This document shows, one piece after another, positions 1-64,000 of a stretch of DNA of 64,000 nt. Numbering within the stretch: the first letter of the stretch is position 1; every line of letters starts with the position of its first letter. Under the pieces are notes generated by a model. It was not told the origin of the DNA. It did not search any database and worked only from the letters and a program-made list of their open reading frames with translations. The DNA lies in the NCBI RefSeq assembly GCF_001042595.1, contig NZ_AP012326.1:2294001-2358000 (forward strand). The letters run 5' to 3'. The position numbers and the translations under genes were made by a program. Source of the DNA: Bifidobacterium dentium JCM 1195 = DSM 20436 (GTDB lineage: Bacteria > Actinomycetota > Actinomycetes > Actinomycetales > Bifidobacteriaceae).

Positions 1-1283
1 GAGCCGGCCATCGCGTTGGAGCCGAGCAGGCTGCCGATGATGGCGATGCCGATGGACGGCGAGACGTTCATGGCCAGATCGTTCATGCCCACGCCACGAC
101 CGGACTCATCCTTTTCGATGGTGCCCAGCACGGTGGAGACGACCGGCGAGTACATCAGACCGCAGCCGGCGTAGAACACGCAGGCGAACAGGGTGAGCAC
201 CAGGAAGCCGGAATTCACGCAGAACGCGGCACCCGTCCATCCGACGAACATCAGCGTACCGGCGGTCACGAGTCCCGCCCTGATGCCGATCTTACCGACG
301 ATGAGTCCGGAGCAAGTGCCCACGATGGCGGCGACCACGTACGCCCACACGATGTACAGCGACACCTGCGTGGTGGTCATACCGTACAGCTTGGTGCCGA
401 TGGCGTTGAAGATGGGCGACAGTGCGTAGTTCACGAAGTAGAACACGAGGATCAGGCTGATCGCGCGCAGCCAGCGGGTGTTCTTGAAGAACGCCGGGGT
501 GATGAACGGGTTGGAGGCCTTGTTGATGTACACGCCGAACGCCGCGTACAGCAGTACGGACACCACGAGCATCCACCATGCCATGTACGAGAAGAACAGG
601 GTCAGGAACGCGGTTGCGAAGCCGAAGATCACGAAGCCGAGCGCGTCGACCTTCTGGCCGTTGCCGCTCTTGGCCGGCAAGGTCTTGAGCAGGATCGGCA
701 GGAACAGAATGGTCACCGCCGGAATCAGGAACAGATACTGCCATGCGATGGAGCTCAACATACCCGCCGCGAACACGCCGATGGATGCGGACAGCTGATA
801 TGCGGCGGTGAACAGGCCGAAGAAAATCACCTTCAGATCATTGCGCAGATATTTGGTCGCGACCACCAGGAAGGCGGAGCCCGCCACCTGTTCGCCGGCG
901 GTCTGCAGCACTCGTGCGATGATGACGGTCCACAGATTGGCGGCAAAGAAGAAGTTGGCGATGAAGCCGAACAGCGATCCCACGAAAAGGGTGATAAGAC
1001 CGACCGTCACGAGGCGGCGCAGGGAGACGAAGTCACCCAGAGAACCGTAGATGAAGCACACGATGCCAAGCACGATGCTCGGGAACGCGGTGATCAGGGA
1101 AGCTTGATTCGGCGCACCCACATCGGCGCCGACCTGCTGGAACACAAGGTTGAAGCCCTGCAGGCACAGGGTGCCGAGTACGAAGGTGATGAGCAGCGGA
1201 ATCAGGGCACGGATGGCCATCTTGTTGCTGGTGACCGGATCGTCGAACGGATCGGCGGATACGTTTACATTGTTATGAGTCAT
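1..1283 (-). CDS. MFS transporter, DHA2/TetL-like, partial (C-terminus beyond window)
   Basis: Reading from the ATG at 1283 on the minus strand gives an open frame to the window edge, beginning MTHNNVNVSADPFDD. The product is almost wholly hydrophobic, with many membrane segments. An N-terminal half with the stretch GSLGDFVSLRRL (the MFS loop 2-3 motif) and the stretch SIAWQYLFLIPAV resemble drug:H+ antiporter-2 and TetL-type carriers. It lies 68 bp downstream of the nucleoside hydrolase on the same strand, so it is probably co-transcribed, and import of nucleosides or a related compound is a reasonable guess from context only. The ribosome site in front of the ATG is weak. The last residues are missing because the window starts inside the gene. 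Confidence 0.85.
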   Translation of the reverse strand, partial: MTHNNVNVSADPFDDPVTSNKMAIRALIPLLITFVLGTLCLQGFNLVFQQVGADVGAPNQASLITAFPSIVLGIVCFIYGSLGDFVSLRRLVTVGLITLFVGSLFGFIANFFFAANLWTVIIARVLQTAGEQVAGSAFLVVATKYLRNDLKVIFFGLFTAAYQLSASIGVFAAGMLSSIAWQYLFLIPAVTILFLPILLKTLPAKSGNGQKVDALGFVIFGFATAFLTLFFSYMAWWMLVVSVLLYAAFGVYINKASNPFITPAFFKNTRWLRAISLILVFYFVNYALSPIFNAIGTKLYGMTTTQVSLYIVWAYVVAAIVGTCSGLIVGKIGIRAGLVTAGTLMFVGWTGAAFCVNSGFLVLTLFACVFYAGCGLMYSPVVSTVLGTIEKDESGRGVGMNDLAMNVSPSIGIAIIGSLLGSNAMAG

Positions 1284-1350
1284 ATGATCGACTACTTTCA
1301 AATTTCACATTCAATAGGGAAACGGAACGCGCAATCTAGGGCGCGCAACC

Positions 1351-2307
1351 TTATTTCGCGCCCTTGGCAAGCCCGGAAATACGCGTCATGAACTCGTTCA
1401 AGAACCTCGGCACATCCACGCCCACGGCCACCTTCATGGTCTTGTTCGCATCGTTGAGTCTGGTTTCGTCGCCGATGGTGCGGCCACGGGTCGGGCCGTC
1501 CACATCGACCTTCATGTTGATGTCGAGCATGGTCACGAGCGTCGGATCGACCGCCACGCCCACGGCGAGCGGATCATGCAGGCCGCAACCGCCAAGATGC
1601 GGCGCGGTGGTCTCGTAGGCCTTGATGTAGTAGTCGGTCATGTCGGCCAGGAACGTACCCGCCTTGGTGCCGAGCTCACGCCACTGCTGGGTTTCTTTGT
1701 AGGTGAGCAGGGTTTGCAGGGTTACGTCGAGGCCGATCATGGTCACGGGTGCGCCGGAGCGGAACAGACGGTCGGCTGCGTCTGGATCCTGTGAAATATT
1801 GGCTTCGGTCCACGCGTTCACGTTGCCCGGAACGGTCAGAGCACCGCCCATAAGTACGATTTCGCCGATTTCATCCTTGATTTCCGGCGCCTTGTCGAGT
1901 GCGGCCGCGATGTTGGTCATCGGACCGGTCGGTACGTAGACGAGGTCCTTGCCGTACGTTTTGACGGCGTCGATGATGAAGTCGACTGCGGATTCGGTTT
2001 CGACGGAGCGGTTGGAGTCGGGAATGGTCACGTCGCCGATGCCGTTTTCGCCGTGGATGAACGCAGAGATCGGCAGTACGTCGAAATGGTCGGTGGTGCT
2101 GGAGTGCGGCAGTCCTTGGTAGACCTTGACTTCCGGATGTCCGAGCAGGTCGGTTACGGCCAGAGCGTTGCGCACACCCTGTTCGACGAGCACGTTGCCG
2201 TAGGTGCCGGTGATGCCGATGAGTTCGATCTCCGGGCTTCCCAAGGCGTAGGAGATGGCCAGAGCGTCATCGACACCGGTATCCAAATCCAGAATCAGTT
2301 TTTTCAT
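1351..2307 (-). CDS. Nucleoside hydrolase, IunH/RihC family
   Basis: A 318-residue cytosolic protein of the inosine-uridine preferring nucleoside hydrolase family, which splits ribonucleosides into base and ribose. The family's calcium-binding signature is at the very N-terminus (LDLDTGVDDALA, residues 4-15). TGPMTNIAAAL in the middle and GGCGLHDPLAVGVA near the C-terminus, which carries the second conserved metal-binding Asp, complete the active site. The start at 2307 is chosen because GAGGAAAGG lies 7 nt upstream; the longer open frame has no such site. A LacI-type operator is 114 bp upstream and the regulator gene lies directly upstream, so the gene is probably repressed by it. Substrate (purine, pyrimidine or broad) cannot be told from sequence. 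Confidence 0.93.
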   Translation of the reverse strand: MKKLILDLDTGVDDALAISYALGSPEIELIGITGTYGNVLVEQGVRNALAVTDLLGHPEVKVYQGLPHSSTTDHFDVLPISAFIHGENGIGDVTIPDSNRSVETESAVDFIIDAVKTYGKDLVYVPTGPMTNIAAALDKAPEIKDEIGEIVLMGGALTVPGNVNAWTEANISQDPDAADRLFRSGAPVTMIGLDVTLQTLLTYKETQQWRELGTKAGTFLADMTDYYIKAYETTAPHLGGCGLHDPLAVGVAVDPTLVTMLDINMKVDVDGPTRGRTIGDETRLNDANKTMKVAVGVDVPRFLNEFMTRISGLAKGAK

Positions 2308-2420
2308 GGTTATGCCTTTCCTCATTGACGGACTGACGACGGTCCGCCACCACACGTCCCATTGTCGTCAGCTTTGTTGCATAAAAAAGCAGCGAGTACA
2401 TTCTCGATTTGCTGTTGGAT

Positions 2421-2444
2421 TCATGATAAAGCGTTTTATCATGA
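2421..2444. promoter_or_regulatory. LacI-family operator upstream of nucleoside hydrolase
   Basis: Near-perfect palindrome with 10-bp arms (TCATGATAAA and TTTATCATGA) around GCGT. Taken as an even palindrome it has the central CG typical of LacI-family operators. It sits between the lacI-type gene (ends 2571) and the hydrolase start (2307), where it could control the hydrolase-transporter operon. Confidence 0.75.
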
Positions 2445-2570
2445 GAGTCAAAACACTCACCCATCTGCGTGTCGTTTTTGTCCCACCGCTGGAACCAGCC
2501 CCATCCGTCCCGACTTCGGCGTCGATGCCTACAGGATGGCGCAATCCGCCGGAAGGAAGGAGCTCCGCGC

Positions 2571-3653
2571 CTAGGCGCAGGCGGCCTGAACCAGTTTCGG
2601 AGTGAGCAGCTGGACTCGCGGATGACGCAGCCAAGGGCGTTCGCCTCCGTCTTCAGCACTCACGGAGTCGGAATCATTCCCGTCTTTTGCGCCGGTGCGT
2701 CCAATCGTGGCGTCGATGCGGACGGAGAGCATCCGCCAACAGGCTTCCGCCAGATCGGTGACGCTTTGCTCGACGGTGGTCATGTGCAGGCCAAGGCCGA
2801 ATCTCTTGAGGATATTGTCGTAGCCGATCACCTGCATGTCCTGCGTCGCCTGCAGTCCACGCTCGGCAAGGCGCTGGCGGAATCCCAAGGCCATCACATC
2901 GTTGCAGCAGAACACCGCCGTGGCACCGCCGTCGATAATTCGATCGGCAGCATGATATCCGCTGTCGAAACGGTAGTCACCCGCAACGCACAGTGCGGGA
3001 TCGAAACGCTCCCCCGCCTGTTCGATGGCATCCACGAAACCACGTTTGCGGTCAAGCGCGCTCGATTCCGCGACATCGCCCGTCACGATGCCGATATGAC
3101 GGTGCCCGCCTTCCAACAGATACCGTGCGGCGAGACGGCCGCCCACATAGTTGTCGAATCCGACGGCATCGCACCAGCCGTTCTGTACGAGGCGGTCGAT
3201 GAGCACCACCGGACAGGCCACCTGCTCCACGTCGGCTCGCAGCTCATCTTCGGCGGCGCAGGACTCGCGCGCGGGAATCAGCATCATGCCATCGACACCT
3301 CGGGAGGCGAGTCGGACCATCAGATCATGTTCGGTGGCACGCGAATCGTCGGAATTGGCCACAATCAACGAATAGCCTTGTGCGGCGCACTCATCTTCCA
3401 CGCATTTCGACAGTGCGGCGAAAAACAGGTTTTCGATGTCGGGCACAATCAGCGCCACGAGTTTCGACTGTTTGGTCACCAGGCTGCGCGCGCTCTGGTT
3501 AGGCACGTAATGCAGTTCTTTGGCCGCCTTGGCGATAAGCTCGCGCTTCTCCTTCGACACGCGTGCCGGACGTCCGTTAAGCACCAGCGACACGGTGGTC
3601 ACCGACACTCCCGCCGCCCGCGCCACGTCTTTCAGCGTTGCACGCCGTGCCAT
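2571..3653 (-). CDS. LacI-family transcriptional regulator
   Basis: A 360-residue repressor. The N-terminal helix-turn-helix is textbook (LKDVARAAGVSVTTVSLVLN, residues 7-26), followed by the hinge (SARSLVTKQS) and a periplasmic-binding-protein-like effector domain with the usual GVDGMMLIPA and VFCCNDVMALGF stretches. The C-terminal tail from about residue 310 is longer and Asp/Gly-rich. The start at 3653 has AAGGGGG 4 nt upstream. It stands directly upstream of the nucleoside hydrolase with an operator in the gap, so it is likely the local repressor sensing a nucleoside or ribose. The effector identity is inference. Confidence 0.93.
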   Translation of the reverse strand: MARRATLKDVARAAGVSVTTVSLVLNGRPARVSKEKRELIAKAAKELHYVPNQSARSLVTKQSKLVALIVPDIENLFFAALSKCVEDECAAQGYSLIVANSDDSRATEHDLMVRLASRGVDGMMLIPARESCAAEDELRADVEQVACPVVLIDRLVQNGWCDAVGFDNYVGGRLAARYLLEGGHRHIGIVTGDVAESSALDRKRGFVDAIEQAGERFDPALCVAGDYRFDSGYHAADRIIDGGATAVFCCNDVMALGFRQRLAERGLQATQDMQVIGYDNILKRFGLGLHMTTVEQSVTDLAEACWRMLSVRIDATIGRTGAKDGNDSDSVSAEDGGERPWLRHPRVQLLTPKLVQAACA

Positions 3654-3950
3654 ACAGCCCCCTTAGAACATCGTTCCTTCTAGCATAAAATCATCGCGGA
3701 CCACAACGCGCTGTGCCGATATTCGCTTGCGCACCGTGCGTCGGCACGGCACCGTACCGATCGGGCACGGCGGCCCGTAGCGCCACCCGAACCATGCAAA
3801 TCTCTTCGCGAAGTCACATGCCGCAACTATTCCTCTCACAGAGGAAAAACACGAAGTCATTTTCTCAGCAAGCGATTTTCTCATGGATTTTTTGTAGACT
3901 CGTCAAGTCTCGTTGAAATTCACAAGCAACAAGATAGAGGGAAAGAAACT
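3654..3950. other. Divergent intergenic region, no gene seen
   Basis: A 297-bp gap between the divergent LacI gene and the small membrane protein. The part from 3840 to 3910 is AT-rich and probably holds the promoter of the plus-strand gene. No convincing coding frame or RNA gene was seen. Confidence 0.4.
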
Positions 3951-4418
3951 GTGAAGATCGAAAAAAGCAATGCCAAATCAAGGCGCGTGATTGCCGCAAT
4001 CGCCATAGTGGCGGTTATCGCGATCATATTAACCGTCGCCGTGACCATCATCATCGGCAATCAGCGAGAACTGACGCAAGCCGCCAGCGACACCTGCAAG
4101 TTGAACGCGAAGACGCTGACCGTGCATCAAGACAGCTTCAAGGAGGCGCAGTCCGAAGCCGAACAAGCCGCAAAACTGACGGTCGACGATGTTGCGAACG
4201 GTTCCACATTGGAAACGCTCAAGGATGCGATGAAGCTTGCTGACGCCGTCGACGATGCGCCGACCTGCCCAGCCAAGGGCAATGCGGATGACTTCACCAA
4301 GGCCACCAACGACATCAAAGACTACGCCGACAACCTGCGCAATATCACCAATGAGCTTGATTCCGCGGTCAAGGCCGTTCTCGCCTCGCAGGAAATGAAG
4401 CTCGATTCCGCCAAATAG
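3951..4418 (+). CDS. Small membrane-anchored hypothetical protein
   Basis: A 155-residue protein of no recognised family. A short basic N-terminus (KSNAKSRR) is followed by one strong membrane helix (about residues 13-35, rich in Ile, Val and Ala). The outside part is Ala/Asp-rich, probably helical, with two cysteines (in DTCKL and PTCPA) that could form a disulfide. Start is GTG with AGAGGGAAAG upstream. The architecture is the same as that of the protein at 52796-53347 (basic start, one helix, DTCKL-like or STCQQ cysteine after the membrane, second Cys later), so the two are probably distant paralogues. A hairpin that could end its transcript lies about 90 nt downstream. Function unknown. 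Confidence 0.8.
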   Translation: MKIEKSNAKSRRVIAAIAIVAVIAIILTVAVTIIIGNQRELTQAASDTCKLNAKTLTVHQDSFKEAQSEAEQAAKLTVDDVANGSTLETLKDAMKLADAVDDAPTCPAKGNADDFTKATNDIKDYADNLRNITNELDSAVKAVLASQEMKLDSAK

Positions 4419-4774
4419 CCGAATCCGCCATCGACGGCCTCTTCCGACCGCAGTCGCCCTGTCGAGGCCGAACGGCCCGGAAGATGGCCCGATAGGTTGT
4501 GTCAATCGTTGGCGGCACCGTCGCCGCCAACAACGCAATCGATTTCATAAGCATTTTGCCAACGCCCGACACGCATCGTACGCTCCGTTCAACACCCCCG
4601 ACAGCAATGTTCGCTTGCAGGGATCATGCCGCAAACACACAGCAGACGTTCCGCAACCCGTAAGCCACCTTTTTCGTCCAGACTACGCCATTAGAATGGC
4701 TCTGATTCACGCAGAATTTACCTTGTATACGCAAGTAAGTCAGATGAACAGAAATACCTCCGAAGGACGCGACG
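4419..4774. other. 356-bp gap without a supported gene
   Basis: Holds a hairpin at 4508-4531 and, just before 4775, the ribosome site (GAAGGA) of the LtaS-like gene. No frame in it has good start signals. The sequence near 4680-4750 becomes AT-richer and probably contains the promoter of the downstream gene. Confidence 0.4.
4508..4531. terminator. Stem-loop, possible terminator of the small membrane protein gene
   Basis: Perfect 9-bp arms (GTTGGCGGC and GCCGCCAAC) around ACCGTC, about 90 nt after the stop codon. There is no T-run after it, so intrinsic termination is not certain. Confidence 0.45.
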
Positions 4775-7504
4775 ATGCAGAACATTCTGACCAATGGTCA
4801 TTCGAAAGACCTTCCATATCTGCAACCGGTCGCCTCCAGCAAACGACTTGGATCTGTCATCGGCAAAACGCATCCCCTTTCCGCTCCCTCTTCTCCCGCA
4901 GTCGGCCAACGTATGAACATCTCACTTTTCAGCACCAGAAACGCCTTCCAGCCAGCCAACGCATCGACGGACCAGCCGCGGGAACAATCACTGTTCGTCA
5001 GCAAGCGAGTGATTCACTCGTCGGCTACGCAATGCAAAGGCCCACGACGCAAAGCTACGCAGCGGCGCCATTCCACGCCACGCAACACCACCCGTTACAG
5101 CTTGTATACGCAAGGCATGCAATCAAGCGTGAGGCCTGCCAAGCACAATGTCAGAGCCGTCGGCGCACCGACGCAGACCTCGATGCCAACGTCTGTGCGA
5201 ACGCAGCCGGCCTCAACCGCGATATCGGCGGCGTCCGACCCGCTCGTCACAACCGGCAAGGCTGAGGAGCTGGCCGTAATCACGGTACGTAAGGTGCATG
5301 CCGCCGCACGGTCCGTTCATCAGGCCGCTCAGCGAACGGCCGCAACCGTATGCCGTGCCGCGGCGAAGGTACATGATCGATGGCGCGCTTTCACTAACCT
5401 GAAACCCGTACGCAAGTTCATCGACATCGCCAAGATGCTGTACGGCCTGTGGCGCAAGCGCATGAAGTTCTCCTATGCGTTCTACACGGTCGTGTTCATG
5501 CTGCTTACCTCGGCGGAGGTCATCTTCCTGCAGTGGGGCATGTGCAGCGAGCCGGAATATGCCGACGACGCGCAAATCGACAACACCACCAAGATTATGC
5601 AAAGCGTGGCCGGTCAGCTGACGAAATTCGTCAGCCAGATGTGGTTGGAGCAGAAATACGTATTCCTCATCAATTTCGTTGGTTTGGGATTGGTGTATCT
5701 TGCGCTGATTTTCATTACGAACAGATTCTGGATCGCGACCATCATATTCGGCACCGTCATGACCGCATATGGCGTGGCCAACAGCATCAAGGTGCAATTG
5801 CGTAACGAACCGATCATTCCGGCTGATCTGACGTTCGTTTCAGGCGGTGACACCGGCAGCATCATGTCATTCATACCTAAGGCCAGCGAAGCACTCGTCA
5901 ACGGTGCGATCCAAGTTCTGCTCTGGTTCCTGCTGATATGCGTGATCCTGTTCGTATTTGACGGCCGTAGGAGATTCATCCATTGCTCGTGGCGCCATCC
6001 GATCGCGAATGTCAAGAACATCGTCGGCAATGTCTGCCGTATTCTCGCGGCCGTGCTCAGCGTGGTGCTGCTCGGCTCATATACGGTGGGCCTAAGCACG
6101 CCTGATTCATGGTCCTATTCCTGGGCTACGGATATGGGCTACCGTCCGGAATTGTGGAATTCCCTGATGGACGCGCAGAACAATGGCCCGGCAACCACGT
6201 TCCTGAGTCTGACCAAGGTCAAGGCCATGGATAAGCCGGAGAACTACAGCCAGAAGACCATGGAGCAGATCGCCGAACGCTATTCCGCCGCAGCGGAGAC
6301 CATCAATCAGAACCGTGGCAGTGAACTGACCGATAGTACGGTGATCCTGGTTCTGTCGGAGTCATTCTCCGACCCGACACGCGTGCCGGGCGTGAGTTTC
6401 AGCATCGACCCAATGCCGAACATCCGCACTATCAAGAACTTCACGACATCCGGCCTGATGCTCTCCCCCGGCTATGGTGGAGGCACCGCGAATATCGAAT
6501 ACCAGGCATTGACCGGTATGAATCTGGCCAATTTCAACGATTCTTTGATTGTGCCGTACCAGCAGCTTGTGCCGAATCAGAGCGACCCGTACTCGTTCAA
6601 TCAGATCTGGACGCAGAAGTACGGCGAATCCGCCACCACTGCGGTGCATCCGTTCCAGCAGAGCATGTATCTGCGCAACATTGACTACAAGAAATTCAAG
6701 TTCTCGTATCTGTACACATGCGACAGCGAGGAACCGCTCACGCACACCGGCACCATCGACCGTTCGCCGTATGTGAGCGACAGTGAGGCATACCAGAACG
6801 TTCTCGATTTGATCAATGAGCAGAAGGATAGCGACAAGTCGCAGTTCCTGCAGCTCGTGACCATGCAGAACCACACGCCATACGGCGATTATTACGACAA
6901 TAACGAGTTTGTGGAGGCCGATACGTCGGAGAACATTTCCGACAGTGAGCGCAACGACATCAACACATATGCCAAGGGCGTGAACTACACCGATCAGGAA
7001 ACAGCCGACTTCCTCAATCAGCTCAATCAGATCGACAAACCGATCACCGTGATCTTCTACGGCGACCATCTGCCTGGCATCTATTCCACCGCCAATAAGG
7101 ATGCGAACAACAAGGTGACGCTACACGAGACCGACTATTTCATCTGGTCGAACAATGCGTCAGCCTCGCATGACACGAAGCTGGATCAGACCGAAACCGC
7201 CTATACTTCGTCGAATTACTTCATGGCCATGGCCGCCGAACATATGAACGCCAAGGTGTCACCGTTCCTTGCCATGCTGACCGAACTGCATCAGGAGGTG
7301 CCGGCCATGAGTCGAGTGATCACCTCCAGCGGCGGTATCGGCCAGGGGCATGCCACCTATCTTGACCGTGATGGCAATACGATTGACACGAAGCATCTTT
7401 CGAAGAAGGTCAAGCAGTTGCTTGCCGACTACAAGCTGGTGCAATATGACCAGACCTCCGGAAAGAACTACCTTAAGGATCTGAAGTTCACGCAGGTGCC
7501 ATAA
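4775..7504 (+). CDS. LtaS-like sulfatase-fold phosphoglycerol transferase / alkaline-phosphatase-superfamily membrane protein
   Basis: A 909-residue membrane protein of the lipoteichoic acid synthase type, which transfers or releases glycerol-phosphate units at the outer face of the membrane. About five membrane helices lie between residues 230 and 445. The extracellular sulfatase-fold domain starts near 520 with LVLSESFSDP (metal-binding Glu, about 528), then YGGGTANIEYQAL (the Thr about 571 is the expected nucleophile) and FYGDHLPG (Asp-His metal ligands, about 763). The start is supported by AAGGA 7 nt upstream. Odd point: about 230 residues of basic, Ser/Thr/Ala-rich sequence precede the first helix, far more than in usual LtaS proteins. 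Whether it makes a polyglycerol-phosphate polymer or modifies a glycan is open. Confidence 0.88.
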   Translation: MQNILTNGHSKDLPYLQPVASSKRLGSVIGKTHPLSAPSSPAVGQRMNISLFSTRNAFQPANASTDQPREQSLFVSKRVIHSSATQCKGPRRKATQRRHSTPRNTTRYSLYTQGMQSSVRPAKHNVRAVGAPTQTSMPTSVRTQPASTAISAASDPLVTTGKAEELAVITVRKVHAAARSVHQAAQRTAATVCRAAAKVHDRWRAFTNLKPVRKFIDIAKMLYGLWRKRMKFSYAFYTVVFMLLTSAEVIFLQWGMCSEPEYADDAQIDNTTKIMQSVAGQLTKFVSQMWLEQKYVFLINFVGLGLVYLALIFITNRFWIATIIFGTVMTAYGVANSIKVQLRNEPIIPADLTFVSGGDTGSIMSFIPKASEALVNGAIQVLLWFLLICVILFVFDGRRRFIHCSWRHPIANVKNIVGNVCRILAAVLSVVLLGSYTVGLSTPDSWSYSWATDMGYRPELWNSLMDAQNNGPATTFLSLTKVKAMDKPENYSQKTMEQIAERYSAAAETINQNRGSELTDSTVILVLSESFSDPTRVPGVSFSIDPMPNIRTIKNFTTSGLMLSPGYGGGTANIEYQALTGMNLANFNDSLIVPYQQLVPNQSDPYSFNQIWTQKYGESATTAVHPFQQSMYLRNIDYKKFKFSYLYTCDSEEPLTHTGTIDRSPYVSDSEAYQNVLDLINEQKDSDKSQFLQLVTMQNHTPYGDYYDNNEFVEADTSENISDSERNDINTYAKGVNYTDQETADFLNQLNQIDKPITVIFYGDHLPGIYSTANKDANNKVTLHETDYFIWSNNASASHDTKLDQTETAYTSSNYFMAMAAEHMNAKVSPFLAMLTELHQEVPAMSRVITSSGGIGQGHATYLDRDGNTIDTKHLSKKVKQLLADYKLVQYDQTSGKNYLKDLKFTQVP

Positions 7505-7575
7505 AGCCGTGGTTGAAGTGAAGCTTTACAACGAATCTCCGTTTTCTGATATTAGCGCTCAGACGAAGACTCGTT

Positions 7576-8469
7576 TTAGAGCTTCGCTCCGTCCGATGCT
7601 CCAGCGCGATTGCCGAGTAATCGAGCCGCGCAGTCGAAGCAGAATCTTATGATTTCGTAGAAATGACACCCTTTGGCCAAGCCTTGGATGACATATTTGA
7701 CCAGCGCCATTCCCTCGCCTGCAACTTTCGCACCACCCAACAACGCCGCGTGCTTCTGGATCTCCTTACCCATGAGATAGTTGCGTTTATACTGCTGCTT
7801 GAGTGTGAAATTATGCGAGTGAACGACTTCCGCGCTCGCCTCGTACGCGATTTTGTATCCGGCATGAAGGAACGCGGCGGCAATCAACATGTCTTCGTTG
7901 GTGTCAATCGGATGCTCAAACCCTCCAACTGCAAGATATGCCGAGCGACGATACGCCGCGCACACGTCGGAGGCAAAGAACGCTTTGATGCCCAATCGTT
8001 CGATATCGGAAGCGTCACGGATATGGGATTGTTCGGGATAATTGAATTCCCGGACCAGACGCTCGGCAGGGCGTGCATCCGGGCGTGCAATCTGACGCCC
8101 AGTGACCAAAGCCACTTTTTCATCAGAAAAAGGTTTCATGAGATTTTCGATATAGTGCTCATTCGCAGGCATGGCATCTTGGGTCAGAAACAGGACGAAA
8201 TCGCCATTGGATTCGCGTAAAGCCATATCCCGAGTGGCGCCATGATCGAAATCCTTGCGTTCGATTCCGATGAATCTGATGTTCTGACCAGTATGGTTTG
8301 CAATATACTGACTCACCAAAGCCGGAGTGCCATCATCCGACTGCGAATCAACGACGATGATTTCCGCAGGCGACAGGCTCTGGCCAATCAGTTTATCGAG
8401 CAACACGGTAATCTGGCTACCCGGGTTCAGCGTCGGAATGATGACAGAAATCAAATTTGACTCTTTCAT
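7576..8469 (-). CDS. Glycosyltransferase family 2, rhamnosyltransferase-like
   Basis: A 297-residue GT-A transferase. The N-terminus has SVIIPTLNPGSQ and IIVVDSQSDDGT (nucleotide-binding strand and loop). FDHGATRDMAL is characteristic of rhamnosyltransferase-type GT2 enzymes, and FLTQDAMPAN stands in the place of the DxD region. NEDMLIAAAFL carries the likely catalytic acidic residues. It is the last gene of the exopolysaccharide operon on the minus strand, 88 bp after the flippase gene, with GAAGGGA upstream of the ATG. It ends convergently with the LtaS-like gene. The codon use and GC are closer to the host than those of the AT-rich genes before it. The exact sugar is not predictable. Confidence 0.88.
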   Translation of the reverse strand: MKESNLISVIIPTLNPGSQITVLLDKLIGQSLSPAEIIVVDSQSDDGTPALVSQYIANHTGQNIRFIGIERKDFDHGATRDMALRESNGDFVLFLTQDAMPANEHYIENLMKPFSDEKVALVTGRQIARPDARPAERLVREFNYPEQSHIRDASDIERLGIKAFFASDVCAAYRRSAYLAVGGFEHPIDTNEDMLIAAAFLHAGYKIAYEASAEVVHSHNFTLKQQYKRNYLMGKEIQKHAALLGGAKVAGEGMALVKYVIQGLAKGCHFYEIIRFCFDCAARLLGNRAGASDGAKL

Positions 8470-8557
8470 TATATCCAGTCCCTTCTTCGAAGCTTCAAGC
8501 CGTATTATTAATAAGATAGATTTTTAATGCAATAAATACTTACAATAAATATAGATA

Positions 8558-10015
8558 TTATCTGCGCAAAATATTCAAACATTTTTTAAATCCACCAGTC
8601 AAAGCAACAACTAGAACAAATAAACCAGTAAAGGAAAAAGTACACATCAAAAGAGAAATCCACGTATTCAGAGAAGAAAGAAAATTCCTCTTACACAGCA
8701 TACACGGGACAAAAGCAACGAGACCACACATAAGAGGAGTCACAACTTCCTTGCAATAGTCTCGAATTTGACCTTCAAGAGCAATTTTTTCCACATAATA
8801 CACGCAAGTGAATATTTGCAAGCAGTAACCAAGAGCAACACCAATTGCAAGATTGGTCAAATTGCCAGTCGATGCTCCTAGTAACATGGAAACAACAATA
8901 ATAACCGTCGCAATTGATGTCTGCCTCAGAAGTAAATCAGTGCGTCCCGCACTTTGTAGCATTGGACCAGTGATATTACCTAATAATTGACAAAATAATG
9001 AACATGAAAGAATAGCAAATAGCGGTACGCAGTTCTTCCAATTGTCACCATAGAATATGGTGACAATTTCATTTGAACATAATACAAATAAAAATGTAAC
9101 ATATGCTCCAACTATCGCTAATACAAAAGTTACTTTATGATAAAAATCACGAAGTCGATATTTATCATTTTGATACTTAGCTAAGAATGGTTGTATCACA
9201 CTGGCTAACACTTGTGGAACGAACGTAATTGGATACGCTGTCAGTTTGTAAGCCTTATCATATAACCCTAAAGATACGGAATTAAATGCTCTACCAATAA
9301 CAAGATGATCTAGGTTCCTAGCAAAATAATTTACAAAATTTGCACCAGCTTGAAAAAGCGAATATTTTGCGATTACTTTCATTGAAGAAACAATATGTAA
9401 ATCAGTAAAGGAGAGCTCTTTCTTTATTGAGAGATAATTCCACAGAAAAACCAGTATCGCTGTAATGTTTATGTTCGCAACCAGAGCAAACACTCCAAGT
9501 CCCACATACGCAAGAACAATTGCAACAAGGCCTCCAACAATCGTTGTTACGAAGAGTCTTACTCCAATTAATTTAAATTTTTTACCTTTAAGGAGTAAAC
9601 CATTGGGGACCATGTTGACTGTATTAAAGAATACGGATACAGACACCCAAGCACATAATGAAGTATAAGTAGAATCATGGAAGAAGAAGCTTAATGGTGT
9701 CCCCAAAAAGATGAAGACACAGGAAAGACAAAGGCCAAGACCACATGAAAAGATAAAAATAGATCCATAATCCCTTGAATCGAGATTTTGATACTGAATA
9801 ATTGCTGGGCCTAATCCCAAATCAGCCAATATGCTAAAGAAACTTGTGAAGACTGTAACACCAGCCATCACCCCATACTGTTCTGGCGTAAGCAACCTGG
9901 CAAGTACAACAGTGATTGCCATTTGCATTATCACTGTAGAGTATTTCGACACTGCTTGAATGAAAGCAGCCTTTAAGAAACTCATCTCTCCGTGTTTTTT
10001 TGACACATCACTCAT
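8558..10015 (-). CDS. Wzx-type polysaccharide flippase (MOP superfamily)
   Basis: A 485-residue, highly hydrophobic protein with about 12 to 14 membrane helices. The N-terminal pattern (RLLTPEQYGVMAGVTVF, then an internal LGLGPAIIQ) is typical of the PST/Wzx flippases that move undecaprenyl-linked repeat units across the membrane. Its start overlaps the stop of the upstream GT4 gene by 8 bp, which shows translational coupling. GGAAGAG precedes the ATG. The coding sequence is clearly AT-rich against the flanking chromosome, supporting acquisition with the neighbouring glycosyltransferases. Confidence 0.93.
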   Translation of the reverse strand: MSDVSKKHGEMSFLKAAFIQAVSKYSTVIMQMAITVVLARLLTPEQYGVMAGVTVFTSFFSILADLGLGPAIIQYQNLDSRDYGSIFIFSCGLGLCLSCVFIFLGTPLSFFFHDSTYTSLCAWVSVSVFFNTVNMVPNGLLLKGKKFKLIGVRLFVTTIVGGLVAIVLAYVGLGVFALVANINITAILVFLWNYLSIKKELSFTDLHIVSSMKVIAKYSLFQAGANFVNYFARNLDHLVIGRAFNSVSLGLYDKAYKLTAYPITFVPQVLASVIQPFLAKYQNDKYRLRDFYHKVTFVLAIVGAYVTFLFVLCSNEIVTIFYGDNWKNCVPLFAILSCSLFCQLLGNITGPMLQSAGRTDLLLRQTSIATVIIVVSMLLGASTGNLTNLAIGVALGYCLQIFTCVYYVEKIALEGQIRDYCKEVVTPLMCGLVAFVPCMLCKRNFLSSLNTWISLLMCTFSFTGLFVLVVALTGGFKKCLNILRR

Positions 10016-11114
10016 CGACTATTCTCTTCCACTCACTCACAATAGTTTCAAGAGAAAATGACCTTGCGCGTTCCAACGAGAGTGCAGAGTATTCTCTCCG
10101 TAATTTCACACTGGAAATTAATTTACCCATTTGTCGACAAAAATCTTCCACATCACCATCATGAGCAAGCAATGCATACCGCCCATCGTCAGTCACTTCG
10201 CAAAGAGCAGGTATATCGAATGCAACGATGGGAAGTCCAACACTCATAGCCTCTGCGGACACTAATGAAAAGCCTTCCCAGCGACTTGTCATAAGGAAGA
10301 TACTTGATTTTAGATAATGATCGAGCAAATCCTGCCCCTGCAAGGCTCCTCTCAAGATGATTTTATTCTCAACATGCGCTCTTTGAATAAGATCTAAAAA
10401 ACGATTTTTGTCTACACCGGTTCCGGCAACATTAATGTACCATGGTTCTGGGAGCGTGCGTGCAATCGCTATAAGATAATCCAATCCTTTTTGTTCTATA
10501 GTCAAACGTGACGTGAACGAGATAACGTGGCTGTCCATATCCGCCACAGAATGGTGTGGGTCAAGAGTGATTGGATTATGCAAGACGAATGAATTTGCAT
10601 TATATTGCGACCATTTTTCGCACGAGTATTTCTCGAGACAAATTATTCCATCTGCTTTCTTGGCAAATTGAAGTAAAGAGTCACGGTCATTAAAATATTT
10701 TTTTGTTTCAACATACATATCAAAATTGTTATGCATCCACAAATAAATACGTATAGATGGGCAAAATTCTTTTATCTTTGGAACAAGATGAAAGAAATGC
10801 GGATTTAGAACAACTGTATTAATCTTATTATCATCTAAATATTTTAAAAAATGAGTTTGCCAAAGGGACATAACCTTCCCCCCAGAAAACAATTTTATTA
10901 AACGGAAAAATTGATTCTTAATATATCTCTTTCCAGTAGAATCAAAACGAACAACAGGTGCATCAACATGATAAAAATCTTGTTTGGCATTATCCAAACA
11001 GTACAAAGTCACATCTTTTCCATGCCTATATAACGCATTTACAATTACTGATGTCACACGTTGTATGCCACCTAAGCTCAGCGTCTCAGTTGTAAAGAGA
11101 ATGCGTTTACTCAC
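10008..11114 (-). CDS. Glycosyltransferase family 4 (GT-B fold)
   Basis: A 368-residue transferase. The N-terminal domain opens with TETLSLGGIQRVT, a Gly-rich acceptor-side loop, and the C-terminal domain has FTSRLTIEQKGLDYLI and the EGFSLVSAEAMSVGLPIVAF motif (EX7E) that binds the donor nucleotide-sugar. It acts in the cytosol on the lipid-linked repeat unit. Start is GTG with GGAGGA upstream. The gene is AT-rich and overlaps the flippase gene. The 216-bp gap before it contains two inverted repeats that may control or attenuate this part of the operon. Confidence 0.92.
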   Translation of the reverse strand: MSKRILFTTETLSLGGIQRVTSVIVNALYRHGKDVTLYCLDNAKQDFYHVDAPVVRFDSTGKRYIKNQFFRLIKLFSGGKVMSLWQTHFLKYLDDNKINTVVLNPHFFHLVPKIKEFCPSIRIYLWMHNNFDMYVETKKYFNDRDSLLQFAKKADGIICLEKYSCEKWSQYNANSFVLHNPITLDPHHSVADMDSHVISFTSRLTIEQKGLDYLIAIARTLPEPWYINVAGTGVDKNRFLDLIQRAHVENKIILRGALQGQDLLDHYLKSSIFLMTSRWEGFSLVSAEAMSVGLPIVAFDIPALCEVTDDGRYALLAHDGDVEDFCRQMGKLISSVKLRREYSALSLERARSFSLETIVSEWKRIVDE

Positions 11115-11218
11115 GCCCTGTCCTCCAAGTCAAGAACATGCCACCTCAGCTACGAAATGACAACTATTAATTCCTCAACGGTTTCAGAAAATTCTTAGGA
11201 TCCTTTATCTAAAATACC

Positions 11219-11290
11219 GTATTCTATATGTATATAGAATACTGTCTACTGCTGCTCTACTAATATACATATGTGGGGCAGCAGCAGACA
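11219..11290. promoter_or_regulatory. Two consecutive inverted repeats between ugd and the GT4 gene
   Basis: At 11219-11242 a palindrome has 10-bp perfect arms (GTATTCTATA and TATAGAATAC). Directly next to it is a longer hairpin with GTCTACTGCTGCTC at 11244 and GGGCAGCAGCAGAC ending at 11289. Outer ATACTG/CAGTAT pairing extends it with a bulge. It lies in the only sizeable gap inside the AT-rich part of the operon. It could be an attenuator, a processing site or a small mobile remnant. Confidence 0.55.
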
Positions 11291-11330
11291 TTCAGTATGA
11301 GTTCCATATAAATTCTCCGAAATTATGCCG

Positions 11331-12581
11331 TTAATCTCTCCGGAATAAATCGCGGGTGTAGACTTTGGCTTCCACATCCTTGAGCTCTGCATTCCAACGA
11401 TTGGCGACAATCACGTCTACCCGTTCTTTAAACGATTCTAGATCATGCGTTACTTCAGAGCCATAAAATTCTGGATCTTCCAATGTAGGCTCATACACCA
11501 ATACAGTGACACCTTTAGCCTTGACTCTTTTCATCACGCCTTGAATTGACGACTGCCGAAAATTATCAGAGCCCGACTTCATGGTCAATCGATATATACC
11601 AACTATAGGTTTCTTCCTGCCAGAAACCAATACACGTTCCATCACTTCCGAAGCAATAAAATCTTTTCGAGTACGATTGGCATCCACAATGGCACCGATG
11701 AGATTCTGCGGAACTTTGTCATAATTCGCAAGTAATTGCTTTGTATCTTTCGGGAGACAATATCCACCATAACCAAAACTCGGATTATTGTAGTGTGCCC
11801 CAATACGTGGATCCAATCCCACTCCATGAATGATCTCTTCTGCATTCAAGCAACGGGTTTGCGCATATGTGTCTAATTCATTAAAATATGCTACGCGTAA
11901 TGCAAGATATGTATTGGCAAATAGTTTAATGGCCTCTGCCTCGGTTGGCCCTACAATCAGACGTGGTACGCCCTTCGAACCATCCGGGTTTGAACGATTT
12001 CGCTCCTCCTGTGCAGTCCCCTCATCGAGTAATTGCGCAAAATTTTCTGCGGCCGCAATAGCCTGTGAATCATCCGCCGGTGCACCAACAACAATTCGAC
12101 TTGGATGAAGGTTATCGTACAGAGCCTTCCCCTCACGTAAAAATTCTGGACTAAAAATAATACGATCATCATTACGTGATTTACGCAGATTCATCGTGTA
12201 GCCAACGGGTACAGTAGATTTTATGACCACCCAAGCAGCTGAATTTACCTTGCGAACTGCATCAATGGCATTCTCAACACTAGAAGTATCGAAATAATTT
12301 TTCATTGGGTCATAATTTGTCGGTGTCGCGATTACCACATAATCTGCGTCTTCATACGCTTCAGATTGATTCAGTGTTGCACGAAAATTAAGAGGGCATT
12401 CCCCCGTTGTATTCTTATAAAGAAATTCAGTAATCTTTTCATCTACAATGGGACTCTCACCCCGATTCAATGCTTCCACCTTCGAAGGCACGATATCCAC
12501 TGCACAAACTTCATTATTTTGAGCGAGCAACAGTGAAACGGACAAACCAACGTAGCCAGTACCAGCAACTGCAATTTTCAT
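11331..12581 (-). CDS. ugd: UDP-glucose 6-dehydrogenase
   Basis: A 416-residue enzyme that oxidises UDP-glucose to UDP-glucuronate with NAD+. The Rossmann motif is at the start ([16 protein letters not shown]), followed by [11 protein letters not shown] and [14 protein letters not shown]. The catalytic Cys lies in [17 protein letters not shown] (about residues 255-272), and the C-terminal UDP-binding domain has the [15 protein letters not shown] motif. Three in-frame ATGs lie within four codons; GGAAGG upstream is correctly spaced only for the later ones, so the start at 12581 (MKIAVAG) is preferred. It supplies UDP-glucuronate to the exopolysaccharide assembled by the neighbouring genes. Confidence 0.96.
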
Positions 12582-12707
12582 CATTGACATCCTTCCGGCG
12601 GAAGCAGTTTATATTCTCCAATAATTTACAACGCATTATTACGAATCCATGTCAGCTCATCAATTAGATAAACTGTTCTAGACATATCGCAATATGCGAC
12701 TATGGCA

Positions 12708-13550
12708 TTACAAAGATATGAGACTTTGTATTGCTCGCAATAGACTTTTCAAGTTAGGATTCATTTTAAAACTATTCATGAAAAGTGCCGCTTCCTCATA
12801 TCTAGTCAACCCGGATTTGCAAATTTGAGCTTTCGTATACATAAACAGAGAATACGAATCTCTATGTGAAGATAATTCATCAGAATATTTTTTCTCAATT
12901 AATGAATACGCCTCAAGTGCCTTATGAACATTTTGGGAGATAGAATCTGCAGAAATATAGCGTTCAACAAGTACTTCGTCAGTGTAAGACAGTTTGTAGT
13001 CACGTAGCAAACGAAGCATAAGATCCCAATCCTGGAAACGAGGAATCTTTACATCGAACAAATTATCTTCAAAGAGCTCATGCCTCGCGAGAATCATCTG
13101 AGTACTCACAAAATTACGCCCAAGCAAATATTCATACGAAAAATTTGCTTCTATCGCTTGGCGACAGGGTTCATATTCATCTTTGGGCAGCCCCGCAGAA
13201 TGCATCTTGCATATATCTATCTTCGAATCATGAAGGCTGATATTCTGAAGTTGCCTTTCAAGTTTTCGGGGCATCCAATAATCGTCGCTATCTTGGAACG
13301 CAATGTATTCACCATTTGCGTGTCGGATTCCATTGTTACGAGCAGCGCATGCTCCTGCGTTATCCTGCATAATATATTTAATTCGAGAATCCCCAAATGC
13401 GGCAACGACTGATTCAGTGCCGTCTGTGGAACCATCATCGACAACTATTACTTCAAAGTCCTTGAATGTCTGTTCTAGGACACTCTTAATGGAATCACCT
13501 ATAGTATCTGCACGATTGAAAGTAGGAATGACTACGCTTACTTTAGGCAT
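12708..13550 (-). CDS. Glycosyltransferase family 2
   Basis: A 280-residue GT-A transferase beginning MPKVSVVIPTFNRADTI. VIVVDDGSTDGTESVV binds the nucleotide and FQDSDDYWMPRKLERQ supplies the DxD-type metal site. The downstream FQDWDLMLRLLRDY region holds the probable catalytic base. The start at 13550 is set by AGGAG 5 nt upstream and overlaps the end of the preceding wzy-like gene by 8 bp. It is AT-rich like its neighbours and is part of the exopolysaccharide repeat-unit assembly set. Sugar specificity is unknown. Confidence 0.9.
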   Translation of the reverse strand: MPKVSVVIPTFNRADTIGDSIKSVLEQTFKDFEVIVVDDGSTDGTESVVAAFGDSRIKYIMQDNAGACAARNNGIRHANGEYIAFQDSDDYWMPRKLERQLQNISLHDSKIDICKMHSAGLPKDEYEPCRQAIEANFSYEYLLGRNFVSTQMILARHELFEDNLFDVKIPRFQDWDLMLRLLRDYKLSYTDEVLVERYISADSISQNVHKALEAYSLIEKKYSDELSSHRDSYSLFMYTKAQICKSGLTRYEEAALFMNSFKMNPNLKSLLRAIQSLISL

Positions 13551-14733
13551 TGGAACTCCTAGCATGAGTAAAACCCATTAAACGATAATGTTTCCCATTC
13601 CCCCAAGGGATAACCGAGGTTAGGAGGAAAAGAAAAGTGTTATGTTGAAAGGACATCAGTTGAGCATCAAACATTGAATGTACTGCGATAACTCCCAACA
13701 AAAATAACAGAAGCCATTCATCATCAGCAAGCAGTTTCTTTTGAAGGACTGTCAAGAAGAATAAGAGCAACAGTAAAACAATCAATCCATGATCGTATAT
13801 GATTCTCATATACGATGAATCAATATATAATCCTTTATTCACCAGCACATCTTTTGTTCCTCCTAGGAAAGGCAAACCAAAATGCTGAAGAGCATAAGAG
13901 GTATACGTGAGTCTAGAAGAAAAGATTTTATCCATCTCTTTCATAACTGATATATTAGAAAAGAAAATGAATAGTAGAGATATAGACAAGAAAAAAATAG
14001 CACAAATTATATAATCATATTGGATAAAGAAATCAATTCCTTTTTTATGAATCAATTTGTCATTATATCGATTAATGATGAAGGAAACAACAAGAACAAG
14101 ATATATCAAGCAACATCCATTACGGGCATCCGTATAGTAGAATATTACAGTATCACATATCCCCAAAAGAAGATATTCACTAAACCGTATGCTTTTATTG
14201 CGTAACCAGATCCAAAGTAACACAATATTAAGAAATATGTACGACAAAAAGGTCACATATGCAAATCCTAATGAGATACGCGTCGTCCCATCAGCTCGTA
14301 TATTGCTTACATTATCAATTAATCCCAAACTAGAAAGCGTTACAATCAAAATGGTTGTAACTGTTTGAAGTATAACTGTAACTTTTGCGATTTCTGAGAA
14401 GGCAACTCTACGTCCGCAAAATAAAAGCATTGAAAATGCGAACAAGTCGTTGTTGCCAAAAAGGAAAGTTTGAAGATTTAAAAAAATTAGAATGACAGCA
14501 AATACTAATTCACCTGTCGCATGCTCCCTGACCGTAAAAATCTCATGCAAAAGAAAAAAAACTGGGACAATAGCATACAGTATATTTACATGTCCAAAAT
14601 ATGCCGATAGTGTTGTTGTATTCAAAATAGCAACAATTAACCATATAGCATATCCTGCAAAGAAATAAGGAGCTTCAAAAACTGTAAGACCCTTATTTTC
14701 CTTTGCTGTAAGAATTTGCTCATTGTACGGCAT
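13543..14733 (-). CDS. Wzy-like polysaccharide polymerase (multi-spanning membrane protein)
   Basis: A 396-residue protein with about 10 to 12 predicted membrane helices and little sequence conservation, as expected for O-antigen or exopolysaccharide polymerases. A large outside loop with several polar and charged residues (around SVMKEMDKIFSSRLTYTSYA, residues 290-310) precedes the last helices, and the late segment MRIIYDHGLIVLLLLLFFL is reminiscent of Wzy/O-antigen ligase proteins. It overlaps both neighbours by a few bases. The assignment is by topology and context: the operon has a flippase and a priming enzyme but no other polymerase candidate. Confidence 0.78.
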   Translation of the reverse strand: MPYNEQILTAKENKGLTVFEAPYFFAGYAIWLIVAILNTTTLSAYFGHVNILYAIVPVFFLLHEIFTVREHATGELVFAVILIFLNLQTFLFGNNDLFAFSMLLFCGRRVAFSEIAKVTVILQTVTTILIVTLSSLGLIDNVSNIRADGTTRISLGFAYVTFLSYIFLNIVLLWIWLRNKSIRFSEYLLLGICDTVIFYYTDARNGCCLIYLVLVVSFIINRYNDKLIHKKGIDFFIQYDYIICAIFFLSISLLFIFFSNISVMKEMDKIFSSRLTYTSYALQHFGLPFLGGTKDVLVNKGLYIDSSYMRIIYDHGLIVLLLLLFFLTVLQKKLLADDEWLLLFLLGVIAVHSMFDAQLMSFQHNTFLFLLTSVIPWGNGKHYRLMGFTHARSSNA

Positions 14734-15769
14734 CTTTCACCGCCTGCAACCAACCATATTGATCAGATTCCGTCGGTTCAAGTATAGCCCCTTCACCCCA
14801 TTCATTCCAAGCATTAATCACAGTGAAATCCATGTAATCTTGCCGATTTGAATGAATCAATTGATTCAAATAATCCGCAAATTTTGTGTAGCTCGATCCT
14901 TGGGTAATAAAGGCACGCGTTCCTTTTCTTGGAGAATTATCGAAATTGGTAAAAGCAGATCTTACAATTTGTCTCGTTCCATATTTTCGCTGTTTATTTA
15001 AAATCCGATTCCACAGATAGTCATAATCCAGACAATCAAGTCTTTTCATTTTTTTATCAATGAAACGATCAGCTTGTTTTAAAAATGAAATCTCGTAATG
15101 CGCCGAATACAATGGTTCAAATTCAAATACTGCTTTAGAGTAATCACTAAATGCTTTTGGATTAAATGAACTTATATATTCGATAAGATATATTTTCTCT
15201 TCCCCACATCTTTCAAGATACGAATCCCAAAATTCAATCATATTATCAAAATTAGGAATATTCTTTGGAGAATAGACGAAGAACACAGGACGTCCTTGTA
15301 TTCTCAAATAACGTTCATCTTTAAAAAACGAGATTAAATACCTGATGTGATTTAACCAGTCTTCTTGTCCTCCAAATGTCTGAGGCATCAAGATTTCCTT
15401 ATTTTTGCCATCCCATGCTCGAGTCCAGGGCTCATTTGCCCAACATAGACAGTACTGTTGTTTAGCTTCTTTATTTGTCAGTAAATCTTCTACTGGTTTT
15501 TCCATCAATTTTTTACCATTAAACCAATAATGATAGTATACGAATCCATCAATACCGTATTGCGCAGCAAGACGATGCTGTCTTGTCATCTCTTCCGGAT
15601 TAGATAGATCGTAATAATGAGAGTTAATCGGTATGAGAGGCTGAGAATGCCCTTCGTATAAAGGCTTTGCCTTTTTTACATTTGTCCATTCTGTAAAGCC
15701 TTTCCCCCACCAGCGATCATTTTCAGGAAAAGTATGAAATTGTGGAAGATGAATTGCAAAGGTTTTCAT
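14720..15769 (-). CDS. WbsX-family glycan-modifying protein (GH99-like)
   Basis: A 349-residue protein of the WbsX family. The N-terminal FAIHLPQFHTFPENDRWWG and GFTEWTNVKKA, then GFVYYHYWFNGKKLMEKP, CLCWANEPWTRAWDG and, near the end, VINAWNEWGEGAILEP, are hallmarks of this family, which has a TIM-barrel related to GH99. Members occur in O-antigen and capsule clusters and are annotated either as glycosyltransferases or as processing hydrolases. The start at 15769 is set by AAGGAG; one base separates it from the upstream stop. No signal peptide, so it acts inside the cell. Confidence 0.88.
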   Translation of the reverse strand: MKTFAIHLPQFHTFPENDRWWGKGFTEWTNVKKAKPLYEGHSQPLIPINSHYYDLSNPEEMTRQHRLAAQYGIDGFVYYHYWFNGKKLMEKPVEDLLTNKEAKQQYCLCWANEPWTRAWDGKNKEILMPQTFGGQEDWLNHIRYLISFFKDERYLRIQGRPVFFVYSPKNIPNFDNMIEFWDSYLERCGEEKIYLIEYISSFNPKAFSDYSKAVFEFEPLYSAHYEISFLKQADRFIDKKMKRLDCLDYDYLWNRILNKQRKYGTRQIVRSAFTNFDNSPRKGTRAFITQGSSYTKFADYLNQLIHSNRQDYMDFTVINAWNEWGEGAILEPTESDQYGWLQAVKDAVQ

Positions 15770-15770
15770 T

Positions 15771-16730
15771 TCACTCCTTAACCATTTCATTATTTCTCAT
15801 CAAGACCGACATGCATTGTCCTATACGTTTCAACGGTTCTCGCTTTAACAACCGATTTGTTCGTAAAATTTTCAGTGCAGAAAATTTATTAACATACATC
15901 GTCGAAATGAAAGCAGCGACAATATCTTTTTTTTCATAAGGCATGAATTCATTAATTTTGTTATAAAGCAATTCCGCCTGCTTACAACTAGCCCAATATT
16001 TTCTTGCGTTTTCTTTTTGATCTCTAATCTTATTAAAGACATTATATCGCTCAGCACCAATGGAATTAGTATCATGTTGCCTATATAAAACTGTTGGAGT
16101 ATGGATTCCAAGTACATGTCCACAACAAGCTGCGACCAGCAGGGTCCACCAATCATGCATTAGGATTTTCTCGTCAAAAACATTATCGGTCGCTTTAACG
16201 ATGACTTTCCGTAGCTCAGCATTTCCCATTATTGTGCAACCTGCTGCAACACTAGTCATAAGTAATTCTTGTACAGAATCACTTACCTTCCCTTTTCCTG
16301 AACTTTCCAAAAAAGACAAAGCCGTAATTTTAAGATTACTATCCGTAACAGACATGTCAGTATAAACCATTAGAGGGCTTTTTTTACCGTATTTTTTCTC
16401 AAGACTACGCAAATATTTAAGGCAAAGCGTCAATTTCTCTGGAAGCCAATAGTCATCTTGATCAGAGAAAGCGAAATATTCATTTTGAGAATATCTCAAT
16501 ATGTCCAAAAAATGACTTTGTGGGGTACCATGCCGTATCCCTGTATCTAAAATTTCTATTCGCGAATCTTGATTAGACCAATTCTCTAAAATATCTATAG
16601 TGGCGTCAAAAGATCCATCATCAGAAATGAGCAAATCCCAATCAGAATAGTTTTGATTAACGATAGACTGAATCTGATCATTGAGATAATCGGCTCCATT
16701 ATACGTTGCCATCAATATATCTACAGTCAT
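15771..16730 (-). CDS. Glycosyltransferase family 2
   Basis: A 319-residue GT-A transferase starting MTVDILMATYNGADYLNDQI. LLISDDGSFDATIDIL is the nucleotide-binding region and FSDQDDYWLPEKLTLCLKYL carries the DxD-like metal site. The pattern resembles rhamnosyltransferases of streptococcal cell-wall and capsule clusters (CpsI/RgpB-like). Start at 16730 is supported by AGAGG 6 nt upstream. It is the first of the AT-rich genes after the host-like DUF4012 gene, so the compositional border of the island lies near its start. Confidence 0.9.
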   Translation of the reverse strand: MTVDILMATYNGADYLNDQIQSIVNQNYSDWDLLISDDGSFDATIDILENWSNQDSRIEILDTGIRHGTPQSHFLDILRYSQNEYFAFSDQDDYWLPEKLTLCLKYLRSLEKKYGKKSPLMVYTDMSVTDSNLKITALSFLESSGKGKVSDSVQELLMTSVAAGCTIMGNAELRKVIVKATDNVFDEKILMHDWWTLLVAACCGHVLGIHTPTVLYRQHDTNSIGAERYNVFNKIRDQKENARKYWASCKQAELLYNKINEFMPYEKKDIVAAFISTMYVNKFSALKILRTNRLLKREPLKRIGQCMSVLMRNNEMVKE

Positions 16731-16797
16731 TGTTAACCTCTTCACTCTGACTTATCCGAATACATCTATATTTTGAGAATCAGCTGCAAAATAAGCC

Positions 16798-18606
16798 TTA
16801 GTTTTGGAGTTGGCAAGCTTTAGTATCGTAAGATACACCAGTATTCGTCCAACCCATCGGCGTCTGGTCGAGTTTGAGATCTTCCTTGGCCTTGGGTGAG
16901 GTGGTCACATCGAAGTCGAATGTTGCATTCTGCCCATAGGCGATGTTCGCAACGGTATAGATCATGCCATTGCCGTTGAGATTACCCTGCTGAGGGTCAT
17001 CGATCTGGGCACTGCCACCGACGGTAAGGTTAGAGATGGAACCGCCAGCAGGCGCATAGAGCAGCATCTTATCGACGATATGGCCACGCAAATCACCGCC
17101 ACCGAGAATGTAGGTAGGACCGTTCACGTAATCCTCATAAGACAGAGCATTCTCCAGAGTAACCGTCACATGATAGGTCTGGGAACCGTCCTGATTGCAT
17201 GAGGTACGGGTAATCTGCGTATTGCGGTGCAGGTACCAGTCCATCTTCGAAGCGTTGAGCTGGTTGAAGTACATGCCGAATTCCGGCTTCTCCTCATCGG
17301 AAGGAATACCGTTCGTCAGACCCATATCGGAGAAGGCCTTATTCTCATCCTCATGGAAGCTCACAAAGCTCACATGGCGGCCTTCCGCCATTGGAGAGAT
17401 GAGCTTGGCTATGGACACAAGCTTGTTGATGCTCAGGTCCTTGAACGTGGCATCCATCACATTGGAAGCCACATACTGGAAGTACTCGTCCTGGTAAGCG
17501 GTGTACACATCCTTGTAGATGTCGTTAAGCAGGAACTGGGCCGTATTGTCGCCGGTCAGCAGTGGACCATTCGGAATCTGCACATTGCCATTCAGCTTTA
17601 CCAACTCCTGAATGAACACCGGATCGATGGCCATCACACCATCCACATTGGTGGAATGGCTGGATTGCTGCCAGATGGTGGCTACGTTCTTCGCCACATT
17701 GTTGAAGTCCGGATCCGCCTCCTGGTCTCGAATATCGAAAGAGAACGGGAACACTGCCTTATCGGAATCCGTATAGACCTCGGAATTCTCGCCTTCGAAC
17801 TCGGTATTCGGGTAGAAGTCACCCATCTGGAACGAACCGTTATTGGTAGTCATGCTGCCCAGCGAGCCGCCCAAACCGCCCGAAGAGCGAGATTCCGAAG
17901 TGGTGGCCGCCAGAACCAGATAGGTACGCTGGCCATCCTGGCCTAAGAACTTCGGCAGAATAGAGAGCATCTCGTTGCCTTGGTTCAATTTGTCGGCAAT
18001 ATCGGCAAACTGGTCCAACGCCTGATCGTACGCATTCTTCACCAGCCCGATATGCGGGGTCGGCAGGTTCTTCATCTTCTTATACTGTTGCTGGACTTGT
18101 GTGTTCGCCGTGTTCACGGCGTTCTTGAGATCCAGCACCGGTTGCATGTTGATTTGGCCGTTGCCGGCGCTCAAGTCAGAGCTCATCACCGTGGTCAACG
18201 TATCGGAAACTTCCGGCAACGTCTTCGAAGCGAGGTCATCCACCACTTCCGTCATGCCCTGCACGGCGCGAATGTCATCACCATACACCGGCACCATGGC
18301 TGCCAACTTCCACAGGCCGCCATGCGCGATGGTGCGAGCGGCGCTGGTGTGCTGCTGCATCGGTTTGATGACCTTCTGCAGTGTAGCCGGGTCCATCGTA
18401 TTCTTGATATCTTTGACCTGCTTCACCGTTTCCACGGCGGCCATCTCGTGGTCTTTAACCTGCAGTGCCTGCTTGTAGAACTTGTAGCCGGTCACACCAA
18501 GGGCCGCACCCAAGGCAACGAGCAGTACGAAAATGCCGAGCAACACCCAAGGCCATTTTTTACGCTGATTGGGCCGTGCCGTGGCGTGATTTGCGTTGTG
18601 TTTCAT
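16798..18606 (-). CDS. DUF4012 domain membrane protein
   Basis: A roughly 602-residue protein with a basic Arg/Lys stretch, one membrane helix (WVLLGIFVLLVALGAALGVT) and a long outside part. The region with YLVLAATTSESRSSGGLGGS and the FDIRDQEADPDFNNVAKNVA and VMAIDPVFIQELVKLNG stretches matches the DUF4012 family common in actinobacterial exopolysaccharide loci. No catalytic function is established; it may help assemble or attach the polymer. The open frame extends to a GTG at 18657, but GGAG lies 9 nt before the ATG at 18606, so that start is preferred. It directly follows the priming transferase. GC is host-like. Confidence 0.85.
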   Translation of the reverse strand: MKHNANHATARPNQRKKWPWVLLGIFVLLVALGAALGVTGYKFYKQALQVKDHEMAAVETVKQVKDIKNTMDPATLQKVIKPMQQHTSAARTIAHGGLWKLAAMVPVYGDDIRAVQGMTEVVDDLASKTLPEVSDTLTTVMSSDLSAGNGQINMQPVLDLKNAVNTANTQVQQQYKKMKNLPTPHIGLVKNAYDQALDQFADIADKLNQGNEMLSILPKFLGQDGQRTYLVLAATTSESRSSGGLGGSLGSMTTNNGSFQMGDFYPNTEFEGENSEVYTDSDKAVFPFSFDIRDQEADPDFNNVAKNVATIWQQSSHSTNVDGVMAIDPVFIQELVKLNGNVQIPNGPLLTGDNTAQFLLNDIYKDVYTAYQDEYFQYVASNVMDATFKDLSINKLVSIAKLISPMAEGRHVSFVSFHEDENKAFSDMGLTNGIPSDEEKPEFGMYFNQLNASKMDWYLHRNTQITRTSCNQDGSQTYHVTVTLENALSYEDYVNGPTYILGGGDLRGHIVDKMLLYAPAGGSISNLTVGGSAQIDDPQQGNLNGNGMIYTVANIAYGQNATFDFDVTTSPKAKEDLKLDQTPMGWTNTGVSYDTKACQLQN

Positions 18607-18672
18607 GATCGACAACTCCGATTCGTTCGTCTGCAGTTCCTCGTGCGGTTTCGACACCCTATTCGGGAGCCG

Positions 18673-20298
18673 TCAGTACGCCCCATCGCCGTGTAACACT
18701 ACGCCCACGGTTTTAATCAAAATGGCGATATCCGTCATTAGAGACCAGTTCTCCACATAGCTCACATCAAGGAATTCGGTCTCCTCCTGCGAAAGATTAT
18801 TGCGCCCCGAAATCTGCCATGGGCCGGTAATGCCCGGGCGTACCAGCAGACGTGTGGAATACAGGGTAGAGTACTGATCCACCTCATATTGGCGCTGCGG
18901 GCGAGGGCCCACCAATGACATATCACCCTTCAACACGTTGATGAACTGAGGGATCTCATCAATGGACGTTTTGCGAATGATCTTACCCACCTTGGTGATG
19001 CGTGGGTCATCCTTGGCTTTGAACGCCACGCCAAGCTTCACGCCGGCGGCTTCGGCCACCTCGGCATCATGCTTGTCGGCATCCACACGCATGGAACGCA
19101 TCTTCAGTACATGGAACGGCTCGCCATACTGGCCAATGCGCTCCTGCTTATAGAATACCGGGCCACCGTCTTCCTTTTTGATGAAAATCGCGGTGACCAG
19201 CATAATGATGGAACCCGGAATCAATGCGATCAGCGAGCCAAGAATGTCGAGTGCGCGCTTCATAAAACGAGTCGGCCACGAGTATTGCGGCAGTGAGGCC
19301 GACAGAATCAGCAGCGCGGAATTGTTGCGCATATTCACACGGCCGCCGCCGATATCCGCCACGGATGCAGTCACGGCCAATTCCATATTCAATGATTCGA
19401 CCGCCAAGGAAAGCGTACGCAAGGTTTCGGAATCACGGGTGAGCACATCGGCGATGAGCACGGTACGAGTACCAAGATTACGAGCCGTTTGCGGCAAGTG
19501 AGAATTCAATGCCAGCACACGTAGCTTCTTTTCGTTCTCATTCTGCGGCTGGAATGGCACTGGAATCAGGTGTTGTGGAGAATCCGGATCGGATTCCTCA
19601 CATACCTCTTCCACCGGGCACACCGCAATCGGCATATAGCCGACAGCCACCCCTATTTCGGAGGTGAGCTTGTCAATGGTGTCTCGAATGCCCTGCGGGG
19701 ATCCGATGATCACCGTCGGATAATTGAATTCGCCTTTACGACGGTTCGCATGCAGCAGTCGGCGCATCAGCCAGCGCTCGACCATGGTGAGCATACCAGC
19801 GATGAAAGCGGAAGGCCCCACCAGCCAACGGGGGTATTGTGCATCGAACAGGTACGATAGCGAACACATGGCGAAAAAGTCGAATACCCCCGCGCTCAGC
19901 ACCTTTGCATACAACGCATAACCTTCACCCATAACATGGCGGGCATAGCCTTGGCACACGGCCAAGCTCAGCAGCCACACCACGCACAGCACCACCAAGG
20001 TCCGTGGAACGCCTCCGGAGATCTCCTGCTGCACCGTATGGAGCACGTTCCCACTGATAAGAAACACGAGGCCACAGGCAATAAGCATCATCACAGCATC
20101 AAGCACCAATAGCGCGGAATTGTACAGATACCGCCATGCCGGGGCAGGATGCAACTGGGCTTTCGGCTTTCTACTGCCCGCCGCAGCCTCTGGATGATAA
20201 GTGCCATCGAAAAAGGTCGGAATGGGTCCCGTCGACATGGTACCGGTGACCTGTCGTCGGACTCGGTTCGCAGAGCCTCCGAATTGGCTAGCTGGCAT
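18673..20298 (-). CDS. Undecaprenyl-phosphate glycosyl-1-phosphate transferase (priming enzyme)
   Basis: A 541-residue polyprenyl phosphoglycosyltransferase that puts the first sugar-phosphate on undecaprenyl phosphate. Four or five N-terminal membrane helices (residues 40-170), a central nucleotide-fold region, a re-entrant helix (FMKRALDILGSLIALIPGSI) and the catalytic bacterial-sugar-transferase domain are seen in order. The domain carries PVFYKQERIG, MRSMRVDADKHD, INVLKGDMSLVGPRPQRQ (catalytic Asp/Glu zone) and GITGPWQISGRN. The start has GAGGAGA upstream. First gene of the exopolysaccharide operon, with a 164-bp promoter-bearing gap before it. Whether it adds glucose, galactose or another sugar is not resolved. 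Confidence 0.94.
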   Translation of the reverse strand: MPASQFGGSANRVRRQVTGTMSTGPIPTFFDGTYHPEAAAGSRKPKAQLHPAPAWRYLYNSALLVLDAVMMLIACGLVFLISGNVLHTVQQEISGGVPRTLVVLCVVWLLSLAVCQGYARHVMGEGYALYAKVLSAGVFDFFAMCSLSYLFDAQYPRWLVGPSAFIAGMLTMVERWLMRRLLHANRRKGEFNYPTVIIGSPQGIRDTIDKLTSEIGVAVGYMPIAVCPVEEVCEESDPDSPQHLIPVPFQPQNENEKKLRVLALNSHLPQTARNLGTRTVLIADVLTRDSETLRTLSLAVESLNMELAVTASVADIGGGRVNMRNNSALLILSASLPQYSWPTRFMKRALDILGSLIALIPGSIIMLVTAIFIKKEDGGPVFYKQERIGQYGEPFHVLKMRSMRVDADKHDAEVAEAAGVKLGVAFKAKDDPRITKVGKIIRKTSIDEIPQFINVLKGDMSLVGPRPQRQYEVDQYSTLYSTRLLVRPGITGPWQISGRNNLSQEETEFLDVSYVENWSLMTDIAILIKTVGVVLHGDGAY

Positions 20299-20462
20299 TA
20301 CTTCTCCTCTGGCTTCCCCGCCCCCCTCTACCGACCTTGTACGTCAGAAGAGTCGGAGCGTTGACCCTACGGGTGTATGCTTCTCTTCAACTGCCCCATA
20401 ATACCGCAATTCGCACCCTTGCCCCAATCGCCAGCTGCAGCCGCTCCCGTTGAAAACCCGGG
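20299..20462. other. Leader region of the exopolysaccharide operon
   Basis: Gap between the acyltransferase stop and the priming transferase start, both on the minus strand. It should contain the operon promoter if the acyltransferase is not read through. No clear inverted repeat or consensus promoter could be picked by eye. Confidence 0.3.
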
Positions 20463-21554
20463 TCACTTCATCAGAAACAGCCATTTAGCGGCAAGGGGGT
20501 ATCGAGACGCCAACCATACCACTGCGTACGAGATGATAAACGCAACAGCCATGATGCACGCATACAGCGCCCATCCATGCACAGGCAGTGGCGCATACTT
20601 CATGAACAGCACTATAGGGTAATGCAACACATACATGCCATACGAACATACGGCCACACTGCGCACAGGCCGATACAGGGTATTCGGAATACGCCTACCG
20701 CGCAACGCCCGTACCACGGCAAGGAACAGCATGCACCCACCCAACACCACCGGTGTGAACGCCAAACTGGACTGGAAACCGTCTGCATGCAGATTCGACC
20801 ATGCGGCGGAAACGCACAATACCGCGAGCGCCGCCACCATACCCGCATACACCGCAACCGGTGCGGTTCGCATGCCGAAGCCTTGACGCACCATGTAGCC
20901 GAACACCATATAGAACAGGAATCGCGGTTCCGTAATGCCGAACATATCCAAAGCGCTGACGACCTGGAACGCATTGCCTTGCAATGCCATGATCTGATTC
21001 ACGCTCGGCAACACCGAGTAGCACACGAACAGGCAGGCCAGTACCGCATAGGCATACGGTTCCAGGCCGCGTTCCCGAACGGCGTGCAGCAGCAACGCCA
21101 GCAACGGTACTAGCAGGTACGCGCCTACGATGGCCTGCATGTACCAGAGATGACCCATTGGCGCAGGTCCTATGAACAGCGCCGATTTCACGTAGTCGGC
21201 AACGGTCACGCCGCCCGCGCCAATGTATTGCACTATCGCGAGCGCAAGATCGAATATCTCATATGAGACGATCAGCGGCAGCAGATTGCGTTTGAAGAAG
21301 ATGAGGGTCCGCTCTTTCGTATAGTCACGGTCCAACAGCAGGTAGCCGCTGATCATCAGGAACAGCGGCACGCCCAGCGTGGACAGTCCTATGGCGCAGG
21401 AGGCGGCGATCTGGTTGCCGGTGAGACCGGACAGGTCTTGGCCGTTGACCTGCGCAATGGCGGCGCGTAGCGAATGGATGCTCAGTACGCAGAGCAAGGC
21501 CAGCGTGCGCAGCACGTCGATGCTTTGCACCCGACTCGTCTCGTTTGCAGCCAT
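20463..21554 (-). CDS. Acyltransferase 3 family membrane protein
   Basis: A 363-residue integral membrane protein with about ten helices. It opens with RVQSIDVLRTLALLCVLSIH, which contains the conserved Arg and His of acyltransferase family 3, and later has LFLMISGYLLLDRDY and the MGHLWYMQAIVGAYLLVPLL stretch. Such proteins O-acetylate or otherwise acylate surface polysaccharides using acyl-CoA from the cytosol. AAGGAG precedes the ATG. It is divergent from a glycosyltransferase (47 bp between starts) and precedes the exopolysaccharide operon on the same strand. Confidence 0.9.
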   Translation of the reverse strand: MAANETSRVQSIDVLRTLALLCVLSIHSLRAAIAQVNGQDLSGLTGNQIAASCAIGLSTLGVPLFLMISGYLLLDRDYTKERTLIFFKRNLLPLIVSYEIFDLALAIVQYIGAGGVTVADYVKSALFIGPAPMGHLWYMQAIVGAYLLVPLLALLLHAVRERGLEPYAYAVLACLFVCYSVLPSVNQIMALQGNAFQVVSALDMFGITEPRFLFYMVFGYMVRQGFGMRTAPVAVYAGMVAALAVLCVSAAWSNLHADGFQSSLAFTPVVLGGCMLFLAVVRALRGRRIPNTLYRPVRSVAVCSYGMYVLHYPIVLFMKYAPLPVHGWALYACIMAVAFIISYAVVWLASRYPLAAKWLFLMK

Positions 21555-21600
21555 TCAAGCTCCTTCATGCAACTTCACGGTCATGATTTACGATAGCGTA

Positions 21601-22521
21601 GTGACCATTCAACAGCATGACCAGCTTCCGCAGTTCTCCCTGCTTATGTCAGTGTATGCCAATGATTCGCTGCCGCAGGTCGAGAGGGCGATTGCCTCCG
21701 CCACGGTCGAGCAGTCGCTGCCGCCTACGCAGATCGTGATCATACGGGATGGCCGGGTGCCGGATGATATCGCACGATTCCTGCAGGGATTGCCCGAAAC
21801 CGTTGCCGATTGGTTCAGCCGTTCCGGTGTCTCCTTGAGGCCTCGCCCCGAAGTGACCGTGGTGCCGCTGGAAGTCAATCAGGGTCTTGCTCATGCGTTG
21901 AATGAAGGTTTGCGGCGCTGCCGTTACGATGTGGTGGCCCGTGCCGATAGCGATGACATCTCCTTGCCTGAACGTTTCGCTACGATGATGCCGTTGTTCG
22001 CCGCCGACCGTGCGCCGGCCATCGATATTGCCGGCAGTGCCATTCAGGAGTTCACCGGCGAAGAAAATCGTAACGGTCAGGTGCGTACACTCCCCCGTGA
22101 GGGCGCGGAACTGGAACGTTTCGCCCGCATGCAGTCGCCATTGCACCACCCGAGTGTGGTGTTCCGCAAGTCCGTGGTGCTGGCCGCCGGCGGATATCCG
22201 GAGCATGTCGGCCGTTTCGAGGATTACATGCTGTGGGAGCAACTCATGCTGCGCCATGCTCGCTTCTACAACGTACCGGAGGCGTTGGTGCTGTACCGCG
22301 TGGACGCCGGCGCATACCAGCGTCGTGGCGGTTTGGGCATGTTCCGTGACGAACTGCAATTGCAGCTGAAGTTCCTGCATGACGATTTCGTGAGTCTTCC
22401 GCAGTTCCTGCGCAATGTGCTGGTGCGAGCCGTCTACCGGCTGCTGCCGACCAGCTTCAGAAAATCCTGCTATCACCTGCTGGTCGCCGTACGCAACAGG
22501 TTGACCGGTAATCGCAAGTAG
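21601..22521 (+). CDS. Glycosyltransferase family 2
   Basis: A GT-A transferase of about 306 residues with FSLLMSVYANDSLPQVERAI, then VARADSDDISLPERF as the DxD site and LHHPSVVFRKSVVLAAGGY and FEDYMLWEQLMLRHA as the acceptor/catalytic part. This is like the family often named amylovoran or EpsE-type glycosyltransferases. The frame is open further upstream, inside the divergent acyltransferase gene. The chosen GTG at 21601 has TACGAT six bases before it, a spacing that fits a leaderless transcript; an ATG at 21583 is the alternative and has no ribosome site. The gene ends 13 bp from the convergent glycosyltransferase. Confidence 0.87.
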   Translation: MTIQQHDQLPQFSLLMSVYANDSLPQVERAIASATVEQSLPPTQIVIIRDGRVPDDIARFLQGLPETVADWFSRSGVSLRPRPEVTVVPLEVNQGLAHALNEGLRRCRYDVVARADSDDISLPERFATMMPLFAADRAPAIDIAGSAIQEFTGEENRNGQVRTLPREGAELERFARMQSPLHHPSVVFRKSVVLAAGGYPEHVGRFEDYMLWEQLMLRHARFYNVPEALVLYRVDAGAYQRRGGLGMFRDELQLQLKFLHDDFVSLPQFLRNVLVRAVYRLLPTSFRKSCYHLLVAVRNRLTGNRK

Positions 22522-22534
22522 ACTTCTGTAATGT

Positions 22535-23518
22535 TCAGCCTTCGATTGCCGTGATGCGCCGCGCGATCCGCGGCACGTCGGCGAAGAGTTCGGCGTTGGT
22601 TTGCGGATCGGTATGCCAACCGTCATGCCAGCCGCGTTTGAAGCAGTCGACGATTACCCCCCTGTTGCCGGAACGCAGATAGGTGAGCGCCCAGCGACGG
22701 ACGGTTTTCAGCAGGAATTCGGCGAGTTCCACCGCCGTGAAGTTGCTGCGGGACAGGCGGAACAGCCATAGTTTGTTGCGCACCTCATTGTAGAAGCGTT
22801 GGCCCGGATCGGCGTCGCTGGAACCGAACACCTTGGTCTTGTGCACCACCTCACTGGTGGGCACGTAGTAGCCGAGGCCATGCTTGAGCAGGGCCGTGGT
22901 GAATTCGAAGTCGTCATTCCACAGAAAATAGGCGCTGCGTGGCAGCTTGTTGAGTCCCACGATCGCACCAGCGTTGATCAGGCAGGAGACGAACGACAGC
23001 GAACGTGCCTGGTAGACGCCCTCCCCCGCCATGCCGTCAAGCGTCTTCGCGCCCTTGCGCACCCATGTGCGCGGCCGCGGCTTGTTCATCAGGTGCTCAC
23101 GGCCGTCGACCCACAGCGCTTTGGACCCAAGTATGGTGGGTAGGGCATGATTCACGTCCAGTGACTCCTGAGCCGCTTGGAGCAGGTTCTCCAGTGCGGT
23201 GGGCGTCGGTATGGTGTCATCGTCCATGATCCACACGTAGTGGGCGGTGCCATGGTCGGCGGCGACGGCTTTCGGGTCGACCGCTTCGGCCATGCCCGCG
23301 CAGAATCCACCGGCTCCGCCGACATTATGCGGCAGGGCAATCACATCGGCGTCGATCGGATGTTCGCGCGCCACCTGGAGCGCATGGTCGGTGCTGGCGT
23401 TGTCGACCACGATCACGCGGTCGGCCGGACGGGTCTGGACCGCAAGGCCATCAAGACATTCGCCCAGCAATTGTTCACGGTTATAAGACACCACCACGGC
23501 GGTAACGTTGAATCGCAT
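22535..23518 (-). CDS. Glycosyltransferase family 2, GlfT1/galactofuranosyl- or rhamnosyltransferase-like
   Basis: A 327-residue transferase with VTAVVVSYNREQLLGECLDG, VIVVDNASTDHAL, HNVGGAGGFCAGMAEAV and VWIMDDDTIPTPTAL. The asparagine-valine-glycine-glycine-alanine-glycine-glycine loop and the DDD motif are characteristic of GlfT1-type galactofuranosyl and related transferases that extend actinobacterial galactans. A TATAAT box lies exactly 7 nt before the ATG at 23518, so the mRNA is probably leaderless. It is divergent from the larger GlfT2-like gene, suggesting a joint role in one polymer. Confidence 0.88.
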   Translation of the reverse strand: MRFNVTAVVVSYNREQLLGECLDGLAVQTRPADRVIVVDNASTDHALQVAREHPIDADVIALPHNVGGAGGFCAGMAEAVDPKAVAADHGTAHYVWIMDDDTIPTPTALENLLQAAQESLDVNHALPTILGSKALWVDGREHLMNKPRPRTWVRKGAKTLDGMAGEGVYQARSLSFVSCLINAGAIVGLNKLPRSAYFLWNDDFEFTTALLKHGLGYYVPTSEVVHKTKVFGSSDADPGQRFYNEVRNKLWLFRLSRSNFTAVELAEFLLKTVRRWALTYLRSGNRGVIVDCFKRGWHDGWHTDPQTNAELFADVPRIARRITAIEG

Positions 23519-23525
23519 GGGTTTC

Positions 23526-23595
23526 ATTATACGGTGAGGGAATGCGATGGCCGCATGGATGCGGTGGTCTCATGGCGATGGGCACTTTATATAAT
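23526..23595. promoter_or_regulatory. Divergent promoters with -10 boxes next to the start codons
   Basis: TATAAT at 23526-23531 (minus) is 7 nt from the ATG at 23518, and TATAAT at 23590-23595 (plus) is 6 nt from the ATG at 23602. No ribosome-binding site fits between box and start in either case, so both transcripts are probably leaderless. The -35 elements are weak by eye. Confidence 0.65.
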
Positions 23596-23601
23596 GAATC
23601 C

Positions 23602-25626
23602 ATGCTGAATATGAATGCTTCCGCAACCGACCATGCCGAGGATTGGGAGACCGTCAATCGTGTGGTCTATCCGATCAAGGATCAGGACCTCACCCTTCCC
23701 CTGTATGTCATCGAATGGACCCGCCCGCACCTGACCGACGCAGTGTTCGATCCGCGCGTGGATATGAAGAAGGTCGACTTCGGCGGTCTGAACAAAACCA
23801 GCTACCATCATCTGGTCAACGAGGGCATCAACCAGCATTCCAACACCAGCGCACGAGACATCTTCACCGTTGATTCACGTAATGAGCTGACCGTGCAATC
23901 CGGCAAACATGTGTCGCTATGCACGTTCTTCAACGCATTCCCGGCCAGCTATTGGAAACGCTGGACCAACATCAGCAAAGTCCGTTTCACGGCCGAAGTG
24001 CAGGGCAAGGGCGAAGTGGTATTGTTCAAATCCACCGGTCGCGGACTGTTCTCGCCGGTGAACACCATGCCCGTGGATAGCGAAGACGCTTGCCAAACCG
24101 TTGAGGCCATACTCCCCATGACCAACCTGCTCGACGGCGGTTACTTCTGGTTCGACGCGAAAGCCGACGACCAGACCAGCCTCACCGTGTCGAACGCCTG
24201 TTGGTCAGTGCCAGGCAGCGAGCGCACGATGCGGCAGCGGACCACGATGTCCATCGCCATCACCACGTTCAATCGCCCTTCCTACTGCCATAACCAACTG
24301 AAGACCATTGCGGCCGAGCAGAGCCTGCGCGAACGTCTCGACACCATCTACTGCACCGATCAGGGCACCGATCTGGTCAAGGCCCAGCCCGGCTTCGCCG
24401 AAACGGCCGCGGATCTCGGCAGCCAGCTGACCTATCTGCGCCAAGACAATATGGGCGGCTCGGGCGGATTCTCCCGCGGCATGTACGAGACGTTGAAGGC
24501 GGGTGCCAGCTCATACACCCTGCTGCTCGACGACGATGCCATCAGCGAGCCGGAAGCCATCCTGCGTTCCATGCAGTTCGCCGACTACACCAAGAAGCCG
24601 ACCATCGTCGGCGGCGGCATGCTGCATTTGGACAACCGCACCGTACTGTATACGCAGGGAGAGCGCTTCACCCGCAACAATGTGTGGATGGTGCCTTCGC
24701 AGGGCCTAGGATACAATCATGATTTCGCCGCGTTCCCCCTACGCGATTCGCCGGAACGTCACCGCCGTATCGACTCCGATTTCAACGGCTGGTGGATGTG
24801 TCTGATTCCAACGGCAATCATGCGAGAGATCGGTCTGTCGCTGCCGATCTTCATCAAATTCGACGATACCGAGTATGCGGTGCGCGCCTTGGAGCACGGC
24901 TACCATACCGTATGCCTGCCGGGCGTGGCCGTATGGCATCAGGCCTGGCATGACAAGGATCCGTCACGCACATGGGAAGAGTACTTCTTCCAACGCAACC
25001 GCTGGATCTGCGGCCTGTTGCACTGCCCGAAGCCCGGCAAGCGGTTCGCATTCGAAATGTTGTACGGCGATGTCAATGTCGGCCTGAAATTCGTCTATTC
25101 CGCACTGAAACTACGCCATATGGGCCTGCGGGACATCATGCGCGGACCGCAGTACATCGTCGATTCCATGCCAGGCAAACTCGCCGAAGTGCGCAAGGCC
25201 CGCGAAGGTTTCGCCGACACCACCATGGTGAAGGATATCGACGAATTCCCGGAGCCGAAACGTGAGTTCTTCGCCGACCCGACGCCGGATACGCCGAAGA
25301 ACATCAAGAAGGCCGGCATCAAAGCCATTCTCAAGGCGCTTACCTCGCGTGGTGACGGCACGAAGGACGTTCAGCCGGATATCGCCATTCCGGCCAAGGA
25401 CGCCATCTGGAAGTCATTCAACGGCATCAATTCCGCCATTGTGACCTCGCCGGACGGCAATACCGCCGCCTGGTGCCGCCGTAACAGCAAGTATTTCCGC
25501 AAGCAGATTCGTGAAGGTCTGCGGCTGTCCCATGCGCTGATCACACGTTGGGAACGGCTTTCCGAGGAGTATCGCGAATACGACATGGCCAGCGTGGACG
25601 TCTGGAAGAACATCTTCGAAGGCTGA
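23602..25626 (+). CDS. GlfT2-like galactofuranosyltransferase
   Basis: A roughly 674-residue protein with the three-part layout of GlfT2. An N-terminal beta-sandwich domain (residues 20-200) is followed by a GT-A domain (from about 210, SIAITTFNRPSYCHNQLKTI, DNMGGSGGFSRGMYETL, YTLLLDDDAISEPEAIL) with FDDTEYAVRALEHGY and AVWHQAWHDKD as catalytic and metal/His sites, then a helical C-terminal domain. The enzyme would polymerise galactofuranose from UDP-Galf in the cytosol. Its start is set by a TATAAT box six bases upstream, implying a leaderless mRNA. Its last 79 bp are duplicated about 1.07 kb downstream on the other side of the fic gene. No UDP-galactopyranose mutase gene is in the window. 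Confidence 0.9.
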   Translation: MLNMNASATDHAEDWETVNRVVYPIKDQDLTLPLYVIEWTRPHLTDAVFDPRVDMKKVDFGGLNKTSYHHLVNEGINQHSNTSARDIFTVDSRNELTVQSGKHVSLCTFFNAFPASYWKRWTNISKVRFTAEVQGKGEVVLFKSTGRGLFSPVNTMPVDSEDACQTVEAILPMTNLLDGGYFWFDAKADDQTSLTVSNACWSVPGSERTMRQRTTMSIAITTFNRPSYCHNQLKTIAAEQSLRERLDTIYCTDQGTDLVKAQPGFAETAADLGSQLTYLRQDNMGGSGGFSRGMYETLKAGASSYTLLLDDDAISEPEAILRSMQFADYTKKPTIVGGGMLHLDNRTVLYTQGERFTRNNVWMVPSQGLGYNHDFAAFPLRDSPERHRRIDSDFNGWWMCLIPTAIMREIGLSLPIFIKFDDTEYAVRALEHGYHTVCLPGVAVWHQAWHDKDPSRTWEEYFFQRNRWICGLLHCPKPGKRFAFEMLYGDVNVGLKFVYSALKLRHMGLRDIMRGPQYIVDSMPGKLAEVRKAREGFADTTMVKDIDEFPEPKREFFADPTPDTPKNIKKAGIKAILKALTSRGDGTKDVQPDIAIPAKDAIWKSFNGINSAIVTSPDGNTAAWCRRNSKYFRKQIREGLRLSHALITRWERLSEEYREYDMASVDVWKNIFEG

Positions 25627-25676
25627 TCGCGATGCATTGAGGACTGCGGTTCCAGCGGAATCCGTGACACTCTATC
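25548..25676 (+). repeat. Direct repeat copy A (tail of GlfT2-like gene)
   Basis: The last 79 bp of the galactofuranosyltransferase gene match 26619-26697 with five mismatches, and weaker similarity continues for about 50 bp past the stop codon. With copy B it brackets the fic gene. Confidence 0.85.
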
Positions 25677-25688
25677 AGGGCGAATCCG

Positions 25689-26558
25689 TCAACAGGTCCC
25701 ATCTTGCGTTGATGCAGTCGGATGATGGCGCAATCCTTCGACCAGATCGATGAACGCCTTCTCCTCCTGCTCGACGCAATCGAGCACGGCAGTGCAGAAA
25801 GGTATGGGATCGCCGTCCACCTGCCACGATTCGAGACTACGCGCATAGACGCGTCCCGCATCGTGTTTGATCGCCACAGGACGATAGCCGGCCGCCAGCA
25901 GCATGTAGTTGAGCAACTGACGGCCGGTCCGACCGTTGCCGTCCATGAAGGGATGGATGTTCTCGAACATCGCATGGAAGGCGGCCGCCTTGAGCAGAGG
26001 ATGTACGCCGCCGTCACGCAAACCATCGATCAACGCCTGCAGGTCGTCCTGAATGTCCAGCGGGTCGGCGGTCTTGACCTTGGTCGCGGTGATCCTCGCC
26101 TGATATCCGTAGGGGCGAAACGCGCCACGGGCGAACGGTTGCAGGTCCAATGCCGTCACTTCATGGATTCGCCGTATCAGGTCCAGATCCAGCTCGCGGC
26201 CCTCACCGACGTATCTGCGCACGTAGGCCATGCCGTCGGCGACCCCTCGCGCGGCGAATACGAACCGGGCCGGAGAATCCGAGGGCACGAATTCACCTTC
26301 CAATACGAGGGATGTATCCTGGAGCGTCAACGTAGACCCCTCGATGGCGTTCGAATTATAGGTATAACGAACGAGCCAATCGCGGTCGTAATCGGACAGG
26401 GCCATGCCCTCGACACCATCCAACGGCTCCAATGAGCGCGCGTGGTCTCGCATCGTCTCGACGCGCTTCAGGCATCCGGAAACTTCCGGGCTGGTTTCAA
26501 GATTGAGCAGATCATCAGGAAGACCGTCGATACGATGGCGTAATTGCGTATTGGGCAT
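25689..26558 (-). CDS. Fic-domain protein (AMP transferase type, class II)
   Basis: A 289-residue protein with the complete Fic core IHPFMDGNGRTGRQLLNY (HxFxDGNGRxxR, near residues 195-215), so it is expected to transfer AMP or a related nucleotide moiety to a target protein. An N-terminal inhibitory-helix motif, SNAIEGSTL (S-x-x-x-E-G, about residue 70), marks it as a self-inhibited class II protein, and a Fic_N-like segment precedes the core. The second of two adjacent ATGs (26558) is best spaced from AAGGAGG. It is convergent with the GlfT2-like gene and lies between two copies of that gene's tail, which suggests insertion or a rearrangement. No separate antitoxin gene is visible. Confidence 0.92.
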   Translation of the reverse strand: MPNTQLRHRIDGLPDDLLNLETSPEVSGCLKRVETMRDHARSLEPLDGVEGMALSDYDRDWLVRYTYNSNAIEGSTLTLQDTSLVLEGEFVPSDSPARFVFAARGVADGMAYVRRYVGEGRELDLDLIRRIHEVTALDLQPFARGAFRPYGYQARITATKVKTADPLDIQDDLQALIDGLRDGGVHPLLKAAAFHAMFENIHPFMDGNGRTGRQLLNYMLLAAGYRPVAIKHDAGRVYARSLESWQVDGDPIPFCTAVLDCVEQEEKAFIDLVEGLRHHPTASTQDGTC

Positions 26559-26618
26559 CATGCCTCCTTCTCCGCATCATTCTACCGATGCATGCCATTC
26601 TTTGAACAGCCGGCATCA

Positions 26619-26697
26619 TTGGGAACGGCTTTCCAAGGAGTATCGCGAATACGACATGGCCAGCGTGAACGTCTGGAAGAAAATCTTCGAGAGCTGA
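26619..26697 (+). pseudogene. Remnant of a GlfT2-like galactofuranosyltransferase C-terminus
   Basis: Encodes WERLSKEYREYDMASVNVWK and a short end, nearly the same as the end of the intact gene at 25548-25626 (five base differences in 79), including the stop codon. Nothing upstream belongs to a transferase; the fic gene start lies 60 bp away on the opposite strand. It is most simply the scar of a lost paralogue or of a duplication that flanked the fic insertion. Confidence 0.82.
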
Positions 26698-26827
26698 ATC
26701 ACAAAGCGCAATGGTTGCAATTCCAACGAAATCCGCAATCACTATCCTTCCCCACCCATGAGGGGACTATCCTGAATCGTGATGGCGTTCCAAAGACGAA
26801 ATGCCATGTATGAGAAGAAGGAGCAGT

Positions 26828-27748
26828 ATGAAAAAATCACTGGCAACAACCATCGTCGCAGGTGCTCTCGCACTGTCGATGGCCTTCGCAACCGCCGCGT
26901 TCGCGGATCCGGCAGGAGCCGTCGATCCACCATCCACCGACTATACCGGCTGGGTGAACGCGAATGGAAACAAATACTGGTTCGACAGCGGAGTCATGGC
27001 CCGGAGCAAGGAGATCTTCGATCCGGGAAGCGATGCATGGTACTGGCTTGACGCCGATGGCACCATGGCGCATGACAAAGACGTGTACCAGCATTCCAAT
27101 GGCGGCAAATGGGTACGCTACGACGCCAATGGCCACATGATCAAGGGCGAGCAATACTCCACCAAGGCCGGCCATGTCGGCTGGTACTATTTCGATCCGA
27201 TCACCGGAGCCATGGCCAAGGGCATGCGGTACGTGCCGTCAAACGGCGGCAAGTGGGTGTACTACGACTGGATCACCGGCATCATGGCCCACGGCGAGCA
27301 GTTCGTGAACTACGACGGGGATCATACCGGCTGGTATCTGTTCGATCAGGTTACCGGCGCGATGTACCACGGCGACACCTACATCCGCTCCAACGGCGGC
27401 AAGTGGGTACGCTACGACCGCGTAACCGGCAAGATGGTCAAGGGCCTGCACCATCAGGACGGTTCGTACTACTACTTCGACCAGACCACTGGTGCAATGG
27501 CGCACAGCCGCGTATGGGTACCGGAATGGAACGCCTACGCAACATTCGATTCGGTCACCGGACGCCTTGTGAACAATAATTCAAATTCCGGCAACACCGG
27601 CGGCAACACCGGCGGAACCGGCAGGAACATTCGCGGCCAGTGGTGCAAATCCAGAGAGCAAGGTACGCAGAAGCTAGACGGAGACGGCACCCCGATCGTC
27701 TGCGAATGCCGCAATGGCAACAAACGTCCTCACTGGTACGCCAGGTAG
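26828..27748 (+). CDS. Secreted wall-binding-repeat protein with short Cys-containing tail
   Basis: A 306-residue protein. Signal peptide (residues 1-26, KKSLATTIVAGALALSMAF, cleavage after AFA) is followed by about 230 residues of aromatic/Gly repeats of the choline- or glucan-binding type (GGKWVRYDANGHMIKGEQY, GWYYFDPITGAMAKGM). A short Asn/Gly/Thr linker then leads to a roughly 40-residue tail with three cysteines (GQWCKS, VCECRNG). No catalytic domain is seen, so it may be a wall adhesin or a targeting unit. AAGGAG supports the start at 26828. A 246-bp part is nearly the same in DNA as part of the GH53 gene at 36.5 kb. A T-tailed terminator follows. Confidence 0.88.
   Translation: MKKSLATTIVAGALALSMAFATAAFADPAGAVDPPSTDYTGWVNANGNKYWFDSGVMARSKEIFDPGSDAWYWLDADGTMAHDKDVYQHSNGGKWVRYDANGHMIKGEQYSTKAGHVGWYYFDPITGAMAKGMRYVPSNGGKWVYYDWITGIMAHGEQFVNYDGDHTGWYLFDQVTGAMYHGDTYIRSNGGKWVRYDRVTGKMVKGLHHQDGSYYYFDQTTGAMAHSRVWVPEWNAYATFDSVTGRLVNNNSNSGNTGGNTGGTGRNIRGQWCKSREQGTQKLDGDGTPIVCECRNGNKRPHWYAR
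27199..27444 (+). repeat. Inverted-repeat copy 1 (wall-binding repeat DNA)
   Basis: This stretch matches the reverse complement of 36545-36791 closely along its whole length. Several runs of over 30 bases are identical, for example around 27268-27313 (the ITGIMAHGEQFVNY repeat). The two copies lie about 9.3 kb apart in opposite orientation. Confidence 0.8.
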
Positions 27749-27780
27749 TCCGCAGCTCATCTGCTGACTAGGGAACACGA

Positions 27781-27810
27781 GTGGAGTTGAATTTTCGACT
27801 CCACTTTTTT
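27781..27810 (+). terminator. Intrinsic terminator
   Basis: Arms GTGGAGT and ACTCCAC around a 10-nt loop, followed by six T residues, 32 bp after the stop of the repeat protein. It also separates that gene from the convergent DUF2142 gene. Confidence 0.85.
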
Positions 27811-27816
27811 CTTTGC

Positions 27817-29121
27817 CTACTTCCAATCGATAAGGAACGAAATCGCGATGCCGAAATAAGAGAATGCCGTCAGCGCGATTACCGTCGCAAACACGGTTCT
27901 GTTCCGCGCGCCGGAGACCAGTCGCGGAACCAGCAGGAACAGCAATGGCAGTATCGGCACGAAATAACGATTCTGTATGCCCGAAGCGTATCCGCTGGAT
28001 TTGCCGGCCCACGCGATCAGCATGGCCGTGCAGGTCGCCGCGAAGTACGCGCAACTCACCAATGCGGGAACGGCGATCTCCTTCCAGCCCTGCAGATGCC
28101 GTTGCGAAGCGCCGACGATCACCAGGATGGCGATGGCGAGCAGTACGGGAATGACGACGGCGTTGGCTAACTGCACGGCTTCGGTACCCGCGAAGAACTG
28201 TAGGTTGCGGCCGGCGTTGACCAATCGTCCGTCGATTTTCTCCGTATCCACAGTCAACGGTTCGAAGAACGTCTGGAACCAAGAACCAATCAGCGAGAAC
28301 GGATCGGCCATCATCTGTTTTTTCAGCTGGCTGATCTGCTCGATACTGACATGGCTTGGAGCGGTGGCGATGTGAGCAACCTTGCGGTTCCACATCGCCA
28401 TGGAGGCGATCGAAGCCATAACAGGCACGACCAGAGCCATCTTCAACGGTATTTTCTTCGCCTTGCCAAGTAGCACGAACACAAAGAACGAAACCAAAAT
28501 GCAGGTGATTTTGACCTGCCCCAGCATCGCCGCCAGCACCGACAGTATGCCGATATGCAGCCACCCGAACCGAGTGCTTTGATAACAGCACAGCACCACG
28601 GCGATGAACAGCAACGATATGCTGTTGATCATCGCATCGGCCGTCGGGAACGTCAATGAGAAGAACGTCATCGGCAGAATGGCCGTGGCAAGAATCGCAT
28701 ATCGAAACTCGCGGGCAAGCCATATCGCCAAGGCGATGATGCCGGAAGTAATCAGCAACGTGGCAATGCTCGATGCCTTGTAATCACCTTGAATAATCAG
28801 GCTTGGCAGATACGCGAACGGCGAGTTCACCGCAGTGTTGTTGAACGGCTTGATGATCCCATTGTCATTCTTGACCACCCATTCGGGAAAATCCTGGGAC
28901 AGCTGCGGCACGATGGTCCCTGCGCGCAACTGTTCCACACGAAGCCAGTGGGCCGTTGAATCATTCTGATATGAGTACTTCCCCGTGGAAATGACGGTCA
29001 ACCCCGTCACCACGGTCAGTAACCAGTACAGTATGGCACTGACCGCCGCGAGTCTTGGCACGGTTCCACCTGCCGAATTCTCAATCGACGGTTGTTTGCC
29101 GGAACCGTGCCGTGCGCTCAT
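27817..29121 (-). CDS. DUF2142-like multi-spanning membrane protein (GT-C type)
   Basis: A 434-residue protein with about ten to twelve membrane helices. After the first helix an outside loop carries AHWLRVEQLRAGTIVPQ, and later LPMTFFSLTFPTADAMINSI. Both fit the DUF2142 family, whose members resemble GT-C glycosyltransferases using polyprenyl-linked sugars. The late segment GIQNRYFVPILPLLFLLVPR is also typical. AAGG lies 8 nt before the ATG. It follows the ABC exporter genes on the same strand with about 40 bp between, so it may add side sugars to the exported polymer on the outside. Function is inferred. Confidence 0.8.
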   Translation of the reverse strand: MSARHGSGKQPSIENSAGGTVPRLAAVSAILYWLLTVVTGLTVISTGKYSYQNDSTAHWLRVEQLRAGTIVPQLSQDFPEWVVKNDNGIIKPFNNTAVNSPFAYLPSLIIQGDYKASSIATLLITSGIIALAIWLAREFRYAILATAILPMTFFSLTFPTADAMINSISLLFIAVVLCCYQSTRFGWLHIGILSVLAAMLGQVKITCILVSFFVFVLLGKAKKIPLKMALVVPVMASIASMAMWNRKVAHIATAPSHVSIEQISQLKKQMMADPFSLIGSWFQTFFEPLTVDTEKIDGRLVNAGRNLQFFAGTEAVQLANAVVIPVLLAIAILVIVGASQRHLQGWKEIAVPALVSCAYFAATCTAMLIAWAGKSSGYASGIQNRYFVPILPLLFLLVPRLVSGARNRTVFATVIALTAFSYFGIAISFLIDWK

Positions 29122-29160
29122 AGGGCATGCCTTACTACTAACTCTTCGCGGTAATTATAA

Positions 29161-30447
29161 TCAGGCCGTCTCCCGCTCCACCTGCGAATCATCTAACGGC
29201 TCAATTGTCAAGGCTCTGTCGCTGAGGAGCGCATACTCACGATTACGATCGTCACGAATCACAAAGCTGCAGGCGTTGTCATCAAGGGCGACGCCGACGG
29301 CGTCCGTGGCTTTCGGATCGCTTGGGCTTGGCGTGCGCAGCGACGTAATCAGACGGAATTCACCGTTATTGAACAGGTTCAACGGCATTTCGAAGTGCAC
29401 GGTCTGATGGCCGCGCCGTGTCATCCTGAACACCTTGGAACCGGTGTCGTACGTGATGCCGCCGCGGCGAATGTCATGCAGCGCGATGGCCAGGTAGAAG
29501 TCTCCCGGCTCGTCATACTGATACTCCACGTCGAATTTGAACGTATCCGCACTGGAGCAGACCTTCGGGGAGATCGCAGTCGTCTTGAGCAATGGGCAAC
29601 GTTCGTTCAGGCCGTTCGGGTAGCCTCCACGCTCCTCCTGACGCTTGCGTTCGGCTTTCTCCTCGGCTTCCAAGTTGGCCAACGTATACTGCTGCGACAC
29701 GGTTTCCGGATCGCCGATGGCCTCCACTTCGCCATCTGCGATCATCATGGCGCGGGAGCAGTACTTCTTTACGGAATTCATGTCGTGGGTCACGAGAATG
29801 ACCGTTTTGGACGGGTCTTTTTTGATTTCGGTGAAGAAGTCATCGCACTTGCGCTGGAACGCCTCATCACCGACCGCGAGCACCTCGTCAAGCACCAGAA
29901 TGTCGCCTTGGGCCTTGATGGCCACGGAGAACGCCAGACGAACCTGCATGCCGGAGGAATAGTTCTTCAGCTTCTGGTCCATGAATTCCTCAAGCTCCGC
30001 GAATTTGACGATGTCGTCATACATCGCATCGACTTCCTCATGGGTGAAGCCGAGCAGGGAACCGTTCAGGTACACGTTCTCACGTCCGGTGAGCTCCGGA
30101 TTGAAGCCCACGCCAAGTTCGATGAACGGCACCAATTTGCCCGTAACGGTAATCGAACCGTTCTCCGGGTAGTAGATCTGAGAAATCAGTTTCAGCAACG
30201 TGGACTTGCCGCCGCCGTTACGGCCGACGATGCCGAAGAACTCGCCCTGATGCACCTCGAAGCTGATGTCTTTGAGCACTTCCTGCTTCTTGTAGCCCTT
30301 GATGCCCTTGGTCCAGTTGATGAACGCCTGCTTCAGACCGGTGGCCTGCTCCGTCGGCAGCTTGAAGCATTTGGATACGTGGCTTGCCGAGAGCACCACC
30401 GGATTTTTCGTATAGTCGATCTTCTCGATCATTTCCTCATCGGGCAT
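29161..30447 (-). CDS. Polysaccharide ABC exporter, ATP-binding protein (Wzt/TagH type)
   Basis: A 428-residue ATPase. Walker A is GIVGRNGGGKSTLLKLI, the signature is KNYSSGMQVRLAFSVAI (SSGMQ in place of SGGQ, usual for this subfamily), Walker B is DILVLDEVLAVGDEAFQRKC. After about residue 260 there is a C-terminal beta-rich domain like the Wzt carbohydrate-binding domain, which recognises finished glycan chains. The start overlaps the permease stop as TGATG. Together with the permease it would export a lipid-linked polymer completed in the cytosol, probably the galactofuranose-containing glycan. Confidence 0.93.
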   Translation of the reverse strand: MPDEEMIEKIDYTKNPVVLSASHVSKCFKLPTEQATGLKQAFINWTKGIKGYKKQEVLKDISFEVHQGEFFGIVGRNGGGKSTLLKLISQIYYPENGSITVTGKLVPFIELGVGFNPELTGRENVYLNGSLLGFTHEEVDAMYDDIVKFAELEEFMDQKLKNYSSGMQVRLAFSVAIKAQGDILVLDEVLAVGDEAFQRKCDDFFTEIKKDPSKTVILVTHDMNSVKKYCSRAMMIADGEVEAIGDPETVSQQYTLANLEAEEKAERKRQEERGGYPNGLNERCPLLKTTAISPKVCSSADTFKFDVEYQYDEPGDFYLAIALHDIRRGGITYDTGSKVFRMTRRGHQTVHFEMPLNLFNNGEFRLITSLRTPSPSDPKATDAVGVALDDNACSFVIRDDRNREYALLSDRALTIEPLDDSQVERETA

Positions 30448-31283
30448 CACATGACCTCCGCGAACTTGCGGCTGTTGCGGCGGAATAGGCAGACGCCAAG
30501 CCACAGCAGCACAACGGTAAGGACCAGCGGGAACAGACGAATGCCCCAATTGCCGAACTGATTCCAGATGGTCGGTTGGGTATCGGGGGCGATGAAGTTG
30601 TGACGAATATCCTGAATCGTCTGCGCGAACGGGTTCAGCAGCTCCAAACGGGCCAGGTCGGCGAGTATTCCGCCTCGGTTGGTCACATAGGTGAGCGGAT
30701 AGATGATAGGCATGCCGTAGAACACCAACTGCTGCAGGACTTCCCAAATATGGGCGATATCACGGAAGTACACGTACATGGTCGCCATCAGCAGGGTCAG
30801 TGCCAGGGTGATGGCGTACAGCTCGATGATATTCAGCGGCAGCAGCACCACACGCCAGGTGAACTGCACGCGGGCCACGAGCGCGAAAATCAGCACGACC
30901 ACCAGATTGATGGCGAAGCTGATCAGTGCGCCGATGGTGGCGGACACCACCACGATGTAGTTCGGGAAATGGATCTTACGCAGCAGATCGCCACGGTCCA
31001 CGACCGAACGCAGGCCGATGTTGGTCGATTCGGTGACGAACTGCCAGGAGCTGATGCCCAGCAGCAGCACCACCGGATAGGTCGGAGTGCCGTCCGACAT
31101 GCGCAGGAACTTGCCGAACACCACATACATCACGCAGAACATCATCAACGGCTTGAGTACCGACCATGCGATGCCGAGGAACGACCCCTGATAGCGGAGC
31201 CTGAAGTCGGTCTTGACCAGACCTTGCAGAACGGTCCATGCATAACCGTATCTGTCTTGAATATTCTTCACCAGCTGTTTCAC
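30447..31283 (-). CDS. Polysaccharide ABC exporter, permease (Wzm/TagG type, ABC-2)
   Basis: A 278-residue protein with six membrane helices. The N-terminus has the short amphipathic entry helix and TDFRLRYQGSFLGIAWSVLKPL, the hallmark of TagG/Wzm permeases, and the C-terminus ends in a helix that carries GVCLFRRNSRKFAEVM. Start is GTG. It is translationally coupled to the ATPase. The pair forms a complete exporter alongside the separate Wzx/Wzy set at 8.5-14.7 kb. Confidence 0.93.
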   Translation of the reverse strand: MKQLVKNIQDRYGYAWTVLQGLVKTDFRLRYQGSFLGIAWSVLKPLMMFCVMYVVFGKFLRMSDGTPTYPVVLLLGISSWQFVTESTNIGLRSVVDRGDLLRKIHFPNYIVVVSATIGALISFAINLVVVLIFALVARVQFTWRVVLLPLNIIELYAITLALTLLMATMYVYFRDIAHIWEVLQQLVFYGMPIIYPLTYVTNRGGILADLARLELLNPFAQTIQDIRHNFIAPDTQPTIWNQFGNWGIRLFPLVLTVVLLWLGVCLFRRNSRKFAEVM

Positions 31284-31351
31284 AAGTTGTATCCTATCAG
31301 TGCCCGTTCTTAAGCGACTTTGCGCGGCGGAATGCCCCGCATTTCCTTACA

Positions 31352-32431
31352 TCATCCTGCGTTCCGCATCATGTGCAGGGTGCGTTCGATGCCTTGCCGA
31401 ATCGGATACTTCGCCTTCCAGCCCAAACCGGCGAGCTTGCCGCCATCCATCAACGCGAGCGTCGCTTTGGAATAGCCTTTGGATTCCACCTCGTCAGGAA
31501 GCTCGAAACGAACCTCGACCCCGCAATATTCGGCCACTAGGGCAGCCAGATCGCGCAGTCGGCAGTCGGACGCGGAATCGGCGATGTTGTAGGCCTCACC
31601 TGCCTTGCCCTGCATCATGCAATACAGCAGTCCCGTCACGGTATCGCCCACGTAGGCGTAGGAATACCGTTGCGTGCCTTCGCTTTTCAGGATGATGTCT
31701 TCGCCGGCAAGCCCCCGATGGATGAATTGCGACAACGCCTTGCTGTCGTCCGCGTGCAACGTGGGACCATACGTGCGCGCGATGCGGGGTATGACCGGAC
31801 GCACACCATACTGTTCACGGTAGGCCTGGCACAGGGATTCGCCCAAACGCTTGGCCTCCGGATAGCCGGCACGCAACGTATTGGCGTCGATATATCCGCA
31901 GTACCGTTCGTCGAACCGTTCGACATCGCCGCGATTCTGTCCGTAGACTTCCACGGATGATGCGAAGACGAAGTCGATGCCGTCGCCATGCCGCGAGGCG
32001 TCGTTGCCGCAAGCGTAGTCCAGCAGATTCTTCAGTCCGATGATGTTGGAGGTGATGGTGGCGACCGGTTCCGTGGCATAGGCCCTGGGATGCGTGGTGC
32101 TGGCCAGATGCACTACGATATCGGCTGGAAGTTCGGGGCAGGCACCCGGTACGGACACATCCATCTGCGCGACATGGAAATGTTCGCCGCCGACATATGG
32201 GAAGCGAGCGCGAATCCGCTCGGCATTCCGCCCGATGGCGATGACATCGCACCGGAAATCCGCTTCCGCATTCTTGCGCATCAATACATCGATGAGGAAA
32301 GTGCCGATCATGCCGGTCGCACCGGATACCGCGATGGTCTTGCCGTTCAGTCGGGACCAGTCGATGGGCAGGGCCGCGCAATATGACAGGTCGTCTTGGT
32401 AGAGCCGTGATTGCAGACGCTGGTCGGGCAA
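31352..32431 (-). CDS. NAD-dependent epimerase/dehydratase (extended SDR)
   Basis: A 359-residue enzyme with a Rossmann motif (VSGATGMIGTFLIDVLM, near residue 35-50), the NAD-binding VVHLASTTHP, a Ser in FASSVEVYG, and a Tyr-x-x-x-Lys pair in GYPEAKRLGES, where it reads Y-P-E-A-K. It resembles sugar-nucleotide epimerases and dTDP-glucose-dehydratase-like proteins. It starts with TTG, with AAAGGA 6 nt upstream, and follows the cytidylyltransferase gene by 26 bp. Extended-SDR genes next to TarI/IspD-like genes occur in surface-polymer clusters; a role in making a nucleotide-activated sugar or polyol is inferred. Confidence 0.88.
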   Translation of the reverse strand: MPDQRLQSRLYQDDLSYCAALPIDWSRLNGKTIAVSGATGMIGTFLIDVLMRKNAEADFRCDVIAIGRNAERIRARFPYVGGEHFHVAQMDVSVPGACPELPADIVVHLASTTHPRAYATEPVATITSNIIGLKNLLDYACGNDASRHGDGIDFVFASSVEVYGQNRGDVERFDERYCGYIDANTLRAGYPEAKRLGESLCQAYREQYGVRPVIPRIARTYGPTLHADDSKALSQFIHRGLAGEDIILKSEGTQRYSYAYVGDTVTGLLYCMMQGKAGEAYNIADSASDCRLRDLAALVAEYCGVEVRFELPDEVESKGYSKATLALMDGGKLAGLGWKAKYPIRQGIERTLHMMRNAG

Positions 32432-32457
32432 TGCCGTTCCTTTCGATGTTCGGTATG

Positions 32458-33192
32458 TTATTTCAGCCAGGTGTCCTCATCCGCCGTGATGTAGGCCTTG
32501 AACAATTCCAGATCGCCTTTGGTGGTGAGCTTGATGTTCTTGTCCGAACCTTTGGCGAAATGCAGGGTTTCGCCCAAATCGACCATCATGGTATTGATGT
32601 AGCTGGAACCGTGGATGCCGATGTTCTCCTTGAACGCCTTGCGATAGGCGGCCAGAAGCTTGCCGTAACGGTAGGCCTGCGGCGTGGAGACGCGGCGAAG
32701 CTGTTCGCGCGGCACATACTGTACGGTGGTCGATGGGTCATCCTGATTGATCACGAAGATCTGTTCGTTGTATGGAAGCGAGGTTACGGCATTGCCATAC
32801 CGTTCGCATACTTGGATCACGTCGGTGAGTACGTCGGCGTCGATCAGCGGTCGGATGCCGTCATGGATGATGACGATGTCTTCCGGATCGAGTTCATGCT
32901 CCAGATGTTCCACACCGTTGCAGATGGATTCCTGCACGCTGCCGCCACCGGGCACGATCCACTGGAGCTTGTCGATGTTGAACTGCTTGGCATAGGCGTC
33001 AACCATGGTCTGCCAGCCGTCGATGCACACCACCGCGATGGCGTCGACGTCGGGGTGGCGTTGGAAGCTCTCCAGCGTGTAGATGAGCACGGGCTTGTCG
33101 AACACGTTGATGAACTGCTTCGGAATATCCTGCCCCATTCGGGTTCCAGAACCGCCCGCTACCACTACCGCTACATTCTTCATGGAGTTCAC
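32458..33192 (-). CDS. IspD/TarI-like cytidylyltransferase
   Basis: A 244-residue nucleotidyltransferase. VAVVVAGGSGTRMGQDIPKQ is the CTP-binding loop, then VLIYTLESFQRHPDVD, a central IVIIHDGIRPLIDADV (the HDAVRP-like motif) and a C-terminal ITADEDTWLK. Both IspD (isoprenoid) and TarI (ribitol-5-phosphate) have this fold. Position beside an SDR gene, a LicD gene and a polymer exporter favours the TarI-like role, giving a CDP-polyol or similar donor. Start is GTG with AGAGG 6 nt upstream. Confidence 0.88.
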   Translation of the reverse strand: MNSMKNVAVVVAGGSGTRMGQDIPKQFINVFDKPVLIYTLESFQRHPDVDAIAVVCIDGWQTMVDAYAKQFNIDKLQWIVPGGGSVQESICNGVEHLEHELDPEDIVIIHDGIRPLIDADVLTDVIQVCERYGNAVTSLPYNEQIFVINQDDPSTTVQYVPREQLRRVSTPQAYRYGKLLAAYRKAFKENIGIHGSSYINTMMVDLGETLHFAKGSDKNIKLTTKGDLELFKAYITADEDTWLK

Positions 33193-33222
33193 TCTATACC
33201 TCTCGGCGGGCCATGCTGAAAT

Positions 33223-34370
33223 TCATCGTTCGATGTATTCGCGAATGATGTTCGCATCCGCCTCCGCCAAGGCGTGGCGATCGACGTGTTCGAAATGCAG
33301 ACCGATATCGTCGGGCAAGGAGAAGATGTCGCCATAGGCATGGCTCAGCAGATACATGTGATTCGCCGGAACCGGATACGCACGGTTTTCGAAGTGCATC
33401 AGCGGCAGTGGGAAGATGTCGTCGATGGCGCTGATCCATTCGAATCCACTGGGGTGGTCCATATTGTCGTAGGCACGGACGATGCCGCCGCCTCCTGCCG
33501 GGAGCAGACCACGCCGGTCTCACGCATCTTGGCCAGCTGGTCGTCAAACGCCTTTGTGATCAGCGTTCCGGCTTCCGAATCGGCGGGAACATATACGTTT
33601 TCGTCCCAGGCCGCACGGATGTGCTCATCGGCTTCCGATGCTTCGATGGCGGCCCGTCTATACTCCTGCACCTTCAGGAACGTGTCATGGTCGGGCGTGC
33701 GCACCCAATCGAACGGGAACAGGTCCACGAATCCCGGAACACGGGGATCACGCGGGGCGAAACGCACCTGACGGCAATGCACGATGCGATCCCAGACCAC
33801 GGTGACCTGATAATCCGGATTCGACGCAAGCACCTGCTCAAGACGCTCCAGGTCGTCACGCATGATGCCGAGATCAAGATCGTCATCCCACGGAATGAAA
33901 CCGTGATGGCGTACCGCACCGAGCAACGTGCCGCCGACCAGCCAGTATTGGGTGATGTCGTTGGCATTGCAGATGTCTGCGAAATCGTTGAGCATCCTGT
34001 TCAGCGCCGCCTGCAGCAGACCGATGTCGCCTTCCGCCTTCGGCAGGTCGAGAAAGAAGCGTTTGCGTGCGTCCAGACTGGTTTCGTCCGGTCTACGGTA
34101 CTGTGCCCAGAAACGAATGTCGGCCTTCGACTTTTCGGCTATCTGCATCCGATGCACGGTGTCGACCAGGTTGCGAGTGTCCTCACCCAAGCCGCGGACA
34201 CCGTATATGACGTCACGAAGTTCACACAGCATCGATTCCTGCTGTTTCAGCGCCTCGCCAAGACTGTTGTTCTCCCTTTCCAAATCATCGACCCTATCCA
34301 TGAGCCTTTGCATGGAACGTTCTGATGGCCAAAAGAGCTTTTCGCGCATTCGTCTCACTACAGATGCCAT
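33223..34370 (-). pseudogene. LicD-family phosphotransferase, frameshifted
   Basis: The frame from 34370 gives a coiled-coil-like N-terminus (residues 10-65) and the LicD core WLVGGTLLGAVRHHGF and IPWDDDLDLGIMRDDLERL, which transfers phosphocholine or another phospho-diester group to glycans. The frame is conserved up to MRETGV near 33515 and then runs into ASSVPTTIW and an early stop. In another frame the expected continuation appears at once (LLPAGGGGIVRAYDNMDHPS) and runs to a stop at 33223. A single missing base around 33495-33515 explains this. No homopolymer run marks the site. It is either a real inactivating mutation or a sequence error. Confidence 0.85.
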
Positions 34371-34465
34371 AATCGTTCCTTACTTCGCACGGGCCGGTAA
34401 AGAAAAATACTACCGCATGCACCCCTATCGGGGCACATGCGGCATACTGTCAATAGCCTGTGAGA

Positions 34466-36337
34466 TCAGTCCATCTTCAGGTAGTGCTTCCAATACGCCA
34501 CCGAAGTCAATTCGGCGCGCGCATCGGCGTATTCCTTACGCAAACGTTCAATGTTGGCCTTGTAGTACTTAAGATCCCTCGCATAACGCTTCTTGATCTG
34601 CGCATAGCGGTTCACATCCTTGGTACGGATAGCCCCCTTGCGGTTATACCAATCCAAGACCACCAACTTGTGCTTACCACGAATGACACCGGCCGGATAC
34701 AACCAACCCTGCAACGGGATAACGGCATATCCGGAACCGCCCTTCCTGAGGTAACGCTGGTTGTTGTCGGTAATCAGATCCTCCAGACGCTCTTTCAGAC
34801 TACGCGGCTTGTCGCCGTCGATCAGCTGACGATCGACATCTTCGACACGGAAACCGGACAGCTCCGGATCCTTGTCAGCCTGTTCCTGAAGGGTCTCGAA
34901 ATCGACGAGTTGCTCCTTGTTGCGATTCGCCGCCATAAAACTCTGTTCGGACTGCCCGGGCTTCTTGATGAACGCCGGCCCCTTCAGGAAATCCTCGAAG
35001 GCATCCAAGCACAGCTCCGCATTCTCATACCCGAATTTCTTGAGTTCCAAACGAATGTTGTTATGCAGTTCGCGCATAAAATCAGCATCCGGCGCCATAC
35101 CGCACGTCGCTTGGGCAATCATGGTGTTGCGCGTGGTCTGATAGCGTTCCACGGCGGCGTTGTAGCGTTCGAAGAACGACATGTGCCACACGCACAGACT
35201 GTTCATGGTGATGAAACCGGTCTTGCAACGGATACCGTATTCGGCGTCGTCGCAACGCACGAACACCGGCAGTGGCAAACCGTTCCTCTCGATGACGGAA
35301 ATCGGAATGCAGCAGTACCACCAAGCGGCATACATGTTATCTTTCTGCCACTTGGTCGGCGTGTACATCTCGTTGTAGATCAGATCATCGAACAGGGTCA
35401 AACGCAGACCCGGCTTGCAGCCGGCGAACGTGCCCTGCGGGGTCATGTTGCCGATGTCTTCCCACTGATCCTCACCGATCTCGTAGTTCAGCATGGCACC
35501 GCTGATCATGTCTTCGCGATGCTCGTCCTTGAGAATGCGGAGCAAATTGTAAGTGCGCTTGATGCTTTCCGGTGATACCGCGACATCGTCATCCATCAGC
35601 AGGATATTGGTGGCCTTCGGATCCTGTTCCATTGCGGTGATCATGCCACGGGTAAAGCCGCCTGCGCCACCGACGTTATCGTTCGGCACCACCGTGACAC
35701 GGTCGCCGCTGAGCTTGTCGGCATCCAGAGTGCGGCCGTTATCCATTACGTACATGTGGAAATGTTCGGCAATCGGGTCATCGGAGCCGATGATCTGATC
35801 CTTGACCAAGCCGATATTGCGTTCTATGAACGCTTCCTTCTTGAACGTGGTGGTGGACAGGACGAGCTCGACATCATTGAGTTCGCCATCGATATCCAGC
35901 TCATAGTAGCCATTGCGAATGGCGACGGTTCCTTCGGTCTTAATGAGGAAGCCGATGATGACCATATCATCGGTGACGTTCAGAGCAAGGTCGACGGTCT
36001 GCCATTCATCGGACGCCTCCTGCTTGCAGGAAACACCTTCGACGGGAATCGGATCGTGGGCAAAGGCGTCACCCATGGTCTGCTGCACTTCGCAAGCGGC
36101 GCCCTTGAGCTCGAGATGCAGGGTGAAGCTGGTCGCACGCGTATAGCGCTTCAGCTTCATCACGGATAGCGAGTTAAAATACGTGCTGAAATCAAAGGTT
36201 CCGGCGGTGAACATCTTCCACTCGCCGAGTTGTTCGTCAAAAACGACCGGCTGATCGGAACGGCAGTACAGTGCCGGATAGGCGACAGAGCGAGGATTCG
36301 TCTCCAACAGTATGTTCGCGAATTTCATCGAAGTCAT
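34466..36337 (-). CDS. GlfT2-like galactofuranosyltransferase, second copy
   Basis: A 623-residue protein with an N-terminal beta-sandwich domain (residues 1-170), a GT-A domain with VVPNDNVGGAGGFTRGMITA, NILLMDDDVAVSPESIKRTY, FVRCDDAEYGIRCK and a His motif (CVWHMSFFERYN), and a helical C-terminal domain. It has the same layout as the protein at 23602, but the two are well diverged. TATCCT lies 7 nt before the ATG at 36337 and no ribosome site is present, so the mRNA is probably leaderless. Two such enzymes would fit alternating linkages or two polymers. Confidence 0.88.
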   Translation of the reverse strand: MTSMKFANILLETNPRSVAYPALYCRSDQPVVFDEQLGEWKMFTAGTFDFSTYFNSLSVMKLKRYTRATSFTLHLELKGAACEVQQTMGDAFAHDPIPVEGVSCKQEASDEWQTVDLALNVTDDMVIIGFLIKTEGTVAIRNGYYELDIDGELNDVELVLSTTTFKKEAFIERNIGLVKDQIIGSDDPIAEHFHMYVMDNGRTLDADKLSGDRVTVVPNDNVGGAGGFTRGMITAMEQDPKATNILLMDDDVAVSPESIKRTYNLLRILKDEHREDMISGAMLNYEIGEDQWEDIGNMTPQGTFAGCKPGLRLTLFDDLIYNEMYTPTKWQKDNMYAAWWYCCIPISVIERNGLPLPVFVRCDDAEYGIRCKTGFITMNSLCVWHMSFFERYNAAVERYQTTRNTMIAQATCGMAPDADFMRELHNNIRLELKKFGYENAELCLDAFEDFLKGPAFIKKPGQSEQSFMAANRNKEQLVDFETLQEQADKDPELSGFRVEDVDRQLIDGDKPRSLKERLEDLITDNNQRYLRKGGSGYAVIPLQGWLYPAGVIRGKHKLVVLDWYNRKGAIRTKDVNRYAQIKKRYARDLKYYKANIERLRKEYADARAELTSVAYWKHYLKMD

Positions 36338-36371
36338 ACGTCATAGGATACTGGTAGGCCCTGAAGAGCGC

Positions 36372-36409
36372 ATGCGGGGTGTGCATCCCTAAGAATGCAC
36401 ACCCCGCAT
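36372..36409. terminator. Strong hairpin after the GH53 gene
   Basis: Perfect 15-bp arms (ATGCGGGGTGTGCAT and ATGCACACCCCGCAT) with an 8-nt loop, 10 bp beyond the stop of the GH53 gene on the minus strand. The stem is very stable but lacks a long T-run. It separates the GH53 gene from the leaderless promoter of the transferase downstream. Confidence 0.8.
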
Positions 36410-36418
36410 ATCCATGCA

Positions 36419-39400
36419 TCACCCTCGGCCGGTCACCTTGTCGAAATGATGCCAGGCATGCCATTCGGGGACCCAACTGCGACCATGGGCCATCTTGCCG
36501 GTGTACTGGTCGAAGTAATACCAGGCACCGTTACGGCGGTCGAGTCCGTGCACCATGATGCCGGTCACCGGGTCGTAACGCACCCACTTGCCGCCGTTCG
36601 AGCGGATGTAGGTGTCGCCGTGGTACATCGCGCCGGTGGTCTTATCGAACAGATACCAGCCTGTATGCGCCTTGTCATAGTTCACGAACTGCTCGCCGTG
36701 GGCCATGATGCCGGTGATCCAGTCGTAATACACCCACTTGCCGCCGTTGGACGACACATATTTCATGCCCTTGGCCATCTCGCCGGTGACCGGATCGAAG
36801 TAGTACCAGCCGACATGATTGGCCTTGGTGGAGTACTGCTCGCCCTTGACCATATGCGAGTTCGCATCGAAACGCACCCACTTGCCGCCCTTGGCACGGT
36901 TGGATTCATCCTTCGGGATGAACACGTCCTTGTCGCAGGCGATGGTGCCGTCGGCATCGGCCCAGTACCAAGCGTTGCTGTCCGGATCATAGAAGGCATG
37001 ACTGCGTGCCATACGCCCGTTGTCGTACCAGTGACGTACGCGGCCATCCATCACCCAGCCGTTCTTCGTTTCGGGAGTCGTCTTCGTACTGATGACCTCC
37101 TTGAACGCCTTCAGCGACTGCAGCGGATTGCCATGATCGTCGAACACGGCCTGATTGTCCCAGCCCGAAGCGCTCCACGCATCGTATTCGGTGCTGCTCG
37201 GATCATTGTTCTTGGCATAGGAACTTGCCCAGCCAGTGGCCGCATCGTTGGCATAGGCCTTGTTGACGGCCCAATGGTTGGTTCCCGGCACCACGGCAAT
37301 CCATGCCGGCTCCCAGTAGAAGGCGCCGAGGCCAAGACCCGTGCCGCCGTCGGCGGAAGTGACCGTCTCCAACGTATCGTGGATCACGTCGGCCTGCCCC
37401 TGCACGCTTACCTGATACGGATATTTGTTGTTCTTGTCGGTGTTCGGGCCGGAAAGATTGTTCGAGCCGCCGTCACTATCGTTCTCGGTGAACGGATAGC
37501 TGAATTCGACGACCGCGAATTCCTTCTTGTACTTTTCGGTGACGACCTGCTCCAGCTTGATGAGCGCACCCATCGGATCCTGGTTGGCATCGGTACCGTC
37601 CGATCCGGAGCTCCAGAACGGATAGTACGTGCTGCCGTACACGTCGTAGTCCAGCTTGTATTTCTTGAAGTAGTTCAACGCAAAGTCGGCGGAACCCGAA
37701 TCCGTGTACATGAAGTGCACGGCCACCTTGGTGCCTTTCGGGGCATACTGGCGAATGGCCTTGGAACCTTCGTTCATCAGGTCCACGAAGTTCTTCCACT
37801 CCTGGTCCTTGGCGTTGTCCCAGTAGCTCACCGTCACGCCGCACAGACCGCTGTTCGACTCATTGCCAAGCTGCACCATGCCAAGATCCACGCCGTTGTT
37901 CACCATCGTCTGCATCACGTTCTTGGTGAAGTCATACACGTCGGTCTTCAGCTGGCTGAGATTGTGTCCCTTCCATGCTTTCGGCGTACGCCACGAAGAG
38001 GCATAGAAATCGTTGTAATGCAGGTCGAGCAGCACTTTCATGCCATACTGCGTGGCTTCCTTGGCCATGCGGGTCACGGTGTCGAGATCGTCGGTGCCGC
38101 TGCCGTAGCTGTTGCCGTTCTCATCATATGGATCGTTGAACAAGCGCAGACGCACCCAGTTCACGCCGTTGTCATGCAGGATCTTGAACAGCGATTCCTC
38201 TTGGCCGTCGAAGTTCTTGAACCGCACTCCGGCCTTATACAGCGCCTCATAACTGGACACATCGGCACCGCGTATGGTGTCTTCGGTCACCGTAGGCACC
38301 TGCTCCACCGAAGCGGTTTGTTGTGCCGCGCCGGTGTCGGCGCCCGTCTTGTACGGATCTTCGGCGGTCGGCACCATGTCGGCATCTTCCGGGTTCGCCG
38401 CCGTCAGCTGGCCGAACACCTTCAGCGACTGCAATGGCTGGCCTAGATCATCAAACAGGGCCGCATCATCTTGCTGGCTGGCTCCACCGTTGTCGGCATA
38501 GTCGACATAGTCCGCCGCATACTTGCTGGCCCAACCAGTGCCGTATTTATTGGCGGAGTTCCAGTTGTCATCGGCGTTCCACAGGCCGCCCTTCACTGCG
38601 ATCCAAGTGGCATCGCCATAGAACACGCCGGCGCCGCCGGCATTGTTCTTCGCAGACACCATAGCCTTGTACAGGCTGCGGATATAGTCCGCCTGGCCTT
38701 GCGGGCTAAGCGTCTTGCCGCTCTGTTTAAGGTCACTGGCTCCGCTGGTGTTACCCTGCCCATCGCTGTCGTATTCGGTGAACGGATACAGTACGTCAAG
38801 CACCGCCATGGATTTGCCGTACTCTTCGGAAATCATCCGGCGGGATTGTGCCAAGCTGTTCAGATCGTCATAGGCTGCATACACTTTGGTGCCGATCACG
38901 TCGTAATCGACCTTGTAGTACTTGAGCATGTCGACGTACGTGGTGGTCAGCGTCTGGTCCACCGACGAGCAGCCGACCGCGATCCTGGTGCCGGCATTGT
39001 TGGCGCGGATCGCCTTGCTGGCGGCACTGATCAGCTGTGACATGCCCTTCCAATCGTCCTGCCCCAGAAAGCTGCCCTGCAGATCCTTCTTGTTCTCGCT
39101 GTCCGCATAGTACGGTGAGCTGATCTCACTGCCGATGGTCACCATGTTCGGCGTTACGCCGGCAGCCTTGAGCTTGGAAAGGGAATCGGCGGTGTAATCG
39201 CTCACCTGACTGGTCAGCTTGGCCAGATTCGTAGGCCAGCCCTTCGGCAACTTCTGCACGGTCTTCGACGTGTAGAAATCGGAATACAGGAATTGGATGT
39301 TGACGTTCAGGCCATTGGCCTGAGCCGCTTTGGCCGTGGCAATGGCGTTATCGAGCGTCGGATTGCCGCCACCGTACGTGTTGCCGTTGCCGTCCGTAGG

Positions 39401-39889
39401 ATTCACCGCGACCTTCAGCAGCACATAGTTGATTCCCGAGGCCTTCAACAGCTGCATCATGCCGTTGTCATCCAAATTATTGCCGTCGAAATCCTTGAAG
39501 GCATAGCCGTTCTTGGCGGTTCGCGCGGCTTTCATGGCCTGATACGAGGTGAGGTTCACACCGCGCACGGTATCGTCCTGCATGGAGGAGACGCCCGCCA
39601 CCTGTGCGGGCTGATCCTTGACTCCCGTGTCCGTTCCTTCATTCCATGGAGCCGGATACGAAGAGTCCTCCGCAAGAGGGACGATGTCGGATTCGTTCTG
39701 CGTGGATTCCTCCAGCAGCTGCCGTTCCTGATCGGCATTCTGTTCGGCTGCCTCAGCACGCAGCTGAGCGCTGGTATGGATGTCATCATCGTTCGATTGC
39801 GCATCCTGAGCGAATGCTCCGGTGGGCATGCACATCATTAGAGACACCGTTGTACCAATAAGCGCAACGATAGCCCTTCTTCTTCTCAT
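36419..39889 (-). CDS. Secreted tandem GH53 endo-beta-1,4-galactanase with wall-binding repeats
   Basis: A 1156-residue protein. Signal peptide (about 1-27), acidic linker, GH53 copy 1 (about 107-495), GH53 copy 2 (about 537-915), then about 210 residues of aromatic/Gly wall-binding repeats. Copy 2 has MVQLGNESNS (acid/base Glu 677) and FAVVEFSYPFT (nucleophile Glu 795) and should cut beta-1,4-galactan. Copy 1 has TIGSEISS (Glu 255, but Asn replaced by Ser) and MAVLDVLYPFT, where the nucleophile is replaced by Asp 365. LYSDFY stands for HYNDFY. So copy 1 is probably inactive and may bind substrate. GAGGGG supports the start. The repeats instead of a sortase signal suggest non-covalent wall display. 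Confidence 0.93.
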   Translation of the reverse strand: MRRRRAIVALIGTTVSLMMCMPTGAFAQDAQSNDDDIHTSAQLRAEAAEQNADQERQLLEESTQNESDIVPLAEDSSYPAPWNEGTDTGVKDQPAQVAGVSSMQDDTVRGVNLTSYQAMKAARTAKNGYAFKDFDGNNLDDNGMMQLLKASGINYVLLKVAVNPTDGNGNTYGGGNPTLDNAIATAKAAQANGLNVNIQFLYSDFYTSKTVQKLPKGWPTNLAKLTSQVSDYTADSLSKLKAAGVTPNMVTIGSEISSPYYADSENKKDLQGSFLGQDDWKGMSQLISAASKAIRANNAGTRIAVGCSSVDQTLTTTYVDMLKYYKVDYDVIGTKVYAAYDDLNSLAQSRRMISEEYGKSMAVLDVLYPFTEYDSDGQGNTSGASDLKQSGKTLSPQGQADYIRSLYKAMVSAKNNAGGAGVFYGDATWIAVKGGLWNADDNWNSANKYGTGWASKYAADYVDYADNGGASQQDDAALFDDLGQPLQSLKVFGQLTAANPEDADMVPTAEDPYKTGADTGAAQQTASVEQVPTVTEDTIRGADVSSYEALYKAGVRFKNFDGQEESLFKILHDNGVNWVRLRLFNDPYDENGNSYGSGTDDLDTVTRMAKEATQYGMKVLLDLHYNDFYASSWRTPKAWKGHNLSQLKTDVYDFTKNVMQTMVNNGVDLGMVQLGNESNSGLCGVTVSYWDNAKDQEWKNFVDLMNEGSKAIRQYAPKGTKVAVHFMYTDSGSADFALNYFKKYKLDYDVYGSTYYPFWSSGSDGTDANQDPMGALIKLEQVVTEKYKKEFAVVEFSYPFTENDSDGGSNNLSGPNTDKNNKYPYQVSVQGQADVIHDTLETVTSADGGTGLGLGAFYWEPAWIAVVPGTNHWAVNKAYANDAATGWASSYAKNNDPSSTEYDAWSASGWDNQAVFDDHGNPLQSLKAFKEVISTKTTPETKNGWVMDGRVRHWYDNGRMARSHAFYDPDSNAWYWADADGTIACDKDVFIPKDESNRAKGGKWVRFDANSHMVKGEQYSTKANHVGWYYFDPVTGEMAKGMKYVSSNGGKWVYYDWITGIMAHGEQFVNYDKAHTGWYLFDKTTGAMYHGDTYIRSNGGKWVRYDPVTGIMVHGLDRRNGAWYYFDQYTGKMAHGRSWVPEWHAWHHFDKVTGRG
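36545..36791 (-). repeat. Inverted-repeat copy 2 (wall-binding repeat DNA)
   Basis: Within the C-terminal repeats of the GH53 gene; the reverse complement matches 27199-27444 nearly base for base. The pair could recombine and invert the 9.3 kb between. Confidence 0.8.
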
Positions 39890-39934
39890 CTGATTTCCCC
39901 TCTGTTTTTTCGCGGCTGCCCCTTGCAGCCTCAT

Positions 39935-40987
39935 TCACGCGGCGGCTTGCCTGCGTTTCGCCAACTGCGGGTAGAACCACTCGTTGACCACTGGTACATA
40001 ATACAGCAGTGCCGCAAACGCCAGATCAATCGGCAAACGCACCACAAAACTCGTCACAGTCAGCGGGATATGTGGCAACAGGTTGTGCAACACCCCCAAA
40101 TACATCTGCCACGGCAACACATCATCCTCAACAAGATGCACACATAAAATGGCGAGGCTCGACTGCCCAGTCCAGCTCAGCGCCCTTCCCAAAGCGGGCA
40201 CATGGTCGAGCAGCTTCGAAATGCCGACCACGCACAACGTTCCCGCGAGGCTGCCGATCACCGCCTGCACCGGGCGGGTGCCGTAGTTGTTGATGGCCAT
40301 GCTCATGCCTCCGAATCGGACGATGGCGACGACCCAGATCACGCCGGCAACGCCCCACAGCCACGGGAAGCGCTTTACATGGCCCATCAGGTCATACCGT
40401 TTCGCCAAGTAGCCGACATATACGAACGCGACCGCGCACATACCCGACTGCAAGCTCCAAGGCAACCACACGTATCGGGCGGAAATATAACCGATCGCAA
40501 AGCTGGACACCACCCAGACCGGCGTATACGGCAATTTGGCGAAGGCATGCAGCAACAGATGCGCCCAGAACAAAGCCAACAGGAACCAGATCGCACCGAT
40601 GCGCAGCTCCACAGGCCATAATGTACGGTCGGAGATGTCACCGCTACCATACAGTACCGCCTCGCCCCAGCGGCGTAGCATGTAAGCCCGGCCTTCATGG
40701 TTGACGGTGGCCATGCACGTCACACCGACCAACACCGCCACGCCCGTCACCGCGTATGTGCACAGCAACTGCCTGGCTTCCTTCGCCCAGCGGAAGCTAC
40801 GTTCCGGATGCATGAAATAGCCGGACAGTATGAAGAACAACGGCATGTGGAAGGAGAAGCAGACCGCCACCACCAGCTGCGCGGTGTGATGAGGGATGAA
40901 TACGTTCGCCTCAATGGCGCTGTGCCCCAGAATCACGGCAAGAATGGCAATGCCTTTGGCTATGTCGAAGAAACGGATTCGTTGCAT
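39935..40987 (-). CDS. Acyltransferase 3 family membrane protein
   Basis: A 350-residue integral membrane protein starting RIRFFDIAKGIAILAVILGH, with the Asp-Ile-Ala-Lys and His pattern of fucose/polysaccharide O-acetyltransferases (WecH/OatA-like membrane part). It continues with FFILSGYFMHPERSF and about ten helices; AIWFLLALFWAHLLLHAF is in the middle. It has no extra SGNH domain of its own, but the next gene upstream encodes a secreted SGNH esterase, which makes a transfer/removal pair conceivable. Its stop is 45 bp before the GH53 start, so the two may be co-transcribed. Confidence 0.88.
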   Translation of the reverse strand: MQRIRFFDIAKGIAILAVILGHSAIEANVFIPHHTAQLVVAVCFSFHMPLFFILSGYFMHPERSFRWAKEARQLLCTYAVTGVAVLVGVTCMATVNHEGRAYMLRRWGEAVLYGSGDISDRTLWPVELRIGAIWFLLALFWAHLLLHAFAKLPYTPVWVVSSFAIGYISARYVWLPWSLQSGMCAVAFVYVGYLAKRYDLMGHVKRFPWLWGVAGVIWVVAIVRFGGMSMAINNYGTRPVQAVIGSLAGTLCVVGISKLLDHVPALGRALSWTGQSSLAILCVHLVEDDVLPWQMYLGVLHNLLPHIPLTVTSFVVRLPIDLAFAALLYYVPVVNEWFYPQLAKRRQAAA

Positions 40988-41038
40988 AGTGTATTCGGTC
41001 TTCTCCCTGCTCGGTCTACCGGTTTAGATTCCCTCACC

Positions 41039-42676
41039 CTATAGACCGAGCAGCTGGCGCATGGCCCGCCACATCACTTCCTGACCCATGCGATTCGGAT
41101 GAATGCCGTCGGTATACAGCGCCTGCTGCGGCATGCCGGTGGTGCGGCCGACCGTCTGGAACGCCGAATACAGCGAGGCATACTGCCATCCATGCCGTCT
41201 GCAGATCTGCTGCAGTGCCGCATTCTCCTGATTCATGGTCAGGCTCCGAGGATCCGACAACGTATCGATATTCGCGATCACATACACGTTCTGCGAGCCG
41301 TAACGAGCTGCGACCCTGTTCAGATACGATTCCGCCGCGGCCGTGAAATCGTTGACGTTCGACAGTCTCAGCCGGTCGTTTGCGCCGAGCATCACGATGG
41401 CCGCATCCTCATGGCCGAGCGTATCGTCACCGATGGAGTTGTACGCCGAATACGAGCCCTTGCCCGGAGCGCTGGCGTTGGTCACCGACACGCCTCGAGA
41501 TTCCAGATAGTGCCTCAGATCGTTGACCGCCATGCGAGATTGCGACGACGGCTCATAATACGTAGTCCCTTCCAGACGGAACAGCTCACGGGAAGTATAC
41601 GGGTACGTCTCATCGGAGCCGACACCTGCTGCGATGCTATCGCCCAAGATGCGCACCGAATGGTACTTTCCCTGCCGGATACGTGCGCCAAAACCGCCTG
41701 CGGAAGCCTGTACGGTATCTTGCGGTATTGCTGCCGAACGGCGGGTATCAAGCGCACCGGTGACGGTATTGAAATAGTAGTTCGCACCATTCACGCTGTG
41801 CCAGCCATACAGCATCTTCCCGCTGGGCCAGTCGTAGCACACATGCTTGCCACCAACCCACTGCCAGCCATACCGGACGGCTCCGGTATTGGCGTCCAAC
41901 AGATACCAGGCTCCGTCAATCGGTTGTTCGCCATACAGCATCCAGCCCATGCGGCGGTCGTAGAACACCCATTTCTGCTGCTTGGCATGGTAGACAAAGC
42001 CGTATTTGACCGCACCGGTCGTATCATCGAAGTCATACCAATGACCATTCACCGCATGCTGTCCATGGAGCATCTGACCGGAAACCGGATCATAGCAGAC
42101 CCACTTGTGCTGGGACGCGTTGTAGTAGAAGCCATGGGTCATGGCACCGGTATGTTCGTCGAAATGGTACCAGCCGGTATGTGCGGCATCATAGTTCACC
42201 AGTCGTTCGCCGTATGCCATCTTGCCGGTAATCCAGTCGTAATAGACCCATTTGCCGCCGTTTGAAGGCACGAAGGTCATGCCCTTGGCCATGGCGCCGG
42301 TATGGCGGTCGAAGTAATACCATCCGCCATAGCGATAGTCCTCGCCTTTGATCATGTGGCCGTTGGCATCGTAGCGCACCCACTTGCCACCGTTCGAATG
42401 CAGGTAGACGTCTTTGTTACGGGCCACGGTGCCATCGCCATCGATCCAGTACCAGTTGCCGTCCTGCCGGTCATAGATTTCCCGGGAGCGGACCATTTCA
42501 CCGTTCTCGTAGTAATGCTGCCTACCCTGATCCCAACCGTTCTTCGATTCGGCGGATACGGCCGGAACCTGAGTCGTTTCGGCATCGGCCTGCGCGACAC
42601 TCGCACACAGACCAAGCACACCTATCGACATCGAAAAAAGAACGGCTCCAAGCGCCATTGCCTGTTTGCCATGCAT
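41039..42676 (-). CDS. Secreted SGNH hydrolase with wall-binding repeats
   Basis: A 545-residue protein. Signal peptide (about 1-29, cleavage after AQA), about twelve aromatic/Gly repeats (WDQGRQHYYENGEMVRSREI, GGKWVYYDWITGKMAYGE), then an SGNH/GDSL esterase domain from about residue 335. Block I is VRILGDSIAAGVG (Ser near 343), block III MLGANDRLRL, and block V DGIHPNRMG (Asp and His near 527). It should remove an ester group, such as acetyl, from a wall glycan. The start at 42676 is chosen because GGGAGG lies 6 nt upstream. The open frame begins further upstream, but that part overlaps the next gene and has no signals. Confidence 0.92.
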   Translation of the reverse strand: MHGKQAMALGAVLFSMSIGVLGLCASVAQADAETTQVPAVSAESKNGWDQGRQHYYENGEMVRSREIYDRQDGNWYWIDGDGTVARNKDVYLHSNGGKWVRYDANGHMIKGEDYRYGGWYYFDRHTGAMAKGMTFVPSNGGKWVYYDWITGKMAYGERLVNYDAAHTGWYHFDEHTGAMTHGFYYNASQHKWVCYDPVSGQMLHGQHAVNGHWYDFDDTTGAVKYGFVYHAKQQKWVFYDRRMGWMLYGEQPIDGAWYLLDANTGAVRYGWQWVGGKHVCYDWPSGKMLYGWHSVNGANYYFNTVTGALDTRRSAAIPQDTVQASAGGFGARIRQGKYHSVRILGDSIAAGVGSDETYPYTSRELFRLEGTTYYEPSSQSRMAVNDLRHYLESRGVSVTNASAPGKGSYSAYNSIGDDTLGHEDAAIVMLGANDRLRLSNVNDFTAAAESYLNRVAARYGSQNVYVIANIDTLSDPRSLTMNQENAALQQICRRHGWQYASLYSAFQTVGRTTGMPQQALYTDGIHPNRMGQEVMWRAMRQLLGL

Positions 42677-42710
42677 GCCGCACCTCCCAATCATGCGATT
42701 TTTTCCGTTA

Positions 42711-44429
42711 TCACTGTACCGCAACAGGTCTTGCGGCAAGACGACGCCGTTGATGGACGCTTTTACCCCAGGCCACCGCCGTTTGGATGCCATAGGCCGC
42801 CATGGGTACCAGCAACAGGTAGAACGGCAATGTATAGATGCCCTTGGCCTCCCACAGCACGTAACATAGGAAGCCACCAAGGAATGAGGCGCACAGCAGC
42901 ACCTGCACGAATACCTTGTCGGCATTGCCTTCCTCATTACGGTTCCTGAACACCGCGCGGGTCAGTGCGATGAGTCCGATGAATGCCAGCAGATACATCA
43001 CCGTCTGGGCTACGTTCTCATATCGCAGCAGGATGTTCGATCCACGCCCCACCAGCAGGAAGGAGGCCAATCCGGAAAAATGATTCGACGAATCACCAAG
43101 CTCGGAATACAGCGACGTCATGAACGTGGGCTCAGCCCATTCCGACGCCAGTTTGGCGGTGAAGAAACGCAGTCCCTCACCCGGATCGCCTAAGAGTTCG
43201 GCGAGGCGGCTCTTGACGAAATCCGTGGAAATCTGCGACTGCTGCGCATAATCATTGCCGGTTTTCTCGAATGCGTCCAACGCGAACCTGCTCCACCAAC
43301 CGGCAGGTACGTTATCCGGCTCCCCCATGCCAAGTGCAATCCAGGAAATCATCGGCATGCCCTTGCCGAAATCCTGTCCGGTCCAATGCTGCACCAAACT
43401 GACGGGCAGTTTGGAAATCACAAAGGCCCCGCCTGCGGACACGAAGGCGACAATCAGCTGCCAGAAACGGCGATTGCGCCATACCGCGAAGATCACGGCG
43501 AGGATTGCGGCCAGAATCACGATCTGATACGTGGATTTGAACACGATGCCGATGCCGCAGATCAGGAAGCCGGCCACGATCGTGAGCCCGCTGGTCCAGA
43601 CCTTCTTCATATGGAACGCTTCGGCCACCGCCGCGGCCCCCGCGATGGTGATGAAGAAGCCCACGGCGTTCGGGTATACGAATGCGGCGAACATCAACAA
43701 CGGCACACAGGTCGCCACCAGCACGGTGAACGCGCCATGGCCCACCGCATCAAGCCCCAGATGGGTGCCGAAACGCCAGAGCACCGCCACCAGAGCGGTG
43801 ACCGCGAGCGCGCTGACGATCTGGAAGGCGAAGACGTTCTTCGCGCCGAACAGGGCGAACACCAGCAGATACCAGAGCATCGGTCCGCTTTGGAACGGAT
43901 AGTACGAGAAGTACGTGTATGCGCTCGGGATGCCCCTGTTTACGCATGCCGCCTCAGTGCTGCCATGCGGGCAGAAATCCGGGCTGAACTGGTTCAGGTT
44001 TCCCTTGAGAAGGGTATCGGCGGCATCCATCAGGCTTCGGGAATCCGGATATCCGTAGGTGGTCAGACCCAATGAGGTTATCCAGATGATTTGCACGACG
44101 GTTACGTAGACCAGCAACGCGACCAGCACCCAACGTTTCGGGAGGCGTGCGATGCCGACCGCCAACAATGCCAGCGCCGCGAACAACGCCACGATTCCCA
44201 GCACGAAGGGTATGGAGGGCAGCCCCAGATGGTAGTGCACCCGTTCCGTGACATTGCCAGGTTCCGGCGCGCTTCGTTCGAATATGACGGTGAAGCAGAT
44301 CGACAGCACCAGCAATACGGCGACGACCGCGGCCTGAAATCCCAGTGCCAGCACCGTCAGCCAGCGAGGCACAGTCCGCCAGAATACCGACTGACGTTCA
44401 GATACGGCATGTATGTTCCGCTCGTTCAC
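42711..44429 (-). CDS. GT-C-like multi-spanning membrane protein
   Basis: A 572-residue protein with about eleven to thirteen membrane helices. The first long outside loop contains YPDSRSLMDAADTLLKGNLN, a pattern with acidic residues seen in GT-C glycosyltransferases. Near the C-terminus FLGGFLCYVLWEAKGIYTLP is shared with actinobacterial and Gram-positive polymer-modifying proteins. Start is GTG with a weak GGGA site. It follows the GtrB-like gene at 44482 on the same strand; that pair (polyprenyl-phosphate-sugar synthase plus GT-C transferase) would add side sugars outside the cell. Confidence 0.82.
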   Translation of the reverse strand: MNERNIHAVSERQSVFWRTVPRWLTVLALGFQAAVVAVLLVLSICFTVIFERSAPEPGNVTERVHYHLGLPSIPFVLGIVALFAALALLAVGIARLPKRWVLVALLVYVTVVQIIWITSLGLTTYGYPDSRSLMDAADTLLKGNLNQFSPDFCPHGSTEAACVNRGIPSAYTYFSYYPFQSGPMLWYLLVFALFGAKNVFAFQIVSALAVTALVAVLWRFGTHLGLDAVGHGAFTVLVATCVPLLMFAAFVYPNAVGFFITIAGAAAVAEAFHMKKVWTSGLTIVAGFLICGIGIVFKSTYQIVILAAILAVIFAVWRNRRFWQLIVAFVSAGGAFVISKLPVSLVQHWTGQDFGKGMPMISWIALGMGEPDNVPAGWWSRFALDAFEKTGNDYAQQSQISTDFVKSRLAELLGDPGEGLRFFTAKLASEWAEPTFMTSLYSELGDSSNHFSGLASFLLVGRGSNILLRYENVAQTVMYLLAFIGLIALTRAVFRNRNEEGNADKVFVQVLLCASFLGGFLCYVLWEAKGIYTLPFYLLLVPMAAYGIQTAVAWGKSVHQRRRLAARPVAVQ

Positions 44430-44481
44430 TCAATCATCCCATCTTGCCCGGAAAATGCGAGAACGGCCCATCATCGGCCGC

Positions 44482-45474
44482 TTATAGCGATTCTTCAATG
44501 ATATAGCGCGGGCGCGCCTTCACTTCCAGATAAATCTTGGCGATGTACTCGCCCGTCACGCCCAGCGACAGCAGAATGAAACCGCCCAGAATCCACAGCG
44601 AGCACATCATGGAACCCCAACCTGCCACGGCATGCCCGGAAAACACCGAAATCAGCGTGTACACCAGCATGATGACGCCCACGAACACGGAGAATACGCC
44701 AAGCCCGGTAATCATGGTCAATGGTTTGGTGGAGAACGACGTAACGCCTTCGATGGCGAAGGAGACCATTTTTTTCAGCGGATACTTCGATTCGCCGGCC
44801 ACGCGGGTGCCGCGCTTGTAGAACACCTTTGCGGTCTTGAATCCGAGGGATGGCACCAGACCGCGCAGGAACAGATTCGATTCCCTGTACTGCGACAGGG
44901 CCTGCAGGGCCGCACGGCTCATCAATCGATAGTCGGCATGGTCGGGAACGGTTTCGGTGCCCAGCCACTTCATCATCGAATAGAAGGCGTGAGCGGTTCC
45001 CCGCTTGAATACGGTGTCGGTATCGCGGTTATCGCGTACGCCGTACACGATTTCGGCGCCTTCACGGTAAGCGGCGACCATGCCGTCGACGGCATTCGGA
45101 TCATCCTGCAAGTCGGCATCCATGGAGACCGCGGCATCGACGTTCAAGTGCAGCGCATGCATCAGCCCCGCGAACAGCGCATTCTGATGCCCTCGATTAT
45201 GGGCGAGCTTCACCCCGTGGAACATGTCAGGGCACTCGTTATGCAGGGACGTGATCACATCCCATGTCTTGTCAGCGGAGCCGTCATCCACGAAAACGAC
45301 CGAACTATCGGAAGCGATCTGACCGGCATCCTTCAAATCCTGAAGTTTGCTCTTCAGAACCCCTGCGGTGACGTGCAGTGCGGCCTCCTCGTTGTAGCAG
45401 GGAATCACAAACACCATTGCCGGCGCTTCACGCAACCGGGCACACGTATCGTAAGCATTCTCTTCGTTCGTCAT
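44482..45474 (-). CDS. Polyprenyl-phosphate glycosyltransferase, GtrB/DPM1-like (GT2)
   Basis: A 330-residue enzyme. FVIPCYNEEAALHVTAGVL, VVFVDDGSADKTWDVI and AAVSMDADLQDDPNAVDGMV give a complete GT-A site, HADYRLMSRAALQAL is the acceptor region, and two C-terminal helices (about residues 230-310) anchor it. Such enzymes load glucose or another hexose on undecaprenyl phosphate. TACACT lies 7 nt before the ATG at 45474 with no ribosome site, so the mRNA is probably leaderless. The GT-C gene next to it is the expected user of the product. Confidence 0.92.
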   Translation of the reverse strand: MTNEENAYDTCARLREAPAMVFVIPCYNEEAALHVTAGVLKSKLQDLKDAGQIASDSSVVFVDDGSADKTWDVITSLHNECPDMFHGVKLAHNRGHQNALFAGLMHALHLNVDAAVSMDADLQDDPNAVDGMVAAYREGAEIVYGVRDNRDTDTVFKRGTAHAFYSMMKWLGTETVPDHADYRLMSRAALQALSQYRESNLFLRGLVPSLGFKTAKVFYKRGTRVAGESKYPLKKMVSFAIEGVTSFSTKPLTMITGLGVFSVFVGVIMLVYTLISVFSGHAVAGWGSMMCSLWILGGFILLSLGVTGEYIAKIYLEVKARPRYIIEESL

Positions 45475-45586
45475 GCTTAATAGTGTATGACAGGCGGCCA
45501 ACCCATGCGCCGGGAATCCCCCTCCCGTTGTCATGCGACCGTTATAGCATGCCCCCTAAGGGAACACAGAGGGGGATTCACCACCA

Positions 45587-47044
45587 ATGCATAAACGAAC
45601 ATTGATCATGGCCGGATTCATCGCCGTCACAGTACTTCAGGGAATCAGCTATCCCGCAATCGCACTGGCCGATGCCCCGACCGCAACGCAATCATACTCA
45701 ACATCACAACCGGCCGGAGAGACCCAGTCCTCAAGTAGCACCGAGAACGATGCCACTTCGGACGCATCACATGACGCGGCCTCTTCCCAAACCCCCATGT
45801 CAAGCCCGAAGACGGCCCAGTCCGGCGCCACCGCACAGTCCGGAACCGAAGCGCAGTCGGATGCCGAAGCGCAGTCGGATGCCGAAGCGCAGTCCGAGGA
45901 GGCTTCCGGCAAATCGGTCGATCCCGGTACGACGGCCGACCCGAACAAGACGACCGAGCCCGCTCAGCCATCCGAGCCGGCCAAACCGGAAAACGGCTGG
46001 GATCAGAACAAGCAGCACTACTACGAGAACGGCGTCATGGCCGTCAGCAAGGATGTGTTCATCCCCAACGACCCGAACAACCGCAAGGAAGGCATATGGG
46101 TTCGTTTTGATCAGAGCGGCAACCTGGTCAAGGGCGAGAACTACCACAACGGCGGCTGGTACTACTTCGATACGACCACCGGCGCCATGGTCAAGGGCGT
46201 CAAACACATCTCCTCCAATGGCGGCAAGTGGGTGTATTACGACGTGGTGACCGGCAGGATGGCCCACGGCGAAGCCTATCTGCACTACGACAAGGAACAT
46301 ACCGGCTGGTACTACTTCGATCAGTACACCGGCAAGATGGCCCATGATTTCGTATACATCCGACAGACCAACAAGTGGGTGTACTACGACAAGATCACCG
46401 GCAAAATGCAGTACGGCGAGCGCTACATCAACGGCGGCTGGTACTACATGAAGCCGGTCACCGGCGCTCTGGCCAAGGGCAGAACCTGGATGGCGAGCGG
46501 CAACAAGTGGGTGTATTACGACAAGATCACCGGCCGCATGGTTCACGGCGGTGCCATCATCGACGGTCACCACTACTTCTTCGACCCGTACACCGGCGCG
46601 CAGTACAGCAAGCAGCAGATCGCCAATCGCCTGGCATCATACGCACGCACCTATTCCAGCCAGCACCCCGATTGCCCGGGCGCATTGGCGGCGAACGGCG
46701 GCCTCATCTGCCCGTTCGGCCCGTGCATGTCGTTTGTCTGGTACGTCTTCCATGCCGCAGGCCTGGACGTATTCCTTTGCGATGGAGCCAAGACCGGTTG
46801 GCCTCACCACAACTTCGACTGGTACAACTCCCGCGGCCGCGTCAGCAGCACCCCGCAGGTGGGCGATGTCGCCTTCTGGAAGTTCAGCGACTCCTGGGCC
46901 AGCAATTACAGCGCCAGCCATGCCGGCATCGTAATCGAGGTGAACGGCGGCAATGTGGTGATCGTCGACGCAGCCTACGGCAACATCGGCGTACGTTCGG
47001 CTTACAGCGGCGCACGCTACGCCCATCCGTATTACGACGAGTGA
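45587..47044 (+). CDS. Secreted CHAP-domain peptidoglycan hydrolase with wall-binding repeats
   Basis: A 485-residue protein. Signal peptide (1-29), a Ser/Thr/Gln/Ala-rich linker with short EAQSDA repeats (residues 30-135), aromatic/Gly repeats (135-340) and a C-terminal CHAP-like domain. FGPCMSFVWYVFHAAGL carries the catalytic Cys (about 379), GDVAFWKF follows, and SHAGIVIEVNGGNVVIVDA carries the His (about 444). It should cleave peptide bonds of peptidoglycan (amidase or endopeptidase). GAGGGGG lies 11 nt before the ATG. The gene diverges from the GtrB-like gene by 112 bp. Confidence 0.9.
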   Translation: MHKRTLIMAGFIAVTVLQGISYPAIALADAPTATQSYSTSQPAGETQSSSSTENDATSDASHDAASSQTPMSSPKTAQSGATAQSGTEAQSDAEAQSDAEAQSEEASGKSVDPGTTADPNKTTEPAQPSEPAKPENGWDQNKQHYYENGVMAVSKDVFIPNDPNNRKEGIWVRFDQSGNLVKGENYHNGGWYYFDTTTGAMVKGVKHISSNGGKWVYYDVVTGRMAHGEAYLHYDKEHTGWYYFDQYTGKMAHDFVYIRQTNKWVYYDKITGKMQYGERYINGGWYYMKPVTGALAKGRTWMASGNKWVYYDKITGRMVHGGAIIDGHHYFFDPYTGAQYSKQQIANRLASYARTYSSQHPDCPGALAANGGLICPFGPCMSFVWYVFHAAGLDVFLCDGAKTGWPHHNFDWYNSRGRVSSTPQVGDVAFWKFSDSWASNYSASHAGIVIEVNGGNVVIVDAAYGNIGVRSAYSGARYAHPYYDE

Positions 47045-47110
47045 TCTTCCGGATCCGGTCCCGTAACCGATTCGCATGGACCTTCACATATCACAATAAG
47101 GCGGTGGCAT

Positions 47111-47881
47111 ATGAAACGAGGCGTTCGCGCCTGCACATTGGCAATGACCGTGGTTCTGTCGCTCTCCCTAACGGCATGCTCCACCCATGGCAGTGAGGCA
47201 TCGCGAACGCCCTCCCCCACCTCCACTCCGACGACGTTGGATGACACCAAAACCGATGCGTCGGTCGCCACGAGTTTCTCCAAAGTCGTACCAGACAAGA
47301 CGTTGGCCTCCTGCCTTGCGTCCATTCTCGACGCATCCGGCAAGGCCTTCCCCTCAACCAAGGCCGCACAACTCACATCCTTGGCCTTCACGCAGTACGC
47401 AACCCAATACCAGCCTTGCGGCAAAAGCGATCTCAAGCACGTCACCACGCTGGAGGGGCTGCAACGTTTCACCGGTGTCACCGACTTGGATCTCAGCGAA
47501 TTCAGCGCGTTGAAGAGCATCACGCCGGTCGAATCAATGGCCTCGCTGACGCAGATCAATCTGCAGGACACCGCCATCTCCGACATTTCATCGCTTGCCA
47601 AGCTCACATCCCTGAACAACGTTTCCCTGCCGGACCACGCCTGCGATCTGCAAGCCCTCGCCGACCTGCCGCTGACCGCAGTGAACCTGCAGTGCCCGAC
47701 CGCCGACATCACGCCGTTGGACGGCAAGAAGGCACAGATCTATGTTCCCGAAGCATTCGACCGCAATGCGGCGGTGGCATCGGCGCAGACCGGCAACATC
47801 ATCGGCATCAGTCAGGAAGACGGATCATTCGAAATCCTCCAGCTGGGCGATGACGGTACGGTGACGTCCCAGAAAATCTGA
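47111..47881 (+). CDS. Lipoprotein with leucine-rich-repeat-like region
   Basis: A 256-residue protein with a lipoprotein signal (VVLSLSLTACSTHG, Cys 23), a Pro/Thr/Ser linker, then repeats of internalin-like spacing (VTDLDLSEFSALKSITPVES, LTQINLQDTAISDISSLAKL, LNNVSLPDHACDLQALADL). The repeats suggest a short solenoid that binds a protein partner at the membrane surface. AAGGCGG precedes the ATG. It lies 66 bp after the CHAP gene on the same strand and may be part of its transcript. No enzymatic motif. Confidence 0.82.
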   Translation: MKRGVRACTLAMTVVLSLSLTACSTHGSEASRTPSPTSTPTTLDDTKTDASVATSFSKVVPDKTLASCLASILDASGKAFPSTKAAQLTSLAFTQYATQYQPCGKSDLKHVTTLEGLQRFTGVTDLDLSEFSALKSITPVESMASLTQINLQDTAISDISSLAKLTSLNNVSLPDHACDLQALADLPLTAVNLQCPTADITPLDGKKAQIYVPEAFDRNAAVASAQTGNIIGISQEDGSFEILQLGDDGTVTSQKI

Positions 47882-47896
47882 GCTTTCCGTAGCTTC

Positions 47897-49729
47897 TCAG
47901 CCGCGACCGGTAATCGTATCGAACGTGTGCCATTCCTCCCATTCCGGCACCCACGTGCGGCCATGGGCCATGGCACCGGTGGTTTCATCGAAGTAATACC
48001 ACGCACCGTTCTGCTTATGCAGTCCCTTGACCATCTTGCCGGTGGAACGGTCGTAGCGCACCCATTTGCCACCGTTCGAACGCAGATAGACGTCCCCGTA
48101 CACCATGGCTCCGGTGGTCTTGTCGAACAGATACCAGCCGGTATGCGTCTTGTCGTAATTCAGGTAGACCTCGCCATGGGCCATCTTGCCGGTGATGACG
48201 TCGTAATAGACCTTTTTGCCGCCGTTGGAGGAGATGTACTTGACGCCTTTGGCCATGGCCCCGGTGGTCGTGTCGAAATAGTACCAGCCGCCATAGCGGT
48301 AATCCTCGCCCTTGACCATATGGCCGTTGGAGTCATAGCGAACCCATTTGCCACCGTTCGAACGCAGATAGACATCTTTGTTGCACGCCATGACCCCGTT
48401 CGAGTCAATCCAATACCAGGCGTTGCTGTCGGGGTCGAAGATCTCCTTGCCGCGAGCATAGGTGCCGTCGGCATCCTGCCAGTATTTCTGACCGTTGCGC
48501 GTAACCCAATGGGCCGCAGGGTTCACGTATTCCCTGTTGCCGAACGCATTCATGTCGACGTTGCCGCTGATGCCGTTCACATGGCCGACGCTCGTATATT
48601 GCCAGCCACGATTGTTCGCCGAATAGGAGAAGTTGGTGCGGGGACCGTAACTGGCCACCCACTTGGCCTTGGACCGAATGTTGCCATGGTTGAGCGGACC
48701 GTTCAGATAGCTCGTATACGAGTACACGCCCAGATTGTTGTACCCGGCCGCCTGCAGACGACCCCACCACGCATTCACGATGCCGTTATATACATTCGGA
48801 TCGGTCGGTACCTGATGGCCCGTCCACGTCCATTGTTCCAAATCGTAATATACCGGGAAGGACAGGTCGTTCGGCGAAACGCCGGCCTTCTTGAGCAGTC
48901 CGACCAGATCATTGCCCTCTGCGGTGGCCGTGGCCGCATCATACGAATATGAATACGTGTATATGCCGAAGGGGATGCCAAGCCGCTTGCATTCGCTGAT
49001 ATTGCGCAGCGCCGTCTTGTCGAATCCGTTATCCCAACCGTAGGAGATGCGGATGATCGCACCCTCCACGCCATCGGCCTTCGCCTTGGCCCAGTCGATG
49101 TTGCCCTGCCATTGCGAAACGTCGATCACGCCCTTCGCCTGCTGCACGAACAGATTGCCACCTGATTCGAAGAACGCCTTCGTATTGTTGTAGGAGCCCC
49201 AATACGCACCGTATTCGTTCGACGTGAATTGCGCCGGCGTCACCTTGCCGTCAGTGTCCGTCGAGGATTGTTCCTGCGATTGCTCCGCAGAGGCATCGGC
49301 TTCGTCGACCGCCTCCTTCACATCGGCGGCGGCAACCGGAATGAAGGTCTCCCCGTCGGTTTTCGCCAACGGATCGGGAGCCTGCTCTTCGGTACCGACC
49401 AGTTCCGGATCGGTCACCGTTTCGCCGGTCTCGACGTCTTTGACGTCACCTTCGGCGGTGACCGCCAGATTCTCGGATACCACGGTGGCACTGTCCGGAA
49501 TGCTTTCACTCACCGAATCCGGCAATTGCGCCTGCGGATTATCAGGCATGACGGTCTGCGACGACTCGTCCTGATCAGCCTGAACGACATCGGCATTCGC
49601 ATCGTTGCCGGCAACGGCATCAACCGAATGGTCCATCAGCGCACTGGCCGGAACAGCGCCCATCAACATCAAGGCCACGGCGGCAAACGCAGCCGCCACC
49701 ATTGAAAAGGCTTTCTTCAGTGAATTCAC
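47897..49729 (-). CDS. Secreted GH25 muramidase with wall-binding repeats
   Basis: A 610-residue protein. Signal peptide (1-31, ending VPASA), a long acidic Asp/Glu/Val-rich linker (32-165), a GH25 domain (about 195-395) and C-terminal repeats. GVIDVSQWQGNIDWAKAKAD holds the first catalytic Asp, and FPVYYDLEQWTWTG the DxE pair (about 294-296), so it should cut the MurNAc-GlcNAc bond. The repeats end in EWHTFDTITGRG, as in the GH53 protein. Start is GTG with GAGAGG 8 nt upstream. It is convergent with the LRR lipoprotein gene (15 bp gap). No holin or phage gene is nearby, so it is a housekeeping or surface enzyme, not a phage lysin. Confidence 0.93.
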   Translation of the reverse strand: MNSLKKAFSMVAAAFAAVALMLMGAVPASALMDHSVDAVAGNDANADVVQADQDESSQTVMPDNPQAQLPDSVSESIPDSATVVSENLAVTAEGDVKDVETGETVTDPELVGTEEQAPDPLAKTDGETFIPVAAADVKEAVDEADASAEQSQEQSSTDTDGKVTPAQFTSNEYGAYWGSYNNTKAFFESGGNLFVQQAKGVIDVSQWQGNIDWAKAKADGVEGAIIRISYGWDNGFDKTALRNISECKRLGIPFGIYTYSYSYDAATATAEGNDLVGLLKKAGVSPNDLSFPVYYDLEQWTWTGHQVPTDPNVYNGIVNAWWGRLQAAGYNNLGVYSYTSYLNGPLNHGNIRSKAKWVASYGPRTNFSYSANNRGWQYTSVGHVNGISGNVDMNAFGNREYVNPAAHWVTRNGQKYWQDADGTYARGKEIFDPDSNAWYWIDSNGVMACNKDVYLRSNGGKWVRYDSNGHMVKGEDYRYGGWYYFDTTTGAMAKGVKYISSNGGKKVYYDVITGKMAHGEVYLNYDKTHTGWYLFDKTTGAMVYGDVYLRSNGGKWVRYDRSTGKMVKGLHKQNGAWYYFDETTGAMAHGRTWVPEWEEWHTFDTITGRG

Positions 49730-49965
49730 CGGCAGATCCTCTCTCCACACTCATCCCTGCAGGTCTCTTTTCATTCAACCATCTCGCATCGTTTTCCGCA
49801 TCACATCTTCACTCCATCCACAGCATCACCGCATAATCCGGCCGTCGCACGGCCCCATCGCGATGATTTTGAGGCTCGTCGGCTATGCTCTACGATGTGA
49901 ACTTCACGATTCATGAAAAGCGGAACCTCCACACAGTGAAGCCACACCATACCAAAGGGGAAGTT

Positions 49966-51600
49966 GTGAACAGGAAGCGGCCAATGCGTATACCGATTGC
50001 GGTGGCGGCCGCCGTCGCCATCATCGTATCAATCGTCTCCGGCTGCGGGAACGCCGCGAAATCCGCGGAGCCGACCACGCAATCCTCGGCACAGCGCATA
50101 TCCGTGACCCTGCCGTCATACTATGCCGAAAACATGGTCTTCCAACGTGGCAAGCCACTGGTCATCCAAGGCACCGCCACCGCTGCAAACGATGACTCCG
50201 GCAGCGATGCCATCGACCAATCCAAACTGTCCGCAACGCTCACGCAAGGCAAGACGACCGTCTCCGCAGCCGTGACCGTCAGGAACAGCGGGGCGTTCAC
50301 TTGCACGATGAAATCGTTGCAGGGCGGGCTCAAACCATACCGTCTCACCATCGCATACAACGGCGAGACCGTGTTCAGCCTGGCGAAAGTGTATGTGGGA
50401 GACGTGTTCGTAGCGGCCGGACAGTCGAATATGGAACTCAACTACACGCAGTACTACTCGTCCGGTGACGACTCCAACTGGAATTGGGGCGGCGGACTCA
50501 TCTCGCGCGGCGATCTGCCGAAACTGCTCACCGATGCGAACGTGCATTTCGTGGTGGCCGACCATAACGTCGACAACACCGACTTCCCGCTGATCGACGC
50601 CAACAAGACCTCCGGCTGGCTTACTGCGGATAGCACCAATTCGCAACATCTCAGTTACCTGGCACAGCAGTTCGCAATGCAGTTGCGCGCCAAAAGAACC
50701 AACATACCGATCGGCATCATCCAGACCTCATGGGGTGGTACCGCAATCAGCCGCCACGTACAGGGCGGCGACATCTACGCGAACCACATCGCGCCGCTGA
50801 CCGGCTTCCGCGTGGCGGGCGTGCTGTGGTATCAAGGCTGCAATGACGCCTCGACGCTCAGCACCTCCCTGGACTACGAATCGCAGATGACCGCGCTGAT
50901 CAACCAGTATCGCAAGGTGTTCGACGAAAGCACCCTGCCCTTCCTGTATGTGCAACTTGCGCGATGGTCAGGCTATCAATACACGCAGAACGTGCGTCAG
51001 GGGCAGTTGCGTACGCTTGACAACGCGAATCTGCGCAACAGTGCGAACGTGGCCATGACGGTTTCCATCGACACCGACAAGGGCACATCGAAAGTGATTC
51101 ATCCGCTCGGCAAAGACATTCTCGGCGCACGCATGGCCGCACAGTACGAAGCGATGGTCGCCGGCAAGAGCGTACCGTCCGGACCGATCATCGAATCGGC
51201 GACACGCAGCGCCGACAAGTCCGCCATCACCCTGTCATTCAAGGACGGCACCGCCGACAAGCTGCAGTCCATGAAGCCGAATTATGCTAAAAGCGCCATG
51301 GCAAGCGTACCGGACTATGCCAAAACCCCGAATGCCACGCCACTGGACGGCATTGCGAACGTGGCCTCCCCCACCGGCGATGCACTGCAAGGCTTCGAAG
51401 TGGCCGACAACAGCGGCAACTGGACGTCGGCCACGGCCACGATCAAAGGCAATCAGGTGTCGCTCACCTCCACCACGGCAGCCATGGCCGACATGACGCA
51501 GGTGCGCTATCTGTGGAGCGGCAATCCCGACTGCTCGAGCATCCTCTACAACGGCGACACCCTCCCGGCCAGCCCGTTCACGGTCGCGGTGCGCAATTAG
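49966..51600 (+). CDS. Sialate O-acetylesterase-like lipoprotein (SASA/SGNH family)
   Basis: A 544-residue protein with a lipoprotein signal (VSIVSGCGNAAKS). The start of the mature part, LPSYYAENMVFQRGKPLVI, and VFVAAGQSNMELNY (nucleophile Ser in GQSNM), IQTSWGGTAISRH, GVLWYQGCNDAS and the late HPLGKDILGARMAAQYEAM (catalytic His) follow the sialic-acid 9-O-acetylesterase pattern. In the block III motif the usual Glu-Ser is replaced by Cys-Asn. It probably removes acetyl groups from host or bacterial sugars. Start is GTG with GGGG 5 nt before it. A neighbouring sialidase is not in the window, so the true substrate is open. Confidence 0.88.
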   Translation: MNRKRPMRIPIAVAAAVAIIVSIVSGCGNAAKSAEPTTQSSAQRISVTLPSYYAENMVFQRGKPLVIQGTATAANDDSGSDAIDQSKLSATLTQGKTTVSAAVTVRNSGAFTCTMKSLQGGLKPYRLTIAYNGETVFSLAKVYVGDVFVAAGQSNMELNYTQYYSSGDDSNWNWGGGLISRGDLPKLLTDANVHFVVADHNVDNTDFPLIDANKTSGWLTADSTNSQHLSYLAQQFAMQLRAKRTNIPIGIIQTSWGGTAISRHVQGGDIYANHIAPLTGFRVAGVLWYQGCNDASTLSTSLDYESQMTALINQYRKVFDESTLPFLYVQLARWSGYQYTQNVRQGQLRTLDNANLRNSANVAMTVSIDTDKGTSKVIHPLGKDILGARMAAQYEAMVAGKSVPSGPIIESATRSADKSAITLSFKDGTADKLQSMKPNYAKSAMASVPDYAKTPNATPLDGIANVASPTGDALQGFEVADNSGNWTSATATIKGNQVSLTSTTAAMADMTQVRYLWSGNPDCSSILYNGDTLPASPFTVAVRN

Positions 51601-51729
51601 TCCGTAATTAGTCATTTGCCGCACTCCCATCGGTTTTGCGGCGAGGAAAATGCTCCTAGTATGTCGCAAGGGGAGCATTGCGCCGTTTGTTGTGCGCGAA
51701 CAGGTCCGTAACCGTATAGAGAGGCACCA

Positions 51730-52593
51730 ATGAAGAAAAGCATCGCAGCAATCGCAGTCGCGGGCATGCTGACAATCGGCATGGTTTCGCTGCCGTCCGC
51801 AGCCATGGCAGACGAAATCGGCACCTCCGGAGCGACCACGGAAATCGGCCCGAACATGACCACCTGCGACACGGACAGGCTCTGCGACACGTTGCAGCAT
51901 GTGCATCAGACCGGCCAGCAGCTCAAGACCGACCTCGACACCGCCAAGCAGCATGCCGAGCAATTGCATCAGAATGCGCATGATGACGCCGATGCGTTGC
52001 GCCAGTACAGCGAGCAGGCTTGGAAGAACTATCAGGAAGATCGCGAAGACATCAAGACCGCGCTCGATGGTGCCTCCAAACGCGGTCAGGAGGTGCACGA
52101 TACCCTGCATCAGGATGCGCAGGATACGCAGGCCCATCTCAACCAGCTGCATACCGATCTGCAGGAAGATCACGCCGCATTGAAAACCCAGCATGATTCG
52201 CTCGTCGCCGCACGCCAGGAATGGCACAAGTCGTTCATTCAGGCGCTGAAGGATACGCAGAATGGCTTGTCCGGAACCGGTACCACGTCCGGAGCCAACT
52301 CCGCCGCAAGCAACGGCACAGCGGTTCAGACGGTTTCCGGCAACGATTCCGTCACCACCGCACCAAGCTCCGCCGCCGGCAACGGCAGCACGGCCAAGTC
52401 CGGCACCGCCGCGAGCGCGTCATCCGCGAATCAGACCAGCGCGGTCTCCGGTGCCGTGACCAAGTCGGAGTACAGCCAGTTGGCGCAGACCGGTATCGGC
52501 ATCTCCGTTGCCTGTGCGATCATCCTCGCGCTGAGCGGCCTTGCCTACGCCGTCAAGATGTTCGTGCAGTACAAGCGCGAAACCGCCGAGTAA
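51730..52593 (+). CDS. Sortase-anchored coiled-coil surface protein (LAQTG)
   Basis: A 287-residue protein. Signal peptide (about 1-27, MADE at the junction), a charged helical region (residues 40-185) rich in Gln, Asp, His and Ala in heptad-like spacing, a Ser/Thr/Gly/Ala linker (186-245), then LAQTGIGISVACAIILALS and YKRETAE: a sorting signal with a membrane helix and basic tail. LAxTG variants are used by some actinobacterial sortases. No enzyme domain. It may form a stalk or a scaffold. AGAGAGGC is near the ATG. No sortase gene is in the window. Confidence 0.85.
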   Translation: MKKSIAAIAVAGMLTIGMVSLPSAAMADEIGTSGATTEIGPNMTTCDTDRLCDTLQHVHQTGQQLKTDLDTAKQHAEQLHQNAHDDADALRQYSEQAWKNYQEDREDIKTALDGASKRGQEVHDTLHQDAQDTQAHLNQLHTDLQEDHAALKTQHDSLVAARQEWHKSFIQALKDTQNGLSGTGTTSGANSAASNGTAVQTVSGNDSVTTAPSSAAGNGSTAKSGTAASASSANQTSAVSGAVTKSEYSQLAQTGIGISVACAIILALSGLAYAVKMFVQYKRETAE

Positions 52594-52795
52594 TCCAAGC
52601 GATCCGGACATTTCGGCGGCCATGCACCAACCCGCCCCATTGCCTTGCGAATACGTTGCAATGATGATAGCCCGATTGTTCTGTTGTACAGGCCGAGACG
52701 GTAACATGCTTCATATGCTGCGGCGATCGGAGTAGGAAGGTACTTGCGGAGCCTGCGGCACACAGCCTAACAGCGTAGTGGCACAGAAGGGTGAT

Positions 52796-53347
52796 ATGGC
52801 AGCACGGCACAGCAAAAAGCATGGCAGGCACAAAGCTCGGCATGCCGTTCCCAGCTCGAAGCCTGCCATCATCAAATCCATGTTCGTGCCCAAGGACCGC
52901 TTCTATACGGCAGTGATGCAAGGCGTGCACGACAGCATGGAACGGGAACGCAAACGCACGAGACAAGCCATGCACACGGCTGTGGCCGCCTTGGCGATTA
53001 TCGTGCTCATCGGCAGCATCTGTTTTGGATGGATGGGAGCGCGCGCATCGCTACGAACGCACGAGCTGGTCCGAGTATCCACCTGTCAACAAGCCGTCAT
53101 CGATATGAACAACTCATATTTCAAGGCCTCCCAGCTCAAAACGCAGGTGGATTCCGCTTTCACCAGCATGGATGCCAACTACAATCTTGACCAATTGTCG
53201 AATCTGTATGGCGAAAAAGTTGACATTCCAAGCACACTGCAGTGCTCCAACAACCCTTCCAACACCGCCGATACCGCCACAAAAGCCAAGGCTGCCTACG
53301 ACAAACAGGCAACGGCATTTCAAAATGCGTTGAAGAAAACGCAATAG
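52796..53347 (+). CDS. Small membrane-anchored hypothetical protein
   Basis: A 183-residue protein with a His/Lys/Arg-rich N-terminus (ARHSKKHGRHKARH), a membrane helix (about 60-82, AVAALAIIVLIGSICFGWMG) and a helical outside part with two cysteines (STCQQ, LQCSN). The frame is open from a GTG at 52778, but AAGGG lies 4 nt before the ATG at 52796. It has the same architecture as the gene at 3951. Function unknown. Confidence 0.78.
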   Translation: MAARHSKKHGRHKARHAVPSSKPAIIKSMFVPKDRFYTAVMQGVHDSMERERKRTRQAMHTAVAALAIIVLIGSICFGWMGARASLRTHELVRVSTCQQAVIDMNNSYFKASQLKTQVDSAFTSMDANYNLDQLSNLYGEKVDIPSTLQCSNNPSNTADTATKAKAAYDKQATAFQNALKKTQ

Positions 53348-53392
53348 CAAGGCCGATTTCGCCATCCGTGAACTTCCGTCAATCCGATCGAG

Positions 53393-53447
53393 CCAAGCAA
53401 TCCGGTCAATCCAAGCAATCCGGTCAATCCAAGCAATCCAATCGGTC
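53393..53447. repeat. Short tandem repeat, about 18-bp unit
   Basis: Three copies, the last degenerate, of CCAAGCAATCCGGTCAAT at the end of the small hypothetical gene on the minus strand. On the plus strand it would encode Gln-Ser-Gly/Gln-Ser-Lys repeats, but no start signal supports such a gene. Confidence 0.75.
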
Positions 53448-53791
53448 TAAGCAACGGGGCGAGGATCACTGGAGACCCTACGCGGAACCGACGCGGCGGA
53501 AGACTCGATCGCGATGGGTTCGGTGCGACGCAACGAGATATTGGAAGATGACTGTACGGAACGCGCCTCGCGGGAAGAGGTGGCCGCATCAGCCTGCACA
53601 GGCGGAAAAGCGCCGGTTACGGGGCGAACCCGACCGGTCGCCGTAGGAATGAAACTGGGTGGAAGCGGCTGCGTGGCGGCAGTGTCTTCAGAAGAATCCT
53701 GAGAGACGGTCCGCATGGAAACTCGAGAAGCCATCGCGGCAAGGGAATCGCGCGTATCCGGCTCCTGCTGCAGGCGATCATACTCCGTCAT
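53447..53791 (-). CDS. Hypothetical protein, low-complexity
   Basis: A 114-residue Ser/Pro/Arg/Thr-rich protein beginning MTEYDRLQQEPDTRDSLAAM, with no membrane helix or known domain. The start at 53791 has GGAGG 4 nt upstream, which is the main support that the frame is real. It ends inside the tandem repeat. It may be a disordered cytosolic protein, or a frame kept open by the high GC content. Confidence 0.5.
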   Translation of the reverse strand: MTEYDRLQQEPDTRDSLAAMASRVSMRTVSQDSSEDTAATQPLPPSFIPTATGRVRPVTGAFPPVQADAATSSREARSVQSSSNISLRRTEPIAIESSAASVPRRVSSDPRPVA

Positions 53792-53905
53792 CACGCCTCC
53801 CCTCATTGACTCACCTCTCACTGTACCGAGGGTAACGCAGCCATAATGACTTCCACATTACGAATGCGCGATATGCGCAACTCCCTTACTCAACAGCAAC
53901 TTAAG

Positions 53906-53920
53906 CGTTCACAGTGAACG
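53906..53920. promoter_or_regulatory. Palindrome upstream of permease gene
   Basis: CGTTCAC-A-GTGAACG, perfect 7-bp arms, 54 bp before the permease start. It could be a regulator binding site. Confidence 0.45.
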
Positions 53921-53974
53921 AAATCGAATCATCGTCCCTCCGAAAAACGACCTTGGACCGGTAGGATTTCAGAT

Positions 53975-55075
53975 ATGGCTGAAAGTTCCCATCCGCCCGC
54001 AGACCATTCGGCCCATTATCTTTTTCTCATCGTCGGCGCCCCGCTGGCCGCCTTCCTCATCGCGGCATCACGCGCATTCGAGACGCATGGCCTGACCATT
54101 CCGCTGGTTCGCATCACGACCGGCATCGCGGGACTGATACTGCAAGCCATCCCGTTCATGATGCTGGGGGCGTTGATGTCGGCGGCCGTCACCACATTCG
54201 TCAGCGAATCGCTGATCCGCCGCCATATTCCACACTCGACATTCGGCGGCCTCGCAATCGGCCTGCTCACAGGATTATGCCTGCCAGTATGCGACTGCAT
54301 GGTAGTGCCCACCTTCGCAAGCATCGTACGCAAACGCATGCCATTGCCCTGCGCAGTCACGTTTCTGACCGCCGTACCGGTCACGAATCCCATAGCGATA
54401 TGGTCCACCTGGTATGCGTTTCCCGACAAACCATGGATGGTGCTCTGGCGAACGGGACTGGGCATGATAATAGCCGTGACGGTCGGCGCATCGTTCGCGC
54501 TATGCCCGCCGAAAGGCTCCGCCACCGCCACGAATTACGCGAATCGCACGGATTACGCGGATTATGCGATAAAGAATCGCACCGCATGCACGCGGCATGC
54601 AGATGACGCCTGCTGCAGCACCGGCCTCGGCGACGATGCCCGTAAGATGACGGACGACCCGCCGATCATCCGTTTTCTACGCTGCACACACCACGATTTT
54701 CTACACATGATGCCAATCCTGCTGTTCAGCGCCATCATCGCCTCCCTGGCGCGCACATATATACGTCCATCGGCAAACGGTCTCAACACATCCACACTGG
54801 CAAGCATCCTCGCGATCATCCTGGCGATGGGGCTGGCGTTTCTCTGCTCACTATGCTCATCCTCCGACGCCGTGATCGCCTCGAGCATGGTAGGCGTACT
54901 ACCGCAATCGGCATTGATCGCATTCCTGACATTCGGCCCGGTGCTGGATCTGAAGAACACGCTGATGCTCATTTCGGCATGCCGGCCACGTTTCGTCATC
55001 AGATTCATCGGCACGTTCGCCATTGCCTGCTTCACCGCCGTCTGCATCGCGCAGCATTGGATGCCCGGAGCCTGA
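53975..55075 (+). CDS. Predicted permease, ArsP/YraQ (DUF318) family
   Basis: A 366-residue protein with about eight to ten membrane helices. LIPR-like spacing, LLTGLCLPVCDCMVVPTFAS (the conserved Cys-containing motif), LTAVPVTNPIAIWSTWYAF and a second half repeating the pattern (MVGVLPQSALIAFLTFGPVL) place it in the ArsP_1/YraQ permease family. A long Asn/Tyr/Cys-bearing cytosolic loop (about 190-225, with NYANRTDYADYA repeats) separates the halves. TAGGAT lies 7 nt before the ATG, so the message may be leaderless. The next gene is its usual partner. Substrate not known; organoarsenicals, metals or other small compounds are proposed for relatives. Confidence 0.88.
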   Translation: MAESSHPPADHSAHYLFLIVGAPLAAFLIAASRAFETHGLTIPLVRITTGIAGLILQAIPFMMLGALMSAAVTTFVSESLIRRHIPHSTFGGLAIGLLTGLCLPVCDCMVVPTFASIVRKRMPLPCAVTFLTAVPVTNPIAIWSTWYAFPDKPWMVLWRTGLGMIIAVTVGASFALCPPKGSATATNYANRTDYADYAIKNRTACTRHADDACCSTGLGDDARKMTDDPPIIRFLRCTHHDFLHMMPILLFSAIIASLARTYIRPSANGLNTSTLASILAIILAMGLAFLCSLCSSSDAVIASSMVGVLPQSALIAFLTFGPVLDLKNTLMLISACRPRFVIRFIGTFAIACFTAVCIAQHWMPGA

Positions 55076-55076
55076 C

Positions 55077-55832
55077 ATGCGCAGCCGGCCATCACTCCCC
55101 AATCGAATCGAAGGACTCTGCTTTGCGACGCTCGCATCGGCCATCGCATACAGCGTGGCCAGCGGCGCATACGTTTCGCTGGCCACGCCACGTTCGAAAC
55201 CGTATCTGATCATCGCCGTCATCGCATTGTCGATTCTGGCTGCCGCCGCATGGCTGGGCCTGTTCCATGCCACCGAACGGTCGGCATTCCGCTGGCTGGT
55301 CGCGTTGATCATCCCGGCACTGCTAATCACCATACCGTTCCAGCAGGCGGGCGGCAGCACCGGTTTCGACATCTACGCAGGCGGACGGGCCATCGCCATT
55401 CCCCGCAACGTGTATGCGGCGGACGGCGCACGGCATCTGCACGGATTGGATGACACCCGTAGAACCATCACCGTACGCAACGACGAATTCGGCTCATGGT
55501 TCGAACACATCGACCACAATCCGCAATCCTACGTCGGTTACCGTATCCGCATCACCGGTTTCGTCAGCAAACCGTCCACGCTCGGCACCGACGAATTCCA
55601 GATCTCCCGCCAGTTCATGAGCTGCTGCATCTTGGACATGACACCATTCGGATTCACCGCCGTCACCACAACAGCCGCCAAACTGCACGAATATGACTGG
55701 GTGACCATCGACGCCACGATCGAACAGGGCACGTACGGCACCAGTGGGCATGAACGGCAGGGTCTGATATTGCAGGTCTCCTCATTGCGGCAGGCCGCGA
55801 ATGCCCCTACCGGCTATTTTTACTGGCAATGA
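55077..55832 (+). CDS. TIGR03943-family permease partner protein (DUF1980)
   Basis: A 251-residue protein with two to three N-terminal membrane helices (about 10-90) and an outside domain that ends in an OB-like region (YVGYRIRITGFVSKP, FQISRQFMSCCILDM, LHEYDWVTIDATIEQG). This layout is that of the TIGR03943 family, always next to ArsP/YraQ-type permeases. The Cys-Cys pair in SCCILDM may bind a metal. It starts 1 bp after the permease stop, so they are one transcript. Confidence 0.85.
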   Translation: MRSRPSLPNRIEGLCFATLASAIAYSVASGAYVSLATPRSKPYLIIAVIALSILAAAAWLGLFHATERSAFRWLVALIIPALLITIPFQQAGGSTGFDIYAGGRAIAIPRNVYAADGARHLHGLDDTRRTITVRNDEFGSWFEHIDHNPQSYVGYRIRITGFVSKPSTLGTDEFQISRQFMSCCILDMTPFGFTAVTTTAAKLHEYDWVTIDATIEQGTYGTSGHERQGLILQVSSLRQAANAPTGYFYWQ

Positions 55833-55849
55833 GTCCGGAGGATGGCCCC

Positions 55850-56080
55850 TCACTCAGACTTATGCTTCGACTCGTTATCTTTGACGTTCCAATCCCTAAT
55901 CGCATTGAATGCGCAATATCCGGAGACGAACACCAGACATAGGGAGAGAATGATCGTCGCATAGGAGAACAATGTTCCATCCTCGTTTGCTTCGATTACG
56001 GACTGAACCAGCCAAATAATGCAGGAAGCACTGGTAATCGCATAGAGACGTGCGCGGCCGGAGGTGGTGAGTTTCATCAT
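55850..56080 (-). CDS. Small two-helix membrane protein
   Basis: A 76-residue protein with two membrane helices (about LYAITSASCIIWLVQSVI and SYATIILSLCLVFVSGYCAF) and a charged C-terminus (NVKDNESKHKSE). AAAAGGAAACC precedes a pair of ATG codons. AT content is higher than in neighbours. No family recognised. Confidence 0.65.
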   Translation of the reverse strand: MMKLTTSGRARLYAITSASCIIWLVQSVIEANEDGTLFSYATIILSLCLVFVSGYCAFNAIRDWNVKDNESKHKSE

Positions 56081-56160
56081 GGTTTCCTTTTTCAAGATAT
56101 GCGTTCTTCCGAAAGCCGATGTTTTTTCAGGACGTTGCAGGACAGGCGAGATATGGGAAA

Positions 56161-56193
56161 GTCGGATCCGCCTTGCACACGGACGGATCCGAC
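56161..56193. terminator. Terminator of the sugar ABC operon
   Basis: Perfect 10-bp arms (GTCGGATCCG and CGGATCCGAC) around a 13-nt loop, about 22 bp after the permease stop on the minus strand, followed on that strand by a short T-run. Confidence 0.75.
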
Positions 56194-56214
56194 AGATTCT
56201 TCGGCACTATGACT

Positions 56215-57435
56215 TCAGCTCTTCTTGCGCTTCGACATGATGTCGACCGCGACGGCTCCCAGGAGCACCAGACCCTTGATGGTCTTCACGATTGCGGTAT
56301 CGACACCCATGATGGACAGACCCTGGTTGATGACGCCCATCACGAAGGCGCCGACAACGGCACCGGGGATGGTGCCGATGCCACCGGTTACCGCAGTACC
56401 GCCAATGAAGCAGGCCGCGATGGCGTCCATCTCGAATTCCATACCGGCCTGCGCGGTCGCGGAAGCCAGTCTGGAGAGCATGCACACTGCCGCGACCGCG
56501 GATAGGAAGCCCATATGAACGAACAGGGTGAAATCCACACGCTTGGTATTGATGCCGGACAGCTCAGCCGCCTTACGATTGCCACCGACCGCATACACAT
56601 GACGACCGAACACGGTCTTGGTCAAGATGAAGTTGTAAATCAACACCAGTACGCCGACGATGACGAGCATAACCGGAGTGCCACCCTGGTCCGCATTTCC
56701 GGAGGAGGAAAGCAGGTAGGTGACGAAGCCGATGGCAAGAGCCGCGATGACGATCTTGATGATGGTCAGGCTCATCGGTTCGGCCACAAGACCGACCCTC
56801 TCCGCACGAGCGCGTTTGCGCAATTGGCTCCACGCGAACGCCGCAATGCACAGGATGCCCAAGACGATGGTCAGACCATCAAACGGCCCCCACCATCCGA
56901 GTACGTTCGGCAGGTAATTACGTGCGATGCCACGGAAGGATTCAGAGGTGATCGGCACGGATTCGCCGACGATGACGGTGGCGAGGCCTCGGAAAATCAG
57001 CATGCCGGCCAATGTGGTGATGAAGCCCGGAATACCGACATAGGCGACCCAGAAACCCTGCCAGACGCCGACGATGAGGCCCACGGCAAGGGAGATGACG
57101 ATGGCCAGACCCCAATTGACCCCCTGTCGTTCCATCAGCAACGCACAGACGCCGCCGATGAAAGCCACGAGCGAACCGACCGAAAGATCGATGTGGGTCG
57201 CAATAATGACCATTACCATGCCTATGGCCAGAATGATCACATATGCGTTCTGTTGAATCAGCGATACGAAACTGTTCGGTTTAAGCAGGACGCCACCTGT
57301 CAGAATCTGGAATACGATGACGATAACGAGCAATGCCCCTACAATGCCGTATTGTCGTGCGTTGTTGGCGATGGTGGCGAGCAGGCCGCCGGTTTTGTTC
57401 TTCGTCGCTGCTGGTGTCGCGGTCCTTGCGCTCAT
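56215..57435 (-). CDS. Sugar ABC transporter permease (MmsB/XylH-like)
   Basis: A 406-residue protein with about ten membrane helices. IDLSVGSLVAFIGGVCALLM and NALINQGLS-type late motifs (FVMGVINQGLSIMGVDTA), and AVGGNRKAAELSGINTKRV, the ATPase-contacting loop, are those of the ribose/xylose/multiple-monosaccharide permease family. Its start overlaps the upstream ATPase stop by 4 bp (ATGA). It is the last gene of a three-gene operon (binding protein, ATPase, permease). Confidence 0.93.
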   Translation of the reverse strand: MSARTATPAATKNKTGGLLATIANNARQYGIVGALLVIVIVFQILTGGVLLKPNSFVSLIQQNAYVIILAIGMVMVIIATHIDLSVGSLVAFIGGVCALLMERQGVNWGLAIVISLAVGLIVGVWQGFWVAYVGIPGFITTLAGMLIFRGLATVIVGESVPITSESFRGIARNYLPNVLGWWGPFDGLTIVLGILCIAAFAWSQLRKRARAERVGLVAEPMSLTIIKIVIAALAIGFVTYLLSSSGNADQGGTPVMLVIVGVLVLIYNFILTKTVFGRHVYAVGGNRKAAELSGINTKRVDFTLFVHMGFLSAVAAVCMLSRLASATAQAGMEFEMDAIAACFIGGTAVTGGIGTIPGAVVGAFVMGVINQGLSIMGVDTAIVKTIKGLVLLGAVAVDIMSKRKKS

Positions 57436-58988
57436 CGTGCAGCCACCTCCCTTTCTTTGGTCATGCCCCGCATGAGATACTCCTGTGTGAATCCTTGTTT
57501 TCCGACGTTATCGGTCACAACGCCTTGGCTGACCGTGTAAATGCGGTCGCAGATGCCAATCAGCTCGGGCAATTCTGATGAAATGACGATTATCGCCTTG
57601 CCGGCATCGGCCAACTGGTCGATGATTTCGTAGATTTCGTATTTCGCACCGACGTCGATGCCTCGCGTAGGCTCGTCGAGAATCAGGATGTCGGGATCTG
57701 CGATCACCCATTTCGCGAGCACTACTTTCTGTTGGTTTCCACCTGAGAGAGTGGATACCTGGACGTCGATGTCATGGCATTTGATGTTGAAATCCCTGCG
57801 GTACTGGCTGACTTCCTTACGTTCGATGTTGTCATCCATGATGCCGTGTCTGCTCAGCTTCCGCAGCGATGCGAGGGATGCGTTCTCTCGGATGTTCTGC
57901 AGAAGGTTGAGTCCGTACACCTTGCGATCCTCAGTGGCATATGCCAGTCCTGCATCAATCGCCGACTGGACGTCGGACAGGTCCGTTCTCTTGCCTTTGA
58001 TGTAGATCTCACCGGAAATGTTGGAACCGTAGGAGCGGCCGAACACGCTCATGGCAAGTTCAGTACGGCCTGCGCCCATGAGTCCGGCCAATCCGACGAT
58101 TTCGCCGGCATGCACGGAAATATTCGCATGATCGACAATGACGCGGTGTGGATCGAGCGGGTGGTGAACCGTCCAATTCTCCAGCCTCAGATATTCCTCA
58201 CCTGGAATATTCGAGGTGTGGTCCGGGTAAAGATTGGTGAGTTCACGGCCGACCATCTTGCGGATAAGTTCGTCCTGGTCGAGCGGCGTCTCCTTGGTGA
58301 CGTACATTTGACCGACGGTCGATCCGTCTCGGATGACGGTCACATTGTCGGCGACTGCCGCGACCTCGTTGAGCTTGTGCGTGATGATGATGCTGGTTAC
58401 GCCCTGTTCATCACGTAATTGCCGTACCAGATCCAGCAGGTGCGCGGAATCCTCATCATTCAATGCCGCGGTCGGTTCATCGAGAATCAGGAGTTTCACG
58501 TTCTTGGATAGCGCCTTGGCAATCTCCACCAATTGCTGTTTCCCCACGCCGATATCCGCGATCCTGGAGTCGGGATCTTCCGGCAGTCCGACTCGTTCCA
58601 GCAGGCGGGCAGCCTGCGCACGGGTCTCGTCCCAGTCGATTACTCCGCCCTTGGCCCGTTCGTTGCCGATGAAGATGTTCTCGGCGATGGACTGGAATGG
58701 ACTCAATGCGAGTTCCTGATGGATGATCACGATTCCGTCCGCTTCGGAATCATTGACGGTACGGTATTTGCATTCCTTGCCGTCGAACATGATTCTGCCG
58801 CCGTAACTGCCGTAGGGATACACTCCGGAGAGAACGTTCATTAGTGTCGATTTCCCGGCACCGTTCTCACCGCAGATGGCATGTATCTCTCCACGTTCGA
58901 CGGAAAGATTCACATCGGTAAGGGCCTTAACCGGTCCAAACGTCTTGGTGATGCTTTCCATTGTCAGAATGGTGTCTCTTTCAGACAT
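57432..58988 (-). CDS. Sugar ABC transporter, double ATP-binding protein (MmsA/GguA-like)
   Basis: A 518-residue protein with two ABC cassettes. The first has Walker A ICGENGAGKSTLMNVLSG, the signature IGVGKQQLVEIAKALS and LLILDEPTAALNDED. The second has a degenerate Walker A (AGLMGAGRTELAMSVFG), as is normal in this class, and LSGGNQQKVVLAKWV and ILDEPTRGIDVGAKYEI. It powers import by the permease encoded next. GAGGAAG precedes the start. An 80-bp gap with a hairpin separates it from the binding-protein gene. Confidence 0.95.
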   Translation of the reverse strand: MSERDTILTMESITKTFGPVKALTDVNLSVERGEIHAICGENGAGKSTLMNVLSGVYPYGSYGGRIMFDGKECKYRTVNDSEADGIVIIHQELALSPFQSIAENIFIGNERAKGGVIDWDETRAQAARLLERVGLPEDPDSRIADIGVGKQQLVEIAKALSKNVKLLILDEPTAALNDEDSAHLLDLVRQLRDEQGVTSIIITHKLNEVAAVADNVTVIRDGSTVGQMYVTKETPLDQDELIRKMVGRELTNLYPDHTSNIPGEEYLRLENWTVHHPLDPHRVIVDHANISVHAGEIVGLAGLMGAGRTELAMSVFGRSYGSNISGEIYIKGKRTDLSDVQSAIDAGLAYATEDRKVYGLNLLQNIRENASLASLRKLSRHGIMDDNIERKEVSQYRRDFNIKCHDIDVQVSTLSGGNQQKVVLAKWVIADPDILILDEPTRGIDVGAKYEIYEIIDQLADAGKAIIVISSELPELIGICDRIYTVSQGVVTDNVGKQGFTQEYLMRGMTKEREVAAR

Positions 58989-59020
58989 GTCACCACTTCC
59001 TCATAATGATTTGGATGGGT

Positions 59021-59048
59021 GTGCGGCCGCATGCTCGATGGGCCGCAC
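59021..59048. promoter_or_regulatory. Intra-operon hairpin between binding protein and ATPase genes
   Basis: Arms GTGCGGCC and GGCCGCAC around a 12-nt loop in the 80-bp gap after the binding-protein stop. It could slow decay of the upstream message or stop part of transcription, giving more binding protein than membrane parts. Confidence 0.6.
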
Positions 59049-59068
59049 TTCCCTTATTGGTTGGCCGG

Positions 59069-60226
59069 TCACTTGGTCAGCTCGTCGAAACGCTCTTGGG
59101 TGATGTATTCGGCCTTGACCAAATCGGACAGGTTATCCTTGGTGATGCTCTGTGGATCGAGCAGCTTGGACGGCACGTCGATGGTATTGTTGTTGAACTT
59201 GCCGTTGATGCCGGAAACATCCTTGCCTTCGGCGATTTCGATGATCATGTCGTATACCGCATCGGCCAGCTTGTTGACGTCCTTGAATACGGTTTCGCCC
59301 TGCTTGCCCTTGGAGATGTTCGCCACGGCGATCTCCATGGCATCCTGACCGGTGATATACGGCCAGGAATCCGTGCCGGGCTCCATGTCAGGACGCTTGG
59401 ATTCGATGGCGTTGATTACGCCTTGGGTGATGCCGTCATAAGGAGAAAGCACCGCATCAAGCTTCTCGCCATGCGCATAGGTGGAATCCAGAATGGATTC
59501 CATGTCCTTCTGGGCCTGTTCAGTCTTCCAGGATTGCACGGAAATGGATTGCCAGTCATCAACCTTGAAATCCTTCGTCACACCTTGACCGTGGTTGGAA
59601 GGAGAGACCAGCGCCCCGGATGCGAAGTAGGGCTGAAGAAGCTCCCATGCCCCCTTGAAGAAGTATTTCGCGTTGTTGTCGTCTGGGGATCCGGTGAACA
59701 GTTCGATATTGAACGGACCTTTGGCGCCATCCTTCAGGCCCAGCTTCTCAATCAAATAGGTGGCCTCGAGCACGCCGACCTGTTCAAGCTGGAAAGTGGC
59801 GTAGTAGTCCACGGCTTTGGTGTTCATGATGAGGCGGTCGTAGGCGATGACCTTCGCGCCCGCATCGTGGGCTTTTTCAACCGCCGGGCCAACCGCGGTG
59901 CCGTCTTTGGAAGCGACCACGACGAGCTTCGCGTTATTGTTGACCATGTTCTCGATATCCGCGTTCTGCTGAGCCGGCTTGTCATCGGCGAACGACAGGA
60001 TGACTTTGTACCCGGCCTTTTCGAGCTTGGTTTTCAGGTTGTTGCCGTCCTTGTTCCATCGCTCTTCGGATTTCGTAGGCATCGAGATGCCGATGGTGTC
60101 ACCCTTGGCGATGGCATCATCCGAGCTGCCCGTCGACTGCCCTCCTCGAGCACCGCCGCACGCGGCCAAGCCAGCGCACATCGCTACACCCGCCAACAGT
60201 GCCACGACCTTCTTCGTGAATCTCAT
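59069..60226 (-). CDS. Sugar-binding lipoprotein, ChvE-like (multiple monosaccharide)
   Basis: A 385-residue lipoprotein (signal VALLAGVAMCAGLAACGG, lipid-bearing Cys 23). GISMPTKSEERWNKDGNNL, GYKVILSFADDKPAQQNAD, VIAYDRLIMNTKAVDYYATF, DAVLSPYDGITQGVINAIE and WPYITGQDAMEIAVANI follow ChvE/MmsE-type binding proteins closely, including the sugar-stacking and polar residues. The ligand is probably an aldose such as glucose, galactose, arabinose or xylose. AAGGAG precedes the start. Divergent from the ROK regulator; the 256-bp space contains AT-rich inverted repeats. Confidence 0.94.
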   Translation of the reverse strand: MRFTKKVVALLAGVAMCAGLAACGGARGGQSTGSSDDAIAKGDTIGISMPTKSEERWNKDGNNLKTKLEKAGYKVILSFADDKPAQQNADIENMVNNNAKLVVVASKDGTAVGPAVEKAHDAGAKVIAYDRLIMNTKAVDYYATFQLEQVGVLEATYLIEKLGLKDGAKGPFNIELFTGSPDDNNAKYFFKGAWELLQPYFASGALVSPSNHGQGVTKDFKVDDWQSISVQSWKTEQAQKDMESILDSTYAHGEKLDAVLSPYDGITQGVINAIESKRPDMEPGTDSWPYITGQDAMEIAVANISKGKQGETVFKDVNKLADAVYDMIIEIAEGKDVSGINGKFNNNTIDVPSKLLDPQSITKDNLSDLVKAEYITQERFDELTK

Positions 60227-60325
60227 AGAGTCTCCTTCGACATTACGGGCGGGCCACTTCGCCCGTCCATATCCGTGGACTTTTCCGCGGATTCCCTAAG
60301 CATACATGATTGCGTTCAGTTGTCA

Positions 60326-60358
60326 AACTCAATATAAAGGTTTCAGAAATCTTGAGTT
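60326..60358. promoter_or_regulatory. Candidate ROK operator in the divergent region
   Basis: Arms AACTCAA (60326-60332) and TTGAGTT (60352-60358) in an AT-rich patch between the binding-protein and ROK genes, with CAAA/TTTG pairing just outside. Its place suits control of one or both divergent genes. Unproven. Confidence 0.45.
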
Positions 60359-60482
60359 CGTTTGTTGAATTTAGCTAGTTGGCGCCGAATCACCTGTCAA
60401 ACAGCCGGAACAGCGTCTTTCGGTTTCCTCGAAAAGCGCCAATTCATTACTACGGACACCGCCATGCGTTAAGCTAGCTTTC

Positions 60483-61655
60483 ATGGCAAGACGAACGAAC
60501 GGATCGCAAACATCTTTGCGCAGAGCGAACAAAGCGAATTTATTGGAGTCCATTCATAAATTCGGCGCGATGACGCAAATCGAACTTGCCGAAATCACCG
60601 GACTATCGACGGGAACCGTCTCCACCCAAGTGCATCAGTTGGTGGAAGAAGGCAAACTGGAAACCCATAACACCATACGCAACGGGCGTAGGGCAACGCT
60701 GGTCGCCCTGTCACACGATCAGGGATTGGGAGTCGGCCTGTCCATCACCCGACGTGATCTGTTCCTAGTCATCATCGACTACTCAAAAGACATCATTGCG
60801 GAGCACAGACTGCCGCTCCCGCCGAAACACAAAGCCGACACGACGCTGGAGCGAGCGATTCGGCTCATCAACGAAACACTCGAGAACGCAGGAACAGATG
60901 CCGGTGAAATCGTAGGCATCGGCGTCGCACTGGGAGCGCCCGTTGATTTTCACGCCCAAACGGCCGCAATACCGGGCATTCTTCCCGGCTGGGACGGCAT
61001 TGACATCCACACTCCCCTGACCACGGCGTTCCACGTGCCGGTTATGGTCGATAATGACGCAAACGCAGCCGCCATCTGCGAAGCCAGGATGGGCGTCGCA
61101 TTGGGCAAGCAGAATTTTGTGTATATCGGCACCAACGATGGCGTCGGATCAGGCATCATGGTCAATGGGGACATCATGCATGGCGTAACCGGACTTGCGG
61201 GTGAAATCGGCCACATCCAAGTGGACCCGCTGGGCAGCATATGTTCCTGCGGAAACCGCGGTTGCCTCAACACCATCGTCGACGAGGCACGTCTCGTCTC
61301 GTTGCTTAGCGTCACGCACGGCAACATGACCATGGAAGATCTGGTGCAGACAGCCAATGCCGGTGACCCAGGCTGTCGTCGCGTCATTGCGGACGCCGCA
61401 GTACGCATCGGAACCGTTGCCAGCGATTTATGCATCTCCGTGGATCCGGAAATGGTCGTCGTCGGAGGCAGTCTCGCCATGTCCGGAGACACATTCATTG
61501 AGCCATTTTCCGAAACATTGCAACGACTATTATTCCCAAACGCACTTACCCCAATCCAAGTTCTTGCAGCACAATACCCAGATAGCGGTTCGGCCCTCGG
61601 TGCTGCCATAATGGTCATCGAACTTGCTGAAAAGAAGAAGCTGCTTCAAGGCTGA
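60483..61655 (+). CDS. ROK-family transcriptional regulator
   Basis: A 390-residue protein with an N-terminal winged helix (QIELAEITGLSTGTVSTQVH, residues 30-50) and a ROK sugar-kinase-like domain. VDNDANAAAICEARMG, GTNDGVGSGIMVNGDIMHG, GEIGHIQVDPLGSICSCGNR carry the ExGH and Cys zinc motif of the family. TAAGCT is 7 nt before the ATG, so the mRNA may be leaderless. The placement opposite the sugar ABC operon suggests it controls that operon. The downstream ATPase gene follows 23 bp later. Confidence 0.92.
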   Translation: MARRTNGSQTSLRRANKANLLESIHKFGAMTQIELAEITGLSTGTVSTQVHQLVEEGKLETHNTIRNGRRATLVALSHDQGLGVGLSITRRDLFLVIIDYSKDIIAEHRLPLPPKHKADTTLERAIRLINETLENAGTDAGEIVGIGVALGAPVDFHAQTAAIPGILPGWDGIDIHTPLTTAFHVPVMVDNDANAAAICEARMGVALGKQNFVYIGTNDGVGSGIMVNGDIMHGVTGLAGEIGHIQVDPLGSICSCGNRGCLNTIVDEARLVSLLSVTHGNMTMEDLVQTANAGDPGCRRVIADAAVRIGTVASDLCISVDPEMVVVGGSLAMSGDTFIEPFSETLQRLLFPNALTPIQVLAAQYPDSGSALGAAIMVIELAEKKKLLQG

Positions 61656-61678
61656 AGCAGAGTCGACAGGGAGAATTG

Positions 61679-62524
61679 ATGAAAGACACCACACCGTTGT
61701 TGGAGATTCGGGACGTTTCCATGCGCTTTGAATTCGTCGAAGCCCTCAAATCCGTCAACCTGACAATCGGTCATCAGGAAGTCGTCGCTCTTGTCGGAGA
61801 CAACGGAGCAGGCAAGTCAACACTGGTGAAAATCATCGCAGGCCTCTATCAGCCATCCACCGGAAGCTTGCGCGTCCGCGGCCAGGAAACGAGAATCAGC
61901 GACATCCGCAACGCCAACGCCCTAGGCATAGCATCGGTCTTCCAAGACAATGAGTTTTGCGAGAATCTTAGCGTCGCGGCCAATCTTTTCCTCGGCAAGG
62001 AACTTCGTACCAACTATGGAATTCGCGATGAGAACTCCATGCACGTGAGAGCCCGAGCCGTTCTCAACACCCTATCGTCCTCCATTCAAGTCAGTAGACC
62101 AATATCCAGTCTTTCCATGGGACAACGACGGACCGTCGCAATCGCAAAGACACTACTCAATAACCCCGATCTCATTCTGCTTGACGAGCCGACCGATTCA
62201 CTATCCATCATCCAAACAGCTGAGGTGCTGGAATACATCAAACGACTGCGCACAGAAGGGCGGTCGGTCGTCATGGTATGCCATGACCTACCGGACGTAT
62301 TCGCCATTGCAGATCGCATTGCGGTATTACGCCAAGGGCGGATCATTGCAGTCCACAACGCCAGCGAAACCAGCTACGAACAGATTCTTGCGGAGATAGC
62401 CGGCATCCCGAACGTAGATGATCATGAAGATACCGATGTCGAAAGGCCACTACCGCATGGCGATTGCAACCCAAGAAGAGGACTGATCAAACGTCGGACC
62501 GAGCAAAGTGGACTACCCGCATAA
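61679..62524 (+). CDS. Single-domain sugar ABC ATPase (FrcA-like), orphan
   Basis: A 281-residue ATPase with Walker A LVGDNGAGKSTLVKIIAGLY, signature ISSLSMGQRRTVAIAKTLL (SMGQ variant), Walker B LILLDEPTDSLSIIQ and VVMVCHDLPDVFAIAD. It resembles the one-cassette ATPases of the CUT2 sugar transporters such as FrcA. No permease or binding-protein gene is next to it. It could serve the permease at 56215 under other conditions or a partner elsewhere, or act as a regulator. GGGAG precedes the start. It likely forms an operon with the ROK gene. Confidence 0.88.
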   Translation: MKDTTPLLEIRDVSMRFEFVEALKSVNLTIGHQEVVALVGDNGAGKSTLVKIIAGLYQPSTGSLRVRGQETRISDIRNANALGIASVFQDNEFCENLSVAANLFLGKELRTNYGIRDENSMHVRARAVLNTLSSSIQVSRPISSLSMGQRRTVAIAKTLLNNPDLILLDEPTDSLSIIQTAEVLEYIKRLRTEGRSVVMVCHDLPDVFAIADRIAVLRQGRIIAVHNASETSYEQILAEIAGIPNVDDHEDTDVERPLPHGDCNPRRGLIKRRTEQSGLPA

Positions 62525-62624
62525 GGCCGAATACCCATCAGCCACAGCACCATAATTCATTGCCGTTAACGTATGAGACGAAGGGGTTGCCGACGAGCAG
62601 GCCTCAGATCCACTCCGGTTCTCC

Positions 62625-63878
62625 TCACCGCACGGCGTGGCCGTCGCACCATACGTGCCGTATGGTCCAGTCTTCCGGATCGAGTAGCAGAACATCCGCC
62701 GCATAGCCTGGCGCAAGCAGGCCGAGTGGTCGCCCAGTAACACGGTTCGGCTTGTCGTAACCGAATGCCCTGGCCGGAGTCAATGTGGCCGCTTCGACGG
62801 CATCCGGTGCGCTGATGCCCAATCTCAGCACGGCACGCTGCACAGCCTGCTCCAGCACCAGGGTCGAGCCGGCGATGGCATCATTGGACATCAGTCGCGC
62901 ATGCCCATCGACGACATCCACATCCAACGCTCCGAGTAGATAACGACCGTCCGGACAGCCGGTGGCAGCCATGGCGTCGGTGACGAAGGCAATGCGATGC
63001 GGCGCGAAGCCGAACCCGAGCTTCACCATCGGATCGCTCACATGGAAGCCGTCGTTGATCAACTCGATGGTGACCCGCGGATCCTCCACAGCCGCTGGAA
63101 TGGGACCGGGCCTTCGGTGATGCAATCCATTCATGGCGTTGAACATATGCGTCATGATGCCTGCACCGGCGGCGAAGCCTTGACGCGCAGTCTCATAATC
63201 GGCGTCGCAATGGCCGATTGCCGGAACCACGCCGGCATCGGCGAATCGACGGATCGCGCTGATGCCGTGGGGCAGCTCCGGAGCGATGGTGATCTGCCTC
63301 AGGCAGCCATCCGCGGCCCGCAGTATGTCATCCACCAAGCCATCGACGGGATCGCACAGGCACTCCGGATTATGGGCACCCTTGCGCGACGCCGCAAGGA
63401 ACGGTCCTTCGAGATGCACGCCGAGAATGTCGGAGCGCATGTCCGTCTGCCCGCGGATTGTGCGTAGATTGTCACAGATCGTATCAAACGGGTTGGTGAT
63501 CAGGCTGAGCACCTGCCGCGTGGTGCCGTGCGACAGGTGGCCCGCACGCGCGAGTTCGATTCCTTCCGCACCATCGTCAAACGATGTACCCCATGCGCCA
63601 TGGGCGTGGATATCCACGTACCCTGGAGTCATGATGGCGCCAGAGGCGTCCATGACCGCAGTGTCCGGAATGTTGAGATTACGGCAAGCGGTTTCACAAT
63701 CATCGTCAGAGGTGCCCACTGCGACAAGCGATTCGCCATCCGACACGACCCAAGCATGATCCCGCACCCCTCGGGCGTCGACTTTCCGCGCATTGCGAAT
63801 GGCGAACGGTTCACCGTCTCGAAGAAAGGAACGCGCAATCCGCCGTGCGAAGTCCTGTCTCTGCCTTGGCTGCTCCAT
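62625..63878 (-). CDS. nagA: N-acetylglucosamine-6-phosphate deacetylase
   Basis: A 417-residue amidohydrolase that removes acetate from GlcNAc-6-phosphate. MTPGYVDIHAHGAWGTSFDD holds the metal-site HxH, LGVHLEGPFLAASRKGAHNP the metal-binding Glu, VVPAIGHCDADYETARQGF the metal His, ITHMFNAMNGLHHRRPG the substrate His, and AFVTDAMAATGCPDGRYLLG the catalytic Asp. The start at 63878 is chosen because AAGGAG lies 8 nt before the ATG. The operon partner nagB is probably just beyond the window. It feeds amino sugars from host glycans or wall turnover into glycolysis. Confidence 0.95.
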   Translation of the reverse strand: MEQPRQRQDFARRIARSFLRDGEPFAIRNARKVDARGVRDHAWVVSDGESLVAVGTSDDDCETACRNLNIPDTAVMDASGAIMTPGYVDIHAHGAWGTSFDDGAEGIELARAGHLSHGTTRQVLSLITNPFDTICDNLRTIRGQTDMRSDILGVHLEGPFLAASRKGAHNPECLCDPVDGLVDDILRAADGCLRQITIAPELPHGISAIRRFADAGVVPAIGHCDADYETARQGFAAGAGIMTHMFNAMNGLHHRRPGPIPAAVEDPRVTIELINDGFHVSDPMVKLGFGFAPHRIAFVTDAMAATGCPDGRYLLGALDVDVVDGHARLMSNDAIAGSTLVLEQAVQRAVLRLGISAPDAVEAATLTPARAFGYDKPNRVTGRPLGLLAPGYAADVLLLDPEDWTIRHVWCDGHAVR

Positions 63879-63952
63879 GTCTGACGCTCCTTGCATTGAG
63901 GGAAGGGACCTCTCATCATGCGCAGGAAAGGGTCCCTGACGGGTGGCCGGTT

Positions 63953-64000
63953 CAGTCCTGATGTTCCGCCGGCTGGCTCATGGGTATAAGCGTACCGGCA
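63953..64000 (-). CDS. Possible C-terminal end of an upstream gene
   Basis: A short open frame runs in from the window edge and ends with MSQPAEHQD and a TGA. Place and strand fit a gene upstream of nagA (for example nagB), but the 15 residues seen cannot identify it. Confidence 0.3.

Follow-up and report, generated by a model that had tools for sequence, protein, structure and literature searches.

What do the five repeat-bearing wall proteins encoded in a 64 000 nt stretch of the Bifidobacterium dentium genome (here called the window) bind, and is their receptor made by the locus in which they lie? The host is a tooth-decay-associated member of its genus. According to the original prediction, the locus may form a self-contained system in which a polymer made there and decorated by LicD serves as the receptor for the enzymes encoded there. 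We observed that the five repeat-sharing proteins are real: searching the repeats against choline-binding profiles, a check that had been proposed with the prediction, gave PF19127 (Choline_bind_3) matches above the curated cut-off in all five (70.6, 50.1, 89.1, 74.6 and 71.7 bits; cut-off 27). The partner domains named at that time (none, two GH53 stretches, GDSL/SGNH, CHAP and GH25) were likewise borne out:

26801..27748, plus strand: repeat-only secreted protein with PF19127 repeats and an Excalibur-like Cys tail
36419..39934, minus strand: tandem GH53 with PF19127 repeats
41039..42694, minus strand: PF19127 repeats with a GDSL/SGNH esterase (predicted start 42694 or 42676)
45587..47044, plus strand: PF19127 repeats with CHAP
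47897..49750, minus strand: GH25 lysozyme with PF19127 repeats

PF05901 matches the Excalibur-like tail in four of nine aligned members of the repeat-only family, the window's own protein not being among these four. PF19127 is confined to 18 of the 112 genomes of the genus, with 17 matches in the present genome, from which it follows that the repeats are not here by chance. A repeat genome was defined by a PF19127 match, and genome G042 (two matches) was counted though our own repeat profile gave no repeat ORF in its stretch. PF01473 (Choline_bind_1), tried as a marker of overlooked repeats in genomes with choline-lic genes, had matches in 10 of the 112 genomes, each of which is a repeat genome. 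A fold search of the repeats returned choline-binding modules, alternansucrase and GtfD among its matches; as this fold is common to choline, glucan and toxin CROP modules, the search does not decide the ligand. The choline-binding consensus is described as GWxK...WYY, with two Trp forming the choline site (PMC5137146, PMC4929436), and the repeats mostly deviate from it. Among 295 repeat cores found by regular expression in 48 repeat ORFs (some of them false cores, e.g. inside GH53) the canonical Trp at the GW position occurs in 4, and the second Trp of the repeat consensus is retained in 251. However, pneumococcal CbpL is reported to bind choline through non-consensus repeats, and to carry Excalibur as well (PMC5137146), so that the missing GW Trp is compatible with choline binding.

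Five adjacent genes with choline-binding domains are already known from the 2009 genome paper on B. dentium Bd1 (BDP_2045, 2054, 2056, 2059 and 2061), where BDP_2047/2048 are given as rgpD/rgpC homologs (PMC2788695). The spacing of the BDP numbers agrees with the gene order in the window, and judging by this numbering the five repeat genes are almost certainly the published ones in the same order. That paper puts forward a role in inter-bacterial aggregation (PMC2788695), in which the repeats would act as adhesins binding phosphocholine on other bacteria, e.g. oral streptococci. The fold class and the ability of non-consensus repeats to bind choline agree with such coaggregation, but the repeats are joined to enzymes of the GH25, CHAP and GH53 types and mostly lack the canonical choline Trp. 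Moreover, numerous other Bifidobacterium species and Collinsella-type bacteria have them, frequently next to wall-polymer genes. Coaggregation is accordingly improbable. The fusion to wall-acting enzymes (GH25, CHAP) was counted in favor of docking on the cell's own wall. What goes beyond the published reading is the connection with side-chain glycosylation, and also the change of GH25 modules described below.

The polymer genes of the original prediction were confirmed between the repeat genes: IspD-like (32458), an extended SDR (31352), LicD (33399-34370), Wzm (30447) and Wzt (29161). Together with their neighbors they are as follows:

23542..25626, plus strand: GlfT2-type galactofuranosyltransferase; over cut-off for the N-terminal, the GT2 and the C-terminal domain
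27817..29121, minus strand: DUF2142 multi-pass membrane protein; relatives in 9 genomes, with a median distance of 74 bp to a repeat gene
29161..30600, minus strand: ATPase (Wzt) of an ABC transporter for polymer export; approximate start, listed ORF to 30747
30447..31283, minus strand: Wzm permease; NCBIfam galactan_ABC_perm match below cut-off
31352..32431, minus strand: extended SDR (UDP-GlcA decarboxylase / dTDP-glucose dehydratase type)
32458..33192, minus strand: IspD/TarI-like cytidylyltransferase; best PDB match TarI
33223..34370, minus strand: LicD-family gene, frameshifted; N-terminal piece matches human FKRP
34466..36337, minus strand: GlfT2-like glycosyltransferase; Glft2_N and GT2 matches below cut-off, 14 of the 18 repeat genomes having an ortholog
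39935..40987, minus strand: membrane acyltransferase (PF01757); relatives in 11 genomes, with a median distance of 76 bp to a repeat gene
42711..44429, minus strand: membrane glycosyltransferase, probably of GT-C type; PMT_2 in some relatives, weak AglB/ArnT fold match
44482..45534, minus strand: GtrB-like (sll0501/ArnC-like) glycosyltransferase; partner in 17 of 18 repeat genomes
49885..51600, plus strand: SASA-family esterase; in 6 of 8 genomes a relative lies no more than 1.5 kb from a repeat gene

If docking followed the pneumococcal scheme, LicD would place phosphocholine on the polymer and the repeats would bind it, which accords with the name of PF19127, the position of LicD within the locus, the choline-binding modules among the fold matches and the example of CbpL. 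However, the LicD frame is lost in the present strain at about 33.50–33.56 kb, and the C-terminal part is read on in a different frame (ORF 33223-33519). In favor of the scheme, longer copies that look intact outnumber the window's form: in the protein clusters 730 member sequences belong to a 382-aa form with 99% identity over the query, and 44 to the 323-aa form identical to the window's. The presence/absence comparison over Bifidobacterium, suggested along with the original prediction and also named there as a possible refutation, found the two traits independent: LicD occurs in 24 of the 112 genomes and repeats in 18, with both in 3 (expected 3.9, p = 0.76), and of 15 independent tree pairs an average of 2.0 show LicD varying together with the repeats and 0.8 show it varying the opposite way. 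Choline kinase, considered as a hidden partner, is over cut-off in 14 of the 112 genomes, none of them among the 18 repeat genomes including the present one (2.25 expected, p = 0.12, not significant alone); choline-kinase-like matches below cut-off were seen in 6 of the 18, again including the present genome. An intact LicD adjoining a choline kinase was not found here. With the GW Trp so rare in addition, phosphocholine docking through LicD is very improbable, and LicD was rejected as receptor maker by the lack of co-occurrence plus the frameshift.

Because LicD adjoins the IspD-like and SDR genes and resembles FKRP, which is its only PDB match, alditol-phosphate transfer is the likelier role for it than choline transfer. 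In its best PDB matches this comes nearest to the TarI and ISPD/FKRP alditol-phosphate systems, with the differences that the SDR here is of the extended nucleotide-sugar type and LicD is broken; the 32458 protein misses the NCBIfam cut-offs of both IspD and ribitol-P cytidylyltransferase. Copies of the IspD cassette at least 65% identical occur in 5 genomes, only 2 of which have repeats, and it was dropped as a partner. LicD, IspD-like and SDR would thus form a separate accessory cassette that probably adds alditol phosphate, and docking would be independent of it.

The gene that does accompany the repeats is the one at 44482. Its protein aligns over residues 40-347, i.e. near full-length, with PDB 5ekp (sll0501, also named GtrB) at E 4.5e-47 and with ArnC-type chains at about 5e-28, and by this likeness to a solved member it is GtrB-like, presumably a GtrB-type polyprenyl-phosphate glycosyltransferase. 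We found the gene in 17 of 18 repeat genomes versus 19 of the other 94 (presence being at least 400 bits, plus the split copy of G076); it is missing from G042 despite the PF19127 matches there. In the 15 independent pairs of the tree it changes in the same direction as the repeats in 12.9 and in the opposite direction in 0.0 on average (median p 2.4e-4), where the partner was chosen from loci of the same genomes, so that the p values are no blind test. Its homolog lies at a median of 120 bp from a repeat gene over 17 genomes (at most 400 bp in 13), compared to 5.9 kb for Wzm over 14 genomes; the repeat genes are mostly located within a Wzm/Wzt and GlfT2-like locus and beside the GtrB-like transferase. 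The underlying rpoB tree omits 12 of the 112 genomes (G005, G039, G048, G055, G059, G065, G077, G078, G094, G095, G096 and G103) for reasons including low quality and a broken rpoB match; all 12 are free of repeats, the GtrB gene and choline kinase are both present in G077, and G078 has the LicD-IspD cassette.

For the other genes of the locus, thresholds were set after the score lists were known. Relatives of the 42711 protein of at least 200 bits occur in 12 of 18 repeat genomes versus 3 of 94 others, leaving 6 of the 18 without one; 4 of the 18 lack the 34466 glycosyltransferase and G019 lacks Wzm. The 34466 gene is the weaker partner: its 14/18 corresponds to p 2.9e-5 when kinship is ignored, and on the tree the median p is 0.016 (0.004–0.125). 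For the 42711 protein, PMT_2 was found in 4 of 13 aligned relatives (best E 4.9e-9), the window's own copy not included, and GT-C structures (AglB/ArnT) rank first though weakly (best E 1.1e-3, TM 0.3–0.4).

In seventeen genomes not matched to the set of 112 the association recurs in part: a GtrB homolog lies in the repeat locus in 3 of 3 Bifidobacterium, in Alloscardovia criceti and in 3 of 6 Coriobacteriia, a full homolog missing from the loci of the other 3, and none was found in the stretches examined of 7 Firmicutes genomes with similar repeats. This bears on the possibility that the repeats bind an external glucan or similar carbohydrate, like the glucan-binding domains of glucansucrases. 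The TIGR04035 glucan-binding repeat matches all three repeat proteins scanned, below cut-off, and alternansucrase and GtfD are among the fold matches, but in more than one genus the repeats are tightly linked to genes that probably modify a wall polymer, and they have GH25 and CHAP as fusion partners; we regard an external glucan as quite unlikely.

The link between repeats and polymer genes is a genomic association, not binding, and a co-inherited island of surface variation, in which both are neighbors without a ligand relationship, could yield the same pattern, which counts against docking on the own polymer. The loci are patchy and rearranged, and the repeat trait switches 15 times on the rpoB tree. 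The GtrB gene is present without repeats in 19 genomes, in some of them adjoining a GH25 with another wall module, and is thus not specific to the repeats. Moreover, acyltransferase, DUF2142 and LRR genes are equally close to repeat genes where present, so that several modifiers compete as receptor maker. Nevertheless, the GtrB association survives independent contrasts, the LicD association does not, and the former recurs in other genera; such an island, a serious alternative, is on balance unlikely.

GH25 relatives of the 47897 lysozyme were surveyed in 57 of the 103 genomes with GH25 (40 stretches, from 13 GtrB-positive repeat-free genomes and 27 of 76 GtrB-negative ones, plus earlier loci). 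In other species they carry different C-terminal wall modules, the kinds being CB3 repeats, RicinB, LGFP, SLH, DUF5648 and unnamed ones. It is conceivable, albeit doubtful, that GH25s and their companion enzymes swap the wall-binding module as the side-chain glycosylation of the polymer changes, like exchangeable locks and keys; the CB3 repeats would then belong to the choline-binding fold as a branch that recognizes sugar instead of choline, with the adjoining GtrB-like enzyme as their counterpart. Among the matches listed from open-licence PMC, no title or abstract connected these repeats with LicD, with GtrB or with a change of GH25 modules.

Taken together, our findings point to docking on a polymer that is made or sugar-decorated by the same locus, a reading to which we assign a probability of slightly less than one half (about 0.48). 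The general idea of the original prediction is therefore kept in altered form, carried by GtrB adjacency and tree association, and its LicD receptor link is given up. Four secreted wall enzymes and one repeat-only protein would hold the wall polymer of their own cell through beta-hairpin solenoid repeats of the choline-binding/glucan-binding/CROP fold. The polymer would be made by the GlfT2-like transferases and exported by Wzm/Wzt; reviews describe a phospho-glycero-beta-galactofuranan for B. bifidum PRI1 (PMC8551831, PMC6920858). The GtrB-like 44482 enzyme most likely charges polyprenyl phosphate with a sugar, which 42711, the probable GT-C protein, would then pass to the polymer outside the membrane. 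The likeliest receptor would be this sugar or an acyl group added by the 39935 protein.

Glycosylation of teichoic acids by a GtrB-like enzyme, a flippase and a GT-C protein is known (PMC7389260). The locus resembles such three-component systems (CsbB/GtcA/YfhO; GtlA/GtcA/GtlB; phage GtrA/GtrB/GtrX) in its GtrB-like enzyme and GT-C candidate, but the window has no gene for a GtrA flippase (PF04138), which is over cut-off at two places elsewhere in the genome, and a polymer of the galactofuranose type, not teichoic acid, is the probable acceptor. With the pneumococcal choline-binding proteins (LytA, LytB, LytC, CbpF, CbpL and Pce) it shares beta-hairpin solenoid repeats fused to wall enzymes, and with CbpL, as described, the combination of Excalibur and repeats; it differs in that the 18 repeat genomes are without choline kinase over cut-off, the GW Trp is nearly absent, and a GtrB-like gene is linked instead. 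The Listeria endolysin PlyP35 is a phage enzyme with a module unlike the repeats here. Its wall-binding domain is described as reading a sugar decoration as well, namely terminal GlcNAc on wall teichoic acid.

If own-polymer docking holds, it would compete with aggregation as an account of what the five B. dentium proteins do, and 'choline-binding' labels on such repeats outside choline-bearing bacteria would often be misread. The genes adjoining the repeats would then hint at the polymer group that is bound, and bifidobacteria would have a code, open to testing, that matches wall enzymes to wall polymers, which may be of use for wall-targeted lysins, phage receptors and probiotic protein display.

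In the window, all five repeat proteins exceed the PF19127 (Choline_bind_3) cut-off in hmmscan, which also returned the catalytic domains of the original prediction (tandem GH53 at 36419, GDSL/SGNH at 41039, CHAP at 45587 and GH25 at 47897). The predicted glycan genes were likewise seen amid the repeat genes, and four of the latter each adjoin a membrane or polymer-modifying gene:

Amid the repeat genes, minus strand, in order: DUF2142, Wzt, Wzm, extended SDR, IspD-like cytidylyltransferase, LicD, GlfT2-like transferase
23542-25626, plus strand: GlfT2, three domains above cut-off, immediately outside the cluster
26801: repeat gene, neighbour DUF2142
36419: repeat gene, neighbour acyltransferase
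41039: repeat gene, neighbour 42711 (probable GT-C membrane protein)
45587: repeat gene, neighbour 44482 (GtrB-like glycosyltransferase)

The cluster is real and already known. Five adjacent genes with choline-binding domains are listed for B. dentium Bd1 in the relevant passage of PMC2788695, where they are read as inter-bacterial aggregation proteins, so the five-gene observation is already in print; the order BDP_2045, 2047/2048 (rgpD/rgpC homologs), 2054, 2056, 2059, 2061 agrees with the window, and that passage does not link the repeats to polymer genes. A Fic-domain protein (25689-26561) flanks the cluster. At 8000-17000, near a priming transferase (18673-20298), a low-GC block (about 35-47%), possibly acquired DNA, contains glycosyltransferases and a UDP-sugar dehydrogenase.

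The original prediction took LicD decoration to be the receptor of the repeats, which our data do not support. Among 112 Bifidobacterium genomes, the window's own counted, LicD occurs in 24 and PF19127 in 18, and their joint presence in 3 genomes, against 3.9 expected, shows no association (Fisher p 0.76); a Choline_bind_1 search of the same genomes added no repeat genome. An rpoB tree covering 100 of these genomes has 15 changes of the repeat trait and yields 15 independent pairs, in which LicD changes the same/opposite way as the repeats 2.0/0.8 times on average, IspD 1.0/0.2 and choline kinase 0.0/0.3 (p 1 for each). Choline kinase (PF01633) exceeds its cut-off in 14 of the 112 genomes, and in 12 of these LicD is no more than 1.8 kb away, so the genus has lic-type loci. 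None of the 14 carries the repeats (2.25 expected, p 0.12, alone not significant); choline-kinase-like matches below cut-off occur in 6 of the 18 repeat genomes, including the window's.

The predicted LicD gene is present, yet its frameshift had been overlooked: the reading frame breaks at ~33.50-33.56 kb, after which the C-terminal part is carried by ORF 33223-33519. Longer copies are commoner, since the protein clusters count 730 sequences for a 382-aa form with 99% identity across the query and 44 for the 323-aa form identical to the window's. The N-terminal piece of the window's gene found a single relative in the PDB, the human ribitol-phosphate transferase FKRP. The IspD-like enzyme has TarI as closest PDB match, narrowly before plant IspD, and does not reach the NCBIfam cut-off for IspD or for ribitol-phosphate cytidylyltransferase; the cassette SDR is of nucleotide-sugar type. 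LicD has at least two settings in the genus: it accompanies choline kinase in one and an IspD-like gene in the other (no more than 2.5 kb away, 8 genomes), and the window belongs to the latter. From these sequence relationships, an alditol phosphate would be a likelier cassette product than choline. Another Bifidobacterium, G085, has LicD with both settings; there LicD, SDR and Wzm are each matched in two pieces (G085 C1:416376-417049, L011:7208-8258, G085 C1:1899327-1900141), which suggests decay of such cassettes.

A different partner was singled out by tblastn of window proteins on the repeat-genome loci, namely the glycosyltransferase at 44482-45534, which resembles sll0501 (PDB 5ekp, E 4.5e-47), a protein named GtrB. 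Counting matches of at least 400 bits and one split copy, 36 of the 112 genomes have an ortholog of it, among them 17 of the 18 repeat genomes (p 2.3e-9 ignoring kinship), and in the 15 pairs these orthologs change the same way as the repeats 12.9 times and the opposite way 0.0 times on average (median p 2.4e-4), p values that are no blind test because the partner was chosen from loci of the same genomes. The same/opposite counts are 8.3/0.0 (p 0.008) for 42711 and 7.0/0.0 (p 0.016) for the GlfT2-like transferase at 34466-36337.

Measured between tblastn matches on the same contig, the median gap to the closest repeat gene is 120 bp for the GtrB-like gene (17 genomes, 13 of them at no more than 400 bp and 16 at no more than 1.5 kb) and 5.9 kb for Wzm (14 genomes). 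One main rival explanation is a co-inherited surface island, in which polymer and repeat genes travel together without any ligand relation; the acyltransferase (76 bp, 11 genomes), DUF2142 (74 bp, 9), LRR gene (81 bp, 4) and 42711 (156 bp, 12), where present, match the GtrB-like gene in closeness to the repeats. DUF2142 membrane proteins, possibly GT-C relatives, recur next to repeat or GtrB-like genes (e.g. L035:7300-8733, window 27817-29121).

A profile search of genome contigs (alignment A1) gave 43 loci, 14 from genomes of the 112 set and 29 from 17 further genomes with no match in that set; LicD occurs in one, from B. moukalabense of the set. Outside the set, a GtrB homolog lies 0.15-0.18 kb from the repeat match in 3/3 Bifidobacterium (B. 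asteroides, B. polysaccharolyticum, strain B4142), and in Alloscardovia criceti a 42711 relative sits between it and the repeat gene. In genomes that we assign to Coriobacteriia it was found at 0.55 kb (Collinsella ihumii), 3 kb (a Coriobacteriaceae MAG) and 5 kb (Enorma, 46% identity), and not found in Phoenicibacter (5-kb contig only), C. tanakaei An791 or, as a full homolog, An368 (partial 72-bit match). The locus stretches of seven Firmicutes genomes had none; three of them (L223, L225, L227) have similar repeats next to distant Wzm/Wzt and GlfT2-like genes.

Of the 112 genomes, 103 have GH25; for 57 genomes we classed the modules by phmmer to representatives (ten representatives plus four others checked with Pfam; per-genome counts by hand). 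Window-related GH25 domains end in differing C-terminal modules (e.g. L043, L047, L155, L159, L168, L173).

C-terminal GH25 modules: genomes, and genomes with a GtrB-like gene (sample picked partly by GtrB status)
CB3 (PF19127) repeats, 3 also matching RicinB (G014, G049, G102): 13; 13/13
RicinB-like, one with DUF5648: 18; 3/18
Unnamed type ending AFGV: 12; 8/12
SLH: 6; 2/6
LGFP-like: 6; 4/6
DUF5648 alone: 1
Second unnamed type: 1

The LGFP-like protein of G076 gives only GH25 in Pfam, its G109 relative matching LGFP. SLH-bearing GH25 domains are less similar to the window's and may represent a separate gene. The LysM-bearing GH25 lysozyme of B. longum described in PMC8587964 seems to be a different protein. 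Wzm is frequently close to the GH25 gene (at 5 kb in G057 and 13 kb in G082), but not in G104 or G106. Because a GtrB-like gene also flanks non-CB3 GH25 genes, within 0.2 kb in G035, G108, G109 (LGFP-like) and G004 (RicinB) and at about 2 kb in G085 (RicinB), a general pairing of GtrB-like genes with wall lysozymes is favoured over a CB3-only one. The seven GH25-classified genomes among the 14 with choline kinase have five LGFP-like, two RicinB and no CB3 modules.

The other main rival is that the repeats bind choline or a glucan, in either case outside the cell. A model of 26801 (pLDDT 75, from nine sequences) matches the choline-binding modules of LytB and Pce, TcdA CROPs, alternansucrase and CbpF; shared by such modules, the fold says nothing of the ligand. 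Among 295 repeat cores found by regex in 48 ORFs, the canonical GW Trp position holds Trp in 4 (Glu commonest, 76), and the second Trp is retained in 251. According to the portions of PMC5137146 and PMC4929436 on this site, the canonical choline site is built with both Trp; as the former also describes choline binding by CbpL, with non-consensus repeats and an Excalibur domain like that in relatives of 26801, the sequence is compatible with choline binding. The repeat-only protein 26801-27748 has orthologs in L020, L022, L026 and L031, and 4 of 9 alignment members carry a C-terminal Excalibur; the window's copy has a different, Cys-containing tail instead.

For the polymer itself, the GT-C candidate 42711 has no Pfam match; PMT_2 is found in 4 of the 13 relatives in its alignment (best E 4.9e-9), and AglB, ArnT and ALG3 are among the best, weak fold matches (E 1.1e-3 to 9e-3) of its AlphaFold2 model (pLDDT 82.6). 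A GtrB-like enzyme feeding an outer-face GT-C enzyme is a scheme of teichoic acid decoration in the section of PMC7389260 concerned; its flippase was not found in the window, and GtrA-family matches exceed the cut-off at two other places in the genome. Given the GlfT2-type genes, the acceptor would be a galactofuranose polymer; B. bifidum PRI1 is reported, in the relevant parts of two reviews (PMC8551831, PMC6920858), to make a phospho-glycero-beta-galactofuranan. Of the self-docking idea, the polymer of the own locus stands as the best-supported reading and the LicD step does not: at a probability that we put just short of one half, the repeat proteins would dock on this polymer, with a sugar side chain added by 44482, probably with 42711, as the likeliest receptor-making step.
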